Assembly (NCBI GenBank): GCA_029247785.1
Contig: JAQWKP010000340.1
Span: forward strand, 1 to 37,269
Origin: Novosphingobium sp.
Lineage (GTDB): Bacteria; Pseudomonadota; Alphaproteobacteria; Sphingomonadales; Sphingomonadaceae
Direction of reading: 5' to 3'
DNA: 37,269 nucleotides
In this document: piece by piece, positions 1 through 37,269 of the stretch
Position numbering within the stretch: position 1 is the stretch's first letter
Layout of the letters: each line of letters starts with the position of its first letter
Translations under genes and position numbers: made by a program
The notes under the pieces: model-generated
What the model was told of the DNA's origin: nothing
Databases searched by the model: none
Seen by the model: the letters and a program-made list of their open reading frames with translations, nothing else

Positions 1-1529
1 CGAAGGAAGTACCATGAGCTATCAACAAAAGTGTCAAGCGTGTCTGTCTCACGCGTCGCAGGCTTTCCGCAGCCCGGGCAATCAACGTGCCTCCATGTCG
101 AATGCCTGAGTAGCGGGTTTCCCGGCATCGAGAAATCTACATCCACAGGCAGTATGACTGGTAGTTCGTCCTTTGGAACCGGTACAACACCGCAAGACGC
201 GCAGTGAATAAAGGGGATTGGCGTTCCCCAATAACGCTGCCGTGATACACCCCAATCACGCAGGCGATATTGAGTTTCGCCCGTGCCCCAACCCTCGCGT
301 TCAGCACGGGCGATAACGGCGGCCATAGCGGCCTCCACACTCATACCGTCCAAAAAATCCGAATTTACCAGTAGTCCCTGCCCGGTAAACGCATCGTCGC
401 CCTCGAACACGGGCTGGCCGCTTTCGCCGTCGCTCACCACGCGCCGCACTGGCAGTCCATATTTACGAGCAAAATCAAGGTCGCGCTGATCATGCGCGGG
501 GCACCCAAAAATGGCGCCGGTGCCGTATTCCATCAGCACGAAATTGGCGATGTAGATTGGCAGAGTTAACGAGGGATCGAGCGGGTGGACGACGCGAAGG
601 CCGGTGTCATGGCCATGCTTCTCGATGGTTTCGAGTTCCGCGGCAGTCGTCCCGCCTCGACGGCATTGCTCGATGAACGCAGCGGCTTGCGGATCAATCT
701 CAGCGATAGCGTTGGCCAATGGGTGTTCGGCGGCGATCGCCGCAAAGCTTGCTCCAAACAAAGTGTCGGGCCGGGTGGTGAAAACCTCGATTGTATCCGC
801 CATAGCCTCTGGGTGGTCGGCAATTCGAAAGGAAAAACGCAGTCCACCGCTCTTGCCGATCCAGTTTTCCTGCATCAGCCGGACCTTTTCCGGCCAGTTC
901 TCGAGCGTGGCGAGATCCTCGAGTAATTCCTTGGCGAAATCGGTTATCTTGAGAAACCACTGGCTGAGTTGGCGCTTCTCAATCAGCGCTCCGGATCGCC
1001 AGCCCCGGCCATCGATCACTTGCTCATTTGCCAGCACCGTCTCGTCGACCGGGTCCCAGTTGACTGCGCTTTCCTTGCGATAAACAAGGCCCGCGTCATA
1101 GAGGTCAAGGAATAACGCCTGCTCCTGCCCGTAGTAGTCAGGTTCGCAGGTCGCAATTTCGCGACTCCAGTCGAGCGCGAAACCCAGCCGCTTCAACTGG
1201 GCCTTCATGTTAGCGATGTTTTCGCGCGTCCAAACGGCGGGATGCACTCCCCTCTCTATCGCAGCGTTTTCCGCTGGCATTCCGAATGCATCCCAACCCA
1301 TCGGATGCAGGACCTCAAATCCCCTCATCCGTTTGTAGCGCGCCAGCACGTCGCCCATCGTGTAATTGCGCACATGTCCTATGTGGATGCGCCCCGAAGG
1401 ATAGGGAAACATCTCCAGCACATAGCTGCGCGGTTTCGTGCTAGCTTCGTTCGCGCGGAAACAACCGCGCTCTTCCCAGACGTGCTGCCAGCGCGTTTCT
1501 GCCTGAGACGGATTGAACCGCTCGGTCAT
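1..1529 (-). CDS. leuS: Leucyl-tRNA synthetase (N-terminal part; continues past the left edge of the window)
   Basis: Reverse complement from ATG at 1529 translates to [90 protein letters not shown] (HIGH class I aaRS motif) and near the edge [26 protein letters not shown]...[15 protein letters not shown]. Absent from the ORF track because it lacks a stop in the window. Confidence 0.97.
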
Positions 1530-1555
1530 TACATACGGGTCCTCTGCTGGCGGTG

Positions 1556-2035
1556 TCAGCCGCCGATCGCATTGCGGCGCAGGTCGCGAGCCCTGGTTAG
1601 AATGATATCCTCAAGCTTTTGGACGGTCGCCGCCTCGACAGACGCGCTCACCCAACTTCCGCCCCTTACGATCTCTCGGCTGGCAGCAACACGCAGGGCA
1701 TCGGACCGCAGATCCTGATCGAGAATCGTGACGCTCACCTTCATGCGCTCGCCAGGATTGTCTGGATTAGTATACCAGTCAGTGACAATTACACCGCCCG
1801 AGCTATCAGTCTGCAGCAGCGGCATAAATGCCAAGGTGTCGAGACTGGCGCGCCAGAGATAGCTGTTTACGCCAATCGTGGTAATCCTCGAAGCGGCGAT
1901 ATCGGAGCGAAGTGCTTCCTTTTTTCCGCCGCAGCCCGTGACGGTGAGCGCCAAAATTGCGCATATCCCGCCAAGTGCCAAATAGCGCGACCCTGTGCGA
2001 CTGGTGTCGGAGTTGATTGTCATCTTCGTTCCCAA
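1556..2035 (-). CDS. DUF3576 domain lipoprotein (start may be the internal Met at 2023)
   Basis: 159 aa with lipobox LTVTGC and the DUF3576-like region [18 protein letters not shown]...GGVIVTDWY; located just upstream of leuS on the same strand, as is common in alphaproteobacteria. Confidence 0.85.
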
Positions 2036-2330
2036 TTCAAGTCCAGGCGGCGGCCCGATGCCAGCCGCAGCGTATGGCGCCTCTATAGCCGCCGCAGGGC
2101 TTGCGGCAAGTGTGTCCGCACGAACAGTTCGGAAAGACTGTTAGATCGCTCGCGAATGTCGCTGACATACCGCCTTGCAACAGTGCGAGCGCTTGCGAGA
2201 ATTGACTGGTATCAGATGCGATCATCTTGTGTTAAGCTTGCGTCGGCTTAGTGCTCCATTCTCCGTGTCCGACAAAGTGCTTGTCGCAACAGTCTGGGAC
2301 GAGACCGAACCGTTTTAGAGGTATCGAGGC

Positions 2331-3092
2331 ATGAAAATCTCGGCGCAAGGTAGTTCTCGAGGTGGTACGACCGCAGGCGTAATGCTCGCGGGCGCAGTCA
2401 GCCTGCTTGCGTTACCCAGCGCGGTGCTTGCCATCACTGCAAAGTTCGAACCAAACATCCGGACTGTCGCGACAGCGGAAACCTTGAGTCCGATCAAGGG
2501 TACGAAATCGCCGATGGCATTGTCGCTGCCGATCCCGGTTCGCTCGCTTGCCAAAGGTCAACTATTCCCATTCACGCCCGCTGGCTCACCTAACCGGCCG
2601 GACCGATCGGTAACCGTCGCCGTCCGAGTCAACTCGGGAGAAGCGCAGGTTATATCCGTGCAGCGTTTGCGCAAGAACCAGAATGTCGATAACGAGGGCG
2701 CATTGCTGCGCATCTCACCTAATGCATTTAACCTTGGCGTTTCGCGCGGGTATCGAAGCTTTTCGCAGGGCCTCATGCCTTCTGCTGAGAATCGGAGCGG
2801 CAGACTGCCGGACTATGGCCGTTTCAGCATTGCACCCGGCAGGCAGGCAGATGCATCGCGCTTTAGTCCGCGCATTGTAATTGATGAAAAGCAAAAGGCT
2901 GGTCGAGCACCCAGGACATTCGCAGGCGACCGCGAGGACCGAGTTGATGTCGGCGGAAGCTATCGAGTCACCGAACATCTCGATGTTACCGCCGGAGTAC
3001 GCTATTCGGAGGACCGGGACAGGCTCACTCCTCTCACCGATGGCAAGCAAGACGGTCAGGCAGTCTATGTTGGGACACAATTCCGCTTCTGA
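2331..3092 (+). CDS. Hypothetical exported protein with beta-barrel-like C-terminus
   Basis: 253 aa ORF, N-terminal hydrophobic signal-like segment (GVMLAGAVSLLALPSAVLA), C-terminus VGGSYRVTEHLDVTAGVRYSEDRD...QAVYVGTQFRF with alternating strands and terminal F. Confidence 0.6.
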   Translation: MKISAQGSSRGGTTAGVMLAGAVSLLALPSAVLAITAKFEPNIRTVATAETLSPIKGTKSPMALSLPIPVRSLAKGQLFPFTPAGSPNRPDRSVTVAVRVNSGEAQVISVQRLRKNQNVDNEGALLRISPNAFNLGVSRGYRSFSQGLMPSAENRSGRLPDYGRFSIAPGRQADASRFSPRIVIDEKQKAGRAPRTFAGDREDRVDVGGSYRVTEHLDVTAGVRYSEDRDRLTPLTDGKQDGQAVYVGTQFRF

Positions 3093-3168
3093 CTAATTTT
3101 CCTGTCTCTTCGAAAAGTCATGAGTCTTCCTCTGCCAGTACGATTTTTGGCCAAATCGAGCATCGTCC

Positions 3169-3417
3169 ATGCCCGCCCCCTATCACCCACCGGTCAAGCG
3201 CTCGATCGAAATCGCCGGCCACAAAACCTCAATCAGCTTGGAACCTGTTTTCTGGGACATGCTCAGGCAGGCCGCATCGGACGGTGGGCTTCCGCTAAAC
3301 GCTCTGGTCGCCCAGATCGATGCTGAACGAATCGACGTGGAAACGCCACCGGGCCTAGCCAGCGCGATCCGGGTTTGGCTCGTAGCGTCTCAGCAATCGC
3401 AGTTCACGAGGGGATAG
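3169..3417 (+). CDS. Ribbon-helix-helix domain protein (RHH_4-like)
   Basis: 82 aa; KRSIEIAGHKTSISLEPVFWDMLRQAASDGGLPLNALVAQIDAER resembles the alphaproteobacterial RHH_4 family. Confidence 0.8.
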   Translation: MPAPYHPPVKRSIEIAGHKTSISLEPVFWDMLRQAASDGGLPLNALVAQIDAERIDVETPPGLASAIRVWLVASQQSQFTRG

Positions 3418-3453
3418 AACGAGGTTTACGCTGTTTCACATGCCAAGCGACGA

Positions 3454-4737
3454 TCAGTCCCCGCCGACCCGTTCGACCTCGGCACCAAGTAGCGACAGCT
3501 TCTCTTCAAGCCGTTCATACCCCCGATCGAGATGGTAGAGGCGGTGGATGTTTGTCTCGCCTTGTGCAGCGAGTCCGGCGATGACGAGGCTCATTGAAGC
3601 ACGCAGGTCGGTCGCCATCACGTCCGCCCCCGACAGCTTAGGAACACCCTTGACGATCGCAGTGCGCCCGGATGTTTCGATCTGGGCACCCATGCGATTA
3701 AGTTCGGGCACGTGCATGTAACGGTTCTCGAAAATGGTCTCGGTCAGCACGCTCGTCCCCTCGGAACAGCACAACATAGCCATCAACTGCGCCTGCATAT
3801 CGGTTGCAAAGCCAGGAAAAGGCGCCGTCGACAGATTTACGGGCTGAATAGGGCCCTCCGCCGCGATCTGGAGTCCACCGCTTCGGGGCTCAATCAAGAT
3901 TCCAGCGTCACGAAGTGCCTGGACGGTCGCTTCCATCTCTTCGACCCTAGCATTAGCAAGGAATGCTTCGCCACCCGTGATCGCCGCCGCGCAGGCATAA
4001 CTGCCAGCCTCGATCCGGTCTGACATGACCCTATATGTAGCGCCATGAAGTCGTGGCACGCCATGAATGACAAGGTCCGATGTACCGATACCTTCGATTT
4101 CAGCACCCATAGCCATTAGAAGGTTACACAAGTCGGTGATTTCCGGCTCACGCGCGGCATTATGCAGCGTACTTTTCCCTCTTGCCGCAACAGCCGCCAT
4201 GATGGCGTTTTCAGTGGCGCCAACGGATACAAAGGGAAAACTGTAGCGTCCGCCCGACAGCCCTCCATCGGGCGCAATCGCCCGGACATAACCAGCGGTA
4301 ATCTCGATAGTCGCACCCAAGGCCTCCAAGGCCTTGAGATGCAGGTCAATGGGCCGGACACCAATCGCACAACCGCCGGGCAATGAAACCTTCGCCTCAC
4401 CCATCCGCGCCAGCATCGGCCCGAGAACAAGGATCGACGCGCGCATCTTACGTACGAGGTCATAGGGTGCGACATTGCTAGTGATACGGGCTGCTTCAAG
4501 CGTCATGACCCTGCCAAAATCTTCAGGCCGCGACCCGGCAATTGCAGTCGAGACCCCGAACTGGTTCATCAGGTGTTGGAAGGTGTCGATATCGGCCAAG
4601 CGCGGAAGGTTGCGAAGCGTCAGCGGCTCATCGGTCAGTAGCGCGCACGGCAGCAGCGTAAGCGCGGCGTTCTTTGCCCCAGAGATTGTTACAGTTCCCG
4701 AGAGCCGCTTGCCGCCACGAATGATGATCTTGTCCAT
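3454..4737 (-). CDS. murA: UDP-N-acetylglucosamine 1-carboxyvinyltransferase
   Basis: 427 aa; [34 protein letters not shown], ...[24 protein letters not shown], ...[18 protein letters not shown]: full-length MurA. Confidence 0.97.
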
Positions 4738-4866
4738 CCCGGCGCTTTAGCCTGATTTGCGCCTGCGGCAAGCCGCGCGGGCGACCTGACCAAGCAGCCG
4801 CCTTGCGCATTCCACACTGAAAGTCTTAAAGCGCCCGGTAACAATAGAAGGCCAGTAGCCACCAGC

Positions 4867-5766
4867 ATGTCACCGCAGGACCAACACAAGCCCGTTCGCA
4901 AAGCGGTCTTTCCCGTCGCCGGACTTGGCACGCGCTTCCTTCCCGCCACCAAGGCCATCCCCAAGGAACTACTTCCGATCGTCGACCGGCCGCTAATCCA
5001 ATATGCTGTCGATGAAGCGCTCGAGGCCGGCATCGAGGAGCTAATTTTCGTAACGGGCCGAGGGAAGGTGGCGATCGTCGAACATTTCGATACCGCCTAC
5101 GAGCTCGAAGCGACAATGGTGGAACGGGGCAAGTCACTAGATGTGCTCGAGTCGACCCGGATCAAGCCTGGCAATCTTGTCACGGTTCGCCAGCAGGTGC
5201 CTTTAGGCCTCGGCCACGCAATCTGGTGCGCCCGCGCAATCGTCGGTGATGAGCCATTCGCGATATTCCTGCCGGACGAGCTGATGATCGGCACGCCCGG
5301 TTGTATGAAACAGATGGTCGACGCCCATGCCAAGGTTGGTGGCAATGTCATCAGCGTGCTCGAAGTACCCCGAGAGGAAGTTTCGAGCTATGGCGTGATC
5401 GCCCCGGGTGGGAAGCCAGAAGGTTACGGCGGAACGCTTACTGAAGTGAAGGGCCTCGTCGAAAAGCCCAAGATAGAGGAGGCGCCCTCAAACCTCATCC
5501 TCTCCGGTCGCTACATTCTTCAGCCCGATGTCATGCGCACCCTGGAAAGCCAAGGAGAGGGAACGGGCGGCGAAATTCAGCTTACCGATGCGATGGCGCG
5601 AATGATCGGAAGCCAACCATTCCATGCGGTAACATTCGACGGTCGCCGATTCGACTGCGGCTCCAAGCTTGGATTGGTCGAAGCGACTCTCGCCCTCGCC
5701 CTCGATCGGGAGGACATAGGCGCCGAAGTCCGAGCCATGGCGAAGAAGTTGCTCGAACAATCATAG
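4867..5766 (+). CDS. galU: UTP--glucose-1-phosphate uridylyltransferase
   Basis: 299 aa; RKAVFPVAGLGTRFLPATKAIPKELLPIVDRPLIQYAVDEA signature of GalU. Confidence 0.97.
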   Translation: MSPQDQHKPVRKAVFPVAGLGTRFLPATKAIPKELLPIVDRPLIQYAVDEALEAGIEELIFVTGRGKVAIVEHFDTAYELEATMVERGKSLDVLESTRIKPGNLVTVRQQVPLGLGHAIWCARAIVGDEPFAIFLPDELMIGTPGCMKQMVDAHAKVGGNVISVLEVPREEVSSYGVIAPGGKPEGYGGTLTEVKGLVEKPKIEEAPSNLILSGRYILQPDVMRTLESQGEGTGGEIQLTDAMARMIGSQPFHAVTFDGRRFDCGSKLGLVEATLALALDREDIGAEVRAMAKKLLEQS

Positions 5767-5791
5767 CTTTTAGGTCAATTGAATGGCCTGG

Positions 5792-7207
5792 TCACTGTCC
5801 AGTTGCAGCATTGATCTGCCAACCCAGACCAAGCGACTTGGCCAGGGTAACATAGGCCAGAGTCAACCTGGCGCGGTCGTTGATTTCGGCCAGATGCGTA
5901 TCGATTTCACGACTCTCAGCTTCAATCACCTGGCCGTTCGAGATTGTGCCGGCCTCGCCTCGTAATCTCTCGAGGCGCAGGATTTCCTGCCCCTGCAGTA
6001 GGCTGTCTCCGGCACGAGCAAGCGCAATGCGGGCCACGCCAAAGCGGGCCAATGAAGCCTCAGCATCCTGCAAGGCTGCCAACACGCTAGCGCGATAGTC
6101 TGCCAGCGCCTCTTCACGGGCGGCCTCGGCACCCTGAACAGCCGCGGCAGTGCGACCAAAATCAAGGAAGTTCCACGTCAACCGCGGAGCCGCAATGGCG
6201 GAAAGCTGCGAGGTGTCAAACACATCGCCAATGCTCGATCCGCCGATACCGATCAGACCGAGCAACGAAACGGCGGGAAACCTGCGTGCCTTGGCAACGC
6301 CAATCCTGGCGATGGACGCGGCGAGGCGGCGCTCGGCGGCCAGGACATCGGGCCGCCTTGCGAGCATGGCCGCTGGGTTGCCAACTGCGACTTCAGTTGG
6401 CGGTAGCGGAACCTTGGTCACCGGCAACCGATCGAAACTGCCAGGCGCCTCTCCGGTCAGAACGGCCAGGCCGTCCCGAAGCACGATAATTTCAGCCTTT
6501 ACAGTAGCCAGCTCGGCATCCGTGCTGCCAAGCCGCTGGCGCACCTGTGCAACTTGTTGCGCAGATCCTGTTCCGCCTTCGAGCCGACGGCTTGCTATTG
6601 ACAGCAATTGCAATTCCCGGAAACGACGGCCATCCAGCAATCGCTCACTTGCTTCGCGCGCGCGCAAGGTGACATAAGTACGCGCTATCTCGGCAGACAG
6701 GCTCACCTGCACATCGGCGAGCTGCGCCTCTGCTGCACCAGCGTCGGCGCTGGCGCGCTCGAAATCCCTAGCCTTACCGCCCCACAAATCGACTTCCCAT
6801 TGTGTATCGAAGCCCAGTGTGACGAATTCGGTCGCCCCGCTGCCAGCGCCAAATGACTGGTTTGGCAGATCAGCATAGATATACGTCCCGGACCCGGAAA
6901 TCGCTGGCAACATTGAGGCTCGGGCCGAGGCTATGCCCAAACGCGTCCGTCTGATCCGAGCTGCCGCAGCCTCAATGGCCGGGGCCTGCTCAAGACCGGT
7001 TTCGACCAGGCCAGATAGAATCGGGTCGCCGAGACCTTCCCACCAGCGCGAAACGGGTGTCGCGGCGGCGGTATCCTGGGCCCGCAGAAATTTTCCTGAA
7101 TCCAGCGCCTCGGAACCAATCTGCGCGGGGCGGGTATAGTCGGGGCCAACCACGCAGCCAGCAAGGGCAAATAAACTAAAACAGATCGTGTGTGACATTC
7201 GGATCAT
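5792..7207 (-). CDS. Efflux outer-membrane factor lipoprotein (OprM/NodT family)
   Basis: 471 aa; lipobox ALAGC, GPDYTRPA start, RRPDVLAAERRLAASIARIGVAKARRFPAVSLLG typical of the NodT/OprM family. Confidence 0.93.
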   Translation of the reverse strand: MIRMSHTICFSLFALAGCVVGPDYTRPAQIGSEALDSGKFLRAQDTAAATPVSRWWEGLGDPILSGLVETGLEQAPAIEAAAARIRRTRLGIASARASMLPAISGSGTYIYADLPNQSFGAGSGATEFVTLGFDTQWEVDLWGGKARDFERASADAGAAEAQLADVQVSLSAEIARTYVTLRAREASERLLDGRRFRELQLLSIASRRLEGGTGSAQQVAQVRQRLGSTDAELATVKAEIIVLRDGLAVLTGEAPGSFDRLPVTKVPLPPTEVAVGNPAAMLARRPDVLAAERRLAASIARIGVAKARRFPAVSLLGLIGIGGSSIGDVFDTSQLSAIAAPRLTWNFLDFGRTAAAVQGAEAAREEALADYRASVLAALQDAEASLARFGVARIALARAGDSLLQGQEILRLERLRGEAGTISNGQVIEAESREIDTHLAEINDRARLTLAYVTLAKSLGLGWQINAATGQ

Positions 7208-8781
7208 CAGTGCGTCATCCCTTTGGCACGCTCGGGGTCTATAGGTTTCATCAAGAGCACGAGCGGTGCTGAAATCAGCGAAGCAATCGAGAGCATAAGG
7301 AAGATATCGCCGAAGGACATGACCATCGCCTCGCGCATTATTTGGGCGTCGAGCAAGCGGTAGGCATTCGTAAGACTAGCCACGCCTCCATCTGGATTGA
7401 CACTCATTTGGCCAAGGTGTGTGTGAGCGGCCAGATCATTGGCGCCAAGCGATTCGTTCAGCCGCCAATGGTGAAATTCCAAGCGCAGGTCCATGAAACT
7501 GGCGATTGCTGCCAAACCGATTGCGCCACCGATATTTCGAGCGATGTTAAACATGCTTGTAACTTCTCCCGAATCCTCGACCCGGACCGCAGAAATCGCC
7601 GCCTGCTGAAGCGGGATGGCGGAAAAGACTATGCCCAAGCCCAGAACAAACAACGAAAGGGCGAATTGATCGCCGGTTGTCTCAGCGGTCACCTGACTCG
7701 AAAGGTAGGATGCAGTCGCTATGAGAAAGCACGAGCATCCGACCACGATCCGCACGTCGACACGAGCGATTATCACCGGATAAAGTACCGAGCCAATGAG
7801 CGATGCGAAGCCCATGAGCAGCAGCACTTGACCGGCCTGAAACGCATTGTAGCCGGCTATGGCTGCGAGAAATTGCGGTACGATGAAAAGCGTGGCGAAC
7901 ATCGCGCAACCCATTACAGTAGTCAGCAAGAGCACAGAGGCTAGTCCCCGGTCCCGTAGCAAGGATAAATTCAAGACTGGCGTAGCCGACCGCATCTGCC
8001 CAATAGCAACGAGGGTAAATCCGGTGATCCCAGCGGCTGCCAATTGCCATATTAGTATCGAATCGAACCATTGCTCTCTGTGCCCTTCCTCGAGAAGAAC
8101 AGTGATTGCGCCAAGCCCGACCACCATTCCAAAGACACCAAACCAGTCGGCATTGGCGAATTGAGTTTTGTCGCCTTGCTCCGGGGGCAATCCCGCGAGG
8201 ATCAAAAGGACAAGGCCCGCACAGATCGGTACATTGATGAAAAAGGCGTAGTGCCAGCTATAGTTCTCGGTGATCCACCCTCCGGCCAGCGGACCGACAA
8301 TGGGTCCCAGTAGGGCTGCGGCTGCAAATAGCGCCATGCCGGCCGATTGCTGTCGTGGCGGCAAGCGTTTCGCCATGATCGTCATGCCTGTCGGGATCAT
8401 TGTCCCTCCCGCGAGCCCCTGCCCCACACGGCCGAGGATCATGGTCGTCAAATCTGTCGCGAAACCGCAGATCACTGAAAAGACGGTAAAGACCCCCGCG
8501 CCAACAAGCAGCACCCGCCGTAGGCCAAACAGGCGTTCCAGCCATGCGGTCAGCGGCATAACCACGATCTCGGCGACCAGGAAACTAGTGCTGACCCAAG
8601 TCCCCTCGCTCTGAGTGGCGCCGATTTCGCCTTGGATTACCGGCAGAGCAGCGTTGACAATAGAGATATCGAGCAGCGCCATAAAGGCTCCGAGCGTGCC
8701 GGCAGCCACCGCAAGCCAAGCAGCCAGGTCAGCTGATTCAGGCTGTTCAGTCGGTGCAGGAACAGCGGCCGCTCCGTTCAC
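7207..8781 (-). CDS. DHA2-family MFS multidrug transporter (EmrB/QacA type)
   Basis: 524 aa; AFMALLDISIVNAALPVIQGEIGAT...GTWVSTSFLVAEIVVMPLTAWL...GRVGQGLAGGTMIPTG. Confidence 0.94.
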   Translation of the reverse strand: MNGAAAVPAPTEQPESADLAAWLAVAAGTLGAFMALLDISIVNAALPVIQGEIGATQSEGTWVSTSFLVAEIVVMPLTAWLERLFGLRRVLLVGAGVFTVFSVICGFATDLTTMILGRVGQGLAGGTMIPTGMTIMAKRLPPRQQSAGMALFAAAALLGPIVGPLAGGWITENYSWHYAFFINVPICAGLVLLILAGLPPEQGDKTQFANADWFGVFGMVVGLGAITVLLEEGHREQWFDSILIWQLAAAGITGFTLVAIGQMRSATPVLNLSLLRDRGLASVLLLTTVMGCAMFATLFIVPQFLAAIAGYNAFQAGQVLLLMGFASLIGSVLYPVIIARVDVRIVVGCSCFLIATASYLSSQVTAETTGDQFALSLFVLGLGIVFSAIPLQQAAISAVRVEDSGEVTSMFNIARNIGGAIGLAAIASFMDLRLEFHHWRLNESLGANDLAAHTHLGQMSVNPDGGVASLTNAYRLLDAQIMREAMVMSFGDIFLMLSIASLISAPLVLLMKPIDPERAKGMTH

Positions 8782-9914
8782 TTGGCCGATTTCTCCTGCT
8801 CGTCGCGAATCTCTTCGATTTCGTCACGGCTGGCCCGCGTGTCGACTTCGACTTCAAGCGAAAGCCCGGGGACAAGAACGCGCTTGGAAGCCGGGCCAGC
8901 TTCGATCTTAATCCTGACAGGCACGCGCTGGACAATCTTGGTGAAATTCCCCGTCGCATTCTCAGGTTTGATCAACGAGAAATTCGCGCCGGTGCCGGGT
9001 GTGACGCTAGCGACAACTCCCCGGAATTCGACCCCTGGCAAGGCATCCACGACTATCTTTGCCGGCTGGCCAGACCGCATCAGACCAACCTGCGTTTCCT
9101 TGAAATTTGCGACGACATAGAGCCCCTCGTCGGGGACCACGGTCATCAGCCGTTGACCCGGCTGGACATACTGACCGACCCGGACGGATCGGTTCGCGAC
9201 CCTGCCCGCTATGGGGGAAACAATAGATGCCGAAGCAAGGTCATTTGCCGAGGCCTGTCGCTGTACTCTTGCCGCTGCGATCTGCGCCCCCAGGTTACGC
9301 GTCTGCGCCGCAAGACTGGCCACGCGTTTATGCGCCTGGCTCAGCGCGGCTTGCCGGGCAGCGACGTCTGCAACCGCACGATCCTTGTCGGCGACAAGTT
9401 GCGACAGCTTCATTTTTGGTTCGGCACCGGCGGCAACGAGGGGCCGATATCGGTTCAATTCCCGCTCGGCTAGTGACAGACTTGCCCGCGCCGCACGCAG
9501 CGCAGCCCTGGCTAGGGCCACGCCGGCGATTCCTTCGGCCTGCGCCGCCCTAGCCGCGTCTTCAGCTGCGCTCGCAGTAGCGATACCGGCATCGGACGCC
9601 GCGAGTTGGGTCCTGAAATCCAGCGGATCAATCTCGACCAGCCGGGCGCCTTTCGCCACGGATTGATTGTCATCGACTAGAACGGCCTGAACGTAGCCCG
9701 CAAGTTTCGAGCCGATGGTTACCTGGTCCGCTTCGATACGCGCATCATTTGTCTCCTGAAAATATTGCAAGTGGCGGTCGTAGTAGAAATAGAAAGCAAT
9801 CGCTCCAGCAAGCAATGCGACCAGCAGAACTATTCCCATCCGCCTCAGTCGTGTTGTCATTACGCGCTTACCTGGAATCGACGCATTCCCGCCCCCTGAA
9901 ATCCAATGAGCCAC
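8778..9914 (-). CDS. HlyD/EmrA-type membrane fusion protein (start may be ATG at 9860, MTTRLRRMG)
   Basis: 378 aa; N-terminal TM, TNDARIEADQVTIGSKLAGYVQAVLVDDNQSVAKGARLVEIDPLDF biotinyl-lipoyl-like domain; 4-nt overlap with the MFS gene. Confidence 0.93.
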   Translation of the reverse strand: MAHWISGGGNASIPGKRVMTTRLRRMGIVLLVALLAGAIAFYFYYDRHLQYFQETNDARIEADQVTIGSKLAGYVQAVLVDDNQSVAKGARLVEIDPLDFRTQLAASDAGIATASAAEDAARAAQAEGIAGVALARAALRAARASLSLAERELNRYRPLVAAGAEPKMKLSQLVADKDRAVADVAARQAALSQAHKRVASLAAQTRNLGAQIAAARVQRQASANDLASASIVSPIAGRVANRSVRVGQYVQPGQRLMTVVPDEGLYVVANFKETQVGLMRSGQPAKIVVDALPGVEFRGVVASVTPGTGANFSLIKPENATGNFTKIVQRVPVRIKIEAGPASKRVLVPGLSLEVEVDTRASRDEIEEIRDEQEKSAK

Positions 9915-10163
9915 GCTGTATCGAACTCGGTTGATCTGGTGAAGCCCTGTTCGTTACAATGCGACAGGCATCGCCAGACACACGGAGAAACACCGCAGCG
10001 AAAAGGACGAGACGCAAGCTCTTGCGATCCTGGCTAGCTGATCTAGACGATTTATCCCGTCGCACCTTGTTGACGAGCCTGAGACAGGGCGTAGTGAACT
10101 AAAGCACGTCGAGGGGAGATTGCAGGTCTGATTCGGGTCTTTGCGGGCAGGGAGAATTGTAAA

Positions 10164-11543
10164 GTGAAGCTAGCGACGAGAAACGAGCAGGTGACTGGAA
10201 CGCTGGCCAAACTCGTAGTCCTGCTCGCTCTCCTTTTGTTCAGCTCAAAGATGGTCTCAGCTGCGACAGAAACTTCCACCCGCTTCGAAGGCGTGGCGAG
10301 CTGTGCGGGCTCTACTTGTCACGGGCGCAACGAAGGTGACGGCAAGGTGGTGCGCCAGGATGAACTGAGAATCTGGCAGGAACCCTCAAGCAAGGCTGGT
10401 GCACATAGCCGGGCATTCAGCGTCCTCGCCAGCCAGCGCGGCCAGCGCATTGCTTCCGCACTCGACCTCGGAAAAGCGACCTCCGCAACGGAGTGCCTTG
10501 GTTGCCATTCGACTTTTGTGCCAACTGAACGGCGAGGCGAGCGCTTCCTCCTATCGGACGGTGTCGGCTGCGAATCTTGCCACGGTGCAGGCTCCGGCTG
10601 GCTTTCCGGACACTATGCCGTTCCGGCAACCCACACGTCGAACGTCGCTGCCGGCTTGCAGGAACTCAATCACCCGCAAGTCCGTGCGTCGGTTTGCCTC
10701 GACTGCCATTTCGGAAGCGACAGACAGGGACAATTTGTTACCCATGCCATGATGGCGGCTGGCCATCCGCGTATTTCGTTCGAGTTGGACTTGTTCTCAG
10801 CCATGCAGCAACATTACAACTTCGACACCGACTACAAGCGTCGCAAGTCCACGCCGGACGCCCTACAACTCTGGGCGGTCGGCCAAGCTGAAGCCGTGAA
10901 ACGCTCCACCCGGCTGTTCGGCAATGCCAAGCTGGCTACCGAGGGCATCTTTCCGCAGTATTACTTCTTCGACTGCCACAGCTGCCATCGCCAGATCACC
11001 GATAACCCGACTGCCAACCGCCGGTTCGAGACCAATCCGGGCCGACCGATGCCGTTCGGCTTGGCACCATACAATGACGAGAATATCATTATACTGTCGG
11101 CGGTGTCCAAAGTCCTGGCCCCCGGCCAGGCATCACGCTTCGATGCTGCCAGCCGCAAGTTCCACTCTGCGATAGGTCAGGGGCGCTCACAGGCCGTTGC
11201 GGCGGCACGCCAGCTCAATGCGGCAGCTGATGCGCTCTCCGATGCCCTTGCCGTGCGGGGCTTTGCCGGAGGCACCGCATTTAGTGTCATCGAGGCGATC
11301 AGCAGCAAGGCAATCTCGCCCCGCTTTACCGATTATGCAGGGTCCGTTCAGGCAGTCATGGCTATCGACACGCTACTCAATTCTCTCGTGAAGGATGGAC
11401 GCGTCACGATCGGTGCAGCGGCAGGGATTCGAGCCGACATCAACCGCGCCTATGCTGCTGTTGGCAGCCCAGAACGCTATAGCCCCTCGCAATTCCGGGC
11501 GGCGCTCGGCCGCGCTTCTCGCAGCATCGGAGCGCTTAACTAA
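10164..11543 (+). CDS. Cytochrome c554-like multiheme c-type cytochrome (4 CXXCH + 1 CX4CH)
   Basis: 459 aa, GTG start with GGGAG SD-like motif upstream, signal-like N-terminus; heme motifs CAGSTCH (CX4CH), CLGCH, CESCH, CLDCH, CHSCH. Confidence 0.88.
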   Translation: MKLATRNEQVTGTLAKLVVLLALLLFSSKMVSAATETSTRFEGVASCAGSTCHGRNEGDGKVVRQDELRIWQEPSSKAGAHSRAFSVLASQRGQRIASALDLGKATSATECLGCHSTFVPTERRGERFLLSDGVGCESCHGAGSGWLSGHYAVPATHTSNVAAGLQELNHPQVRASVCLDCHFGSDRQGQFVTHAMMAAGHPRISFELDLFSAMQQHYNFDTDYKRRKSTPDALQLWAVGQAEAVKRSTRLFGNAKLATEGIFPQYYFFDCHSCHRQITDNPTANRRFETNPGRPMPFGLAPYNDENIIILSAVSKVLAPGQASRFDAASRKFHSAIGQGRSQAVAAARQLNAAADALSDALAVRGFAGGTAFSVIEAISSKAISPRFTDYAGSVQAVMAIDTLLNSLVKDGRVTIGAAAGIRADINRAYAAVGSPERYSPSQFRAALGRASRSIGALN

Positions 11544-13525
11544 TGCGCAAGTTGCCAGGATATATTTCAAGTGCGGCGCTTTCTCTGTTGGTAGCCTGCA
11601 GCGGCGGGTCAACGCCATCTGGTGGCGGATCATTCGGGACCGGAACGCCTTCACCAACCCCTACGCCCGCAGCAGCGGGCAGCTACTCGATACCTGCGAC
11701 CGAGGCCCTCACCGTCGTCGATGTGCGACGGATCATCGCTCAGGCCGTCGGTGAAGCACAGGCTCAGAACCTTCCGTCGATCATTGCCGTGGTCGACCGT
11801 GTCGGAAATGTGCTGGCCGTCTTCAGCATGAACGGCGCTCGCCCGGACATGGTGACCAGCCGGCTCACTGCCACTGGCGTTATCAACAATCCCAATGTCG
11901 ACGCCCAAGGTCTGAATGTTCCGGCAACACTGGGGGCCATCGCCAAAGCTGTCACCGGGGCGTATCTATCAAGCGGCGGCAATGCCTTTTCCACCAGGAC
12001 TGCTAGTCAGATCGTCCAAGCTAATTTTCCGCCTGCCCCCAATACAGTCGGTCTCGAGAGCGGTCCGCTTTCCGGTGTGCAGTTCAGCCAACTGCCTTGT
12101 TCCGATCTCAACACTCGTTTCAAGGCGGGGGCCGCCACCGATGCGTTGATCGGCCCCAAACGGTCGCCGCTTGGGCTTGCGGCAGACCCTGGTGGTCTGC
12201 CGCTCTACAAGAATGGTGTGATCGTTGGCGGAATCGGCGTGATGGGTGACGGTGATTACGGTCTAGACCCCAATACACTCGATATCGATAGCGATGCTGA
12301 AGAACACATCGCTCTTGCCGGCATTCAGGGATTTGCGCCGCCTGAAACGATCACGGCGGACAAGATCACAGTCGACGGCACCAGCCTGCGGTTCAGCGAT
12401 GCCAAAGCTGCAAGCCTTTCCCCGCTCCAGACCAGTTTCGCCGTGGTGAACGGCTCGGCAGGACAGTTGATCGCCGTCAATGGATATACCAACGGCACCA
12501 TGATCGCGGGCACTGCTTATGGGACCGAAGCCAGCGGCTTCAGGAAGGCGGCCGGCGGGGACTTCGCCTTCTCCGATGCCTTCGTGTTGAGCAACGGCGC
12601 TGGCGGCAATCGTTTTCCGATCAAGGCCGGGACTGACGGAGTCGATGTCAGCCAGCCACTCACCGCTGCAGAAGTCCGCGCAATCCTTGAAGAAGCCTTC
12701 AAGCTCATGCGTCGCTCACGGGCCCAGATTCGTCGTCCACTTGACAGCCGGGCAGAGGTGACCGTCAGTCTCGTCGACACCTATGGCGCGGTGCTCGGTG
12801 TCGTCCGCTCACCCGACGCCCCAATCTTCGGAACCGACGTCTCGCTGCAGAAAGCGCGCACCGTCGGCTTTTTCTCGAACCCGATCGCAGCCCAGCAGCT
12901 TCTCAATAACCCGGACGCGGAAATTCCCGCATTCGTCCAGCGTACTCGAACATTCTTTGGCGATCCCACTGCCCTGAGCGGCAAGGTCGCGTTCGGCGCC
13001 AGGGCGATCGGCAATATCGCGCGACCGCACTTCCCCGATGGTGAAGCGGCTCAACCTGAGGGACCATTCTCACGACCTATTGAGGATTTCAATCCATTCG
13101 CCACCGGCCTGCAAGTCGCACTCGTCGCCTCTAATCTGGTGCAACACGCAAATTTTGTTAGCGGTCAACCAGGAGCCAGCGACACCGCCCAGCAGTGCAC
13201 GAATGTCCCGCCTGCGCCTTCGGGCCAGAGCCGGCTCGCAAACGGCATGCAGATATTCTCCGGAGGCGTTCCAATATACCGCAACGGAGTGATCGTCGGC
13301 GCGATCGGCGTCTCCGGCGACGGCATCGACCAAGACGACATGATCAGCTTCCTTGGCGTCGATCTTGGCGGCAAGAGAGTCGGTTCGATCGGCAACGCGC
13401 CCTCGGCGATCCGGTCGGACAAAGTCGTGATCAATGTCGGTGCCGGAGTGCGTCTACGCTACGTTAACTGCCCGTTCGCGCCATTCCTCGATTCGGCTGA
13501 ACAGAACGTCTGCGCGGGTCTGTGA
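11543..13525 (+). CDS. Lipoprotein with two GlcG/HbpS (DUF336-like) heme-binding-type domains
   Basis: 660 aa; lipobox LLVAC at the N-terminus; two copies of the family pattern (VVDRVGNVLAVFSMNGA ... GGLPLYKNGVIVGGIGVMGDGD and LVDTYGAVLGVVRSPDA ... GGVPIYRNGVIVGAIGVSGDG). TAATG overlap with the preceding gene. Confidence 0.82.
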   Translation: MRKLPGYISSAALSLLVACSGGSTPSGGGSFGTGTPSPTPTPAAAGSYSIPATEALTVVDVRRIIAQAVGEAQAQNLPSIIAVVDRVGNVLAVFSMNGARPDMVTSRLTATGVINNPNVDAQGLNVPATLGAIAKAVTGAYLSSGGNAFSTRTASQIVQANFPPAPNTVGLESGPLSGVQFSQLPCSDLNTRFKAGAATDALIGPKRSPLGLAADPGGLPLYKNGVIVGGIGVMGDGDYGLDPNTLDIDSDAEEHIALAGIQGFAPPETITADKITVDGTSLRFSDAKAASLSPLQTSFAVVNGSAGQLIAVNGYTNGTMIAGTAYGTEASGFRKAAGGDFAFSDAFVLSNGAGGNRFPIKAGTDGVDVSQPLTAAEVRAILEEAFKLMRRSRAQIRRPLDSRAEVTVSLVDTYGAVLGVVRSPDAPIFGTDVSLQKARTVGFFSNPIAAQQLLNNPDAEIPAFVQRTRTFFGDPTALSGKVAFGARAIGNIARPHFPDGEAAQPEGPFSRPIEDFNPFATGLQVALVASNLVQHANFVSGQPGASDTAQQCTNVPPAPSGQSRLANGMQIFSGGVPIYRNGVIVGAIGVSGDGIDQDDMISFLGVDLGGKRVGSIGNAPSAIRSDKVVINVGAGVRLRYVNCPFAPFLDSAEQNVCAGL

Positions 13526-13526
13526 A

Positions 13527-15548
13527 ATGCCGATAGCGTCACTGCTCGTTCCAATGTTACTGGCCCAGCCTATAGCCGGAGCGGCCGCAGGGGATCTTAC
13601 TACGTCGGAGAAGCTTGCACGAGAGACGAGCGAGAGCGCTCCGGATGACGACGCTGACTGGGTGGGGTGCATCGTCGAGACAGACCAGAACATCATTTGT
13701 CCGCCAGGCGTTGAAGAAGCTCCCGACACGGTCGACCCCGGATTACTTGAGGGACGCCGCCGGCCTGGCCTTGAAGCCGCCCTTCCCGAACGCGTTACCC
13801 AAGACAATCCCGGCGCCGTCCGCGCCCCACCGCCTGAGGCCTTTCCCGTGGATCAGGTACCCATTCCAGACCGCTGGCGGCTGATTCAATCGCTAGGCCT
13901 GGTTAAGGAGCGCTGGTTCGATCCTTACAACCAGAACACATACAAAGGCGACCGACCGATTTGCATCCCTACCGAGGATGAGCAAGAAAGGCGGATGGCT
14001 CTGCGCGAGGCCGCGCGAGCCGAAGGCAAAAAGCCGCCCTATGGAAGCGCGCCATGCCTTACACCAAAATTCCTGGGCTTGACTGGGGATGACTGGTTCT
14101 TCGCTGCCAACCTTGTTTCAGACACGGTTTTCGAACCCCGCACATTCCCCATACCTGTCGGGCTGCAAACCACCACCCGGCCGGACACGCTCGACCTCTT
14201 CGGCAAGGATGCGAGCATGGTATTCTCGCAAACCTTCATCGCCGGCCTCGCTCTGATCAAGGGTCAGACTGCCTTCAAGCCTCCCGATGTAGAGTATCGG
14301 GTGACGCTGGCGTACAACGTAAATTATGTAAATGTACCTGAACGGCGCGTGCTGTTCGTCGAACCATCCAAGCCCTCGCAGCGCACCGACCATTTTCTGG
14401 GAGTCCAGGAAGCCTTCATCGATTATCACATCCGCAACACCTCTGACCGTTACGACTTCGATTCGATTCGTGTTGGCATCCAGCCGTTCCAGGCCGATTT
14501 CCGCGGCTTTCTGTTCAATGACAACCAGTTGGGCATCCGCCTGTTTGGCACCCGGGATAACAATCGATTCCAATTCAACGTCGGGGCATTCTGGCGACTG
14601 GAGAAGGACACCAACAGCGGCCTCAATGCGATTCTGCAAAAACCTCGCAAGGACTGGGTGCTCTATGCAAATCTGTATCGGCAAGATTTCCTGATCCCGA
14701 GCCTAACCAGCCAGATAACCGTGGTCTACAACCGCAACCGCGAAGGCAACCAGATCGAGATCGACGATAATGGCTTTACGGTCCGGCCGGCCCTGATTGG
14801 CGATCTTCGAGGACGTGAGTATGATGTCGTTTATCTCGGCTACAACGCCGACGGGCATATCGGGCGCATCAACTTGACCGCATCGGCCTATGCGGCGCTG
14901 GGCAAAGACCGGAACAGCATCTTCACCAGCGAGCCTGCCAATATCCGTGCATTTTTCGGCGCCGCCGAACTGAGTTATGACCGCGCATGGATGCGATTCA
15001 GGCTATCGGCACTCTATGCGTCAGGTGATGGCGATCCTTACGACAACAAGGAAACTGGCTTCGACGCGATTTTCGAGAATCCGGTCTTCGCCGGCGCCGA
15101 CACCAGCTACTGGATCCGCCAGACGATTCCGTTCGCTGGCGGCGGCCGGGCCGTTTCTGTCAACGGTCGCAACGGTATTCTTAATTCCCTTCGCTCGTCC
15201 AAAGAGCAGGGCCAATCCAACTTTAACAATCCGGGAACGATGCTTCTGGGCGTTGGCGGCGATTTTGACCTGACCCCGGAATTTCGCCTGTCGGTCAACG
15301 CCAACCACCTCTGGTTCGAAAACACATCCTCGCTGCAAGCGCTGCGCAATGAAGGCAGCATTCCCAAGGATATCGGCTATGATCTATCTCTTTCGGCAAT
15401 CTGGCGCCCGAAAGCGACGCAGAACATCGTCGCTCGCTTGTCCGCAGCCGCCCTACTCCCCGGCAAGGGCTTCCGCGACTTGTTTGACAACCAGAACGGG
15501 AACCGGAACTACTATTCGATTCTCGCCAACGTGATATTCACATACTGA
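13527..15548 (+). CDS. Outer-membrane beta-barrel/porin-like protein
   Basis: The ORF opens at 13434, but ATG at 13527 gives MPIASLLVPMLLAQPIAGAAAGD (signal-like) directly after the upstream stop; many amphipathic strand-like segments and a terminal aromatic strand (NRNYYSILANVIFTY). Confidence 0.75.
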   Translation: MPIASLLVPMLLAQPIAGAAAGDLTTSEKLARETSESAPDDDADWVGCIVETDQNIICPPGVEEAPDTVDPGLLEGRRRPGLEAALPERVTQDNPGAVRAPPPEAFPVDQVPIPDRWRLIQSLGLVKERWFDPYNQNTYKGDRPICIPTEDEQERRMALREAARAEGKKPPYGSAPCLTPKFLGLTGDDWFFAANLVSDTVFEPRTFPIPVGLQTTTRPDTLDLFGKDASMVFSQTFIAGLALIKGQTAFKPPDVEYRVTLAYNVNYVNVPERRVLFVEPSKPSQRTDHFLGVQEAFIDYHIRNTSDRYDFDSIRVGIQPFQADFRGFLFNDNQLGIRLFGTRDNNRFQFNVGAFWRLEKDTNSGLNAILQKPRKDWVLYANLYRQDFLIPSLTSQITVVYNRNREGNQIEIDDNGFTVRPALIGDLRGREYDVVYLGYNADGHIGRINLTASAYAALGKDRNSIFTSEPANIRAFFGAAELSYDRAWMRFRLSALYASGDGDPYDNKETGFDAIFENPVFAGADTSYWIRQTIPFAGGGRAVSVNGRNGILNSLRSSKEQGQSNFNNPGTMLLGVGGDFDLTPEFRLSVNANHLWFENTSSLQALRNEGSIPKDIGYDLSLSAIWRPKATQNIVARLSAAALLPGKGFRDLFDNQNGNRNYYSILANVIFTY

Positions 15549-18500
15549 TGCGGCTGCTGCGCTTCCTCCTTGTCTTGATTGCGATCCTTATGGTCGCGGT
15601 GCCGTCGGCCCAAATCCTGGCGAGCGACGATGAAATGACGGTTGAGCGCGACTATTCGCTGGTAACCGCGCCGCCCGCTCCGGCCAGGCAGTCCGTTGCA
15701 GATGTCCGGATGAAATCGGAAGGCTGCCTGAGCTGCCACGTCGAGACCGATTCGGCCAGCATGCACGCCACGCCTGCGGTCCGGCTTGGCTGCACCGATT
15801 GCCACGGCGGCAACGCCACCATCAAAGGCAATCCCGAACTAGGCTTTTCCCATCCCGACTATGTCGCGGCGCGCGATGCTGGCCATGTCCTACCGAAATA
15901 TCCGGAAAGCTGGCACTTCCCGACTTCAGCCAACCCCAAGCGCGGCTACACCCTGCTCAACAAGGAAGCGCCCGAATTCGTCCGTTTCGTCAATCCCGGC
16001 GACTATCGTATCGCCCGCGAATCCTGCGGTGCCTGCCACCTCCCCGTTATCGAGGCTGCTGAACGCTCGCTAATGGCATCAGGCGCGATGCTTTGGGGCG
16101 GGGCCGCCTATAATAACGGCATTATCCCTTTCAAGAACTACGTCCTAGGGGAAGCCTACACACGCGAGGGTGAGCCAGCCAAGATAATTTCCCCTGGCTC
16201 ACCTGCCGGCACCCTGACAGCTGAGCAGCAGGCGCGCGGAGCCCTGGCAGCACTGTATCCGCTGCCCCGCTGGAATGTCATCCCGCCGGGAGACGTGTTT
16301 CGCGTCTTTGAACGCGGGGGTCGCAATATAAACTCGCAGTTCCCGGAAATCGGGCTGCCGAACCCGTCAGGCCAGATTCAGCGGCTCGAGGAGCCAGGGC
16401 GGCCCGACCTCAAGCAGTCGAACCGAGGTCCCGGCACAGGCCTGAGAGTCGCTATCCCGGCGCTCAACATCCACAAGACTCGGCTCAACGACCCTTTCAC
16501 CTGGTTCATGGGCACCAATGACCAGCCCGGCGACTACCGCAGCTCAGGCTGCACCTCATGCCATGTCATCTACGCGAATGACCGAGAGCCGCGGCACAGC
16601 CTGATCTATGCATCGCTAGGGCGGGATGGGCAGACGATCACAAAGGACCCCACTATCGCGGCCAAGCTGGAACCTGCTCAAAGCAACGATCACGGTGATG
16701 GCCAGAATGCGATGCCCCACGATAGCGACGACCGCGGCAAGACCCCGGGGCACGGCGACGGGCACAACTCGGACGGCAAGGCCAAAGAAAAAGGCCATCC
16801 CCTCCAGCATATCTTCACTCGCGCCATTCCAACGGCCCAGTGCATGAATTGCCACATGCATCAGCCTAACGTCTTCGTGAATCCCTATCTTGGCTACACT
16901 ATGTGGGACTATGAATCCGACGCGCCGAAAATGTGGCCCGGCCCTGAAAATGAAACGCCCCGGCCCGAAGGGATCAGCGACGAAGAATACCAAAGAGTAT
17001 ATAAGCAGCAGCGCTTTCCCACTGCCGAGGAAGTGCGTGCCATAAATGAGCGCAATCCCGAAGCCGCCGCAGCGAAGGGCCTATGGGGCGATATCGATTT
17101 CCTGCGCAACGTCTATGACCTCAACCCCGAGCTCAAGGACACGCAGTTCGCGGACTATCACGGCCATGGCTGGAATTTTCGTGCCGTTCTGAAGCGCGAC
17201 CGCGATGGCAACCTGCTCGATGCCGATGGCAATATCGTCGACCCCGACGATCCGGAGAAATGGCGCCGCAAGGATGAGGGCAAATTCGTCGAAGTGGGCA
17301 AAAATCCGGGCAAGACCGTCCACATGATGGATATCCATGCTGAAAAAGGGCTGCAATGCGCGGACTGCCATTTCGCGCAGGACAGCCATGGCAACGGACT
17401 TATCTACGGCGAAGTAGCCAATGCCGTCGAAATCGGCTGTAAGGATTGTCACGGCACTGCCGACGCATATCCGACCCTGCTAACATCGGGACCGGCGGCG
17501 CCCCCGACTGGCAATGACCTGACCCTGCTGCGCAATCCCGATGGCGAGCGCCGCTTCGAATGGCGCGAGGAACCATCCGGACGCAGGACGCTGATCCAGC
17601 GCTCGATCATCGATCCAGGCCTGCAGTGGGAAGTCAGCCTTGTCAGGAATTCGGTTGACGCTGCTTCGCCCGATTTCAACTCCAAATCAGCGCGCGCAAA
17701 GCTGATAAGCACGGCCGGAGCAGATGACGGCAATTATGCTTTCGGCCCCGGCATCACGGTGGAAAATCGCGCCCACAAGGATGACGAGATGGCCTGTTTC
17801 ACTTGCCATCTGTCATGGACAACGAGCTGCGGTGGCTGCCACTTGCCGATCGAGGCGAACTGGCAAACCTCGATGCACCACTATGAGGGCGAGACGACAC
17901 GCAATTTCGCAACCTACAACCCACAGGTTGCGCGCGACCAAATGTTCCAGCTGGGCAAGCACATGACGACCAAGGGCAGTCAAGTTGCGCCGATTCGTTC
18001 GACCTCGGCGCTCGTGCTGTCCTCGACCAACATCAACCGCGAACGGATCTATGTGCAGCAGCCGCCAATCTCGTCCTCGGGCTTTTCCAGCCAGGCATTC
18101 GCACCTCACTTCCCGCACACAGTTCGTAAGACGGAGACCAAGGCTTGCACCGATTGCCATCTCAGCGCCGATGAAGACAACAATGCGATTATGGCGCAGT
18201 TGCTGCTGCTCGGCACCAATTTTGTCAATTTTGTCGGCATCAACGCCTGGGTCGGGCTCGATGGTGGCTTTGAGGCCATACGGGTGACCGAATGGGACGA
18301 ACCGCAAGCAGTGCTTGGCTCTTACCTGCACCGCTATGCCTATCCCGACTACTATCGCCTGCATGTCGAGAAGAACGGGCGCGAGCTGAAGAATTGGGTG
18401 CGGGGCAAGTATTTTGATGGCAGCGCTTCCGGCGAAACCAAGGCGATCGAGCAATTCCGCAATGTCGTGCAGGGCACGCGTGGCGCCGTGGGCTGTCTGC

Positions 18501-19711
18501 AGATGCGCGGCGAATATATGTTCGTTGCCGAAGGCAAGGGCGGTTTGCACGTCTATGATATTGCCTCGGTCGGCAACAAGGGCATTTCCGACCCGGTCTT
18601 CAGCGCGCCTTTCTCCCCGCTCGGCCATGACACTCGGGTCAAGACCAGCAATGCCACCTGTATGGCGCTTGCAACTAACCAGCCTGTCGCACCCGACCGT
18701 AGTCGCGCCATGGATGCCACCGAGATGATGGACAGCGACGGCAATCCGATCATCCAGGAAGACGGCACTCCGCTGACTTTGCTTGAGGCCAACCAGGAGC
18801 AGAAATTTCTGCCGATTTATGATTACGCTGTCATCACTGACAGTGAAGAGGGCCTGATCCTTGTCGACATCAACACCATGGCGGACGGCGAATTCCGCAA
18901 CAACAAGCTCAAGCGTGCGGCGACCTGGAATCCAGACAAAGTACTCGCGGGCGCGCGCCACATCACCCTGGCCGGCGAAATCGCTTACGTCACTGCAAAT
19001 GCCGGACTCGTCGTTGTCGACCTCACCGACCCGCTCAATCCCGTGCTCGCCTCGGTCCAACCGCTAAGAGATGCCCGCGCAAGCGCAGTGCAGTTCCGCT
19101 ACCTTTGGGTGACAGACGCTGAGGGATTAAAGCTGTTCGACGTTACTGATCTGCGCAGACCGGTCGCCGTTCCATCGGGCACGGTCTCGCTAGCCGACGC
19201 GCGCCGAATCTATCTCGCGCGCACCTACGCATATGTCGCTGCGAAGCAGGACGGGTTGGTGATCGTCGACGTAACTCAACCTGGATCGCCGAATATATAC
19301 GAGAAGGTTACTCTGGGCGGACGGCTCAACGACGCCGAGGACGTGATCGTCGGTTCGACAAACGCTACCCTCTTCGCATATGTCGCCGACGGCAGAAACG
19401 GACTCAAGGTCCTGCAGCTGACCTCGCCATCGACCCAGCCTAATTTCTACGGCTTCTCACCCGCGCCGAAACCGCAGCTAATCGCCTGGGCAAAAACGCC
19501 TTCGCCGGCGCGAGCGCTGTCCAAGGGGCTTGATCGTGACCGGGCGGTCGATGAAACAGGCGGCCAAATGGCTATCTTTGGTCGCCTCGGATCGCGGCCC
19601 TTCACCCGACCGGAAATGGAAAAGCTGTTCCTCAACCGGCAGCGCGTGCCCTTCAAGGTCACCGACACAGTCGACATGTCGACATGGGTCCCGCTGCCCG
19701 CGCCGCAGTGA
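15548..19711 (+). CDS. Large decaheme c-type cytochrome with C-terminal LVIVD-repeat (beta-propeller-like) region
   Basis: 1387 aa; N-terminal signal-like MRLLRFLLVLIAILMVAVPSAQILA; ten CXXCH (CLSCH, CTDCH, CGACH, CTSCH, CMNCH, CADCH, CKDCH, CFTCH, CGGCH, CTDCH); C-terminal repeats such as GLVVVDLTDPLNP, GLKLFDVTDLRRP, GLVIVDVTQPGSP. Start overlaps the upstream stop (TGATG). Confidence 0.92.
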   Translation: MRLLRFLLVLIAILMVAVPSAQILASDDEMTVERDYSLVTAPPAPARQSVADVRMKSEGCLSCHVETDSASMHATPAVRLGCTDCHGGNATIKGNPELGFSHPDYVAARDAGHVLPKYPESWHFPTSANPKRGYTLLNKEAPEFVRFVNPGDYRIARESCGACHLPVIEAAERSLMASGAMLWGGAAYNNGIIPFKNYVLGEAYTREGEPAKIISPGSPAGTLTAEQQARGALAALYPLPRWNVIPPGDVFRVFERGGRNINSQFPEIGLPNPSGQIQRLEEPGRPDLKQSNRGPGTGLRVAIPALNIHKTRLNDPFTWFMGTNDQPGDYRSSGCTSCHVIYANDREPRHSLIYASLGRDGQTITKDPTIAAKLEPAQSNDHGDGQNAMPHDSDDRGKTPGHGDGHNSDGKAKEKGHPLQHIFTRAIPTAQCMNCHMHQPNVFVNPYLGYTMWDYESDAPKMWPGPENETPRPEGISDEEYQRVYKQQRFPTAEEVRAINERNPEAAAAKGLWGDIDFLRNVYDLNPELKDTQFADYHGHGWNFRAVLKRDRDGNLLDADGNIVDPDDPEKWRRKDEGKFVEVGKNPGKTVHMMDIHAEKGLQCADCHFAQDSHGNGLIYGEVANAVEIGCKDCHGTADAYPTLLTSGPAAPPTGNDLTLLRNPDGERRFEWREEPSGRRTLIQRSIIDPGLQWEVSLVRNSVDAASPDFNSKSARAKLISTAGADDGNYAFGPGITVENRAHKDDEMACFTCHLSWTTSCGGCHLPIEANWQTSMHHYEGETTRNFATYNPQVARDQMFQLGKHMTTKGSQVAPIRSTSALVLSSTNINRERIYVQQPPISSSGFSSQAFAPHFPHTVRKTETKACTDCHLSADEDNNAIMAQLLLLGTNFVNFVGINAWVGLDGGFEAIRVTEWDEPQAVLGSYLHRYAYPDYYRLHVEKNGRELKNWVRGKYFDGSASGETKAIEQFRNVVQGTRGAVGCLQMRGEYMFVAEGKGGLHVYDIASVGNKGISDPVFSAPFSPLGHDTRVKTSNATCMALATNQPVAPDRSRAMDATEMMDSDGNPIIQEDGTPLTLLEANQEQKFLPIYDYAVITDSEEGLILVDINTMADGEFRNNKLKRAATWNPDKVLAGARHITLAGEIAYVTANAGLVVVDLTDPLNPVLASVQPLRDARASAVQFRYLWVTDAEGLKLFDVTDLRRPVAVPSGTVSLADARRIYLARTYAYVAAKQDGLVIVDVTQPGSPNIYEKVTLGGRLNDAEDVIVGSTNATLFAYVADGRNGLKVLQLTSPSTQPNFYGFSPAPKPQLIAWAKTPSPARALSKGLDRDRAVDETGGQMAIFGRLGSRPFTRPEMEKLFLNRQRVPFKVTDTVDMSTWVPLPAPQ

Positions 19712-20334
19712 CCGGACAGGTGCCAGAGGAATTTCCTCCAGGCGCCTTTGCTCGGGTGGATGAAAGCGACGATTCCGCATTCTATTTCCCGCCGCGCCTT
19801 GTCACGCACATCGACGATCAGGCAATCGCAGCGCTGTCGGAGTTTTATGGCAAGACCCTGAATCCCGGCGAAACCGTACTCGACCTGATGTCGAGCTGGG
19901 TGAGCCATTTGCCGCCGGAATCGGATCTAGCAGAGGTCATCGGCCACGGCATGAACGAGGAGGAACTGGAGTCCAATCCGCGCCTCTCGCGCTGGTTCAT
20001 CCAGGACCTCAATCACGAAATCGCGCTGCCGCTGGACGCGGCAAGCTGCGATGCCGTGCTTTGCTGCGTCAGTGTCCAATATCTGCAGAGGCCGGTTGAG
20101 ATCTTTGCCGAGGTTCGCCGAATTCTTCGACGCGGCTCGCCATTCATCGTCAGCTATTCAAACCGCTGCTTTCCGACCAAAGCCGTAGCCATCTGGCGTT
20201 CTCTCGATACGCGCGGACACGCCTCGCTGGTCCATCGCTACCTTGACTGCGCTGGCTTCTCGGAAATCGATGTGCATGTGCTGGCGAACGGGATGAACGG
20301 TGATCCGCTCATTGCCGTTGCAGGCAGGGCATAG
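19708..20334 (+). CDS. Class I SAM-dependent methyltransferase-like protein
   Basis: ORF track gives 19684, but GTG at 19708 overlaps the upstream stop (GTGA). Motif I-like ETVLDLMSSWVSHLP, then LPLDAASCDAVLCCVSVQYLQRPVEIFAEVRRILRRGSPFIVSYSNR (Methyltransf_11-like). Confidence 0.75.
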   Translation: MTGQVPEEFPPGAFARVDESDDSAFYFPPRLVTHIDDQAIAALSEFYGKTLNPGETVLDLMSSWVSHLPPESDLAEVIGHGMNEEELESNPRLSRWFIQDLNHEIALPLDAASCDAVLCCVSVQYLQRPVEIFAEVRRILRRGSPFIVSYSNRCFPTKAVAIWRSLDTRGHASLVHRYLDCAGFSEIDVHVLANGMNGDPLIAVAGRA

Positions 20335-20364
20335 GCCAAAAGCAGAGATCTGGAGGAAATAGTC

Positions 20365-20703
20365 ATGAACATTGCCGCAAGCCCCTGGTTACTCATGTTC
20401 ATAGCAATCGGAATCGAAGTGCTCGGCACGATGGCGCTCAAGATTTCCGACGGATTCGCTAAGTGGCACTGGGGTATGCTCGCAATATTGCTCTATGCGA
20501 TTTGCTTCTGGCTGCTAGCCCATGTCCTCAAGGCGATTCCGATCGGAATCACTTATGCAATCTGGTCGGGAGCTGGAATCGTGGCAATCACGGCCATCGG
20601 CTATATGTTCTTCAACGAACAACTCGGTTGGCTCCAACTGTTATTTATCGGGCTTGTGCTGATCGGCTGCGCTGGCTTGAGACTGACCACCAGCGTCGCC
20701 TGA
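20365..20703 (+). CDS. Small multidrug resistance (SMR/EmrE-like) transporter
   Basis: 112 aa, four TM segments; EVLGTMALKISDGF...IPIGITYAIWSGAGIVAITAIGYMFFNEQL typical of SMR. Confidence 0.92.
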   Translation: MNIAASPWLLMFIAIGIEVLGTMALKISDGFAKWHWGMLAILLYAICFWLLAHVLKAIPIGITYAIWSGAGIVAITAIGYMFFNEQLGWLQLLFIGLVLIGCAGLRLTTSVA

Positions 20704-20707
20704 CGCC

Positions 20708-21562
20708 TCAGCCAAGTCCCCGGCGCTCTTCGTCGATATGCTTGACGATTTCCTGCAGGGATTTGTCAAAGCGAGCGAAAACGCGGTGGTCATCGACGGC
20801 TTCGAAATGGGAGATCAGGCGTTCGCCATCCCAGTGATGCAATGCGTAAACCGGGTATTCGTCGGTAATCATTGCGCGCTTGTCAGGTTTTTTGGGGTTG
20901 ATAGGCCTCAAATCGAGAGCGACGAGCGGCGCGGTCGAGGCGCAGACTGTTAACGGCACTCCATTCCACAATGCGTGGATGTTGCGATGAAGGTGTCCGC
21001 TAAGGATCGCCTGAACTTGGCCATGACCGGCGATACTATCGGCAAACCTCTTCATCCAGGGCTCATTGGCGTTACCATCAAGCCAGCTGATTCCCGATTC
21101 GAACGGCGGATGATGCATCGCAATGATCGTCGGCGTATTCGGATGGGCGGCGAGCTCAGATTGCAGCCAGGCCGCACGAGCCTCACAGAATGCACCGCCA
21201 TGCCGCCCTGGCTCAAGCGTATCGAGCAGAAGGACCCGCGCGTCCTCGGCTTCGATCGCAAATTGGATGAAGCTCTCATTGCTGGGCGTGTCAGGAAAGG
21301 CGGCCAGCATGGCATCACGATCATCATGGTTGCCGACCATCGGCCAGACCGGAAACGGGCAGATATCAACAGCCTCGGCGAGTCGCTTATAGCTTGGAGC
21401 ATCGCCAAATTCGGTGAGATCGCCTGTCATCACGAGCGCGTCGGGTGCGTTGGGCGCATCGACAAGCCTCTGGATAACCGCCTCGAGGCGTTCCATGTTG
21501 TATTCGTCCGGGTTTCCCTGGTCAAAACCGATATGAACGTCAGTGATCTGTGCGATCAGCAA
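20708..21562 (-). CDS. CpdA-like metallophosphoesterase (candidate 3',5'-cyclic nucleotide phosphodiesterase)
   Basis: 284 aa; MLIAQITDVHIGF, VMTGDLTEFG, MVGNHDDRD, AMHHPPFESG, ILSGHLHRNIH are the metal-ligand motifs of class III cyclic nucleotide phosphodiesterases. Confidence 0.87.
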   Translation of the reverse strand: MLIAQITDVHIGFDQGNPDEYNMERLEAVIQRLVDAPNAPDALVMTGDLTEFGDAPSYKRLAEAVDICPFPVWPMVGNHDDRDAMLAAFPDTPSNESFIQFAIEAEDARVLLLDTLEPGRHGGAFCEARAAWLQSELAAHPNTPTIIAMHHPPFESGISWLDGNANEPWMKRFADSIAGHGQVQAILSGHLHRNIHALWNGVPLTVCASTAPLVALDLRPINPKKPDKRAMITDEYPVYALHHWDGERLISHFEAVDDHRVFARFDKSLQEIVKHIDEERRGLG

Positions 21563-21616
21563 TCTATTCTCCCCACCTCGTTCCCTTATTCATTCGGGCA
21601 TCGTAGCGGCCGGCAA

Positions 21617-23356
21617 TCAGCCTTGTTCTTTGGCCCGAGAATTCCGCTTTCTGTCGGTTGTATCCACCGCTCCTTGTCCCGTCATGTGATAACCATGGCA
21701 CATAATACAACTCGACGGCACTTTTGCTTTCACCGTGTCTTCGCCGAGATGGCATTGACGGCAGTCCTTGATGCCTGGAAGCAGCAGGTCCTTTGCGCTG
21801 GTTGATGTTGGCGCCGCGTGGCAACTCGTGCAATCCTCTTGCTTATGGGCTGCGTGGTCAAACCAACCATGGTCCATGTACCGAGATACAAGTGTCACTG
21901 GCTGCACACCGATCTTGCCATCGGCGCGCGATGCGGGTCTGTGACATTCCCCACAAATTCCATCTTTCGACAAGGCTATCCCGACTTTCAATCCTTTCCA
22001 TGCCGCACCAGAGAAATTGAAATGATAGGGTCGGCCCTGCGCGTAATCGCCTGGCCGGCGGCGCGCTGAAATGGACTGCCGCCTGAAATCCCCCGCGCTT
22101 AGATCCGCGATCACCTGATCGACATCGCCATGCCTTAGCTTGCGGAAAATGCCACCAACCTGATCATAAGTCAGGCTGTGACAGGCCTCACAATCCCGCT
22201 CCATGTCGATTTTCTGGAAGCGAATTCCGTCCTCTGTCGGCCTGTGACAGTCCTTGCATTGCAGTCCGCCCGCGCCGTAACCGGCCTCACTGCCAATATT
22301 CGCCGCCATTCGCGCAACCCCGCCCTTTGTCCGGAGATGAAGTTTATGCGGAAATGTCAGGCCACTGTCTTCCCGCGGACGCCTGTCCAGCGAAACGCGG
22401 ACCGGCTTGCCGATGGTGGAATCGGTGATAATGGCCGGCGCGAACTGCGGATGCTGGCTACCGAAATCAACTGCTTCGCCGAGGCTGGTATCGGGCAAGT
22501 TCTCCTTGAGCATGCCATGGCAGTCTGCACAAAATGCCTGAGGCGCCGGCTCCATGAACCGATTGCCCTCATGCTCTGTATGGCAGTCCGCGCAGGCTCC
22601 CGGACCTTCCTTCCCAAATGCATGAGCGACGGACCGGAGGAGCTTAGTTCCCAGCGGCCTGCTTCCGTGTGCCGCGTCCAGCCGGGTTAAGTCGGCATGG
22701 TCATGCAGATCGGTGTGACAGGACTTGCAGGTTTCATCCCTCACCGATTCGAAAGCGCGAACATGGCAGGTTTCACACTGATCCTTCAGACCGTGATGGG
22801 CGAGGCTCAGATCGCCGGAGCTCCAGCTGGAATCGCCAATAACCTGCTGCTTGGCCTCGACATCGCGTGTGACGTGGCTGACGATCGGAACAGCAAGAAA
22901 CGACAAGAGTATGAATGCAGCCAGGGCCCACGACATGACGCGCTTGCTCGGCAGTACGCCCGCCAGCGAGAAGCCTAGCTTCTGTTCTAGATCGCCCGAC
23001 TTTGTGGCTGAGTCCTCGACCTGCCTGACAGTCAGCAGAACATCATCGGCGTCGGCAGAGATGGTGATGCGATATGTGCCGAAGCCGAGTTCGCCACCAC
23101 CGCTCCTATCAATTGTGGCTTGTGACGTTTCGACGCCGTCGAGCGAAAACCCCAGCGTGCCGGTCGCCTCGACACTTAGCCTGCCCCCCCCATGCTCAGT
23201 GATAGTCGCGTGCTGCGGCTCGATCGCGAGGTCGGGCAAGTGAATCCCATTCTCTGCCGCCCGTCCGACAGACACGCTCGATCCGGCATGTTCATAGTCT
23301 CGAACAATCTCGCGACCGGTAGCCGTGAACTCGACCGTCCTGAGTTTGAATGCCAT
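21617..23356 (-). CDS. FHA domain - transmembrane helix - decaheme cytochrome c fusion protein
   Basis: 579 aa; N-terminal FHA pattern SVGRAAENGIHLPDLAIEPQHATITEHGGG, single TM VMSWALAAFILLSFLAVPIVSHVT, then ten CXXCH (CETCH, CKSCH, CADCH x2, CKDCH, CEACH, CGECH, CTSCH, CRQCH, CIMCH). Confidence 0.9.
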   Translation of the reverse strand: MAFKLRTVEFTATGREIVRDYEHAGSSVSVGRAAENGIHLPDLAIEPQHATITEHGGGRLSVEATGTLGFSLDGVETSQATIDRSGGGELGFGTYRITISADADDVLLTVRQVEDSATKSGDLEQKLGFSLAGVLPSKRVMSWALAAFILLSFLAVPIVSHVTRDVEAKQQVIGDSSWSSGDLSLAHHGLKDQCETCHVRAFESVRDETCKSCHTDLHDHADLTRLDAAHGSRPLGTKLLRSVAHAFGKEGPGACADCHTEHEGNRFMEPAPQAFCADCHGMLKENLPDTSLGEAVDFGSQHPQFAPAIITDSTIGKPVRVSLDRRPREDSGLTFPHKLHLRTKGGVARMAANIGSEAGYGAGGLQCKDCHRPTEDGIRFQKIDMERDCEACHSLTYDQVGGIFRKLRHGDVDQVIADLSAGDFRRQSISARRRPGDYAQGRPYHFNFSGAAWKGLKVGIALSKDGICGECHRPASRADGKIGVQPVTLVSRYMDHGWFDHAAHKQEDCTSCHAAPTSTSAKDLLLPGIKDCRQCHLGEDTVKAKVPSSCIMCHGYHMTGQGAVDTTDRKRNSRAKEQG

Positions 23357-23371
23357 GCCCCCGCTCCCGTT

Positions 23372-24235
23372 CTACCAGTAGTAGAGCACGCTGATGACGT
23401 GCGCGAGAAGCGCGGCTATCAGTGCGATCGTCGCTGGAACGTGAATGTAGAGCCAAACCTCCAGCATTCCCCTTAGTCGCATCTGTCGCCGGATTCGTTC
23501 AAGCTGCGCCTTGCGCCGAACCATGAGCTTTTCGACCCGATCCATAGCGGTGTCGGAAGAATCAGAACCGGCCAGTCCCTCGATAGCAGCCTGCGTTGCA
23601 CAATCTGGATGGTTGCCGGATAGCCTTCGAAATAGGCCATGGTCGAGAGGATCTTCCGCAAGGGCCTCAAGCACAAGGTCGGCCTGCACCCGGGCAAGCG
23701 GCTGCGCTGCATCGTGGAGCTGACGATCGAGCGACGTGATGGCGTCAACCATTTGCCCTTGAGTCATTTCCTCCCGGTTGCTGCTGAGCGCGCTTGGCAA
23801 GGTCGCATACAAATAGGTCCCGAATACTCCTGACAGGATCACCAGCATCATCATGGCATAGGCTAAGGTATGTACGTTCCAGCCCAACTGAAAGCCGGTG
23901 TGCAGCGTGGCAATTACGATAAGCGAGAGCCCGAGATAAACATGGGCCGACGTCCAGGCTTTGAGCGACCAGTTGCCCTGCGTGATCATTCGCTTGCGAA
24001 TACCCAGAAGCGAAAGCCAGAGGATTAGAAGGGCTCCGATCGTACCCAGAATATAGCCGATCCAGCTCCCCCCGTTCGGGCGTGGCTCGACATCCGCCAA
24101 CAGGTAGGCAATCAATGATACGACGCTGGCGCCAAGCGCAATCTTCAGCCAACGAAAGCTCCTGTGACGCAGGAAGCTTTCATGGCTGCCCGGGCCGCCG
24201 CGCGCCCTGTTTGCAGTGTGAGGCTTGGTGGCCAT
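23372..24235 (-). CDS. Putative b-type heme membrane protein (cytochrome b561/ferric-reductase-like)
   Basis: 287 aa, about five TM segments; spaced histidines in TM segments (SAHVYLGLSLIVIATLHTGF, NVHTLAYAMMM, WLYIHVPATIALIAALLAHVISVLYYW) around a soluble helical insert; TGATG overlap with the upstream gene. Confidence 0.7.
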   Translation of the reverse strand: MATKPHTANRARGGPGSHESFLRHRSFRWLKIALGASVVSLIAYLLADVEPRPNGGSWIGYILGTIGALLILWLSLLGIRKRMITQGNWSLKAWTSAHVYLGLSLIVIATLHTGFQLGWNVHTLAYAMMMLVILSGVFGTYLYATLPSALSSNREEMTQGQMVDAITSLDRQLHDAAQPLARVQADLVLEALAEDPLDHGLFRRLSGNHPDCATQAAIEGLAGSDSSDTAMDRVEKLMVRRKAQLERIRRQMRLRGMLEVWLYIHVPATIALIAALLAHVISVLYYW

Positions 24236-26682
24236 CAGGCGTCTTCACTCATGCGCGTAGCTGAAAGGAAGCCCTCTGGCGAAACGCGGATTGCTGCACC
24301 CGTAGGGCAGGCGCGAACGCACGATGGGCCGCCATCGATACCCGAGCACATGTCGCATTTGATGGCGCGCTTGGGACTTTCTTCGCCTTCAATAATATTC
24401 TTCTTGCGCCAGCTCTTGGTTGGCTCACCAGGGCCGGGCCCCTTGCCCAGAAATAGCCAATTCAGCAGAGAAGGCTTGGCCGGCGGTACACTGTCCATGC
24501 GGATCACCCCATAGGGACAGTTTCTCTGACAATTGCCGCATCCGATGCAGGTCTCGTCGATGAAGACTTCTCCGTCGATGCCGCGCTGGATCGCGTTGGG
24601 TGGGCAGTCGGCCATGCAATGCGGGTGTTCGCAATGACGGCAGCTGGTCGGAACGTGAAGATGCGCATAGGTCGTACCCGCCTCGCGATCGAGGCGCGAG
24701 AGACCGTCATGACTATCCGCGCATGCCTTTTCACAATTGTCGCAGCCTACACAGAGCGTTTCGTCAATCAGCAGGACGTCCGTCGCCTCGCCGATGCCGT
24801 TGTCGACAAGGAATTGGGCGGTCTGCGAATACATATCGACGACGCCGGAAAAATTCTCCTTGCGGCTTTCAATGAACGTGTTGACCTCCCTGCGTTTTTC
24901 CATTTCCACCTGGGCCTTGCGGAGCAAGTCTGGCTCGCGTTCAAGCAGGCGGACAAAGGCATCGCCAGGCAGCCTGATGACCTCGGATTTGATCGCCGCG
25001 CGCACCGTCGCGTTGCGGGGCGCACCGTCGATAACGCCCATTTCCCCAACATAAGAGCCAGCAGGCAAATAGCTTAGAAACACTGGCTTGCCGGCAATCT
25101 CGCGCTCGACGATCATCGAGCCGCGGCGGATGATATAGATATCCTCCCCCATCTCGCCTTCCTGAAGGACGACCTCGCCAGCCCGCTTGTTCTGCACTTC
25201 CGCGCCCTCAACCAGTTCGGCGACATCCTCCTTGGTAAGTCCCGAGCCAAATATCTGGAGCAATTGCCGTTCGATCGAGATCCGGTTGACCGCCCGCGCA
25301 GCGCTCGGAACCGTCGCGATCAATTTGAGCGCCGCAGTACGCAACAGCTCGACAACTACAAGGTCCTCGGCCGCACGGATCGTTGCGCCTCGGCGCCTAC
25401 CCGAGATCAGGCCGACTTCGCCGAAAATCGAGCCTTCCTCGATCGGAACGGTAATCGAAGGGTCTTCCTTGTTGACCTCGACCAGCACCGAGCCTTGCGC
25501 GATGGCAAATAGCGAAGAGCCGGGCGCATTGCGGTCGAAAACCGCGTCCCCGCGAGAAAAGCTTTTCACTCGGCTGTCGATCAGCAATTCGCGAAGTTGC
25601 AGAGGCGAGAGTTCCTTGAATATCTCGATGTTACTGCCAAACAGATCAAGCCACTCGGCGACACTCCGGCTGCCTGGCAGCGCAGCAAATTTTTCAGTCA
25701 GGATCGGCTCGTCTGCGGGCTTGAGCGTCGTATTGCCATTGAGAAATTCTACGACATCATAGCCCTGATTCATACAGTGCTTGATCAGCGGGTAGCCAGC
25801 CAGCGCACCGATGACATGGATCCCTGAACGGGTCGTCTCGAACACTGGCGAGAGTACCGGAAAGGCTTCGCGTTCCTCGCTGGTGAATTCAATGTCGCAG
25901 CCCTCGACGAAACTGCGCGGCGGCGCCGAGCCGGTTCGGGCGATAATCCGCCCACACTCGATGGTTTCCTGCCCGTCGCGTGTGTCGAGCACGAGCTTTC
26001 CTTCGCGAACCTCGGCAGGCGTCGTCTCGGTCCTCACATGCACACGGCCGGCCGCTCCTGCCTCCTTCAGCAATTCGACATTGGCCTTCTTCGCACGCGC
26101 GAATTCCGGGCTGCGGTTGAGGATCGTGACCACGTTGCGCTGCGCTGGATCGGCGGCAAGGCCAAGCGCGTTCTCGATTCCGGCGTCGCCCGATCCAACC
26201 ACAGTGATATGTTCGTCAATATACTCGGTCGGATCGTCGAGCTGGTACTGGATATGTGGCGAGTCAGCGCCGTCGCAACGCAGCTTGTTGGGATTGCCCT
26301 GGGTTCCGATCGCGAGAATGACGGCTTCGGCTTCGATAGTGTCTCCGCCTTTGAGCTGGAGAGTGAAATTGCCCTTCTCGCCGTCGATGCCGACAACATC
26401 CGCGTTGTAGCGGACGGCAATCTTGTTAGTCTCGGCCTGCTCGTCCCAAATTCCGAGAATGGTCTCGCGGCTGCCCGCGTCGAAATCGAGGTCAGACCTG
26501 AGGACCAGCATGGATGGCGTCGCCATGACGTGCTTGCCCTTCTGGTACTTGTAGATCGTGTCCGACAGGTGGTCGGTCTTTTCCAGCAACACGTGCGCAA
26601 TGCCAAGCTCGGCAGCGCGGCCAGCAGCGCTCAACCCCGCCGGACCAGATCCGACTATGGCAATCCGAACGCGTACTTCCAC
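24235..26682 (-). CDS. FAD/NAD(P)-dependent oxidoreductase fused to two cyclic-nucleotide-binding domains and a 4x[4Fe-4S] ferredoxin (HycB/DmsB-like) domain
   Basis: 815 aa; Rossmann IAIVGSGPAGLSAAGRAAELG; second Rossmann ITVVGSGDAGIENALGLA; two cNMP-type segments (GSVLVEVNKEDPSITVPIEEGSIFGEVGLISGRRRGATIRAAED and GSMIVEREIAGKPVFLSYLPAGSYVGEMGVIDGAPRNATVRA); Fe-S motifs CVGCDNCEKAC, CRHCEHPHCMADCP, CIGCGNCQRNCP, CDMC...CVRACP. Confidence 0.92.
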   Translation of the reverse strand: MEVRVRIAIVGSGPAGLSAAGRAAELGIAHVLLEKTDHLSDTIYKYQKGKHVMATPSMLVLRSDLDFDAGSRETILGIWDEQAETNKIAVRYNADVVGIDGEKGNFTLQLKGGDTIEAEAVILAIGTQGNPNKLRCDGADSPHIQYQLDDPTEYIDEHITVVGSGDAGIENALGLAADPAQRNVVTILNRSPEFARAKKANVELLKEAGAAGRVHVRTETTPAEVREGKLVLDTRDGQETIECGRIIARTGSAPPRSFVEGCDIEFTSEEREAFPVLSPVFETTRSGIHVIGALAGYPLIKHCMNQGYDVVEFLNGNTTLKPADEPILTEKFAALPGSRSVAEWLDLFGSNIEIFKELSPLQLRELLIDSRVKSFSRGDAVFDRNAPGSSLFAIAQGSVLVEVNKEDPSITVPIEEGSIFGEVGLISGRRRGATIRAAEDLVVVELLRTAALKLIATVPSAARAVNRISIERQLLQIFGSGLTKEDVAELVEGAEVQNKRAGEVVLQEGEMGEDIYIIRRGSMIVEREIAGKPVFLSYLPAGSYVGEMGVIDGAPRNATVRAAIKSEVIRLPGDAFVRLLEREPDLLRKAQVEMEKRREVNTFIESRKENFSGVVDMYSQTAQFLVDNGIGEATDVLLIDETLCVGCDNCEKACADSHDGLSRLDREAGTTYAHLHVPTSCRHCEHPHCMADCPPNAIQRGIDGEVFIDETCIGCGNCQRNCPYGVIRMDSVPPAKPSLLNWLFLGKGPGPGEPTKSWRKKNIIEGEESPKRAIKCDMCSGIDGGPSCVRACPTGAAIRVSPEGFLSATRMSEDA

Positions 26683-26802
26683 CCCATACCCCCGTTGTGT
26701 GCCATGACGACGATTGCTTTATACCCAGAACTTGCCCAGACCCGGAAGGGCCCCGTTCGACTATTCTCCTTCGACAACAATAGTAATGACCGGAAATGCC
26801 CG

Positions 26803-27729
26803 ATGACACAACATACAACCCGACCTTACCCGATTGCCCGGATCGCATTGATCGTCGCTGCGCTGGCAGCGGCATTTGCGGTGGGATTTACGATCTCGAG
26901 AAGCGCGGATGAGGGTGGCACCAGCGACCTCACTGTTCCCGATGCCGTCTCCACAGTAGCGTCGGTTTCAAGCCTGGAGGAAAAAACCAAGGCAAATCCC
27001 GAAAACGCACCCGCCTGGCTGGAGCTAGGCCAGGCCTATTTTGTCGATAGCCGGTTCGCAGACGCAGCGCGGGCCTATGACAAGGCGACCGCCCTCGTTC
27101 CGGACGACGCGATGGCGTGGTCGGCGCTCGGCGAGGCGCGGGTCATGGCAAGCGAGCGTGATCCGATGCCAGCCGAGGCGCTCGCCGCATTCAAGCGCGC
27201 CATCGCCCTCGATAGCAAGGAGCCACGAGCACGGTATTTTCTCGCCGTCAAACGGGACCTTGATGGAGACCACGAGGGGGCCATCGCTGACTGGCTCGCC
27301 GTGCTTATGGACACACCCGAGAACGCTCCCTGGCGCGGCGACTTGATCCGCACGGTCGAGCAGGTCGGCAAGATCAACGGGATCGACGTCGCCGCTCGCC
27401 TCGCAAAGGCCGGCGCGCAATCCCCTCCCGCACCGCCCATGCCTGCGGCAGCGCGCGCCATACCCGGGCCCTCGGCGCAGGACCTTGCAGCGGCTTCGCA
27501 AATCCCGCCGGGCGAGCAGCGCGAAATGGCCGAAGGCATGGTCGCGCGGCTGGAAAGCCGTCTCAAGGGCGACCCCGCCAATGTCGACGGGTGGCTGATG
27601 CTGATCCGCAGCCGGGCAACGCTTGGCCAGAAGGACAAGGCGAGCCAGGCGCTCAAGGACGCAGCAGCAGCTAACCCGGCACAAGCGGCCGCGATTCGCC
27701 AGCAGGCCGCGACGCTCGGCGTGAAGTGA
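26803..27729 (+). CDS. CcmI/NrfG-like TPR protein, putative cytochrome c biogenesis factor
   Basis: The ORF opens at 26038 but that part is antisense to the reductase gene; ATG at 26803 gives a TM anchor (IARIALIVAALAAAFAVGFTI) plus TPRs and C-terminal AASQIPPGEQREMAEGMVARLESRLKGDPANVDGWLMLIRSRATLGQKDKASQAL, a CcmI-like region. Confidence 0.83.
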   Translation: MTQHTTRPYPIARIALIVAALAAAFAVGFTISRSADEGGTSDLTVPDAVSTVASVSSLEEKTKANPENAPAWLELGQAYFVDSRFADAARAYDKATALVPDDAMAWSALGEARVMASERDPMPAEALAAFKRAIALDSKEPRARYFLAVKRDLDGDHEGAIADWLAVLMDTPENAPWRGDLIRTVEQVGKINGIDVAARLAKAGAQSPPAPPMPAAARAIPGPSAQDLAAASQIPPGEQREMAEGMVARLESRLKGDPANVDGWLMLIRSRATLGQKDKASQALKDAAAANPAQAAAIRQQAATLGVK

Positions 27730-28206
27730 CGCGCGCCTCAGGAACTTCACTCGCAGTCAGGCAATCCCGCGTCAAAGTGCCGGGTTTGCAGTGGATATAA
27801 CTACTCGAACTTCACCCGTATGAAGCATGGAAAGAGCTTTGGGAAACGCCTGCGGCATTGCCAATTTTTCGGCAAAATTAGAATGGTTTACGACGATGTG
27901 AAAGAGCGGCCCTCTACATCGCAAATGTCATTCGTGTAGGAAAGCCTTTCGACCCGCGCTACGGTACCGTGACGTGCTCCGCCACAAGAGGGGGATTATC
28001 TTGAGCATGGCATCCAAAATCTGCCTGAACCGACGGTGTGCCAGACGCTATGGAACACGCTGAAGGTTTGTGCGACTGCTTTGGCAAGAATGAGTGACAC
28101 CGCAGGCATCAACCAGGCGTCACGGTCGGCGCCGTTCAGTTTTCGGTTTGGTCGAGAGTCGGATTGCAATTGATGCTTTTTGCTTTGCGAGGGCCTTCGC
28201 TTTACG

Positions 28207-30069
28207 ATGAACCAGGTGATGTCTGATAAGAAGAAATCAATAGGCGCATTCCTATATATTACCACCTATGCCATGGTGGTTTGTTATATATTATTTACGC
28301 ATGTTATAGCATTCAGCCATCCTTATTCATTCTTCGTACGACATATGGCTGTTATTACGTCCTTGTCCGGGCCATTTTTACTTATAATGATCTGGTCTGA
28401 TAAGGCTCCGGCTGCCAGGGCCGCTTTTGCTGTCGTGTTTCTTATTATTATGCTTCATTTATTCAGCATACTGGCTCAATACTTTGCGAATATCCAGATA
28501 TCGCAGAATATCTCTCTGGTATTTCTGTGGGACAACTGGCCAGCCATCGAGCCCTTTCTTCCAACCTGGCAGGTCATAACGATTCCGATCGGAATCGGCC
28601 TCGCCGCATGGCTTGCCGCGATATCCCTCAAACGAGTAACGGCAACGATGGGGCAAACGCTTTCAACCACCTGCCTCCTCGGCATTATCGTAGCCTCAAT
28701 TGCCCTGTCACTGATGGCCGGCAAAACACAGAAATTCTTTCGCGACCCGGTCCTCGGCATGCTTGGATATGGTGAGCGCTTTCAGAGTACCGACCGCATA
28801 GTCCACTTGACCGAGGCGGAGGCGGCGGCCCGCGCGGCATATGTTCCGTCTGCCAACAGACCAAAGCGCAACATCGTCATCTTCATGGCGGATTCTGTGA
28901 ATCCAGATCACCTCGCCTTGTTTGGTCACACGCGCCCTACGAGCCAGTTTCTGGAGCGTATGCGCGATGAATATCGCTTCTTTGACTCGGCAATAGCCCG
29001 CTCCACTTGCACAGATTCGGTCTGCGGCGTTCTCAGCACCCTGGCCAGCAGGAGCTTCGTGAACACACCGCCATTTGGCGCTCTAGGCATAGGTCAGGTG
29101 CTCCGTGAGCATGGCTATAAGACGCACCATGTACTTGTCAGTGATCATCGCCGCTTCAAACACAACTACTATTGGCGTTTTCTTGAAGAAGAAGCTGATA
29201 CAATCTATGATTACAAGTCGAGCGATACGCCGTTGAATTCAGATCGGATCGCAATCGAAGGCGTGGAAGCCCTGCCCTCGGCCGCCGAGGGTCCCGCCTT
29301 GATATTCGTATTTTTCTTTTCCCCTCATATGTCTGGAGAGGAAGAGAGTCGGTTCAAGCGTTTTGGCCCATTTCTCGACAATAAGGCGATCCTCCAGAGG
29401 AGGCGCGTCAATACGGATGAAGAACGAACAGCGTTGCAAATACACTATGACAACAAGCTTGTTCAGCTTGATAACTATATGAATTCCGCCTGGGGCGCAC
29501 TTGCTAGGAAGGGTTTCACCCAAGACTCGATATTCATGTTCCTCTCCGATCATGGAGAGGAAATGGGAGATAACGACATAGTGGGACACGCGTTATCTGA
29601 CACGATCACAGAAGGCCTGGTGAGGATACCATTGGTCATCGCGTCAAACGAGGCCGCGGTGCCTGACCTCAGCCGTGCGGTGCCTCAGCAACTGGATGTC
29701 ATGCCTACACTTCTCGATATGCTTGACTTGCCTGCTCCTCGAATTTGGGATGGAATTTCTCTTTTTACCAAGCCAAGCGATGCCGCCATCTTCCATGAAT
29801 TCGGGTTCAAGACCACGTTCATGGGACTGGAATGCAATGCCGTTCTCGACAGGGTGCAAGAGGAGCGGCTTGAAAAATACATAAGATGCCGCAGCCCCAA
29901 CAAGCCAACCAGGCATCAACTTTTCGATATCGCAGCTGACCCAAACCAAAAGACCAATTTATGGGGCAAGCGCGACCAGGCGACCCGGGAAATCTGGGAA
30001 GAAAAACTAGACGCGCACTTTCAATTCAGACCCGGCAATTCGCGAGGGAAGTCCAGGCTCCGGAACTGA
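28207..30069 (+). CDS. Sulfatase-fold (alkaline phosphatase superfamily) membrane hydrolase/transferase, possibly phosphoethanolamine- or phosphoglycerol-transferase-like
   Basis: ORF 28180-30069; N-terminal hydrophobic TM bundle, then NIVIFMADSVNPDHLALFGHTRPTSQFLERM and FMFLSDHGEEMGDNDIVGHA metal motifs. No CxPSR sulfatase motif; candidate nucleophile region is ARSTCTDSVCGVLSTLAS. Start could be 28180, 28207 or 28219. Confidence 0.8.
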   Translation: MNQVMSDKKKSIGAFLYITTYAMVVCYILFTHVIAFSHPYSFFVRHMAVITSLSGPFLLIMIWSDKAPAARAAFAVVFLIIMLHLFSILAQYFANIQISQNISLVFLWDNWPAIEPFLPTWQVITIPIGIGLAAWLAAISLKRVTATMGQTLSTTCLLGIIVASIALSLMAGKTQKFFRDPVLGMLGYGERFQSTDRIVHLTEAEAAARAAYVPSANRPKRNIVIFMADSVNPDHLALFGHTRPTSQFLERMRDEYRFFDSAIARSTCTDSVCGVLSTLASRSFVNTPPFGALGIGQVLREHGYKTHHVLVSDHRRFKHNYYWRFLEEEADTIYDYKSSDTPLNSDRIAIEGVEALPSAAEGPALIFVFFFSPHMSGEEESRFKRFGPFLDNKAILQRRRVNTDEERTALQIHYDNKLVQLDNYMNSAWGALARKGFTQDSIFMFLSDHGEEMGDNDIVGHALSDTITEGLVRIPLVIASNEAAVPDLSRAVPQQLDVMPTLLDMLDLPAPRIWDGISLFTKPSDAAIFHEFGFKTTFMGLECNAVLDRVQEERLEKYIRCRSPNKPTRHQLFDIAADPNQKTNLWGKRDQATREIWEEKLDAHFQFRPGNSRGKSRLRN

Positions 30070-30097
30070 CGGCCACATTACTTGCCCGCGATGGAAC

Positions 30098-30673
30098 TCA
30101 CCCAAAGATTGCCGCGATCGCGTCCTGGCTTTCGTAAAGGAAGACGAAAAACGTCAGCGACAATCCGACCTGGAAGGTGCGATAAGCGTATGCGAGCAGG
30201 CGGTATTTCTTGGTCTGAAGGGCCATGCCGTTCTGGTAGATATCGCGCGCCATGGTTGAAAGCACGCGACCGTCGGTCTCGCTCGCTTCCATCATCCGGT
30301 CGATATAATCGTCCTCCAGCATGTGCGTGAACACACCGAAGAACAACAGGTTTCGCCTGGCGCCTGTGGGTGGCTTAGCCATGACCTTGGGGACCACCGC
30401 GGCGACTGCGAAACTCGCCGAAATGAATGCCGAAAGCGCCAGGATCAACAGCGAAATCTTGTAGCTCCCTGCCGCCGCCTGGCCGACCGCGATGGAGAAT
30501 ACGACAAAAGACGCACCCATCAGCAAGCTCGCCTTCTGATCGGCCATCTGGCTCAATTGCATGTGCACCATCATGGAGGTGCGCACCAGGTGGATGGCGT
30601 GGTTGGAATAGCTGGTGTCGTCGTATTTCGTGAGTGACGAGTCTGTTTGTTCCGCCAATTTATGGCCCTCCAT
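30098..30673 (-). CDS. Pycsar-effector-family (PycTM/DUF5706-like) membrane protein
   Basis: 191 aa; HLVRTSMMVHMQLSQMADQKASLLMGASFVVFSIAVGQ, two-TM core, C-terminal DIYQNGMALQTKKYRLLAYAYRTFQVGLSLTFFVFLY match the PycTM layout. Confidence 0.78.
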   Translation of the reverse strand: MEGHKLAEQTDSSLTKYDDTSYSNHAIHLVRTSMMVHMQLSQMADQKASLLMGASFVVFSIAVGQAAAGSYKISLLILALSAFISASFAVAAVVPKVMAKPPTGARRNLLFFGVFTHMLEDDYIDRMMEASETDGRVLSTMARDIYQNGMALQTKKYRLLAYAYRTFQVGLSLTFFVFLYESQDAIAAIFG

Positions 30674-30702
30674 TCAAAGCCTCACTCCTTAGAGCGCCGG
30701 TG

Positions 30703-32058
30703 TCACACAACTCCGAAGGCCAGCATCGCGTCAGCAACCTTCTTGAAGCCGGCAATATTGGCGCCCTTGACGTAATCGACATAGCCGCCGCCCATATCAC
30801 CATAAGTCAGGCAGCGTTCGTGGATGCCGGACATGATGTCCTTGAGCATTTGCTGCAATTCGTCCTCGCTCCATGAGCGGCGCTCGGAATTCTGGCTCAT
30901 CTCGAGCCCGGAGACTGCAACGCCTCCGGCATTGGCCGCCTTGCCCGGCGCGAACATGATCTTCGCATCCTTGAACACATGCACCGCTTCCAGGTCCGAA
31001 GGCATGTTCGCGCCTTCCGACACCGCGATGCAGCCATTGGCGACCAGCGCCCTTGCGTCATCGCCGAGCAGCTCGTTCTGGGTGGCGCAAGGTAGCGCGA
31101 GGTCGCAATCGACATTCCACGGCGTATTGCCCTCATGGAATGTCGCGCCCTTGAACTCGTCGGCATATTCGCTGATCCGACCGCGACGCTCATTCTTGAG
31201 CTGCTTGATCCAATTGATCTTTTCCTGGGTCAGCCCATCGGGATCGTGAATGAAGCCACCCGAATCGGACATCGTCAGCGGCTTGCCGCCGAGCTGGACG
31301 ATCTTTTCCGCGGCATGGGTCGCGACATTGCCAGAGCCGGATATCACCGCGCTCTTGCCTTCAATGCTATCACCCTTGGCTGTCAGCATATTCGACATGA
31401 AATAGACCGCGCCATAGCCGGTTGCCTCGGGCCGGATCAGCGAACCGCCGAATTCCAGGCCCTTGCCGGTCAACACGCCAGTGAACTGGTTGGTGATCCG
31501 CTTGTACTGGCCGAACATGAAGCCGATTTCGCGCCCGCCAACGCCGATATCGCCGGCAGGAACGTCAACGTCGGCACCAATGTGTCGATACAGCTCGGTC
31601 ATGAAGGACTGGCAGAACCGCATGATCTCACGCTCGGATTTGCCCTTGGGATTGAAATTGGCACCGCCCTTGCCGCCGCCCATCGGCAGGCCGGTCAGCG
31701 CGTTCTTGAACGTCTGCTCGAAGGCGAGGAATTTCAGCACGCTTTCAGTAACGCTGGGATGAAAACGGATGCCGCCCTTATAGGGCCCGATCGCATTGTT
31801 GTTCTGCACGCGCCAGCCGCGCTGCACGCGGATATTGCCCTTGTCATCCTCCCAGCAAACCCGGAAAGACATCACCCGATCAGGTTCGGCGATCCTGCGC
31901 AGGATCTGCTGCTCGTGATAATCTTCCTTGTCGGCGATGAAGTCGAAGATGTCCTCGGCCACTTCCTGCACGGCCTGAACGAATTCGGGCTGATATGCAT
32001 TGCGGCGCTTCACACCATCCATGAAACCGTTGAAGTCGACATGATCGGATACCGCCAT
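30703..32058 (-). CDS. gdhA: NADP-specific glutamate dehydrogenase
   Basis: 451 aa; FRVCWEDDKGNIRVQRGWRVQNNNAIGPYKGGIRFHPSV, LPMGGGKGGANFNPKGKSE, VPAGDIGVGGREIGFMFGQYKRI. Confidence 0.97.
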   Translation of the reverse strand: MAVSDHVDFNGFMDGVKRRNAYQPEFVQAVQEVAEDIFDFIADKEDYHEQQILRRIAEPDRVMSFRVCWEDDKGNIRVQRGWRVQNNNAIGPYKGGIRFHPSVTESVLKFLAFEQTFKNALTGLPMGGGKGGANFNPKGKSEREIMRFCQSFMTELYRHIGADVDVPAGDIGVGGREIGFMFGQYKRITNQFTGVLTGKGLEFGGSLIRPEATGYGAVYFMSNMLTAKGDSIEGKSAVISGSGNVATHAAEKIVQLGGKPLTMSDSGGFIHDPDGLTQEKINWIKQLKNERRGRISEYADEFKGATFHEGNTPWNVDCDLALPCATQNELLGDDARALVANGCIAVSEGANMPSDLEAVHVFKDAKIMFAPGKAANAGGVAVSGLEMSQNSERRSWSEDELQQMLKDIMSGIHERCLTYGDMGGGYVDYVKGANIAGFKKVADAMLAFGVV

Positions 32059-32089
32059 CTGCTTTCCCCCAATAAGCCGGCATCGAACG

Positions 32090-32166
32090 GCCGGATTTAG
32101 TCTAAGAACTAGCTACGCACAGACGTTATCGATGCTGGGTGCGTCTGTATAGGCATGAAATCCGGC
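32090..32166 (-). repeat. Nested inverted repeat in the presumed 5' leader of gdhA
   Basis: Perfect 9-bp outer arms GCCGGATTT (32090-32098) / AAATCCGGC (32158-32166), enclosing 6-bp arms ACGCAC (32115-32120) / GTGCGT (32139-32144). Confidence 0.6.
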
Positions 32167-32212
32167 AACTTGCGGTGACGGCAAGATTACCCGAAGGGGT
32201 GAGGTGCGCTTT

Positions 32213-33301
32213 TCACTGCACCTTGGAAAAATCGAGATCCTTGGCAGTAAAGACGCGGATTGGCTCACCCTGGCGCACGCGGATGGTCGGCCCCATCTGT
32301 CCATTCTGATTGACAGCCGCGGCTGCAGCAGACTGGCCGCCGCCGGCGATGATCACGCCGCTATTGCCGCCAATCGCCGACAACCCGCCGACCACCGAGA
32401 GCAGCAGGGCCGAGCCGAAGCGCGAGAAGAAATGCGAATTGACCTTGCCGGCCAACCCGGTCTCGCCGCCAAAACCGATCGCCGGTGAGCCGAGATTGAC
32501 CGAGACCCCGTCGGGCCGGATAACTCTTGTCCAGATCACATAGGCGCGTTTCTGGCCCGCCGAGAGGCCTGACTTATACTGGCCGATCAGCCGCGATGAG
32601 CGCGGCACCAGGACATGCCTTCCATCGAAACTCCTGACATCGGCGCTGACGATCGCGCGGACAAAACCGGGAACGTCGGTGTTGATCGCGGTCTCCAACA
32701 CGGCGGGGATCAGCGTGCCCTGAGTCACGGTGGTCGCCGGATCGAAATTCGCCGCAGCTGTTGCGGTGGTGTTGCCGAGCCCGCCCAGCCGCGCGGCAAA
32801 GTCCTCATTGGAGTTGCCCTTGCCCGCAGCGCCCACCGTCGGCGCCAGCGCAGCCACGACGGGGCCGGGAAGGGCGCTGGCATCGAACGTCACGGTGGGG
32901 CTGGAATGCGGATTGACGGCAAATGACGAAGCCGCCTGGGGCGGTGCCGCCAGCACCGGAGAAGGCTGTACCTCTTGCGGAGCAGGCGCGACCTGCGGCA
33001 GCACGCCCGGCTGCGCGGGAGCCGGAACTGCTGCCACCTGCCGCACGGGGGCAGGCGAGGACGCCTGCTGCGTAGCGTCTTCGCGGGCCGCGTTCATGCT
33101 CCATAGCGTCAAGCCGCCCAGCGCAGCGACGATGGCGATTCCGGCGACCAGCCCGAGCCCGTCACCGCGTTTTCTCTGGCTGACCACCGGCAGGACGGTG
33201 CGCGTCGCCAGATCGATAATCTCAGCGCCTTCACCAGCTTCGCGCGGATCGCGGGCCCGGTCTTCGCTGGACCTTTCGCGCAATGTCGAATTGGGAGCCA
33301 T
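32213..33301 (-). CDS. virB10: Type IV secretion protein, VirB10/TrbI family
   Basis: 362 aa; TM near N-terminus, Pro-rich spacer, TQGTLIPAVLETAINTDVPGFVRAIVSADVRSFDGRHVLVPRSSRLIGQY...GQKRAYVIWTRVIRPDG. Confidence 0.93.
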   Translation of the reverse strand: MAPNSTLRERSSEDRARDPREAGEGAEIIDLATRTVLPVVSQRKRGDGLGLVAGIAIVAALGGLTLWSMNAAREDATQQASSPAPVRQVAAVPAPAQPGVLPQVAPAPQEVQPSPVLAAPPQAASSFAVNPHSSPTVTFDASALPGPVVAALAPTVGAAGKGNSNEDFAARLGGLGNTTATAAANFDPATTVTQGTLIPAVLETAINTDVPGFVRAIVSADVRSFDGRHVLVPRSSRLIGQYKSGLSAGQKRAYVIWTRVIRPDGVSVNLGSPAIGFGGETGLAGKVNSHFFSRFGSALLLSVVGGLSAIGGNSGVIIAGGGQSAAAAAVNQNGQMGPTIRVRQGEPIRVFTAKDLDFSKVQ

Positions 33302-33304
33302 CGA

Positions 33305-34153
33305 TCAGTTCCTTTCCAATGAGCGGGAGGCTGGCAGCTTGGCGGCCAAGAACACAAGCCCAGAAGACGTTGGCGTAGACGATGCCGAGGAGTTGCTGGC
33401 ATCTGACACCTCATGCAGGTTTTCAAGCGTCGCGCTGGCCTTGCCGGATCGCAACAAAATCCGCGAAGGCACTTCGCCGATGACGATGGTATCGCCCCTG
33501 ACCGAGTAATTGACCGGGCCTTCATCACCCTGCTCGTTTTCGACCAGTATCGCCGGAATCGCTCGCTTGGCCGGCCACAGCAGATAGGTAGCATTGCCGT
33601 CATCATAGATGCGCGAGGGCATCAGCTCGGCATCGCCCTTGCGCTTCCAGGCAAAGTTGAGCGTCGCCGGGTCTGCGGGCGCAATCGCCGGATCGCCCGA
33701 CAGCAAGTCCTGCTCCAGCTCATTCAGCGCCAGCTGCCGTTCCTCGCGAGCCTTCGCAGCGGCGAGCTTCTCTTCTTCGGGATAGGTGAAGCGCAGCAAG
33801 TAAACCGGCTTGGCTCTGGACGAGGCGACAAGATCGAAGAAATAGGTGTGGCGGTCGGTCACCACCGTCATATTGGTGCGCGCGCCGGCCTCGAGCGGCT
33901 TGACGAACAGCAGGTTCGCCCGCTTGTTCGGCGTTATCTGCCACTTGGCCGAATCGCCCACCGCGACATTCTCGATATGCTCGTTCTCGCCGAAACTGAT
34001 GGTCGCCTGAACCCCGAGCCTGCCATCGATCCGCACGACTTCGTCTTCTGCAAAGACCCGGCTCACCAAGCGGTCGTCGGCCAGCGCCAAAGCCGCGGGA
34101 GCCATGGCCGCCAGCGCCGTCACTAGGGCCACGAGCTGCTTGCGCATTCTCAC
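33305..34153 (-). CDS. virB9: Type IV secretion protein, VirB9/TrbG family
   Basis: 282 aa, signal peptide; DSAKWQITPNKRANLLFVKPLEAGARTNMTVVTDRHTYFFDL and C-terminal WPAKRAIPAILVENEQGDEGPVNYSVRGDTIVI. Confidence 0.92.
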   Translation of the reverse strand: MRMRKQLVALVTALAAMAPAALALADDRLVSRVFAEDEVVRIDGRLGVQATISFGENEHIENVAVGDSAKWQITPNKRANLLFVKPLEAGARTNMTVVTDRHTYFFDLVASSRAKPVYLLRFTYPEEEKLAAAKAREERQLALNELEQDLLSGDPAIAPADPATLNFAWKRKGDAELMPSRIYDDGNATYLLWPAKRAIPAILVENEQGDEGPVNYSVRGDTIVIGEVPSRILLRSGKASATLENLHEVSDASNSSASSTPTSSGLVFLAAKLPASRSLERN

Positions 34154-35391
34154 TGCATCTTCTCCTTGCCCATGCTTTTCAACATGGCGCGCCCGCTGTC
34201 ATTCGATGCTGCGCGAAAGCGGCTGCCAATGCCGCGCGCGCGATCTTGCACGCGTGATTGCAGCGGTTCGACACCACCGCCTGCCACCAGAGTTGTCACC
34301 CTGCGGTGGGCCGGGCTGCTCGCTGGCTCATGCGCACTACTCGTCGCCAGCGCCTCGGATTGCTGCAGATGCGCCCCATTGGCTGCGCTCGTTGCGGGTC
34401 GATGCATCCCGGCGGCAGGGGCCGCAGTCGGCACCGTCGCAGGCAATGGGGCGGACAAGGCAACCTCTCTCTCACCGCGGCCGGAAGAGGCGAGGCCGAA
34501 GACCTGCCAGCCAGACACCATCGTCACCGCCACTTTCATCACCATCGCCATCAGCGCAACATGCACCGATGCGACCAGGAACAGGGCCATGGCGGCCCGT
34601 CCGCTGATCTCGCCAAGCAACGCGCTCTGCGACAAAGCGGAAATTACCGGCACCAGCATTTCCAGCGCAATCGAGCCGCCCAGCACCACCAGCAGCGGAA
34701 CCAGCGCTGTCAGCACCACGCCTTTCAGCCAACCCGCCGTCAGCCCGCGCGTGCTTCCAAACAATGCGAGCACCACGAATATCGGGCCCAGCGCCATCAG
34801 CACCGCCAACGCAATCCGCGCAGCCAGCAGCACGCCCACCGTGCCGAGCAACAGCAATAACGCGCCAAGCCACATGATATCGGCCGGTTTGAACATGCCG
34901 GCTGCACCGCTGGCAAGCGCCTGTGAGCCAGCTTCGGTAGCACCTGCAGCACCGGCCGCGCTCGCCAACTTGCCAATTTCGGAAATCGCGGCGAACACGA
35001 TGTCGATGCGGTCAGCGAAGATCAGGCTCGCCGAGCCCTTAGAGCCTGTCAGCATCGATGCGACCCAGTCTGGGCCCGCCACGGCGAGGTTCCACAGCAC
35101 CTGACTATAGGCGATCCAACTTGTCGCAAAGGTCAGCACCAGGCCCAGCGTCAACATGCGCGGAGTCAGAGCCGAAATGCCCAATGTCGATCGCCCGGTC
35201 AGCAATGACAGCGCAAAAAAGGCGATATACAGCGTCAGGCAAATCGTCAGCACCGGCACCAGCGCACCCTCGGCCCCGAATAGCCGGTTAAAGGCGCCAG
35301 CCGTCATCTCGCCAGCCACGCAATCGACCGCGCGCAACGACGGAGCGACCCCAGCCGAGGCAAATTCGACGAGCTGGTCGCAAGCGCTCAT
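34150..35391 (-). CDS. virB6: Type IV secretion protein, VirB6/TrbL family
   Basis: 413 aa polytopic; LVPVLTICLTLYIAFFALSLLTGRSTLGISALTPRMLTLGLVLTFATSWIAYSQVLWNLAVAGPDWVASMLTG. Confidence 0.87.
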   Translation of the reverse strand: MSACDQLVEFASAGVAPSLRAVDCVAGEMTAGAFNRLFGAEGALVPVLTICLTLYIAFFALSLLTGRSTLGISALTPRMLTLGLVLTFATSWIAYSQVLWNLAVAGPDWVASMLTGSKGSASLIFADRIDIVFAAISEIGKLASAAGAAGATEAGSQALASGAAGMFKPADIMWLGALLLLLGTVGVLLAARIALAVLMALGPIFVVLALFGSTRGLTAGWLKGVVLTALVPLLVVLGGSIALEMLVPVISALSQSALLGEISGRAAMALFLVASVHVALMAMVMKVAVTMVSGWQVFGLASSGRGEREVALSAPLPATVPTAAPAAGMHRPATSAANGAHLQQSEALATSSAHEPASSPAHRRVTTLVAGGGVEPLQSRVQDRARGIGSRFRAASNDSGRAMLKSMGKEKMQ

Positions 35392-37269
35392 TCGGCTGCC
35401 TCTTTCCAGTCGACACTATCGCTCTCGTCCCGCCTGTCACCGGGCCAGTCCGCGCCTGTCAGATGCGAGTACCAACCCGCTGGATCATCGCCATGGGTTT
35501 CACGCAAACCATCGAGCTTCCTCACGGTCGCCTCGCGCCCCGACAGCACAGTGAGCACTTCGGGCATGCCGGACAGGTCGAGGCGCACCACCACGGAGGC
35601 ATCGGCCTGGCGGATCAGGAAACAGCGCGAATGGGCAGGCAGGGTGCGGATCACCTCAAGCTCATGCAGCGTCAGGCCGAAGCCCTCGCAATAATCCTCG
35701 GGCCGCGCCCTTGCATTGGGCGTGAAGATCATCGTCGCGGTCTGTTCGACCAGCGCCGGACCGATCCGCGAATCGAGTGCATCACGCGCCGACTGCGTGG
35801 CAAAGCCGACCAGGGCATTGCGCTTCCTCAACGTCTTGAGCCAGTCGCGGATGCGATGGGCGAAGACATCGTCATCCAGTGCCTTCCAGCCCTCGTCGAT
35901 CAGGATCATGGTCGCTTCCCCGTCGAGCCGCTCCTCGATGCGATGAAACAAATACATCATCACCGGCGTGCGCAAGCGTGGGCTTTCCAGCAGGGCAGTC
36001 ATATCGAAGCCCAGCACCCGGTGCGAAAGGTCGAGCTGGTCCTGCTCATTGTCGAACAACCAGCCATGCTCGCCGCCGCCATTGGGGCCATCGACGATCC
36101 AGGCATCCAGCCTGCTCGCCAGATCGCCCGGCTCAGGCCGCCGGCTTCCGGCAAGCAATTCGCGGAAATGCGACAAGCGCCGCAACGAGGCCTCATTGGC
36201 AAAAGCCGCATCGACCGCACCGGCGATGATCGCTTCCTCTTCGGGTCCTGCCGCCTTCAGCAATACGCCGAGCCAGTCGCGCAGGAATGATCGGTCGGAA
36301 GGCGTATCGGGGAGCGCCAACGGGTTGAAGCCGGTCGGATGACCCGCCGCGATCCGGCTATAGGTGCCGCCAATCCCGCGCAGGAACACTTCACCGCCGC
36401 GATCCTTGTCGAACAGGATGGTGCGCGGCTCGAACTTCTGGGCCTGCGCCGCGAGGAAATTCATCACCACCGTCTTGCCCAAGCCAGACGGGCCGATCAC
36501 GGTGAAATTGCCAAGGTCGCCCCCGCCCGAACCAGAGCCATGAAAATTGAAGAAAAACGGCGTCGAGCTGGTGGTGGTGAGCAGCGTCACCGCTTCGCCC
36601 CAATGATTGCCCGAGGCCTGTCCCATGGCGAAACCGTGGAACGATCCGAAACAGGCCATATTCGCCGAAGAGATCAGCGAACGGCGCACCAGATAGTCTT
36701 CATTGCCCGGCATCTGGCCCCAGAAGGCGGGTTCCAGATTGACTTCCTCACGCACCGCGATCGCTCCGGCATCGGCCAGCGCCGCCGAGCAGGCTGCACT
36801 CACCGAATCGAGCGTTTCCAGGTCACCTGCACGCACCAGCAGCGAGAGGTGGTGATCGCCAAAACCGGCAGAGCCGGTGCCCAGTGCATCGCGGGCCGAA
36901 GCCATTTCGCGCCGCTCTGACACGGCCTCCTCATCCGCGCTTCTGAGCCGTCTGACTGCCAGATCGATCCGCTCGCGCGCTACCTGCCGGTCGGCCGGGG
37001 CATAGCTCTCGCTCAGCACCAGCTCGGCGGGCAGTCTGAGCAACGCGTCGGTCAGGCCCGGCGCAGTGGTGTCAGGATAATCCTTGAGGCTGATGATCGC
37101 TGCGAAGTCCTGAGCACCGCCGCCGCGCAGTTCCAGCGCATCGAGCCCGAAACTCACCCGTCGGTATGGCAACATGTGGCCGATATCGGTTTCATCCACC
37201 GGACGCCGCACCGGGCGCATCTCGCCATTGTAAAGCGCCGAAAGCAGCTCAAGCACTTCCGAGCAGTTT
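35388..37269 (-). CDS. virB4: Type IV secretion ATPase, VirB4/TrbE family (5' end lies beyond the right edge)
   Basis: Walker A VIGPSGLGKTVVMNFLAAQ, Walker B ATMILIDEGWKALDDD, TQSARDALDS. The reading frame stays open upstream of the GTG at 37256 (NCSE before it), so it is probably truncated by the window. Confidence 0.94.
   Translation of the reverse strand, partial: NCSEVLELLSALYNGEMRPVRRPVDETDIGHMLPYRRVSFGLDALELRGGGAQDFAAIISLKDYPDTTAPGLTDALLRLPAELVLSESYAPADRQVARERIDLAVRRLRSADEEAVSERREMASARDALGTGSAGFGDHHLSLLVRAGDLETLDSVSAACSAALADAGAIAVREEVNLEPAFWGQMPGNEDYLVRRSLISSANMACFGSFHGFAMGQASGNHWGEAVTLLTTTSSTPFFFNFHGSGSGGGDLGNFTVIGPSGLGKTVVMNFLAAQAQKFEPRTILFDKDRGGEVFLRGIGGTYSRIAAGHPTGFNPLALPDTPSDRSFLRDWLGVLLKAAGPEEEAIIAGAVDAAFANEASLRRLSHFRELLAGSRRPEPGDLASRLDAWIVDGPNGGGEHGWLFDNEQDQLDLSHRVLGFDMTALLESPRLRTPVMMYLFHRIEERLDGEATMILIDEGWKALDDDVFAHRIRDWLKTLRKRNALVGFATQSARDALDSRIGPALVEQTATMIFTPNARARPEDYCEGFGLTLHELEVIRTLPAHSRCFLIRQADASVVVRLDLSGMPEVLTVLSGREATVRKLDGLRETHGDDPAGWYSHLTGADWPGDRRDESDSVDWKEAAE

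Follow-up and report, generated by a model that had tools for sequence, protein, structure and literature searches.

A conserved nine-gene multiheme cytochrome locus in Sphingomonadaceae as a putative variant of the predicted conduit PCC4

Nine genes, A, B, C, D, G, H, I, J and K, form a conserved set which, judging from sequence, appears to be an undescribed variant of PCC4, a porin-cytochrome cluster predicted in Hyphomicrobium, Zetaproteobacteria and others (He et al. 2017, PMC5566968). The set occupies positions 10164-27729 of the window (the whole 37,269-nt stretch analysed) on Novosphingobium sp. contig JAQWKP010000340.1 (assembly GCA_029247785.1), where A, B, C and D form one operon and J, I and H a second, convergent one, accompanied by G and K. 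The reading that we favour, with somewhat better than even confidence, is a cyclic-nucleotide-gated relay that would carry electrons from NAD(P)H to the outer membrane over about 25 hemes. The features of the locus are as follows.

10164-11543, + strand: A, five-heme c-type cytochrome, cytochrome c554 family, Sec signal (Pfam Cytochrome_C554, E 4.5e-10)
11543-13525, + strand: B, lipoprotein with tandem HbpS-like domains (Pfam HbpS-like, E 2.6e-24, four stretches)
13527-15548, + strand: C, outer-membrane beta-barrel, predicted 18 strands and AlgE-like fold (AlphaFold2)
15548-19711, + strand: D, decaheme cytochrome of 1387 aa whose C-terminal part bears LVIVD repeats, and with a Sec signal without lipobox (Pfam LVIVD, E 5.9e-19)
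19684-20334: E, methyltransferase
20365-20703: F, SMR transporter
20708-21562, - strand: G, calcineurin-type cyclic-nucleotide phosphodiesterase, SpdA/CpdA-like (NCBIfam SpdA 148 bits, CpdA 93 bits, both below cut-off)
21617-23356, - strand: H, FHA domain, one predicted membrane segment and periplasmic decaheme region (Pfam FHA and Cytochrome_C7)
23372-24235, - strand: I, b-type inner-membrane protein (IMP) with two WX3HX13H motifs and SGXXG (motifs; homology to PCC4 IMPs)
24235-26682, - strand: J, YpdA-like FAD/NAD(P) domain, two cyclic-nucleotide-binding (CNB) domains and 4Fe-4S domains (Pfam Pyr_redox_3, cNMP_binding twice, Fer4_7, Fer4_11)
26683-26802: divergent promoter region, the gap between the start codons of J and K
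26803-27729, + strand: K, CcmI/NrfG-like TPR protein (Pfam TPR_CcmH_CycH, E 1.6e-16)

The genes named in a first-pass annotation of this DNA are open and lie where it placed them, except that the start of C moved from 13434 to 13527 and that of K from 26038 to 26803. Its figure of about 25 c-type heme motifs in three proteins agrees with our count of 5 in A, 10 in D and 10 in H, numbers that are kept in distinct homologues (87/88 for A, 106/108 for D and 74/74 for H), and Pfam recovered HbpS-like domains in B, LVIVD in D, FHA with c7/c3 in H, two cNMP-binding domains with FAD and 4Fe-4S in J, and TPR_CcmH_CycH in K. In A, one CX4CH motif precedes four CXXCH motifs, with the spacing kept in 87 of 88 homologues. 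All 10 CXXCH motifs of D are invariant in the alignment, as are the 10 of H, together with many histidines, in homologues down to 25% identity.

The two operons had been proposed to act as one system, and the neighbourhood data argue for this over a chance placement of unrelated operons side by side, for which one could cite the 14/55 full-flank loci where the second operon is not adjacent. D and J were found together in 17/17 genomes of the genus, where J without D was seen just as a contig-end fragment (in a 75% complete genome) and, in a second genome, as a remote 30% partial match. Across a family sample of 151 genomes, 52 carried both, 98 carried neither and one, 67% complete, carried D only (Fisher p 5e-40, uncorrected for relatedness). 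This near-perfect co-occurrence holds when the genes are unlinked, as D and J are in about 20 of the 52 genomes, and J-I-H-B-C-D is a single operon in other Alphaproteobacteria; we therefore regard the two operons as one system and reject chance adjacency, to which we give practically no credence. The methyltransferase E and the SMR transporter F were rejected as parts of the system, being conserved in 0/55 loci. A link to anoxygenic phototrophy was also rejected (12/27 phototrophs compared with 41/124 others, p 0.27).

The inner part of the system is homologous to PCC4 at the sequence level, namely I, H, the CNB-Fe-S half of J, and A. The IMP of PCC4-like loci, which were picked by gene content rather than from published accessions, aligned with I at an hhalign probability of 99.4 (E 1.8e-21), and I carries the SGXXG and two WX3HX13H motifs by which PCC4 IMPs are recognized. 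Among homologues of I, both WX3HX13H motifs are present in 75/78, with SGXXG between them in 64; these are the motifs of a di-b-heme protein. The PCC4 decaheme is homologous to H (probability 99.2, 202 columns), and BLAST detected a 4-heme protein similar to A (E 1e-7 to 1e-11) and a CNB-4Fe-4S protein similar to J at the PCC4-like loci. In PCC4 subgroup II an Fe-S (pfam13247) gene lies directly upstream of the IMP gene, just as J, with its Fer4_11 match (E 3.3e-10), lies directly upstream of I. The first-pass annotation knew of no conduit with this domain set; PCC4 has the same inner module (PMC5566968), and because that module is common to both, the system is not wholly undescribed. It differs from PCC4 in several respects: a heme set of 5/10/10 in place of 4/5/10, an FHA domain on H, a YpdA-type flavin domain fused within J where PCC4 has a separate FAD/2Fe-2S reductase, and, instead of the PCC4 5-heme protein and porin, B-C-D, for which homology was undetectable (C against porins of PCC4-like loci, hhalign probability 0.2%; D against the PCC4 5-heme protein, none found). 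PCC3 likewise combines a porin and multihemes with an IMP that has the motifs of I, and the IMP at one probable PCC3 locus (L170) is 24% identical to I. However, heme numbers in PCC3 multihemes are usually much higher, with medians of 34 and 21 (He et al. 2017, PMC5566968), and the described cluster lacks the J-type reductase present here.

Homology to PCC4 also raises the possibility of inward flow, in which electrons harvested from a donor outside the cell, for instance Fe(II) or Mn(II), would enter the quinone pool or reduce NAD(P)+. PCC4 occurs in genomes of iron oxidisers, and its electrons, like those of PCC3, were modelled as flowing to quinone from such an outside donor (PMC5566968). 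Against this, J carries a fused NAD(P)-FAD domain, reduction of NAD(P)+ by donors of the Fe(II)/Mn(II) type would be uphill with no ion pump encoded, and there is no association with phototrophy. The hosts, moreover, belong to genera that are mostly aerobic and mainly heterotrophic. We consider inward flow clearly unlikely.

At the outer membrane, the locus resembles MtrCAB, MtoAB, PioAB and Geobacter OmbB-OmaB-OmcB in having a barrel gene adjoining multiheme cytochrome genes. The barrel itself, however, is predicted to be of another kind. MtrB is a wide barrel of about 26 strands, whereas the AlphaFold2 model of C (pTM 0.73) has 18, and a Foldseek search returned AlgE (3rbh, E 1.2e-16) at the top, followed by OprD/Occ porins, with MtrB absent among the 50 matches listed. 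Pfam and NCBIfam profile searches with C gave no match, no locus protein matched the MtrA, MtrC or OmcA families of these databases at cut-off, and A scored just 20 bits against the MtrA/DmsE family (TIGR03508, cut-off 192). The model thus suggests that C resembles the exporter AlgE rather than MtrB. A barrel is indeed encoded, as first proposed, but its role as an MtrB-like sheath was not borne out, so that electron passage through C is a candidate route only. The first-pass annotation had taken a solute-porin-like barrel, or the lack of joint conservation of the operons, as points against a conduit; the barrel is predicted to be AlgE/OprD-like, which bears out half of that objection, and the operons co-occur.

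These features are also consistent with a porin-fed periplasmic reductase, in which C would import a small substrate, probably an anion or a compound derived from a polymer, for D to reduce with electrons arriving via J-I-H-A, none of them crossing the outer membrane. The model for this is the Geobacter porin ExtI, which lies beside multiheme cytochromes and is required for selenite and tellurite reduction, with ExtM (PMC5877670). A di-heme stretch of D matches ExtM locally; D has about 100 residues per heme, enzyme-like rather than wire-like, and may be periplasmic because it lacks a lipobox. The similarity to ExtM, however, is only 60 bits against an equivalog cut-off of 800, B is a lipoprotein (with a lipobox-like motif in 82/96 homologues), and LVIVD repeats are known in cell-surface proteins (PMC2447325). 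The model of the heme region of D was poor (pLDDT 47.5, pTM 0.31). As a whole, the Geobacter cluster ExtHIJKLMNOPQS for selenite and tellurite resembles the locus in combining a small porin, several multihemes, and b-type and Fe-S proteins, but its inner module is of the Rieske/cytochrome b type, and CNB, LVIVD and HbpS parts are not described there (PMC5877670). We judge the porin-fed reductase rather unlikely.

The phosphodiesterase gene G was present in 41/41 full-flank loci in which H, I and J are adjacent and missing from 14/14 without them. In about 16 loci the operon has a CHASE2-nucleotide cyclase gene as its neighbour; within the genus this gene occurs in 11/17 D-positive genomes and 0/20 D-negative ones. 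CNB domains do not universally bind cyclic nucleotides; nevertheless, the CHASE2-cyclase, G and the two CNB domains of J likely constitute a cyclic-nucleotide circuit. The first-pass gene list did not include G, and the circuit, the PCC4-like inner module and the predicted AlgE-like 18-strand fold of the barrel had been overlooked. Regulation by CRP, FNR or Fur upstream of A or in the J/K gap was rejected, as sites for these regulators showed no clear enrichment over shuffles, including in 55 homologous J/K gaps. K, a probable cytochrome c maturation factor, adjoins J in most linked loci.

In the relay that we favour, J would oxidise NAD(P)H at its FAD in the cytosol and pass electrons through four 4Fe-4S clusters, for which its 16 cysteines are suitably spaced, to I, whose two b-hemes, if occupied, would carry them over the inner membrane to the ten periplasmic hemes of H. 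Gene order, motifs and PCC4 homology support this sequence of steps, which the first-pass annotation had already drawn from the FAD/Fe-S protein through the b-type protein to the FHA-decaheme; passage by way of the barrel is not supported, given the predicted AlgE-like fold. A, with five hemes, would act as periplasmic shuttle from H to an outer-membrane assembly of C, B and a putatively surface-located D, and electrons would leave outward for an acceptor located at the outer membrane or outside it; possible acceptors are humic quinones, Fe(III) and Mn(IV). The product of the CHASE2-type cyclase would gate this flow by binding the CNB domains of J, G would degrade it, and K would aid heme attachment. 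D/J co-occurrence, the single operon elsewhere, the conserved hemes, the di-b-heme motifs, the PCC4 homology and the linkage of cyclase and G all speak for the relay. Against it, the modelled 18-strand C is much narrower than MtrB and may lack room for a multiheme cytochrome, D may be periplasmic, and external acceptors answer no obvious need of mostly aerobic hosts. The fuller proposal, of an aerobic Sphingomonadaceae conduit whose input is switched by cyclase, G and CNB domains and whose exit module of AlgE-like barrel, HbpS lipoprotein and LVIVD-decaheme crosses the outer membrane, is tentative and possible rather than probable.

Most work on extracellular electron transfer concerns metal-reducing anaerobes and organisms that oxidise iron. 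The gene set is found in about a third of the sampled Sphingomonadaceae species (53/151), many of them cultured, and we found no account of it in sphingomonads in a literature search that covered subscription journals thinly. A 25-heme chain so widely distributed in the family would raise the question of its use in aerobes, and the poorly studied PCC4 prediction is now tied to cultivable hosts. One inner-membrane electron-input module is thereby seen paired with two or more outer-membrane modules that are unrelated to each other. We know of no earlier electron conduit gated allosterically by a second messenger; the arrangement described here suggests that a second messenger controls electron flow directly.

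The island at window 10164-27729 comprises two convergent operons, and the genes, domains and heme motifs named for it in the first-pass annotation are present, although that gene list had overlooked G, a phosphodiesterase-like gene:

A, plus strand, 459 aa: five heme motifs, cytochrome c554 family
B, plus strand, 660 aa: lipoprotein, four HbpS-like stretches
C, plus strand, about 673 aa, start corrected to 13527: beta-barrel
D, plus strand, 1387 aa: ten CXXCH motifs, LVIVD repeats at the C-terminus
J, minus strand, 815 aa: FAD/NAD(P) domain, two cyclic-nucleotide-binding (CNB) domains, 16 cysteines with a spacing that fits four 4Fe-4S clusters
I, minus strand, 287 aa: b-type membrane protein
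H, minus strand, 579 aa: FHA domain, one membrane segment, ten CXXCH motifs
G, minus strand, 284 aa: SpdA/CpdA-type phosphodiesterase
K, divergent from J, start corrected to 26803: CcmI/NrfG-like TPR protein

Genes E and F, which separate D from G, showed no conservation across the full-flank loci compared. Upstream of A on the opposite strand (window 5792-9914) lies what is, judged from sequence, a complete-looking EmrA/EmrB/outer-membrane-factor type efflux operon, which is outside the electron-relay system. An NADP-specific glutamate dehydrogenase gene (window 30703-32058) is found near the island in 26 of the 55 full-flank loci, in varying orientation, and adjoins J-I-H in genome G728 (locus L146).

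In other Alphaproteobacteria (loci L152 to L161), J-I-H-B-C-D form a single operon with A nearby, so the two operons of the window function together; this settles that they are one system and provides the joint conservation on which the earlier reading had depended. Heme numbers are kept among distinct homologues (five for A in 87/88, ten for D in 106/108, ten for H in 74/74), and in H the ten heme motifs and several other histidines stay fully conserved even at 25% identity. D is present in 17 of 37 genus genomes, H in exactly those 17, and J in the same 17, one of which (75% complete) has J as a contig-end fragment; one further genus genome gave a distant 30% partial match to J. Among 151 family-wide genomes, 52 carried D and J, one D alone (67% complete) and 98 neither (Fisher p 5e-40, relatedness being ignored in the test), a pattern seen across 37 genera. 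The operons are on separate contigs or far apart in ~20 of the 52 (624 kb in G061, for example). At least 589 related stretches came out of a GTDB genome scan, and the hosts of the 80 best include Novosphingobium, Erythrobacter, Sphingobium, Sphingomonas and Sphingopyxis; Sphingobium and Sphingopyxis megaplasmids also carry the system. The island borders on type IV secretion genes (window 32213-37256), among them VirB10 and VirB4, so the window's copy may be on a plasmid or integrated element.

Most likely, electrons would pass from NAD(P)H to the FAD and 4Fe-4S clusters of J and the b-hemes of I, then to the ten hemes of H, the five of A and finally B/C/D at the outer membrane. We infer an outward direction, since the chain includes an NAD(P)-flavin domain and the genes encode no ion pump; an inward flow with Fe(II) or Mn(II) as donor is a less probable reading. 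No association of the system with phototrophy was seen. C was predicted to be an 18-strand barrel (AlphaFold2, 69 sequences, pTM 0.73), with a disordered stretch over residues 1-122 of the modelled chain; among solved structures its best match is AlgE, an alginate exporter, followed by OprD/Occ porins. Unlike MtrB, it is not predicted to be a wide barrel, so a cytochrome threaded through it would be hypothetical, and may even be improbable. Three arrangements are conceivable: a narrower heme element inside the lumen of C, a path built from B and D, or a role for C as a substrate channel. The main rival to the outward path is a periplasmic reductase supplied through a porin, modelled on the Geobacter porin ExtI and multiheme cytochrome ExtM (PMC5877670); D matches ExtM weakly. 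The structure model of the D heme region was too poor for use.

G occurs in 41/41 full-flank loci with adjacent H-I-J and in 0/14 without. A CHASE2-nucleotide cyclase gene lies beside the island in Novosphingobium and directly upstream of A in ~16 loci, frequently in the order CHAT, cyclase, 246-aa protein, A. This cyclase (E below 1e-40) was detected in 11/17 D-positive versus 0/20 D-negative genus genomes (p 1.4e-5), the window's own genome having it at G000:C362:728-2512. Taken with G and J's pair of CNB domains, the cyclase suggests that a cyclic nucleotide may gate electron input. A search for CRP-type sites gave nothing clear. We also noted, directly upstream of A on Sphingobium herbicidovorans pMSHV (L162:577-14683), genes for a CHAT protein, CHASE2-cyclase, 239-aa protein, ShlB/FhaC-type secretion protein and 2092-aa protein; the last is without a Pfam match, and its relatives are upstream of the operon in ~13 further loci. 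Between the glutamate dehydrogenase and a sulfatase-like gene, the membrane protein encoded at window 30098-30673 is a match for PycTM, a Pycsar effector model (Pfam PF18967, E 1.8e-21); in locus L029 a CHASE2-nucleotide cyclase is two genes from a PycTM-like gene, and the two may be a Pycsar pair.

As predicted by He et al. 2017 (PMC5566968), the porin-cytochrome cluster PCC4 combines a porin and three multihemes (4, 5 and 10 hemes) with an inner-membrane protein that carries SGXXG and a pair of WX3HX13H motifs; upstream of this last protein comes an Fe-S protein. Both WX3HX13H motifs are present in 75/78 I homologues. In PCC4-like loci (L171, L172, L174 and L175, identified by gene content, not by published accessions), I and H have homologous counterparts (hhalign 99.4% and 99.2%) and J and A have BLAST matches, whereas no homology was found between C and the porin or between D and the 5-heme protein. 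The first-pass interpretation as a conduit is partly supported: the two operons belong together, and the PCC4 homology of I and H favours the inner-membrane part of the path, but C is predicted to be 18-stranded and AlgE-like, not of MtrB type. In the intermediate loci L164 and L165, the J-I-H of this system (J identity 48 to 50%) is coupled to a PCC4-type exit; hybrid clusters L164, L165 and L166 place I and H (J only in the first two) beside a PCC4-type 5-heme protein and porin. A probable locus of another predicted cluster, PCC3 (L170:1-3657; 13-heme and 21-heme proteins and an inner-membrane protein), adjoins cytochrome c maturation genes. The island system is a previously undescribed variant of the PCC4-type conduit, itself only a predicted type, and the shared inner module, the unrelated C and D and the intermediate loci indicate that one inner-membrane input module is paired with two or more outer-membrane modules that are unrelated to each other.

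Follow-up and report, generated by a model that had tools for sequence, protein, structure and literature searches.

Why should a decaheme cytochrome carry a β-propeller, and in what kind of system would such a protein work? The question is raised by one forward-strand gene (15548..19711) in a 37,269-nucleotide stretch of Novosphingobium sp. DNA, here called the window. The gene encodes a 1387-residue protein that we term MHC-LVIVD. The initial annotation, made from the sequence alone, saw in it a decaheme cytochrome with an LVIVD tail, perhaps a surface terminal cytochrome whose built-in propeller would serve docking or substrate binding. The features from which the type of system becomes apparent, namely a barrel, an inner module and a near-obligate co-occurrence, all lie outside what that annotation claimed. 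Extracellular electron transfer has been studied mainly in metal-respiring anaerobes; the Sphingomonadaceae that carry this gene are aerobic heterotrophs by reputation. Judged from its genomic setting, MHC-LVIVD is one part of a conserved system, and by analogy the best reading is that the system works like an outer-membrane electron conduit, a variant of the porin-cytochrome conduits.

The heme motifs are invariant

The open reading frame, ten CXXCH motifs and a Pfam LVIVD match (PF08309; E=5.9e-19, 67.6 bits against a cut-off of 20.2) bear out the description of a 1387-residue decaheme c-type cytochrome with a C-terminal LVIVD tail. The motifs start at residues 60, 82, 160, 335, 432, 604, 631, 750, 761 and 867. 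Their assignment to the N-terminal two thirds was right in number and is corrected in extent, the region running from residue 60 to residue 871 (15725..18160, forward strand). Shuffled copies of the protein hold a mean of 0.0085 such motifs and never more than one, against the ten observed. In an alignment of 97 sequences every heme-motif Cys and His is identical, and the motifs are thus under selection. The Cytochrome_C554, C7 and c3 Pfam families each score over their cut-offs. Between hemes 4 and 5 lies a poorly conserved 42-residue insert rich in Asp, His and Gly (residues ~372-413; 16661..16786, forward strand), at which the tblastn matches of many relatives break. A search of solved structures by sequence yielded nothing useful for MHC-LVIVD, nor for the FHA cytochrome or the transmembrane protein described below.

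A Sec-type signal sequence occupies residues ~1-26 (15548..15625, forward strand; hydropathy peak at residues 3-24, exact cleavage site inferred) and, together with the ten invariant CXXCH motifs, places MHC-LVIVD among the multiheme c-type cytochromes. No conserved Cys precedes heme 1 among the relatives, and the signal sequence therefore has no conserved lipobox.

Outside the motifs, histidines 73, 113, 417, 421, 438, 538, 540, 592, 597, 614, 743, 854, 857 and 1138 are also invariant in the 97 sequences, and are possible distal heme ligands. Several of them could serve a catalytic site equally well, which counts in favor of an alternative that we nevertheless consider unlikely: that MHC-LVIVD is a periplasmic terminal reductase of a soluble substrate, with the propeller as part of the enzyme and the neighboring barrel as a substrate porin. 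At the level of motifs, ten CXXCH accompanied by so many further invariant His point instead to a wire.

A seven-bladed propeller is predicted after heme 10

AlphaFold was applied to a 1200-residue fragment of a relative, L028, that is 79% identical to the matching fragment of the window. The model confidently predicts a seven-bladed β-propeller built of LVIVD repeats, which maps to residues ~897-1330 of MHC-LVIVD (18236..19537, forward strand). Across this part of the model (L028 model residues 780-1189), pLDDT means over ten-residue blocks are largely 85-97, with some loops lower. Six LVIVD-type units can be read in MHC-LVIVD itself: GLHVYDI at 999, GLILVDI at 1102, GLVVVDL at 1153, GLKLFDV at 1193, GLVIVDV at 1236 and GLKVLQL at 1285. 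The repeats first noticed at 18.8-19.45 kb are thus present, but the predicted propeller spans 18236-19537. The Pfam score and the model of the relative together identify MHC-LVIVD as an LVIVD repeat protein. Because the heme part of the model mostly falls below a pLDDT of 50, we make no statement on heme geometry.

The predicted fold aligns with seven-bladed propellers, among them PpgL (Z 29.8, rmsd 2.7, 297 aligned), the archaeal YVTN surface-layer propeller 1l0q (Z 28.9, rmsd 2.2, 274 aligned) and a designed seven-bladed propeller (Z 28.7), a likeness that shows no function. Cytochrome cd1, an enzyme that combines a propeller with a cytochrome, is also among the Foldseek matches, and this favors the periplasmic reductase. 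LVIVD (PF08309) propeller proteins are found at the surface of, for example, Methanosarcina, and MHC-LVIVD shares their repeat family and, by prediction, their propeller fold (PMC6315138). Sampled Pseudomonadota LVIVD loci outside the MHC-LVIVD family had no CXXCH cluster in the stretch examined.

It could be argued that the propeller is only a leftover or an anchoring domain and that MHC-LVIVD is a periplasmic cytochrome of the ordinary kind that stores electrons. Conservation is indeed lower in the propeller core, which contains a variable insert, than in the heme motifs. We find this explanation very improbable, since distant relatives retain the propeller region with the Cys983/Cys1038 pair, invariant in the 97 sequences, and the conserved tail at 1290-1345, and since MHC-LVIVD strictly co-occurs with the barrel and the inner module.

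Upstream genes encode a cytochrome, a lipoprotein and a predicted barrel

Three forward-strand genes precede MHC-LVIVD. The first (10164..11543) encodes a c554-type cytochrome by Pfam, with five heme motifs, one CX4CH and four CXXCH, in which all Cys are invariant. The second (11543..13525) encodes a lipoprotein with HbpS-like domains (PF03928, Pfam); it has no CXXCH, and its lipobox-like motif is found in 75 of 90 sequences. The third (13527..15548, the start at 13527 being inferred) encodes a predicted outer-membrane β-barrel, whose AlphaFold model has ~18 strands and, by Foldseek and VIA-align, an AlgE/OprD-like fold. The barrel's stop codon and the MHC-LVIVD start share one base, and relatives of the barrel end in L-x-N-x-[IVL]-x-[FY], the aromatic C-terminal signature of outer-membrane proteins.

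The barrel model aligns with AlgE (Z 22.6, rmsd 3.6, 366 aligned), and no MtrB-type chain appears among the 50 matches listed. Resemblance to AlgE and to substrate-specific porins lends some support to a periplasmic reductase supplied through a porin. Counting against a conduit, an 18-stranded barrel is narrower than MtrB and may not have room for a heme chain.

An inner module lies on the opposite strand

Downstream, three reverse-strand genes appear to supply the inner end of the system. One (21617..23356) encodes, by motifs, Pfam and alignment, a second decaheme cytochrome with an N-terminal FHA-like domain and one transmembrane helix (residues ~138-164). The next (23372..24235) encodes a membrane protein in which the alignment shows two helices with invariant pairs, H98-x13-H112 and H265-x13-H279. 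It is probably a di-heme cytochrome b. The third (24235..26682), from domain searches and alignment, is an FAD/pyridine-nucleotide oxidoreductase with two cNMP-binding domains and four [4Fe-4S] sites, its 16 invariant Cys falling into four ferredoxin-type groups. For a periplasmic reductase there is no obvious need of a five-heme cytochrome, two ten-heme cytochromes and a dedicated barrel.

The module is flanked by a gene for a SpdA/CpdA-like cyclic-nucleotide phosphodiesterase (20708..21562, reverse strand), which scores below both curated cut-offs. It is present in 59 relative loci and adjoins the module in many Sphingomonadales; in most distant alphaproteobacterial families it lies outside the cluster. 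On the other side is a CcmH/NrfG-like TPR protein of the cytochrome c biogenesis type (26863..27729, forward strand; profile matches, start approximate). Upstream of the outer and inner modules we found no FNR-type palindrome above chance, and regulation of the two modules by oxygen therefore has no support.

Gene order and co-occurrence link the outer and inner ends

The c554, HbpS-like and barrel genes lie ahead of MHC-LVIVD in 71-77 of the Sphingomonadales loci that were compared. The opposite-strand module recurs with it in ~57, and several of the loci that lack the module are short contigs. Roughly a dozen loci from other families of the Alphaproteobacteria have the genes for the transmembrane protein, the FHA cytochrome, the HbpS-like protein, the barrel and MHC-LVIVD following one another in a single direction, headed by the FAD/FeS gene wherever the sequence extends so far. 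Counting against a fixed set, several distant loci have the five-heme cytochrome on the opposite strand or at another place.

Co-occurrence is nearly obligate. Among 199 genomes of the family, 72 carry MHC-LVIVD and 71 the FHA cytochrome, every one of the latter also having MHC-LVIVD; the sole exception among the 72 is a genome that is 67% complete. The association holds even when the loci are far apart or on separate contigs. Shared ancestry makes its formal p of 6e-54 too strong, though presence is patchy across the sampled genera. In a sample of the class, the FHA cytochrome is found in 20 of 20 MHC-LVIVD genomes and, alone, in six more. Five of 299 Pseudomonadota genomes sampled across the phylum have an MHC-LVIVD match, all of them alphaproteobacteria. 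The GTDB set holds 531 relatives; carriers include Novosphingobium, Erythrobacter and Sphingobium, and the gene is found on megaplasmids. Sphingobium herbicidovorans MH has its copy on a plasmid.

The six genomes with the FHA cytochrome alone are informative. In three, the inner module adjoins a different pair: a cytochrome of ~600 residues that has five CXXCH and ends in a part without heme motifs, and a Phe-ending protein of ~540 residues that looks like an outer-membrane barrel, as judged by its C-terminus only. Such a pairing would be expected if outer ends were interchangeable, and it suggests that the inner module is retained whereas the outer end can be exchanged. That the alternative pair likewise joins a cytochrome to a barrel-like protein argues against a periplasmic reductase. 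In a fourth genome (G025) the contig edge falls inside the HbpS-like gene and an LVIVD gene may lie beyond it; the other two (G052 and G258) have no outer pair within 20 kb.

Location of MHC-LVIVD

The barrel gene upstream and the conserved operon support the initial annotation in calling MHC-LVIVD terminal, and a terminal cytochrome with a built-in propeller remains the best reading. Its placement at the surface fared less well, given a plain Sec-type signal that lacks a conserved lipobox and a genome that lacks a type II secretin. The propeller may serve docking or substrate binding.

Shewanella exports its surface cytochromes by type II secretion. The secretin GspD is absent from the genome that contains the window and missing in 25 of the 72 MHC-LVIVD carriers, which rules out type II-dependent export as a requirement; across the sample the association is positive (odds ratio 3.5). 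The missing lipobox and the lack of type II secretion in this genome count against an outer-membrane position and agree with a periplasmic reductase.

Comparison with known conduits

In the accessible text of PMC6148476, Geobacter ExtABCD and other putative outer-membrane conduits are described as multiheme cytochromes encoded with a β-barrel and outer lipoproteins, and 18 transmembrane domains are given for ExtB. The present locus likewise brings together genes for multiheme cytochromes, a predicted outer-membrane barrel and a probable lipoprotein. It differs in its LVIVD propeller, a feature for which that text mentions no Ext counterpart, in a large cytochrome that is not a lipoprotein, and in its own input module of flavin, FeS, b-type and FHA-decaheme components (PMC6148476). 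Two of the three structural features by which conduits are recognized there are found here: (i) a multiheme periplasmic c-type cytochrome, represented by the FHA decaheme and five-heme proteins, whose location we read from their signal or transmembrane segments, and a barrel, from the AlgE-like model and the C-terminal signature (PMC6148476). As to the third (PMC6148476), a lipobox-like motif is found in most relatives of the HbpS-like protein, which has no CXXCH, and the heme motifs are on MHC-LVIVD, which has no conserved lipobox.

The extHIJKLMNOPQS cluster of Geobacter, in the part of PMC5877670 available, comprises a porin, several multiheme cytochromes, an inner-membrane b-type cytochrome and an FeS protein. 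Our locus shares the combination of porin, multiheme cytochromes, a probable inner-membrane b-type cytochrome and an FeS protein, and differs in its propeller, cNMP and FHA domains, none of which are described there (PMC5877670). MHC-LVIVD does not reach the cut-offs of the curated NCBIfam models for ExtM, ExtN and ExtO; its ExtM score (NF040943) is 60.1 bits around hemes 6-7, against a cut-off of 800.

A decaheme cytochrome with an outer-membrane barrel also recalls MtrCAB, PioAB and MtoAB, but the barrel here has ~18 strands, in contrast to the wider MtrB barrel. At E<=0.01 in NCBIfam, the barrel has no match to TIGR03509 (MtrB/PioB) and MHC-LVIVD none to TIGR03508 (MtrA/DmsE). The curated models thus reject membership in MtrCAB/PioAB or ExtM. 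An MtrB/PioB search of the Novosphingobium genome had no match, and its control likewise matched nowhere. In a search of mainly open-access literature, we found no description of this system.

A model for electron flow

We propose, with modest confidence, that a conserved electron conduit spans the envelope, that MHC-LVIVD forms its terminus at the outer membrane and that the propeller is a docking platform. This reading is based on the ten invariant heme sites, the predicted propeller, the overlapping barrel gene with its outer-membrane signature, the co-directional cluster and the co-occurrence. Going by cofactor types and topology, NAD(P)H would deliver electrons to the cytoplasmic FAD/cNMP/4x[4Fe-4S] protein. 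Two putative b hemes in the transmembrane protein would then carry them across the inner membrane to the ten c hemes of the FHA-anchored periplasmic cytochrome, which is held at that membrane. The five-heme cytochrome would probably relay them to MHC-LVIVD, which may dock on, or thread, the 18-stranded barrel and pass them to an acceptor. Attached just after heme 10, the propeller could provide a rigid docking face for the acceptor, the barrel or the HbpS-like lipoprotein. The tandem cNMP domains and the neighboring phosphodiesterase gene suggest that a cyclic nucleotide may gate electron input.

Flow is probably outward from NAD(P)H, because the cytoplasmic end is a pyridine-nucleotide flavoprotein. 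Porin-cytochrome pairs can also work inward, as PioAB and MtoAB do, and an extra supply of electrons could benefit the common heterotrophic genera among the carriers. In that case MHC-LVIVD might oxidize Fe(II), Mn(II) or other donors outside the cell, and the electrons taken up would be used by the flavoprotein to produce NAD(P)H or be passed to quinone by the b-type protein. However, a flavoprotein of this soluble, pyridine-nucleotide-linked type, with its four FeS sites, is normally a low-potential donor, and no quinone-reducing module is seen in the cluster; we regard an inward conduit as quite improbable.

It is tempting to speculate further that 72 of the 199 sampled species of the family have an extracellular conduit that is driven by NAD(P)H, gated by cyclic nucleotide and fitted with an outer end that can be exchanged, and that its propeller acts as a surface receptor docking a specific partner such as a mineral, humic matter, another cell or a soluble mediator. 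We put this forward tentatively, as a rather doubtful extension of the outward conduit.

The envelope-spanning wire would comprise 25 c-type heme sites, four FeS sites, FAD and probable b hemes, and MHC-LVIVD would be the first fusion of a multiheme cytochrome with an LVIVD propeller that our searches turned up. The tandem cNMP domains make second-messenger control of such a wire directly testable. If the model is true, common soil and marine heterotrophs, across hundreds of species genomes, would have a new outlet for electrons.

Within MHC-LVIVD, the decaheme cytochrome with a C-terminal LVIVD β-propeller, heme 10 is joined to the propeller by a conserved hydrophobic segment, IMAQLLLLGTNFVNFVGIN (residues ~880-898, window 18185-18241). 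By hydropathy, this segment and the signal are the only strongly hydrophobic stretches of the protein. In the predicted outer-membrane barrel (window 13527-15548), a loop of ~55 residues is nearly invariant, although model confidence there is low; it spans residues ~545-598, numbered on the 704-aa reading frame that starts at 13434. This loop may enter the lumen and touch the cytochrome.

The same inner module adjoins an alternative outer pair at three loci in other genomes (L138:12740-16161, L139:5771-9305 and L141:9431-12731). Its first member is a cytochrome with five CXXCH motifs and a non-heme C-terminal part, and its second, of ~540 aa and ending in Phe, had no match in a Pfam search.

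A glutamate dehydrogenase gene (window 30703-32058, minus strand) lies close to the module at 28 relative loci; on a Sphingopyxis plasmid the two are adjacent. The gene for a sulfatase/phosphoethanolamine-transferase-like membrane protein (window 28180-30069, plus strand) was found at none of the relative loci compared. On Sphingobium herbicidovorans pMSHV (L101:1-6686), the operon is immediately preceded by two genes, one for a secretion protein of the ShlB/FhaC type and one hypothetical, 6.3 kb long.

Near the electron-transfer module are VirB10-, VirB9- and VirB4-like type IV secretion genes (window 32213-37268, minus strand), with a membrane protein encoded among them (window 34150-35391, minus strand). 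Together with the presence of the module on megaplasmids of Sphingobium and Sphingopyxis, these neighboring genes hint that it has moved horizontally.

Follow-up and report, generated by a model that had tools for sequence, protein, structure and literature searches.

A class III phosphodiesterase gene co-inherited in Sphingomonadaceae with an operon for a predicted cyclic nucleotide-binding flavin/Fe-S reductase and a decaheme cytochrome

The window, the whole stretch of 37,269 nucleotides that was analyzed, is one contig (G000:C50) of a Novosphingobium draft genome in 385 contigs. The four minus-strand genes that the original prediction grouped in an apparent operon are all present as open reading frames in the predicted place and order, with the domains of all but the b-type protein confirmed with Pfam. 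They are accompanied by a divergent TPR gene, which adjoins the reductase gene nearly always, and by a convergent plus-strand module:

10164 to 11543, plus strand: tetraheme c554-like cytochrome (Pfam)
11543 to 13525, plus strand: lipoprotein-like protein of 660 aa with two HbpS-like stretches (Pfam)
13434 to 15548, plus strand: possible outer-membrane barrel of 704 aa, no Pfam hit, barrel inferred, aromatic C-terminal end
15548 to 19711, plus strand: decaheme cytochrome of 1387 aa with LVIVD repeats (Pfam)
20708 to 21562, minus strand: class III (calcineurin-like) phosphodiesterase of 284 aa, TTG start (Pfam Metallophos)
21617 to 23356, minus strand: FHA-decaheme protein of 579 aa (Pfam FHA and multiheme)
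23372 to 24235, minus strand: b-type membrane protein of 287 aa, no Pfam hit
24235 to 26682, minus strand: protein of 815 aa with FAD, two cyclic nucleotide-binding (CNB) and four [4Fe-4S] domains, GTG start (Pfam/NCBIfam)
26803 to 27729, plus strand: CcmH/NrfG-like TPR protein (Pfam)

The reductase and b-type genes overlap by one base in TGATG and the FHA-decaheme and phosphodiesterase genes are 54 nt apart, both as predicted, whereas the gap between the b-type and FHA-decaheme genes, given earlier as about 16 nt, counts to 15 nt. The TTG start of the phosphodiesterase gene is preceded by AGGTGGGGAG, and a search for a minus-strand promoter- or terminator-like site between it and the FHA gene found none. 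No published description of the operon was returned by a literature search, for which most subscription papers were out of reach.

The 815-aa protein is a predicted cytoplasmic reductase containing Pyr_redox, two cNMP_binding stretches, and a Fer4 set. Its flavin domain is YpdA/Bdr-like and lacks the CxxC of thioredoxin reductases; the protein scores 112.5 bits against NCBIfam TIGR04018 (YpdA/Bdr), below the cut-off of 339.9, and in an AlphaFold model (pLDDT 77, with low confidence in the Fe-S part) the flavin part matches Bdr (7a7b). Sixteen cysteines for four [4Fe-4S] clusters are nearly invariant among homologues. The two CNB domains are placed between the flavin and Fe-S parts, and each contains the phosphate-binding cassette GE...R, with E422, R431, and R556 conserved in 142/142 homologues and E547 in 140/142. 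The position that follows the arginine of the first domain (CNB-A) is occupied by Gly in each of the 112 Sphingomonadaceae sequences and by Thr or Ser in 26 of the other 30, possibly a sign of an altered pocket. As some CNB folds bind no nucleotide, these domains might be structural or unable to bind cyclic nucleotides, and the reductase controlled otherwise; with the Glu/Arg anchors of both domains near-invariant in proteins down to 43% identity, we consider this very unlikely, and the CNB sites look functional.

Besides the reductase, the Novosphingobium genome gave a single CNB match, an FnrL-like regulator that lacks the GE...R signature; canonical CNB sites were thus found there in the reductase alone. 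A general role of the reductase as sole cAMP receptor was rejected, as several relatives carry other canonical CNB proteins (a lower bound, from plus-strand matches); the phosphodiesterase could serve those regulators instead.

The helices of the b-type protein are of membrane type, and four invariant histidines, spaced as two H-x13-H pairs (98/112 and 265/279), underlie its prediction as a di-heme b electron transfer subunit. A fold search gave no significant match and a profile search of the PDB nothing meaningful; comparison with cytochrome b561 (4o6y) gave Z 7.0 and an rmsd of 3.5 over 135 residues, a score that means little for helical bundles. At one locus outside Alphaproteobacteria (L211:7850-11203), the b-type protein and the reductase are fused in a single 1118-aa open reading frame. 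The FHA-decaheme protein has an N-terminal FHA domain, one predicted transmembrane segment, and ten C-terminal CxxCH motifs, all ten hemes being kept in 104/104 family homologues. Among the FHA phosphate-contact residues (G-R ... S-x-x-H), R32 is invariant and the usual Ser is replaced by E, D, N, or A in most homologues, so that phosphothreonine may not be bound in the canonical manner. The convergent module (10164 to 19711) looks like a porin-cytochrome-type conduit, and most of it is found tandemly arranged with the reductase genes elsewhere in Alphaproteobacteria.

The phosphodiesterase gene is inherited with the redox genes across the family. Among 298 Sphingomonadaceae genomes, 119 have the reductase and 130 have the phosphodiesterase; the latter is found in 119/119 genomes with the reductase versus 11/179 without it (the value of a Fisher test on this co-occurrence is not a true probability, the genomes being related). 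Where both genes are on one contig, the phosphodiesterase lies directly downstream in 112 of 115 genomes; in the remaining 4 of the 119, the two are on different contigs and adjacency cannot be judged. At 105 assessable loci, some representing one species under two locus ids, FHA is immediately followed by the phosphodiesterase gene in 104, with a median gap of 27 nt and a 4-nt overlap in three. A genus-level sample agrees (38/38 reductase genomes, with the phosphodiesterase on another contig in G068), twelve large secondary replicons of Sphingobium carry the pair, and an annotated record of Sphingobium herbicidovorans shows the four genes in an order identical to that in the window. The linkage is thus far above chance, and the conservation that was proposed as a check on the original prediction is borne out within this family. 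Elsewhere in the family, the phosphodiesterase and TPR genes of G003 (L157:8913-10723) are separated by about 0.5 kb, and reductase, b-type, and FHA genes are all missing there, as would be expected had the redox genes been deleted; two Sphingobium loci (L247:617-1360 and L252:6119-6862) have a second metallophosphoesterase gene a few kilobases upstream of the operon, past the TPR gene.

A phosphodiesterase gene residing elsewhere in relatives with the redox operon had been named as evidence against a local circuit. Such a placement exists in a minority (G215, G310, G173, and G068), and in these genomes a CHASE2 class III cyclase gene forms a tandem with the displaced gene. The same tandem occurs in G280, in which the operon is absent and on whose copy the cyclase domains were checked, and the same cyclase is present in 11 of the operon neighborhoods retrieved. 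Cyclases of this type (AC172-type) occur in 21/298 genomes, 21/21 with the phosphodiesterase and 20/21 with the reductase, and in only 20 of the 119 reductase genomes. No cyclase is near several stray phosphodiesterase genes in operon-less genomes; cyclase pairing is therefore not universal, and the base of the phosphodiesterase tree is too poorly supported to order it relative to operon pairing. The Novosphingobium genome has no AC172-type cyclase and encodes at least two others, one of which also has a CHASE2 domain and one of which is a further full-length class III enzyme.

The phosphodiesterase matches Pfam Metallophos with 61.9 bits (cut-off, 21.5), and its metal ligands in D-x-H, GD, GNHD, H, and GHxH (D8, H10, D48, N78, H150, H190, and H192) are conserved in 98/98 family sequences; no signal sequence was seen. 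It had been labeled CpdA-like, a description that fits less well than others: NCBIfam NF008359 (CpdA) gives 93.2 bits against a cut-off of 225, NF050112 (SpdA) gives 147.7 bits against a cut-off of 400, and the nearest solved structures in a profile search are Rv0805 and GpdQ. Judged by these scores, the protein appears to belong to an SpdA/Rv0805/GpdQ branch and to be closer to it than to CpdA.

This placement bears on the substrate. SpdA of Sinorhizobium meliloti, whose gene is at the cyaD1/clr locus and thus beside a cyclase gene, cleaves 2',3'-cNMPs and has no detectable activity on 3',5'-cAMP; Rv0805 favors 2',3' substrates 150-fold; and 2',3'-cAMP is bound unproductively by Clr (PMC4222275). 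Given these preferences of the nearest characterized relatives, 3',5'-cAMP hydrolysis should not be assumed. The enzyme might instead clear 2',3'-cNMPs from RNA decay that would otherwise block the CNB sites unproductively, without ending a 3',5' signal. We regard this alternative as unlikely: although NCBIfam ranks SpdA first, both of its cut-offs were missed, the specificity of class III phosphodiesterases is unpredictable from sequence according to the SpdA authors (PMC4222275), and such a function leaves unexplained why the link is confined to a single family while the CNB reductase is more widespread.

The wider distribution of the redox genes sets further bounds on interpretation. The three-gene core occurs in other Alphaproteobacteria and further afield at 43 to 54% identity, often in tandem with HbpS-like, 704-aa, and LVIVD-decaheme genes. 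In none of 25 such loci from other Proteobacteria with enough sequence does a phosphodiesterase gene follow FHA, which marks it as an accessory of the redox operon rather than part of its core; one outlier (L208, 66% identity) has a phosphodiesterase gene 4.8 kb away. Restriction of intact CNB sites to phosphodiesterase-bearing operons was rejected, the anchors being intact in operons without a phosphodiesterase gene too, and cyclic nucleotide sensing by the reductase therefore appears to be older than the phosphodiesterase link. Homologues of the phosphodiesterase with 32 to 39% identity are found elsewhere in 21/29 of the outside genomes; pairing of these with cyclases was likewise rejected, as no cyclase was found in 20 stretches reading about 7 kb to each side where the contig allowed. 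In Mesorhizobium, two homologues (L248 and L250) with about 34% identity lie within phosphonate C-P lyase operons.

Such contexts raise the possibility of a general phosphodiesterase, GpdQ-like or acting on another phosphodiester, that is simply carried along in the operon. By profile, the enzyme matches both GpdQ and Rv0805, homologues with about 34 to 36% identity reside in phosphonate C-P lyase or phosphatase/ABC transport operons, and some occur in unrelated surroundings where the genome has a redox operon with no phosphodiesterase gene. However, this explanation leaves the complete co-inheritance with the CNB reductase (119/119) and the cyclase tandems as coincidences, and we consider it decidedly unlikely.

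We instead favor, with a probability of roughly one-half, a reading in which a cyclic nucleotide-gated reductase feeds a transmembrane multiheme conduit while a co-expressed phosphodiesterase sets or cleans the cyclic nucleotide signal. The first three gene products would form an inner-membrane electron transfer unit in which electrons pass from NAD(P)H (assumed) to FAD, the four [4Fe-4S] clusters, the two b hemes, and the ten periplasmic c hemes, and then probably to the convergently encoded multiheme/outer-membrane module. A cyclic nucleotide bound to the two CNB domains would alter the rate of electron transfer, and the phosphodiesterase, made together with the reductase, would hydrolyze the nucleotide in the same compartment and thereby set the signal level at the reductase. 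Its most likely substrate would be a 3',5'-cNMP produced by class III cyclases. Counting against this reading are the lack of 3',5'-cAMP activity in SpdA, the best-matching characterized family, despite its cyclase locus, and the redox operons outside Sphingomonadaceae that have intact CNB sites and no phosphodiesterase gene. The restriction of the AC172-type cyclase to 20 of the 119 reductase genomes, the stray phosphodiesterase genes that have no neighboring cyclase, and the additional canonical CNB regulators of several relatives also weigh against it.

That, in this bacterium and over 100 related species, an electron transfer operon whose first enzyme has two cAMP-type sites is nearly always followed by the gene of a predicted cyclic nucleotide-destroying enzyme suggests that a second messenger switches electron flow directly. 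The genomic evidence supports control of the reductase by a cyclic nucleotide and selection that ties the phosphodiesterase to it, and not the originally proposed feedback itself: the co-expressed enzyme would provide negative feedback were the nucleotide an activator of the reductase and relief of inhibition were it an inhibitor. More tentatively, with somewhat less than an even chance, we hypothesize that a 3',5'-cNMP acting on the flavin/Fe-S reductase gates electron export through the multiheme conduit, with the cyclase and phosphodiesterase constituting a dedicated nontranscriptional signaling module. The action of bacterial cAMP is mostly known via transcription factors, and the favored reading, if true, would connect cAMP directly and allosterically to electron transfer, respiratory or extracellular, through a widespread, conserved reductase.

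Among characterized systems, that of SpdA is the most alike, as its class III cytoplasmic enzyme is the best NCBIfam match and has genes for a class III cyclase and a CNB receptor as neighbors; its receptor is the transcription factor Clr, whereas the predicted receptor here is an electron transfer enzyme. Rv0805 of Mycobacterium tuberculosis and GpdQ are structurally the closest by profile, and to our knowledge neither is linked to a redox operon; CpdA of Escherichia coli shares the superfamily with a lower score than SpdA. The reductase has its flavin fold in common with the bacillithiol disulfide reductase YpdA/Bdr but carries it joined to CNB and four [4Fe-4S] domains. Its CNB pair resembles in sequence the CNB domains of the tandem-CNB kinases (the PKA R subunit and PKG) and of the CNB-fused bacterial acetyltransferase Pat, in which CNB domains are placed for direct control of an enzyme, but the output in the present system would be electron transfer. 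Finally, respiratory redox state and cAMP are also joined in CyaC of S. meliloti, a redox-sensing cyclase with a di-heme b anchor (PMC10463352); there, redox controls cAMP synthesis (PMC10463352), whereas here cAMP would control redox flow.

Follow-up and report, generated by a model that had tools for sequence, protein, structure and literature searches.

A conserved FHA-decaheme cytochrome of Sphingomonadaceae as the probable hub of a PCC4-like electron conduit

The inner-membrane protein of the putative porin-cytochrome conduits PCC3 and PCC4 has five transmembrane (TM) helices, an SGXXG motif on TM4 and WX3HX13H motifs on TM3 and TM5, and two hemes b were inferred for it from these ferric-reductase-like HX13H pairs (He et al. 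2017, PMC5566968). PCC4 comprises a porin with 4-, 5-, and 10-heme cytochromes, and in its subgroup II a pfam13247 Fe-S gene lies upstream of the inner-membrane protein, while the PCC3 cytochromes are repeat-rich and heme-rich, with medians of 34 and 21 (PMC5566968). Both conduits have been proposed to oxidize a donor, and in the PCC4 model quinone receives the electrons of an extracellular donor; the main text calls the PCC4 MHCs periplasmic and makes no mention of FHA, forkhead, cNMP, or cyclic nucleotide (PMC5566968). A 2023 survey of Gallionellaceae lists an MMseqs2 cluster (403) as "Forkhead-associated protein" under "Other," with 10 CXXCH motifs and in 27 of 87 genomes of these iron oxidizers (PMC10734462, Table 1); its main text has no further mention of a forkhead-associated protein. 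Because it was tabulated there without comment, the architecture that we describe is not one unseen before. Our literature searches for FHA with multiheme or decaheme, and for EET in Sphingomonadaceae, returned nothing, and a search for LVIVD with cytochrome returned nothing relevant by title and abstract. We found no experimental study of the electron-chain gene set, nor a paper discussing the FHA domain of the decaheme protein, its topology, or its pocket.

Here, we analyze a 37,269-nucleotide stretch of DNA from a Novosphingobium sp. (contig JAQWKP010000340.1), hereafter the window. It resembles PCC4 in its five-TM protein, which bears SGXXG and two WX3HX13H motifs, in the pfam13247 Fe-S gene upstream of it, and in a 10-heme cytochrome. 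We consider it probable that this cytochrome, fused to an FHA domain, is the inner-membrane hub of a PCC4-like electron conduit, which may run outward or inward, and that the FHA domain is a phosphorylation-independent dock.

An FHA fold, one TM helix, and ten CXXCH motifs in a single protein

The open reading frame at 21617-23356 on the minus strand encodes a 579-residue product with an FHA fold, a single TM helix, and ten CXXCH motifs. An earlier note had read an FHA-like pattern, one TM segment, and ten CXXCH from these letters, and ORF translation, hydropathy, and motif counting bear out all three. We confirmed 277 homologous stretches in GTDB contigs; our sphingomonad homolog set is the best 80 of these 277, nearly all named Sphingomonadales and the rest named only Alphaproteobacteria, Pseudomonadota, or uncultured bacterium.

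The FHA-fold domain spans residues 1-112 (23021..23356, minus strand) and was recognized by AlphaFold, VIA, and Pfam FHA, the last at 21.5 bits, barely above the cut-off of 20.7. The assignment is firmer than this weak score, because the homolog profile, the AlphaFold model, and the structural matches all agree. A PDB search with a profile built from 30 homologs retrieved OdhI and GarA (E 2e-6), and a single-chain AlphaFold model of residues 1-165 was confident over residues 1-110 (pLDDT 94-97). With this model, the top structural matches in Foldseek were FHA domains (E 1e-5), and VIA aligned 87-97 residues to solved FHA domains (Z about 10-11, rmsd 2.2-2.7). Structure prediction thus gives the N-terminal region a confident FHA fold, as the earlier note had supposed, and since homologs at ~44-60% identity retain the domain, we do not attribute this reading to chance.

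The TM helix (residues 137-163; 22868..22948, minus strand) corresponds to the single hydrophobic segment of the protein (137-166 by hydropathy) and to a helix in the model; it contains invariant R139 and P157 and is preceded by a conserved PSKR sequence, positive inside. The flanks of this helix carry on average 3.2 Lys plus Arg on the N-terminal side versus 1.4 on the C-terminal side. Because of this bias we assign an N-in/C-out topology, which puts the FHA domain in the cytosol and the hemes in the periplasm; the N-terminal region is not on the exported side, in agreement with the earlier placement of the FHA domain.

The periplasmic decaheme domain (residues 187-557; 21686..22798, minus strand) matches Pfam Cytochrome_C7 and Cytochrom_c3_2 and contains the ten CXXCH motifs, which span residues 194-550; same-composition shuffled proteins contain 0.05 on average and 2 at most (n=2000). 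Ten hemes are the rule in 98 of 100 homologs, accounting for all 80 sphingomonad sequences (best 80 of 277) and 18 of 20 distant ones. A further ten His residues outside the motifs (187, 220, 262, 302, 337, 340, 409, 501, 504, and 557) are invariant or nearly so (100-101 of 101 sequences) and are candidates for one distal ligand per heme, with the pairing of each His to its heme putative. As this is the number needed for all-bis-His ligation, electron transfer rather than catalysis is indicated.

A co-inherited gene set and the direction of electron flow

The FHA-decaheme protein is conserved in Sphingomonadaceae, other Alphaproteobacteria, and other Pseudomonadota. We found it in 72 of 199 Sphingomonadaceae genomes (family by GTDB), 36 of 385 alphaproteobacterial genomes, and 15 of 398 genomes across Pseudomonadota, the latter mostly Alphaproteobacteria. 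It belongs to a triad of genes, in the order reductase, five-TM protein, and FHA-decaheme protein, which recurs at 20 of 20 distant loci and at 77-80 of the 80 named sphingomonad loci (best 80 of 277). In the window, the upstream triad genes overlap or sit 15 bases apart.

Domain searches and conserved residues identify the first member (24235..26682, minus strand) as a cytosolic reductase, an FAD/NAD(P)H-type flavoprotein with two cyclic-nucleotide-binding domains and four [4Fe-4S] clusters, assigned from its 16 invariant Cys. Its match to Fer4_11 (pfam13247) scores 40.5 bits against a cut-off of 26.2, and its gene adjoins that of the five-TM protein. The Glu/Arg pairs of its cNMP sites (E422/R431 and E547/R556) are kept in 89-91 of 91 homologs. 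YpdA/TrxR-like matches raised a disulfide-reductase role, which we rejected: the flavin part lacks CXXC, and CXXC occurs in one of 91 homologs.

The second member, the five-TM inner-membrane protein (23372..24235, minus strand), has both WX3HX13H motifs (W94/H98/H112 and W261/H265/H279) in 99 of 99 homologs and SGXXG, at 135, in 90 of 99; we presume that it carries two heme b. A Foldseek search of the PDB with its model (pLDDT 88) gave nothing below E 0.001, and VIA comparisons with cytochrome b561, b6f, and STEAP gave Z of 7-8, weak for a helical bundle and unusable alone. Residues 150-257 form a large helical cytosolic loop with conserved Cys212 (86/99) and Thr214. This loop is a possible docking surface.

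Downstream of the decaheme gene lies a metallophosphoesterase of the CpdA/SpdA cyclic-nucleotide phosphodiesterase type (20708..21562, minus strand), a gene that 78 of the 80 sphingomonad loci (best 80 of 277) share. Because this gene follows and the Glu/Arg pairs of the reductase are kept, control by cyclic nucleotide is more plausible than control by phosphothreonine (pThr), and any signaling input is more likely to be a cyclic nucleotide. On the other side, a divergent neighbor encodes a CcmH/CycH-type TPR protein of cytochrome c maturation (26848..27729, plus strand; PF23914), kept in 68 of the 80 sphingomonad loci (best 80 of 277).

For the outer part of the chain we propose a secreted decaheme cytochrome with LVIVD repeats (15548..19711, plus strand), identified by 10 CXXCH, Pfam LVIVD, and its co-occurrence (71/72). 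Over the 199 Sphingomonadaceae genomes, the FHA-decaheme protein occurs in 72, the reductase in 71, and the LVIVD decaheme in 72, with 71 genomes common to all three. The Fisher p for this co-occurrence, about 1e-52 to 1e-54, overstates independence, as the genomes are related; for that reason, more weight falls on the cases without linkage. Of 42 genomes checked, 24 have the LVIVD gene on a separate contig or >20 kb away, and it is missing from none of these.

Beside it, a candidate outer-membrane barrel (13434..15548, plus strand) was assigned from its C-terminal aromatic residue and from its gene neighborhood, since in sphingomonad loci as well as distant ones it adjoins genes for the LVIVD decaheme and the HbpS-like protein; it matched no Pfam family, and a simple beta-strand count was no better than in shuffles. 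The set continues with a secreted, lipoprotein-like protein of repeated HbpS-like domains (11543..13525, plus strand; PF03928) and a tetraheme c554-type cytochrome (10164..11543, plus strand) with 4 CXXCH and one CX4CH. An HbpS-like-domain gene is found in the electron-transfer cluster of many genomes, and the CX4CH (CAGSTCH) is a possible fifth, unusual heme site.

Several other genes of the window deserve mention. A Pycsar-effector-type membrane protein (PycTM; 30098-30673, minus strand) sits beside glutamate dehydrogenase (GDH), with no cyclase seen nearby, and six of the sphingomonad loci (best 80 of 277) have a homolog flanked by the GDH and CcmH-like genes. Genes for an outer-membrane factor, an MFS protein, and an HlyD-type protein stand in a row at 5792-9914 (minus strand), an apparent tripartite efflux set by our reading of the sequence. 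At the contig edge (32213-37256, minus strand) lie conjugation or type IV secretion genes (TrbI/VirB10, CagX/VirB9, TrbL/VirB6, and VirB4 by Pfam).

In the conduit that we propose, electrons would pass from NAD(P)H to FAD and the four [4Fe-4S] clusters of the reductase, then to the presumed two hemes b in the five-TM protein and the ten bis-His hemes of the FHA-decaheme protein, and from these through the secreted cytochromes and the porin-like protein to an extracellular acceptor, or would flow in reverse. It is possible, though less likely than not, that the chain runs inwards, from a donor outside the cell, such as Fe(II) or Mn(II), through the outer cytochromes, the decaheme hub, and the b hemes to quinone or NAD(P)+. 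Most of the sphingomonad carriers, however, are not known to be iron oxidizers, and outward flow is at least as compatible with the pairing of a flavin/Fe-S reductase and a NOX/FRE-like diheme protein. In favor of inward flow are the donor-oxidizing role proposed for PCC3 and PCC4 (PMC5566968) and the decaheme Forkhead-associated protein of 27/87 iron-oxidizing Gallionellaceae (PMC10734462). Sequence would not by itself decide the direction.

The FHA pocket and its possible partners

Alignment to OdhI identifies R32 as the phosphate-binding Arg. G31-R32 is invariant in 100 of 100 homologs (the best 80 of 277 sphingomonad sequences plus 20 distant ones), and D42, L43, and H49 are invariant within sphingomonads (best 80 of 277). 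The earlier note had pointed to the pThr-binding residues, and here its expectation was not supported. The Ser of SxxH is replaced by E46 in the window protein, is present in three of 100 homologs (1/80 sphingomonad, from the best 80 of 277, and 2/20 distant), and gives way to an acidic residue in 64 of the 80 sphingomonad sequences (best 80 of 277). The pThr-site Asn, in the next loop, is replaced by G69; Asn occurs there in 6 of 80 sphingomonad sequences (best 80 of 277), and the residues listed at this position for the 20 distant homologs do not include it. Just the Gly-Arg pair and the structural His are thus left of the canonical site. The acidic residue at the Ser position may neutralize R32, and the invariance of this Arg may mean that some anion or acidic ligand is still bound.

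Loss of the pThr site would be compatible with an FHA fold that is a mere stable cytosolic plug or oligomerization module, aiding insertion or assembly with no partner, and phosphate-independent FHA folds exist elsewhere. We find this unlikely, however: in sphingomonads the apical loops, which form the ligand face, are more conserved than the remainder of the domain (entropy 1.13 versus 1.84 bits), and the G31-R32 pair never varies among the 100 homologs.

We searched for possible pThr writers of the Pkinase family (Hanks-type). No match over the cut-off was found in the window genome (100% complete) or in 14 of the 30 additional carriers. Among Sphingomonadaceae carriers apart from the window genome, 10 of the 15 tested lacked one; the kinase search that the earlier note had suggested therefore came back empty for this genome. 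The remaining 16 of the 30 carriers have Pkinase genes over the cut-off, one of them dozens. The FHA domain of the decaheme protein is the sole FHA domain in the window genome, and carriers retain the domain even when we found no Hanks-type writer in them. That it reads pThr, so that a Hanks-type Ser/Thr kinase gates the electron chain, as the earlier note had envisaged, is very improbable and was rejected as a general role, for although the fold is genuine and nearest the pThr-binding OdhI and GarA, the phosphate-contacting Arg is invariant, and some carriers have kinases, almost every homolog has lost the Ser and Asn of the site, and the window genome and many other carriers have no detectable Pkinase.

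Rather than linking the chain to kinase signaling, the fold more likely serves as a dock for other proteins of this widespread, putative electron-export (or electron-import) pathway. As such a dock it would need no pThr; with its conserved apical face it would keep at the membrane either the reductase or the loop that the five-TM protein exposes to the cytosol. Regulation, if any, would target the reductase by way of its two cyclic-nucleotide sites. The alternative suggestion of the earlier note, a scaffold on which the cytosolic reductase is assembled, draws its support from genetics: the reductase is encoded two genes upstream, and co-occurrence is near-perfect. We put forward more tentatively the idea that a phosphate-independent FHA domain fastens an NAD(P)H/Fe-S reductase, itself gated by cyclic nucleotides, to a TM decaheme hub, giving second-messenger-controlled electron export in largely aerobic sphingomonads. 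About a third of the sampled Sphingomonadaceae genomes contain a co-inherited, apparently trans-envelope electron-transfer gene set, in which the cytosolic FHA fold offers a testable handle on assembly of the inner-membrane step and intact cyclic-nucleotide sites suggest second-messenger gating of electron flow.

Relation to described FHA proteins and conduits

OdhI and GarA provide the nearest solved FHA sequences and are also among the nearest structures. They are soluble pThr-linked regulators, whereas the FHA domain of the decaheme protein lacks the pocket Ser and Asn and is membrane-anchored to a cytochrome. With PCC3 and MtrAB/MtoAB, the locus would share a working principle, namely that multihemes together with a porin carry electrons through the envelope. 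MtoA and MtrA are DmsE-family decahemes embedded in a porin (PMC5566968, PMC10734462). They are not known to have an FHA domain or a TM helix. Cluster 403 of Gallionellaceae is alike in its table description, having the same FHA annotation and 10 CXXCH as the window protein.

The likeness to PCC4 extends to distant loci, two of which (L146 and L150) have 4-, 5-, and 10-CXXCH cytochromes, the FHA protein being the 10; in the window the CXXCH counts are 4 (plus one CX4CH), 10, and 10, with no 5-CXXCH protein seen. Likened through published motifs and gene content, the PCC4 decaheme would be a member of the FHA-decaheme family. The sphingomonad cluster differs from PCC4 in its second decaheme, with LVIVD repeats, and its HbpS-like protein.

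Follow-up and report, generated by a model that had tools for sequence, protein, structure and literature searches.

The locus described here raises the question of whether a respiratory-type electron-transfer complex may be controlled directly by a cyclic nucleotide, and by which path its electrons would leave the cytoplasm. In the window, that is, the whole stretch of 37,269 nucleotides of Novosphingobium sp. DNA that was analysed (contig C50 of a 3.99 Mb genome, which was used for the genome-wide searches), an earlier note had described an 815-aa ORF joining a FAD/NAD(P) domain, two cNMP-binding domains, and four ferredoxin-type cysteine motifs. This ORF, here called RED, is present, begins with a GTG start codon, and lies on the minus strand, which the note had not given (Table 1). 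All of these parts were recovered by a Pfam search, with Pyr_redox_3 at 1.8e-27 (aa 9-292), cNMP_binding at 1.6e-31 for two stretches together, and Fer4-type domains across aa 639-796. The nearest matches to RED were found in Novosphingobium, and full-length colinear homologues occurred in more than 80 genomes, so that chance or a frameshift artefact could be ruled out. For conservation, 89 full homologues were extracted, mostly from Sphingomonadales (68-84% identity), together with other alphaproteobacteria and distant Pseudomonadota (~45-67%); the RED operon was compared across Pseudomonadota. An AF2 model was built from an alignment of 34 sequences (one plasmid-record sequence was left out of the structure alignments) and had a mean pLDDT of 76.9, with mostly 80-95 in the flavin and cyclic nucleotide-binding domain (CNBD) regions and ~32-74 in the Fe-S region. 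Together with the products of two adjoining genes, CYTB and CYTC, RED would form an inner-membrane complex that passes NADPH electrons to the periplasm with a cAMP-regulated input, a reading to which we give a probability of about 0.55.

Table 1. Features of the window and of related RED loci (nucleotide positions refer to the window unless a locus is named)
Feature	Position	Strand	Description
MFS/HlyD/OEP genes	5792-9914	-	Tripartite efflux
c554-like protein	10164-11543	+	Multiheme; four CxxCH plus one CxxxxCH
HbpS-like-domain protein	11543-13525	+	Probable lipoprotein
O704	13527-15548	+	Putative outer-membrane barrel; the listed ORF begins at 13434, its signal peptide near 13527
O1387	15548-19711	+	1387 aa; secreted decaheme cytochrome, LVIVD repeats, ten CxxCH
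SMR protein	20365-20703	+	Efflux
PDE	20708-21562	-	Class III cyclic-nucleotide-phosphodiesterase-like; listed with a TTG start codon, but where it truly begins is uncertain
CYTC (P0002)	21617-23356	-	FHA-like ~28-79, one TM ~140-158, ten CxxCH; predicted periplasmic decaheme
CYTB (P0003)	23372-24235	-	287 aa; five-helix membrane protein, four invariant His, putative diheme cytochrome b
RED	24235-26682	-	FAD/NAD(P)H aa 6-307, CNBD-A ~373-460, CNBD-B 499-582, four 4Fe-4S motifs 644-792
CcmH/CycH-type TPR protein	26803-27729	+	Cytochrome c maturation; divergent from RED
Sulfatase/phosphoethanolamine-transferase-like	28180-30069	+	
PycTM-domain protein	30098-30673	-	Membrane protein, Pycsar effector-type
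Type IV secretion/conjugation genes	32213-37256	-	
CagX/VirB9-like	33305-34153	-	
VirB4-like	35388-37256	-	
RED-CYTB fusion	L107:3052-6420		1123 aa
RED-CYTB fusion	L108:8850-12203		1118 aa
Second RED copy	L106:8485-10959		Genome G001; CYTB and CYTC undetected beside it

The two CNBDs of RED scored well above the cNMP_binding cut-off of 27.5 bits, with 51.3 bits for copy A and 66.7 bits for copy B, and these scores lend no support to the earlier claim that the first copy is nearer to the canonical form; despite its lower score, copy A is the more strictly conserved among relatives. The phosphate-binding cassette (PBC) of CNBD-A reads GEVGLISGRRRGATIRA, with E422 and R431 in 89/89 homologues, and that of CNBD-B reads GEMGVIDGAPRNATVRA, with E547 in 87 and R556 in all 89; the PBC glycines, G421 and G546, are likewise kept in 89/89. 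The PBC-like pattern that had been noticed in both copies is therefore a nearly invariant GE...R across the 89 homologues. Loss of the pocket Glu or Arg had been set beforehand as the refutation check, and the alignment retained both residues in both copies (87-89 of 89), so that this sequence test leaves the ligand pockets unrefuted. An SGRRR stretch in CNBD-A, in which S427, G428, R429, and R431 are invariant, is more strictly kept than in a generic CNBD. In the AF2 model, each domain has a beta-roll and long C-terminal helices, and its GE motif begins a short PBC helix (422-427 and 547-552); the fold matches of RED include a PKA regulatory domain in complex with cAMP (5j3u). The residue that follows the PBC Arg (G432 in copy A; N557 in copy B, mostly Thr/Ser in relatives) was considered as a guide to cAMP or cGMP and was not diagnostic; cAMP is weakly preferred as the ligand. 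RED resembles the regulatory regions of PKA and PKG, and CRP, in its CNBDs with an intact PBC, here in tandem, but carries them inside an oxidoreductase instead of a kinase regulator or a transcription factor.

The genomic context was also informative with regard to cyclic nucleotides. The closest solved relative of the PDE product is Rv0805 (1.2e-23), and its metal-site motifs (DxH, GD, GNHD, H, GHxH) are complete and at least 99% conserved among 69 homologues; it is like Rv0805, CpdA, and SpdA in this respect and differs in that it scored below both NCBIfam cut-offs (147.7 against 400 and 93.2 against 225). PDE was found near RED in 71 of the 81 loci compared, several of the remaining ones being short contigs, and a PDE homologue was present in 71/71 RED genomes among the 201 genomes of the family (Fisher 9e-46, phylogeny ignored). 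In the more distant loci PDE was absent from the side of RED, and the adjacency is limited to Sphingomonadales. Three Guanylate_cyc-family matches were detected in the genome, the best of which carries a Lys and an Asp that we take to be the residues typical of adenylate cyclases, so that the genome encodes a cyclase of this type. One further CNBD was recovered from the genome at E ≤ 0.001; it is FNR-like, carries a Cys cluster near its N-terminus, and lacks the GE...R cassette. As far as the profile reaches, RED holds the sole PBC-bearing CNBDs of this genome, while such domains are more numerous in other Sphingomonadaceae.

The alternative that survives best keeps the same complex and the same electron path, with CNBDs that have no cyclic nucleotide as their ligand in the cell, or have another ligand. 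Their role would be in spacing, dimerisation, or docking, and control would be exerted by expression only. It is general knowledge that many CNBD-fold domains have no ligand, and the invariant SGRRR stretch exceeds what generic cNMP binding needs; however, the PBC Glu and Arg, which are lost in typical non-binders, are retained in both copies. Similarly, PDE is unlinked to RED outside Sphingomonadales, whereas within the family its linkage and complete co-occurrence, together with the adenylate-cyclase-type gene, argue for a ligand. We therefore regard this alternative as rather unlikely, and control of RED by a cyclic nucleotide as having slightly better than even odds; a direct gating by cAMP or cGMP, as the earlier note had suggested, may be the form of this control.

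The flavin domain was placed by sequence and by fold among Bdr/YpdA and the TrxR-like ferredoxin-NADP reductases (7a7b, 3ab1), and the fold search with the AF2 model aligned it to the NADPH-dependent Bdr 7a7b with a TM of 0.86 on the target. The FAD/NAD(P) motif residues G11/G13/G16, G163/G165, and R190 are at least 99% conserved in the 89 homologues. The invariant Arg190 matches, in the alignment, the Arg that follows beta-2 in Bdr (YRGG) and in FNR (HRGH), a position which we take to be that where TrxR, FNR, and Bdr bind NADPH. Because of this match, NADPH would be the more likely donor over NADH, and the glycine motifs, the basic residue after beta-2, and the fold match are all those of an NADPH-type TrxR/FNR fold. 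The domain has Cys at positions 136, 243, 262, and 303 only. A thioredoxin reductase function was rejected, since the CxxC redox disulfide is absent, as was that of a Bdr/YpdA bacillithiol disulfide reductase, since the GPCG active-site motif of Bdr reads GPAG in RED, with Ala at the Cys position, and the score against the YpdA family was 112.5 bits for a curated cut-off of 339.9. By these tests, RED is no disulfide reductase; it shares with Bdr/YpdA and the TrxR-like FNRs the FAD/NAD(P)H fold and the invariant Arg at the NADPH site, and differs from them also in its fusion to two CNBDs and a polyferredoxin domain.

The Fe-S part contains 16 cluster Cys in four motifs (644/647/650/654, 681/684/689/693, 712/715/718/722, and 776/779/788/792), all conserved at 99% or more in homologues down to ~45% identity. 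Its best solved relative is formate hydrogenlyase subunit 2 (HycB, 7.4e-22), in agreement with the DmsB/HycB type that had been assigned to these clusters. As in HycB, DmsB, and FdnH, the four 4Fe-4S motifs are proposed to be coupled to a membrane heme-b subunit, but in RED they are covalently joined to an NAD(P)H reductase and do not belong to the partner of a molybdoenzyme or a hydrogenase. AegA and YgfT also have a HycB-like Fe-S part and a FAD/NAD(P) part in one chain; RED differs from them in the reversed order of these parts and in the extra CNBDs, and scored 66.8 bits against a family cut-off of 1003.

The proposed membrane partner is CYTB, whose gene overlaps the RED stop codon by one base. 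All 87 homologues keep H98, H112, H265, and H279, and in the CYTB model (pLDDT 85) the first two lie on helix 91-113 and the last two on helix 229-286; the two His pairs on TM helices, each spaced by 14 residues, follow the pattern of diheme b proteins of the b561 or ferric-reductase-like kind. Judging from the positive-inside residues, one pair would lie near each membrane face, and CYTB is proposed to be a trans-membrane diheme cytochrome b. No Pfam family exceeded its cut-off (weak PF01292 and PF01794 matches, at best 1.4e-5 for PF01292 in locus L110), and neither the PDB sequence search nor Foldseek with the CYTB model gave a significant match; the homology of CYTB to a named family is unproven. 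The proposed path is similar to that of NADPH oxidase and MsrPQ, from cytoplasmic NAD(P)H through a flavin and His-ligated hemes on TM3/TM5 to an outside acceptor, but homology went undetected by Foldseek and by hhalign of the CYTB alignment against E. coli MsrQ, YodB, and HyaC, and the RED system has in addition an Fe-S relay and a decaheme exit. Two distant genomes, both from one genus, have RED and CYTB as a single continuous ORF (L107, L108), and this natural fusion is a strong argument for a physical partnership. CYTB and CYTC also adjoin RED in 7/8 distant loci. In L106, a 297-aa ORF that follows the second RED copy was considered as a CYTB and appears to be a spurious reading frame.

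The ten CxxCH motifs of CYTC are invariant among homologues. In its FHA-like domain, G31 and R32 were found in 82/82 sequences and H49 in 80/82, but the phosphothreonine-contacting position is Ser/Thr in only 7/82; a phosphothreonine switch was therefore rejected, and the domain is better viewed as a cytoplasmic docking domain. The divergent gene for a CcmH/CycH-type protein was found in 77 loci. A PycTM-domain gene adjoins the CycH gene in ~15 relatives; the sulfatase/phosphoethanolamine-transferase-like gene between the two in the window was found at that site in none of the relatives compared. The order of the type IV secretion genes is similar in locus L012.

Beyond PDE, a cluster codes for the c554-like and HbpS-like proteins, O704, and O1387. 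A Pfam search with O704 gave no match, and its barrel nature is suggested by sequence features. A PDB sequence search with O1387 returned nothing significant; with its LVIVD repeats, this decaheme protein represents an uncharacterised multiheme family of its own. RED was found in 71 and O1387 in 72 of the 201 family genomes, and all 71 RED genomes have O1387 (Fisher 2.5e-54, phylogenetic dependence ignored); the single genome with O1387 and without RED is a 67% complete assembly. Since at least 12 genomes (e.g., G214, G349, G499, and G502) have more than 90 kb between the two genes on a single contig, linkage does not explain this co-occurrence, and several genera, including that of the window, mix positive and negative species in full concordance. 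At the phylum level, O1387 was present in 11 genomes, all among the 15 with RED, and four distant RED genomes had no O1387. With extracellular electron transfer of the CymA/MtrCAB type, the RED system would share an inner-membrane entry, a periplasmic multiheme protein, and a cluster of a decaheme and a putative barrel, O704 and O1387 being candidates for a porin-cytochrome conduit; that system is fed by quinol, while the RED system would be fed by NAD(P)H under CNBD control, with a decaheme, O1387, that has no solved relative.

The NAD(P)H-dependent electron entry proposed by the earlier note is thus well supported, and the neighbours of RED, a putative membrane heme-b-type partner and a decaheme cytochrome, add to this support; the entry role stands, but the unit would be a complex of at least three subunits, linked to a larger multiheme system, and not a single ORF. 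A RED-CYTB-CYTC complex with its electron relay is highly probable, and, given the complex, an outward flow is the probable direction. Electrons running the other way, entering the multihemes from quinol or from donors in the periplasm or outside the cell and ending in cytoplasmic NADPH, are improbable: the flavin domain is close to TrxR-like FNRs (3ab1), which are able to run from reduced ferredoxin to NADP+, and inward-running multiheme conduits are possible from general knowledge, but the step from typical c-heme potentials to NADP+ is thermodynamically uphill without energy input, and an energy-coupling subunit was not seen in the operon. A RED that works by itself as a soluble redox enzyme, such as a thiol-disulfide or ferredoxin reductase unrelated to the cytochrome operon, would fit its Bdr/TrxR-like fold and the second copy in G001, but is most improbable given the RED-CYTB fusions, the operon kept across classes with its one-base overlap, and the missing redox disulfide.

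In the outward reading, cytoplasmic NADPH would reduce FAD in the TrxR/Bdr-like domain, from which electrons would pass through four 4Fe-4S clusters of RED into CYTB, where two b hemes would form a stack spanning the membrane. CYTC, with its ten c hemes, would receive them next, and multiheme partners that are secreted or lie in the outer membrane (the O1387 cluster) would carry them on to a final acceptor. The PKA-like CNBD pair lies between the flavin and ferredoxin domains, and cAMP would most likely change how these two redox domains are placed to one another, and thereby open or close the transfer from flavin to cluster; in Sphingomonadales, the cAMP signal would be reset by the Rv0805-like PDE encoded nearby. 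That cAMP at the tandem CNBDs switches the flow of NADPH electrons to periplasmic or extracellular multihemes, as a conduit gated by a second messenger, is a tentative proposal, with somewhat less than an even chance.

A literature search by domain and family names, which did not extend to subscription literature, found no description of the RED-CYTB-CYTC system. A transcriptome paper on Magnetospirillum reports a CNBD gene only, with none of these partners (PMC5459824), and a Sphingobium plasmid with the same gene order is annotated as 'cyclic nucleotide-binding domain-containing protein', 'hypothetical protein', 'cytochrome c3 family protein', and 'metallophosphoesterase'. Each part is of a known kind, in a combination not found described. 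If the reading is true, a respiratory-type electron-transfer complex, with its core genes all in one operon, would be under direct, non-transcriptional control by a cyclic nucleotide, as a redox counterpart of a cyclic-nucleotide-gated channel. RED would then be a non-transcriptional cAMP target in Sphingomonadales, including a genome with no other PBC-bearing CNBD over the threshold, and would feed an uncharacterised route from NADPH to multihemes outside the cytoplasm, in a group that is commonly considered aerobic.
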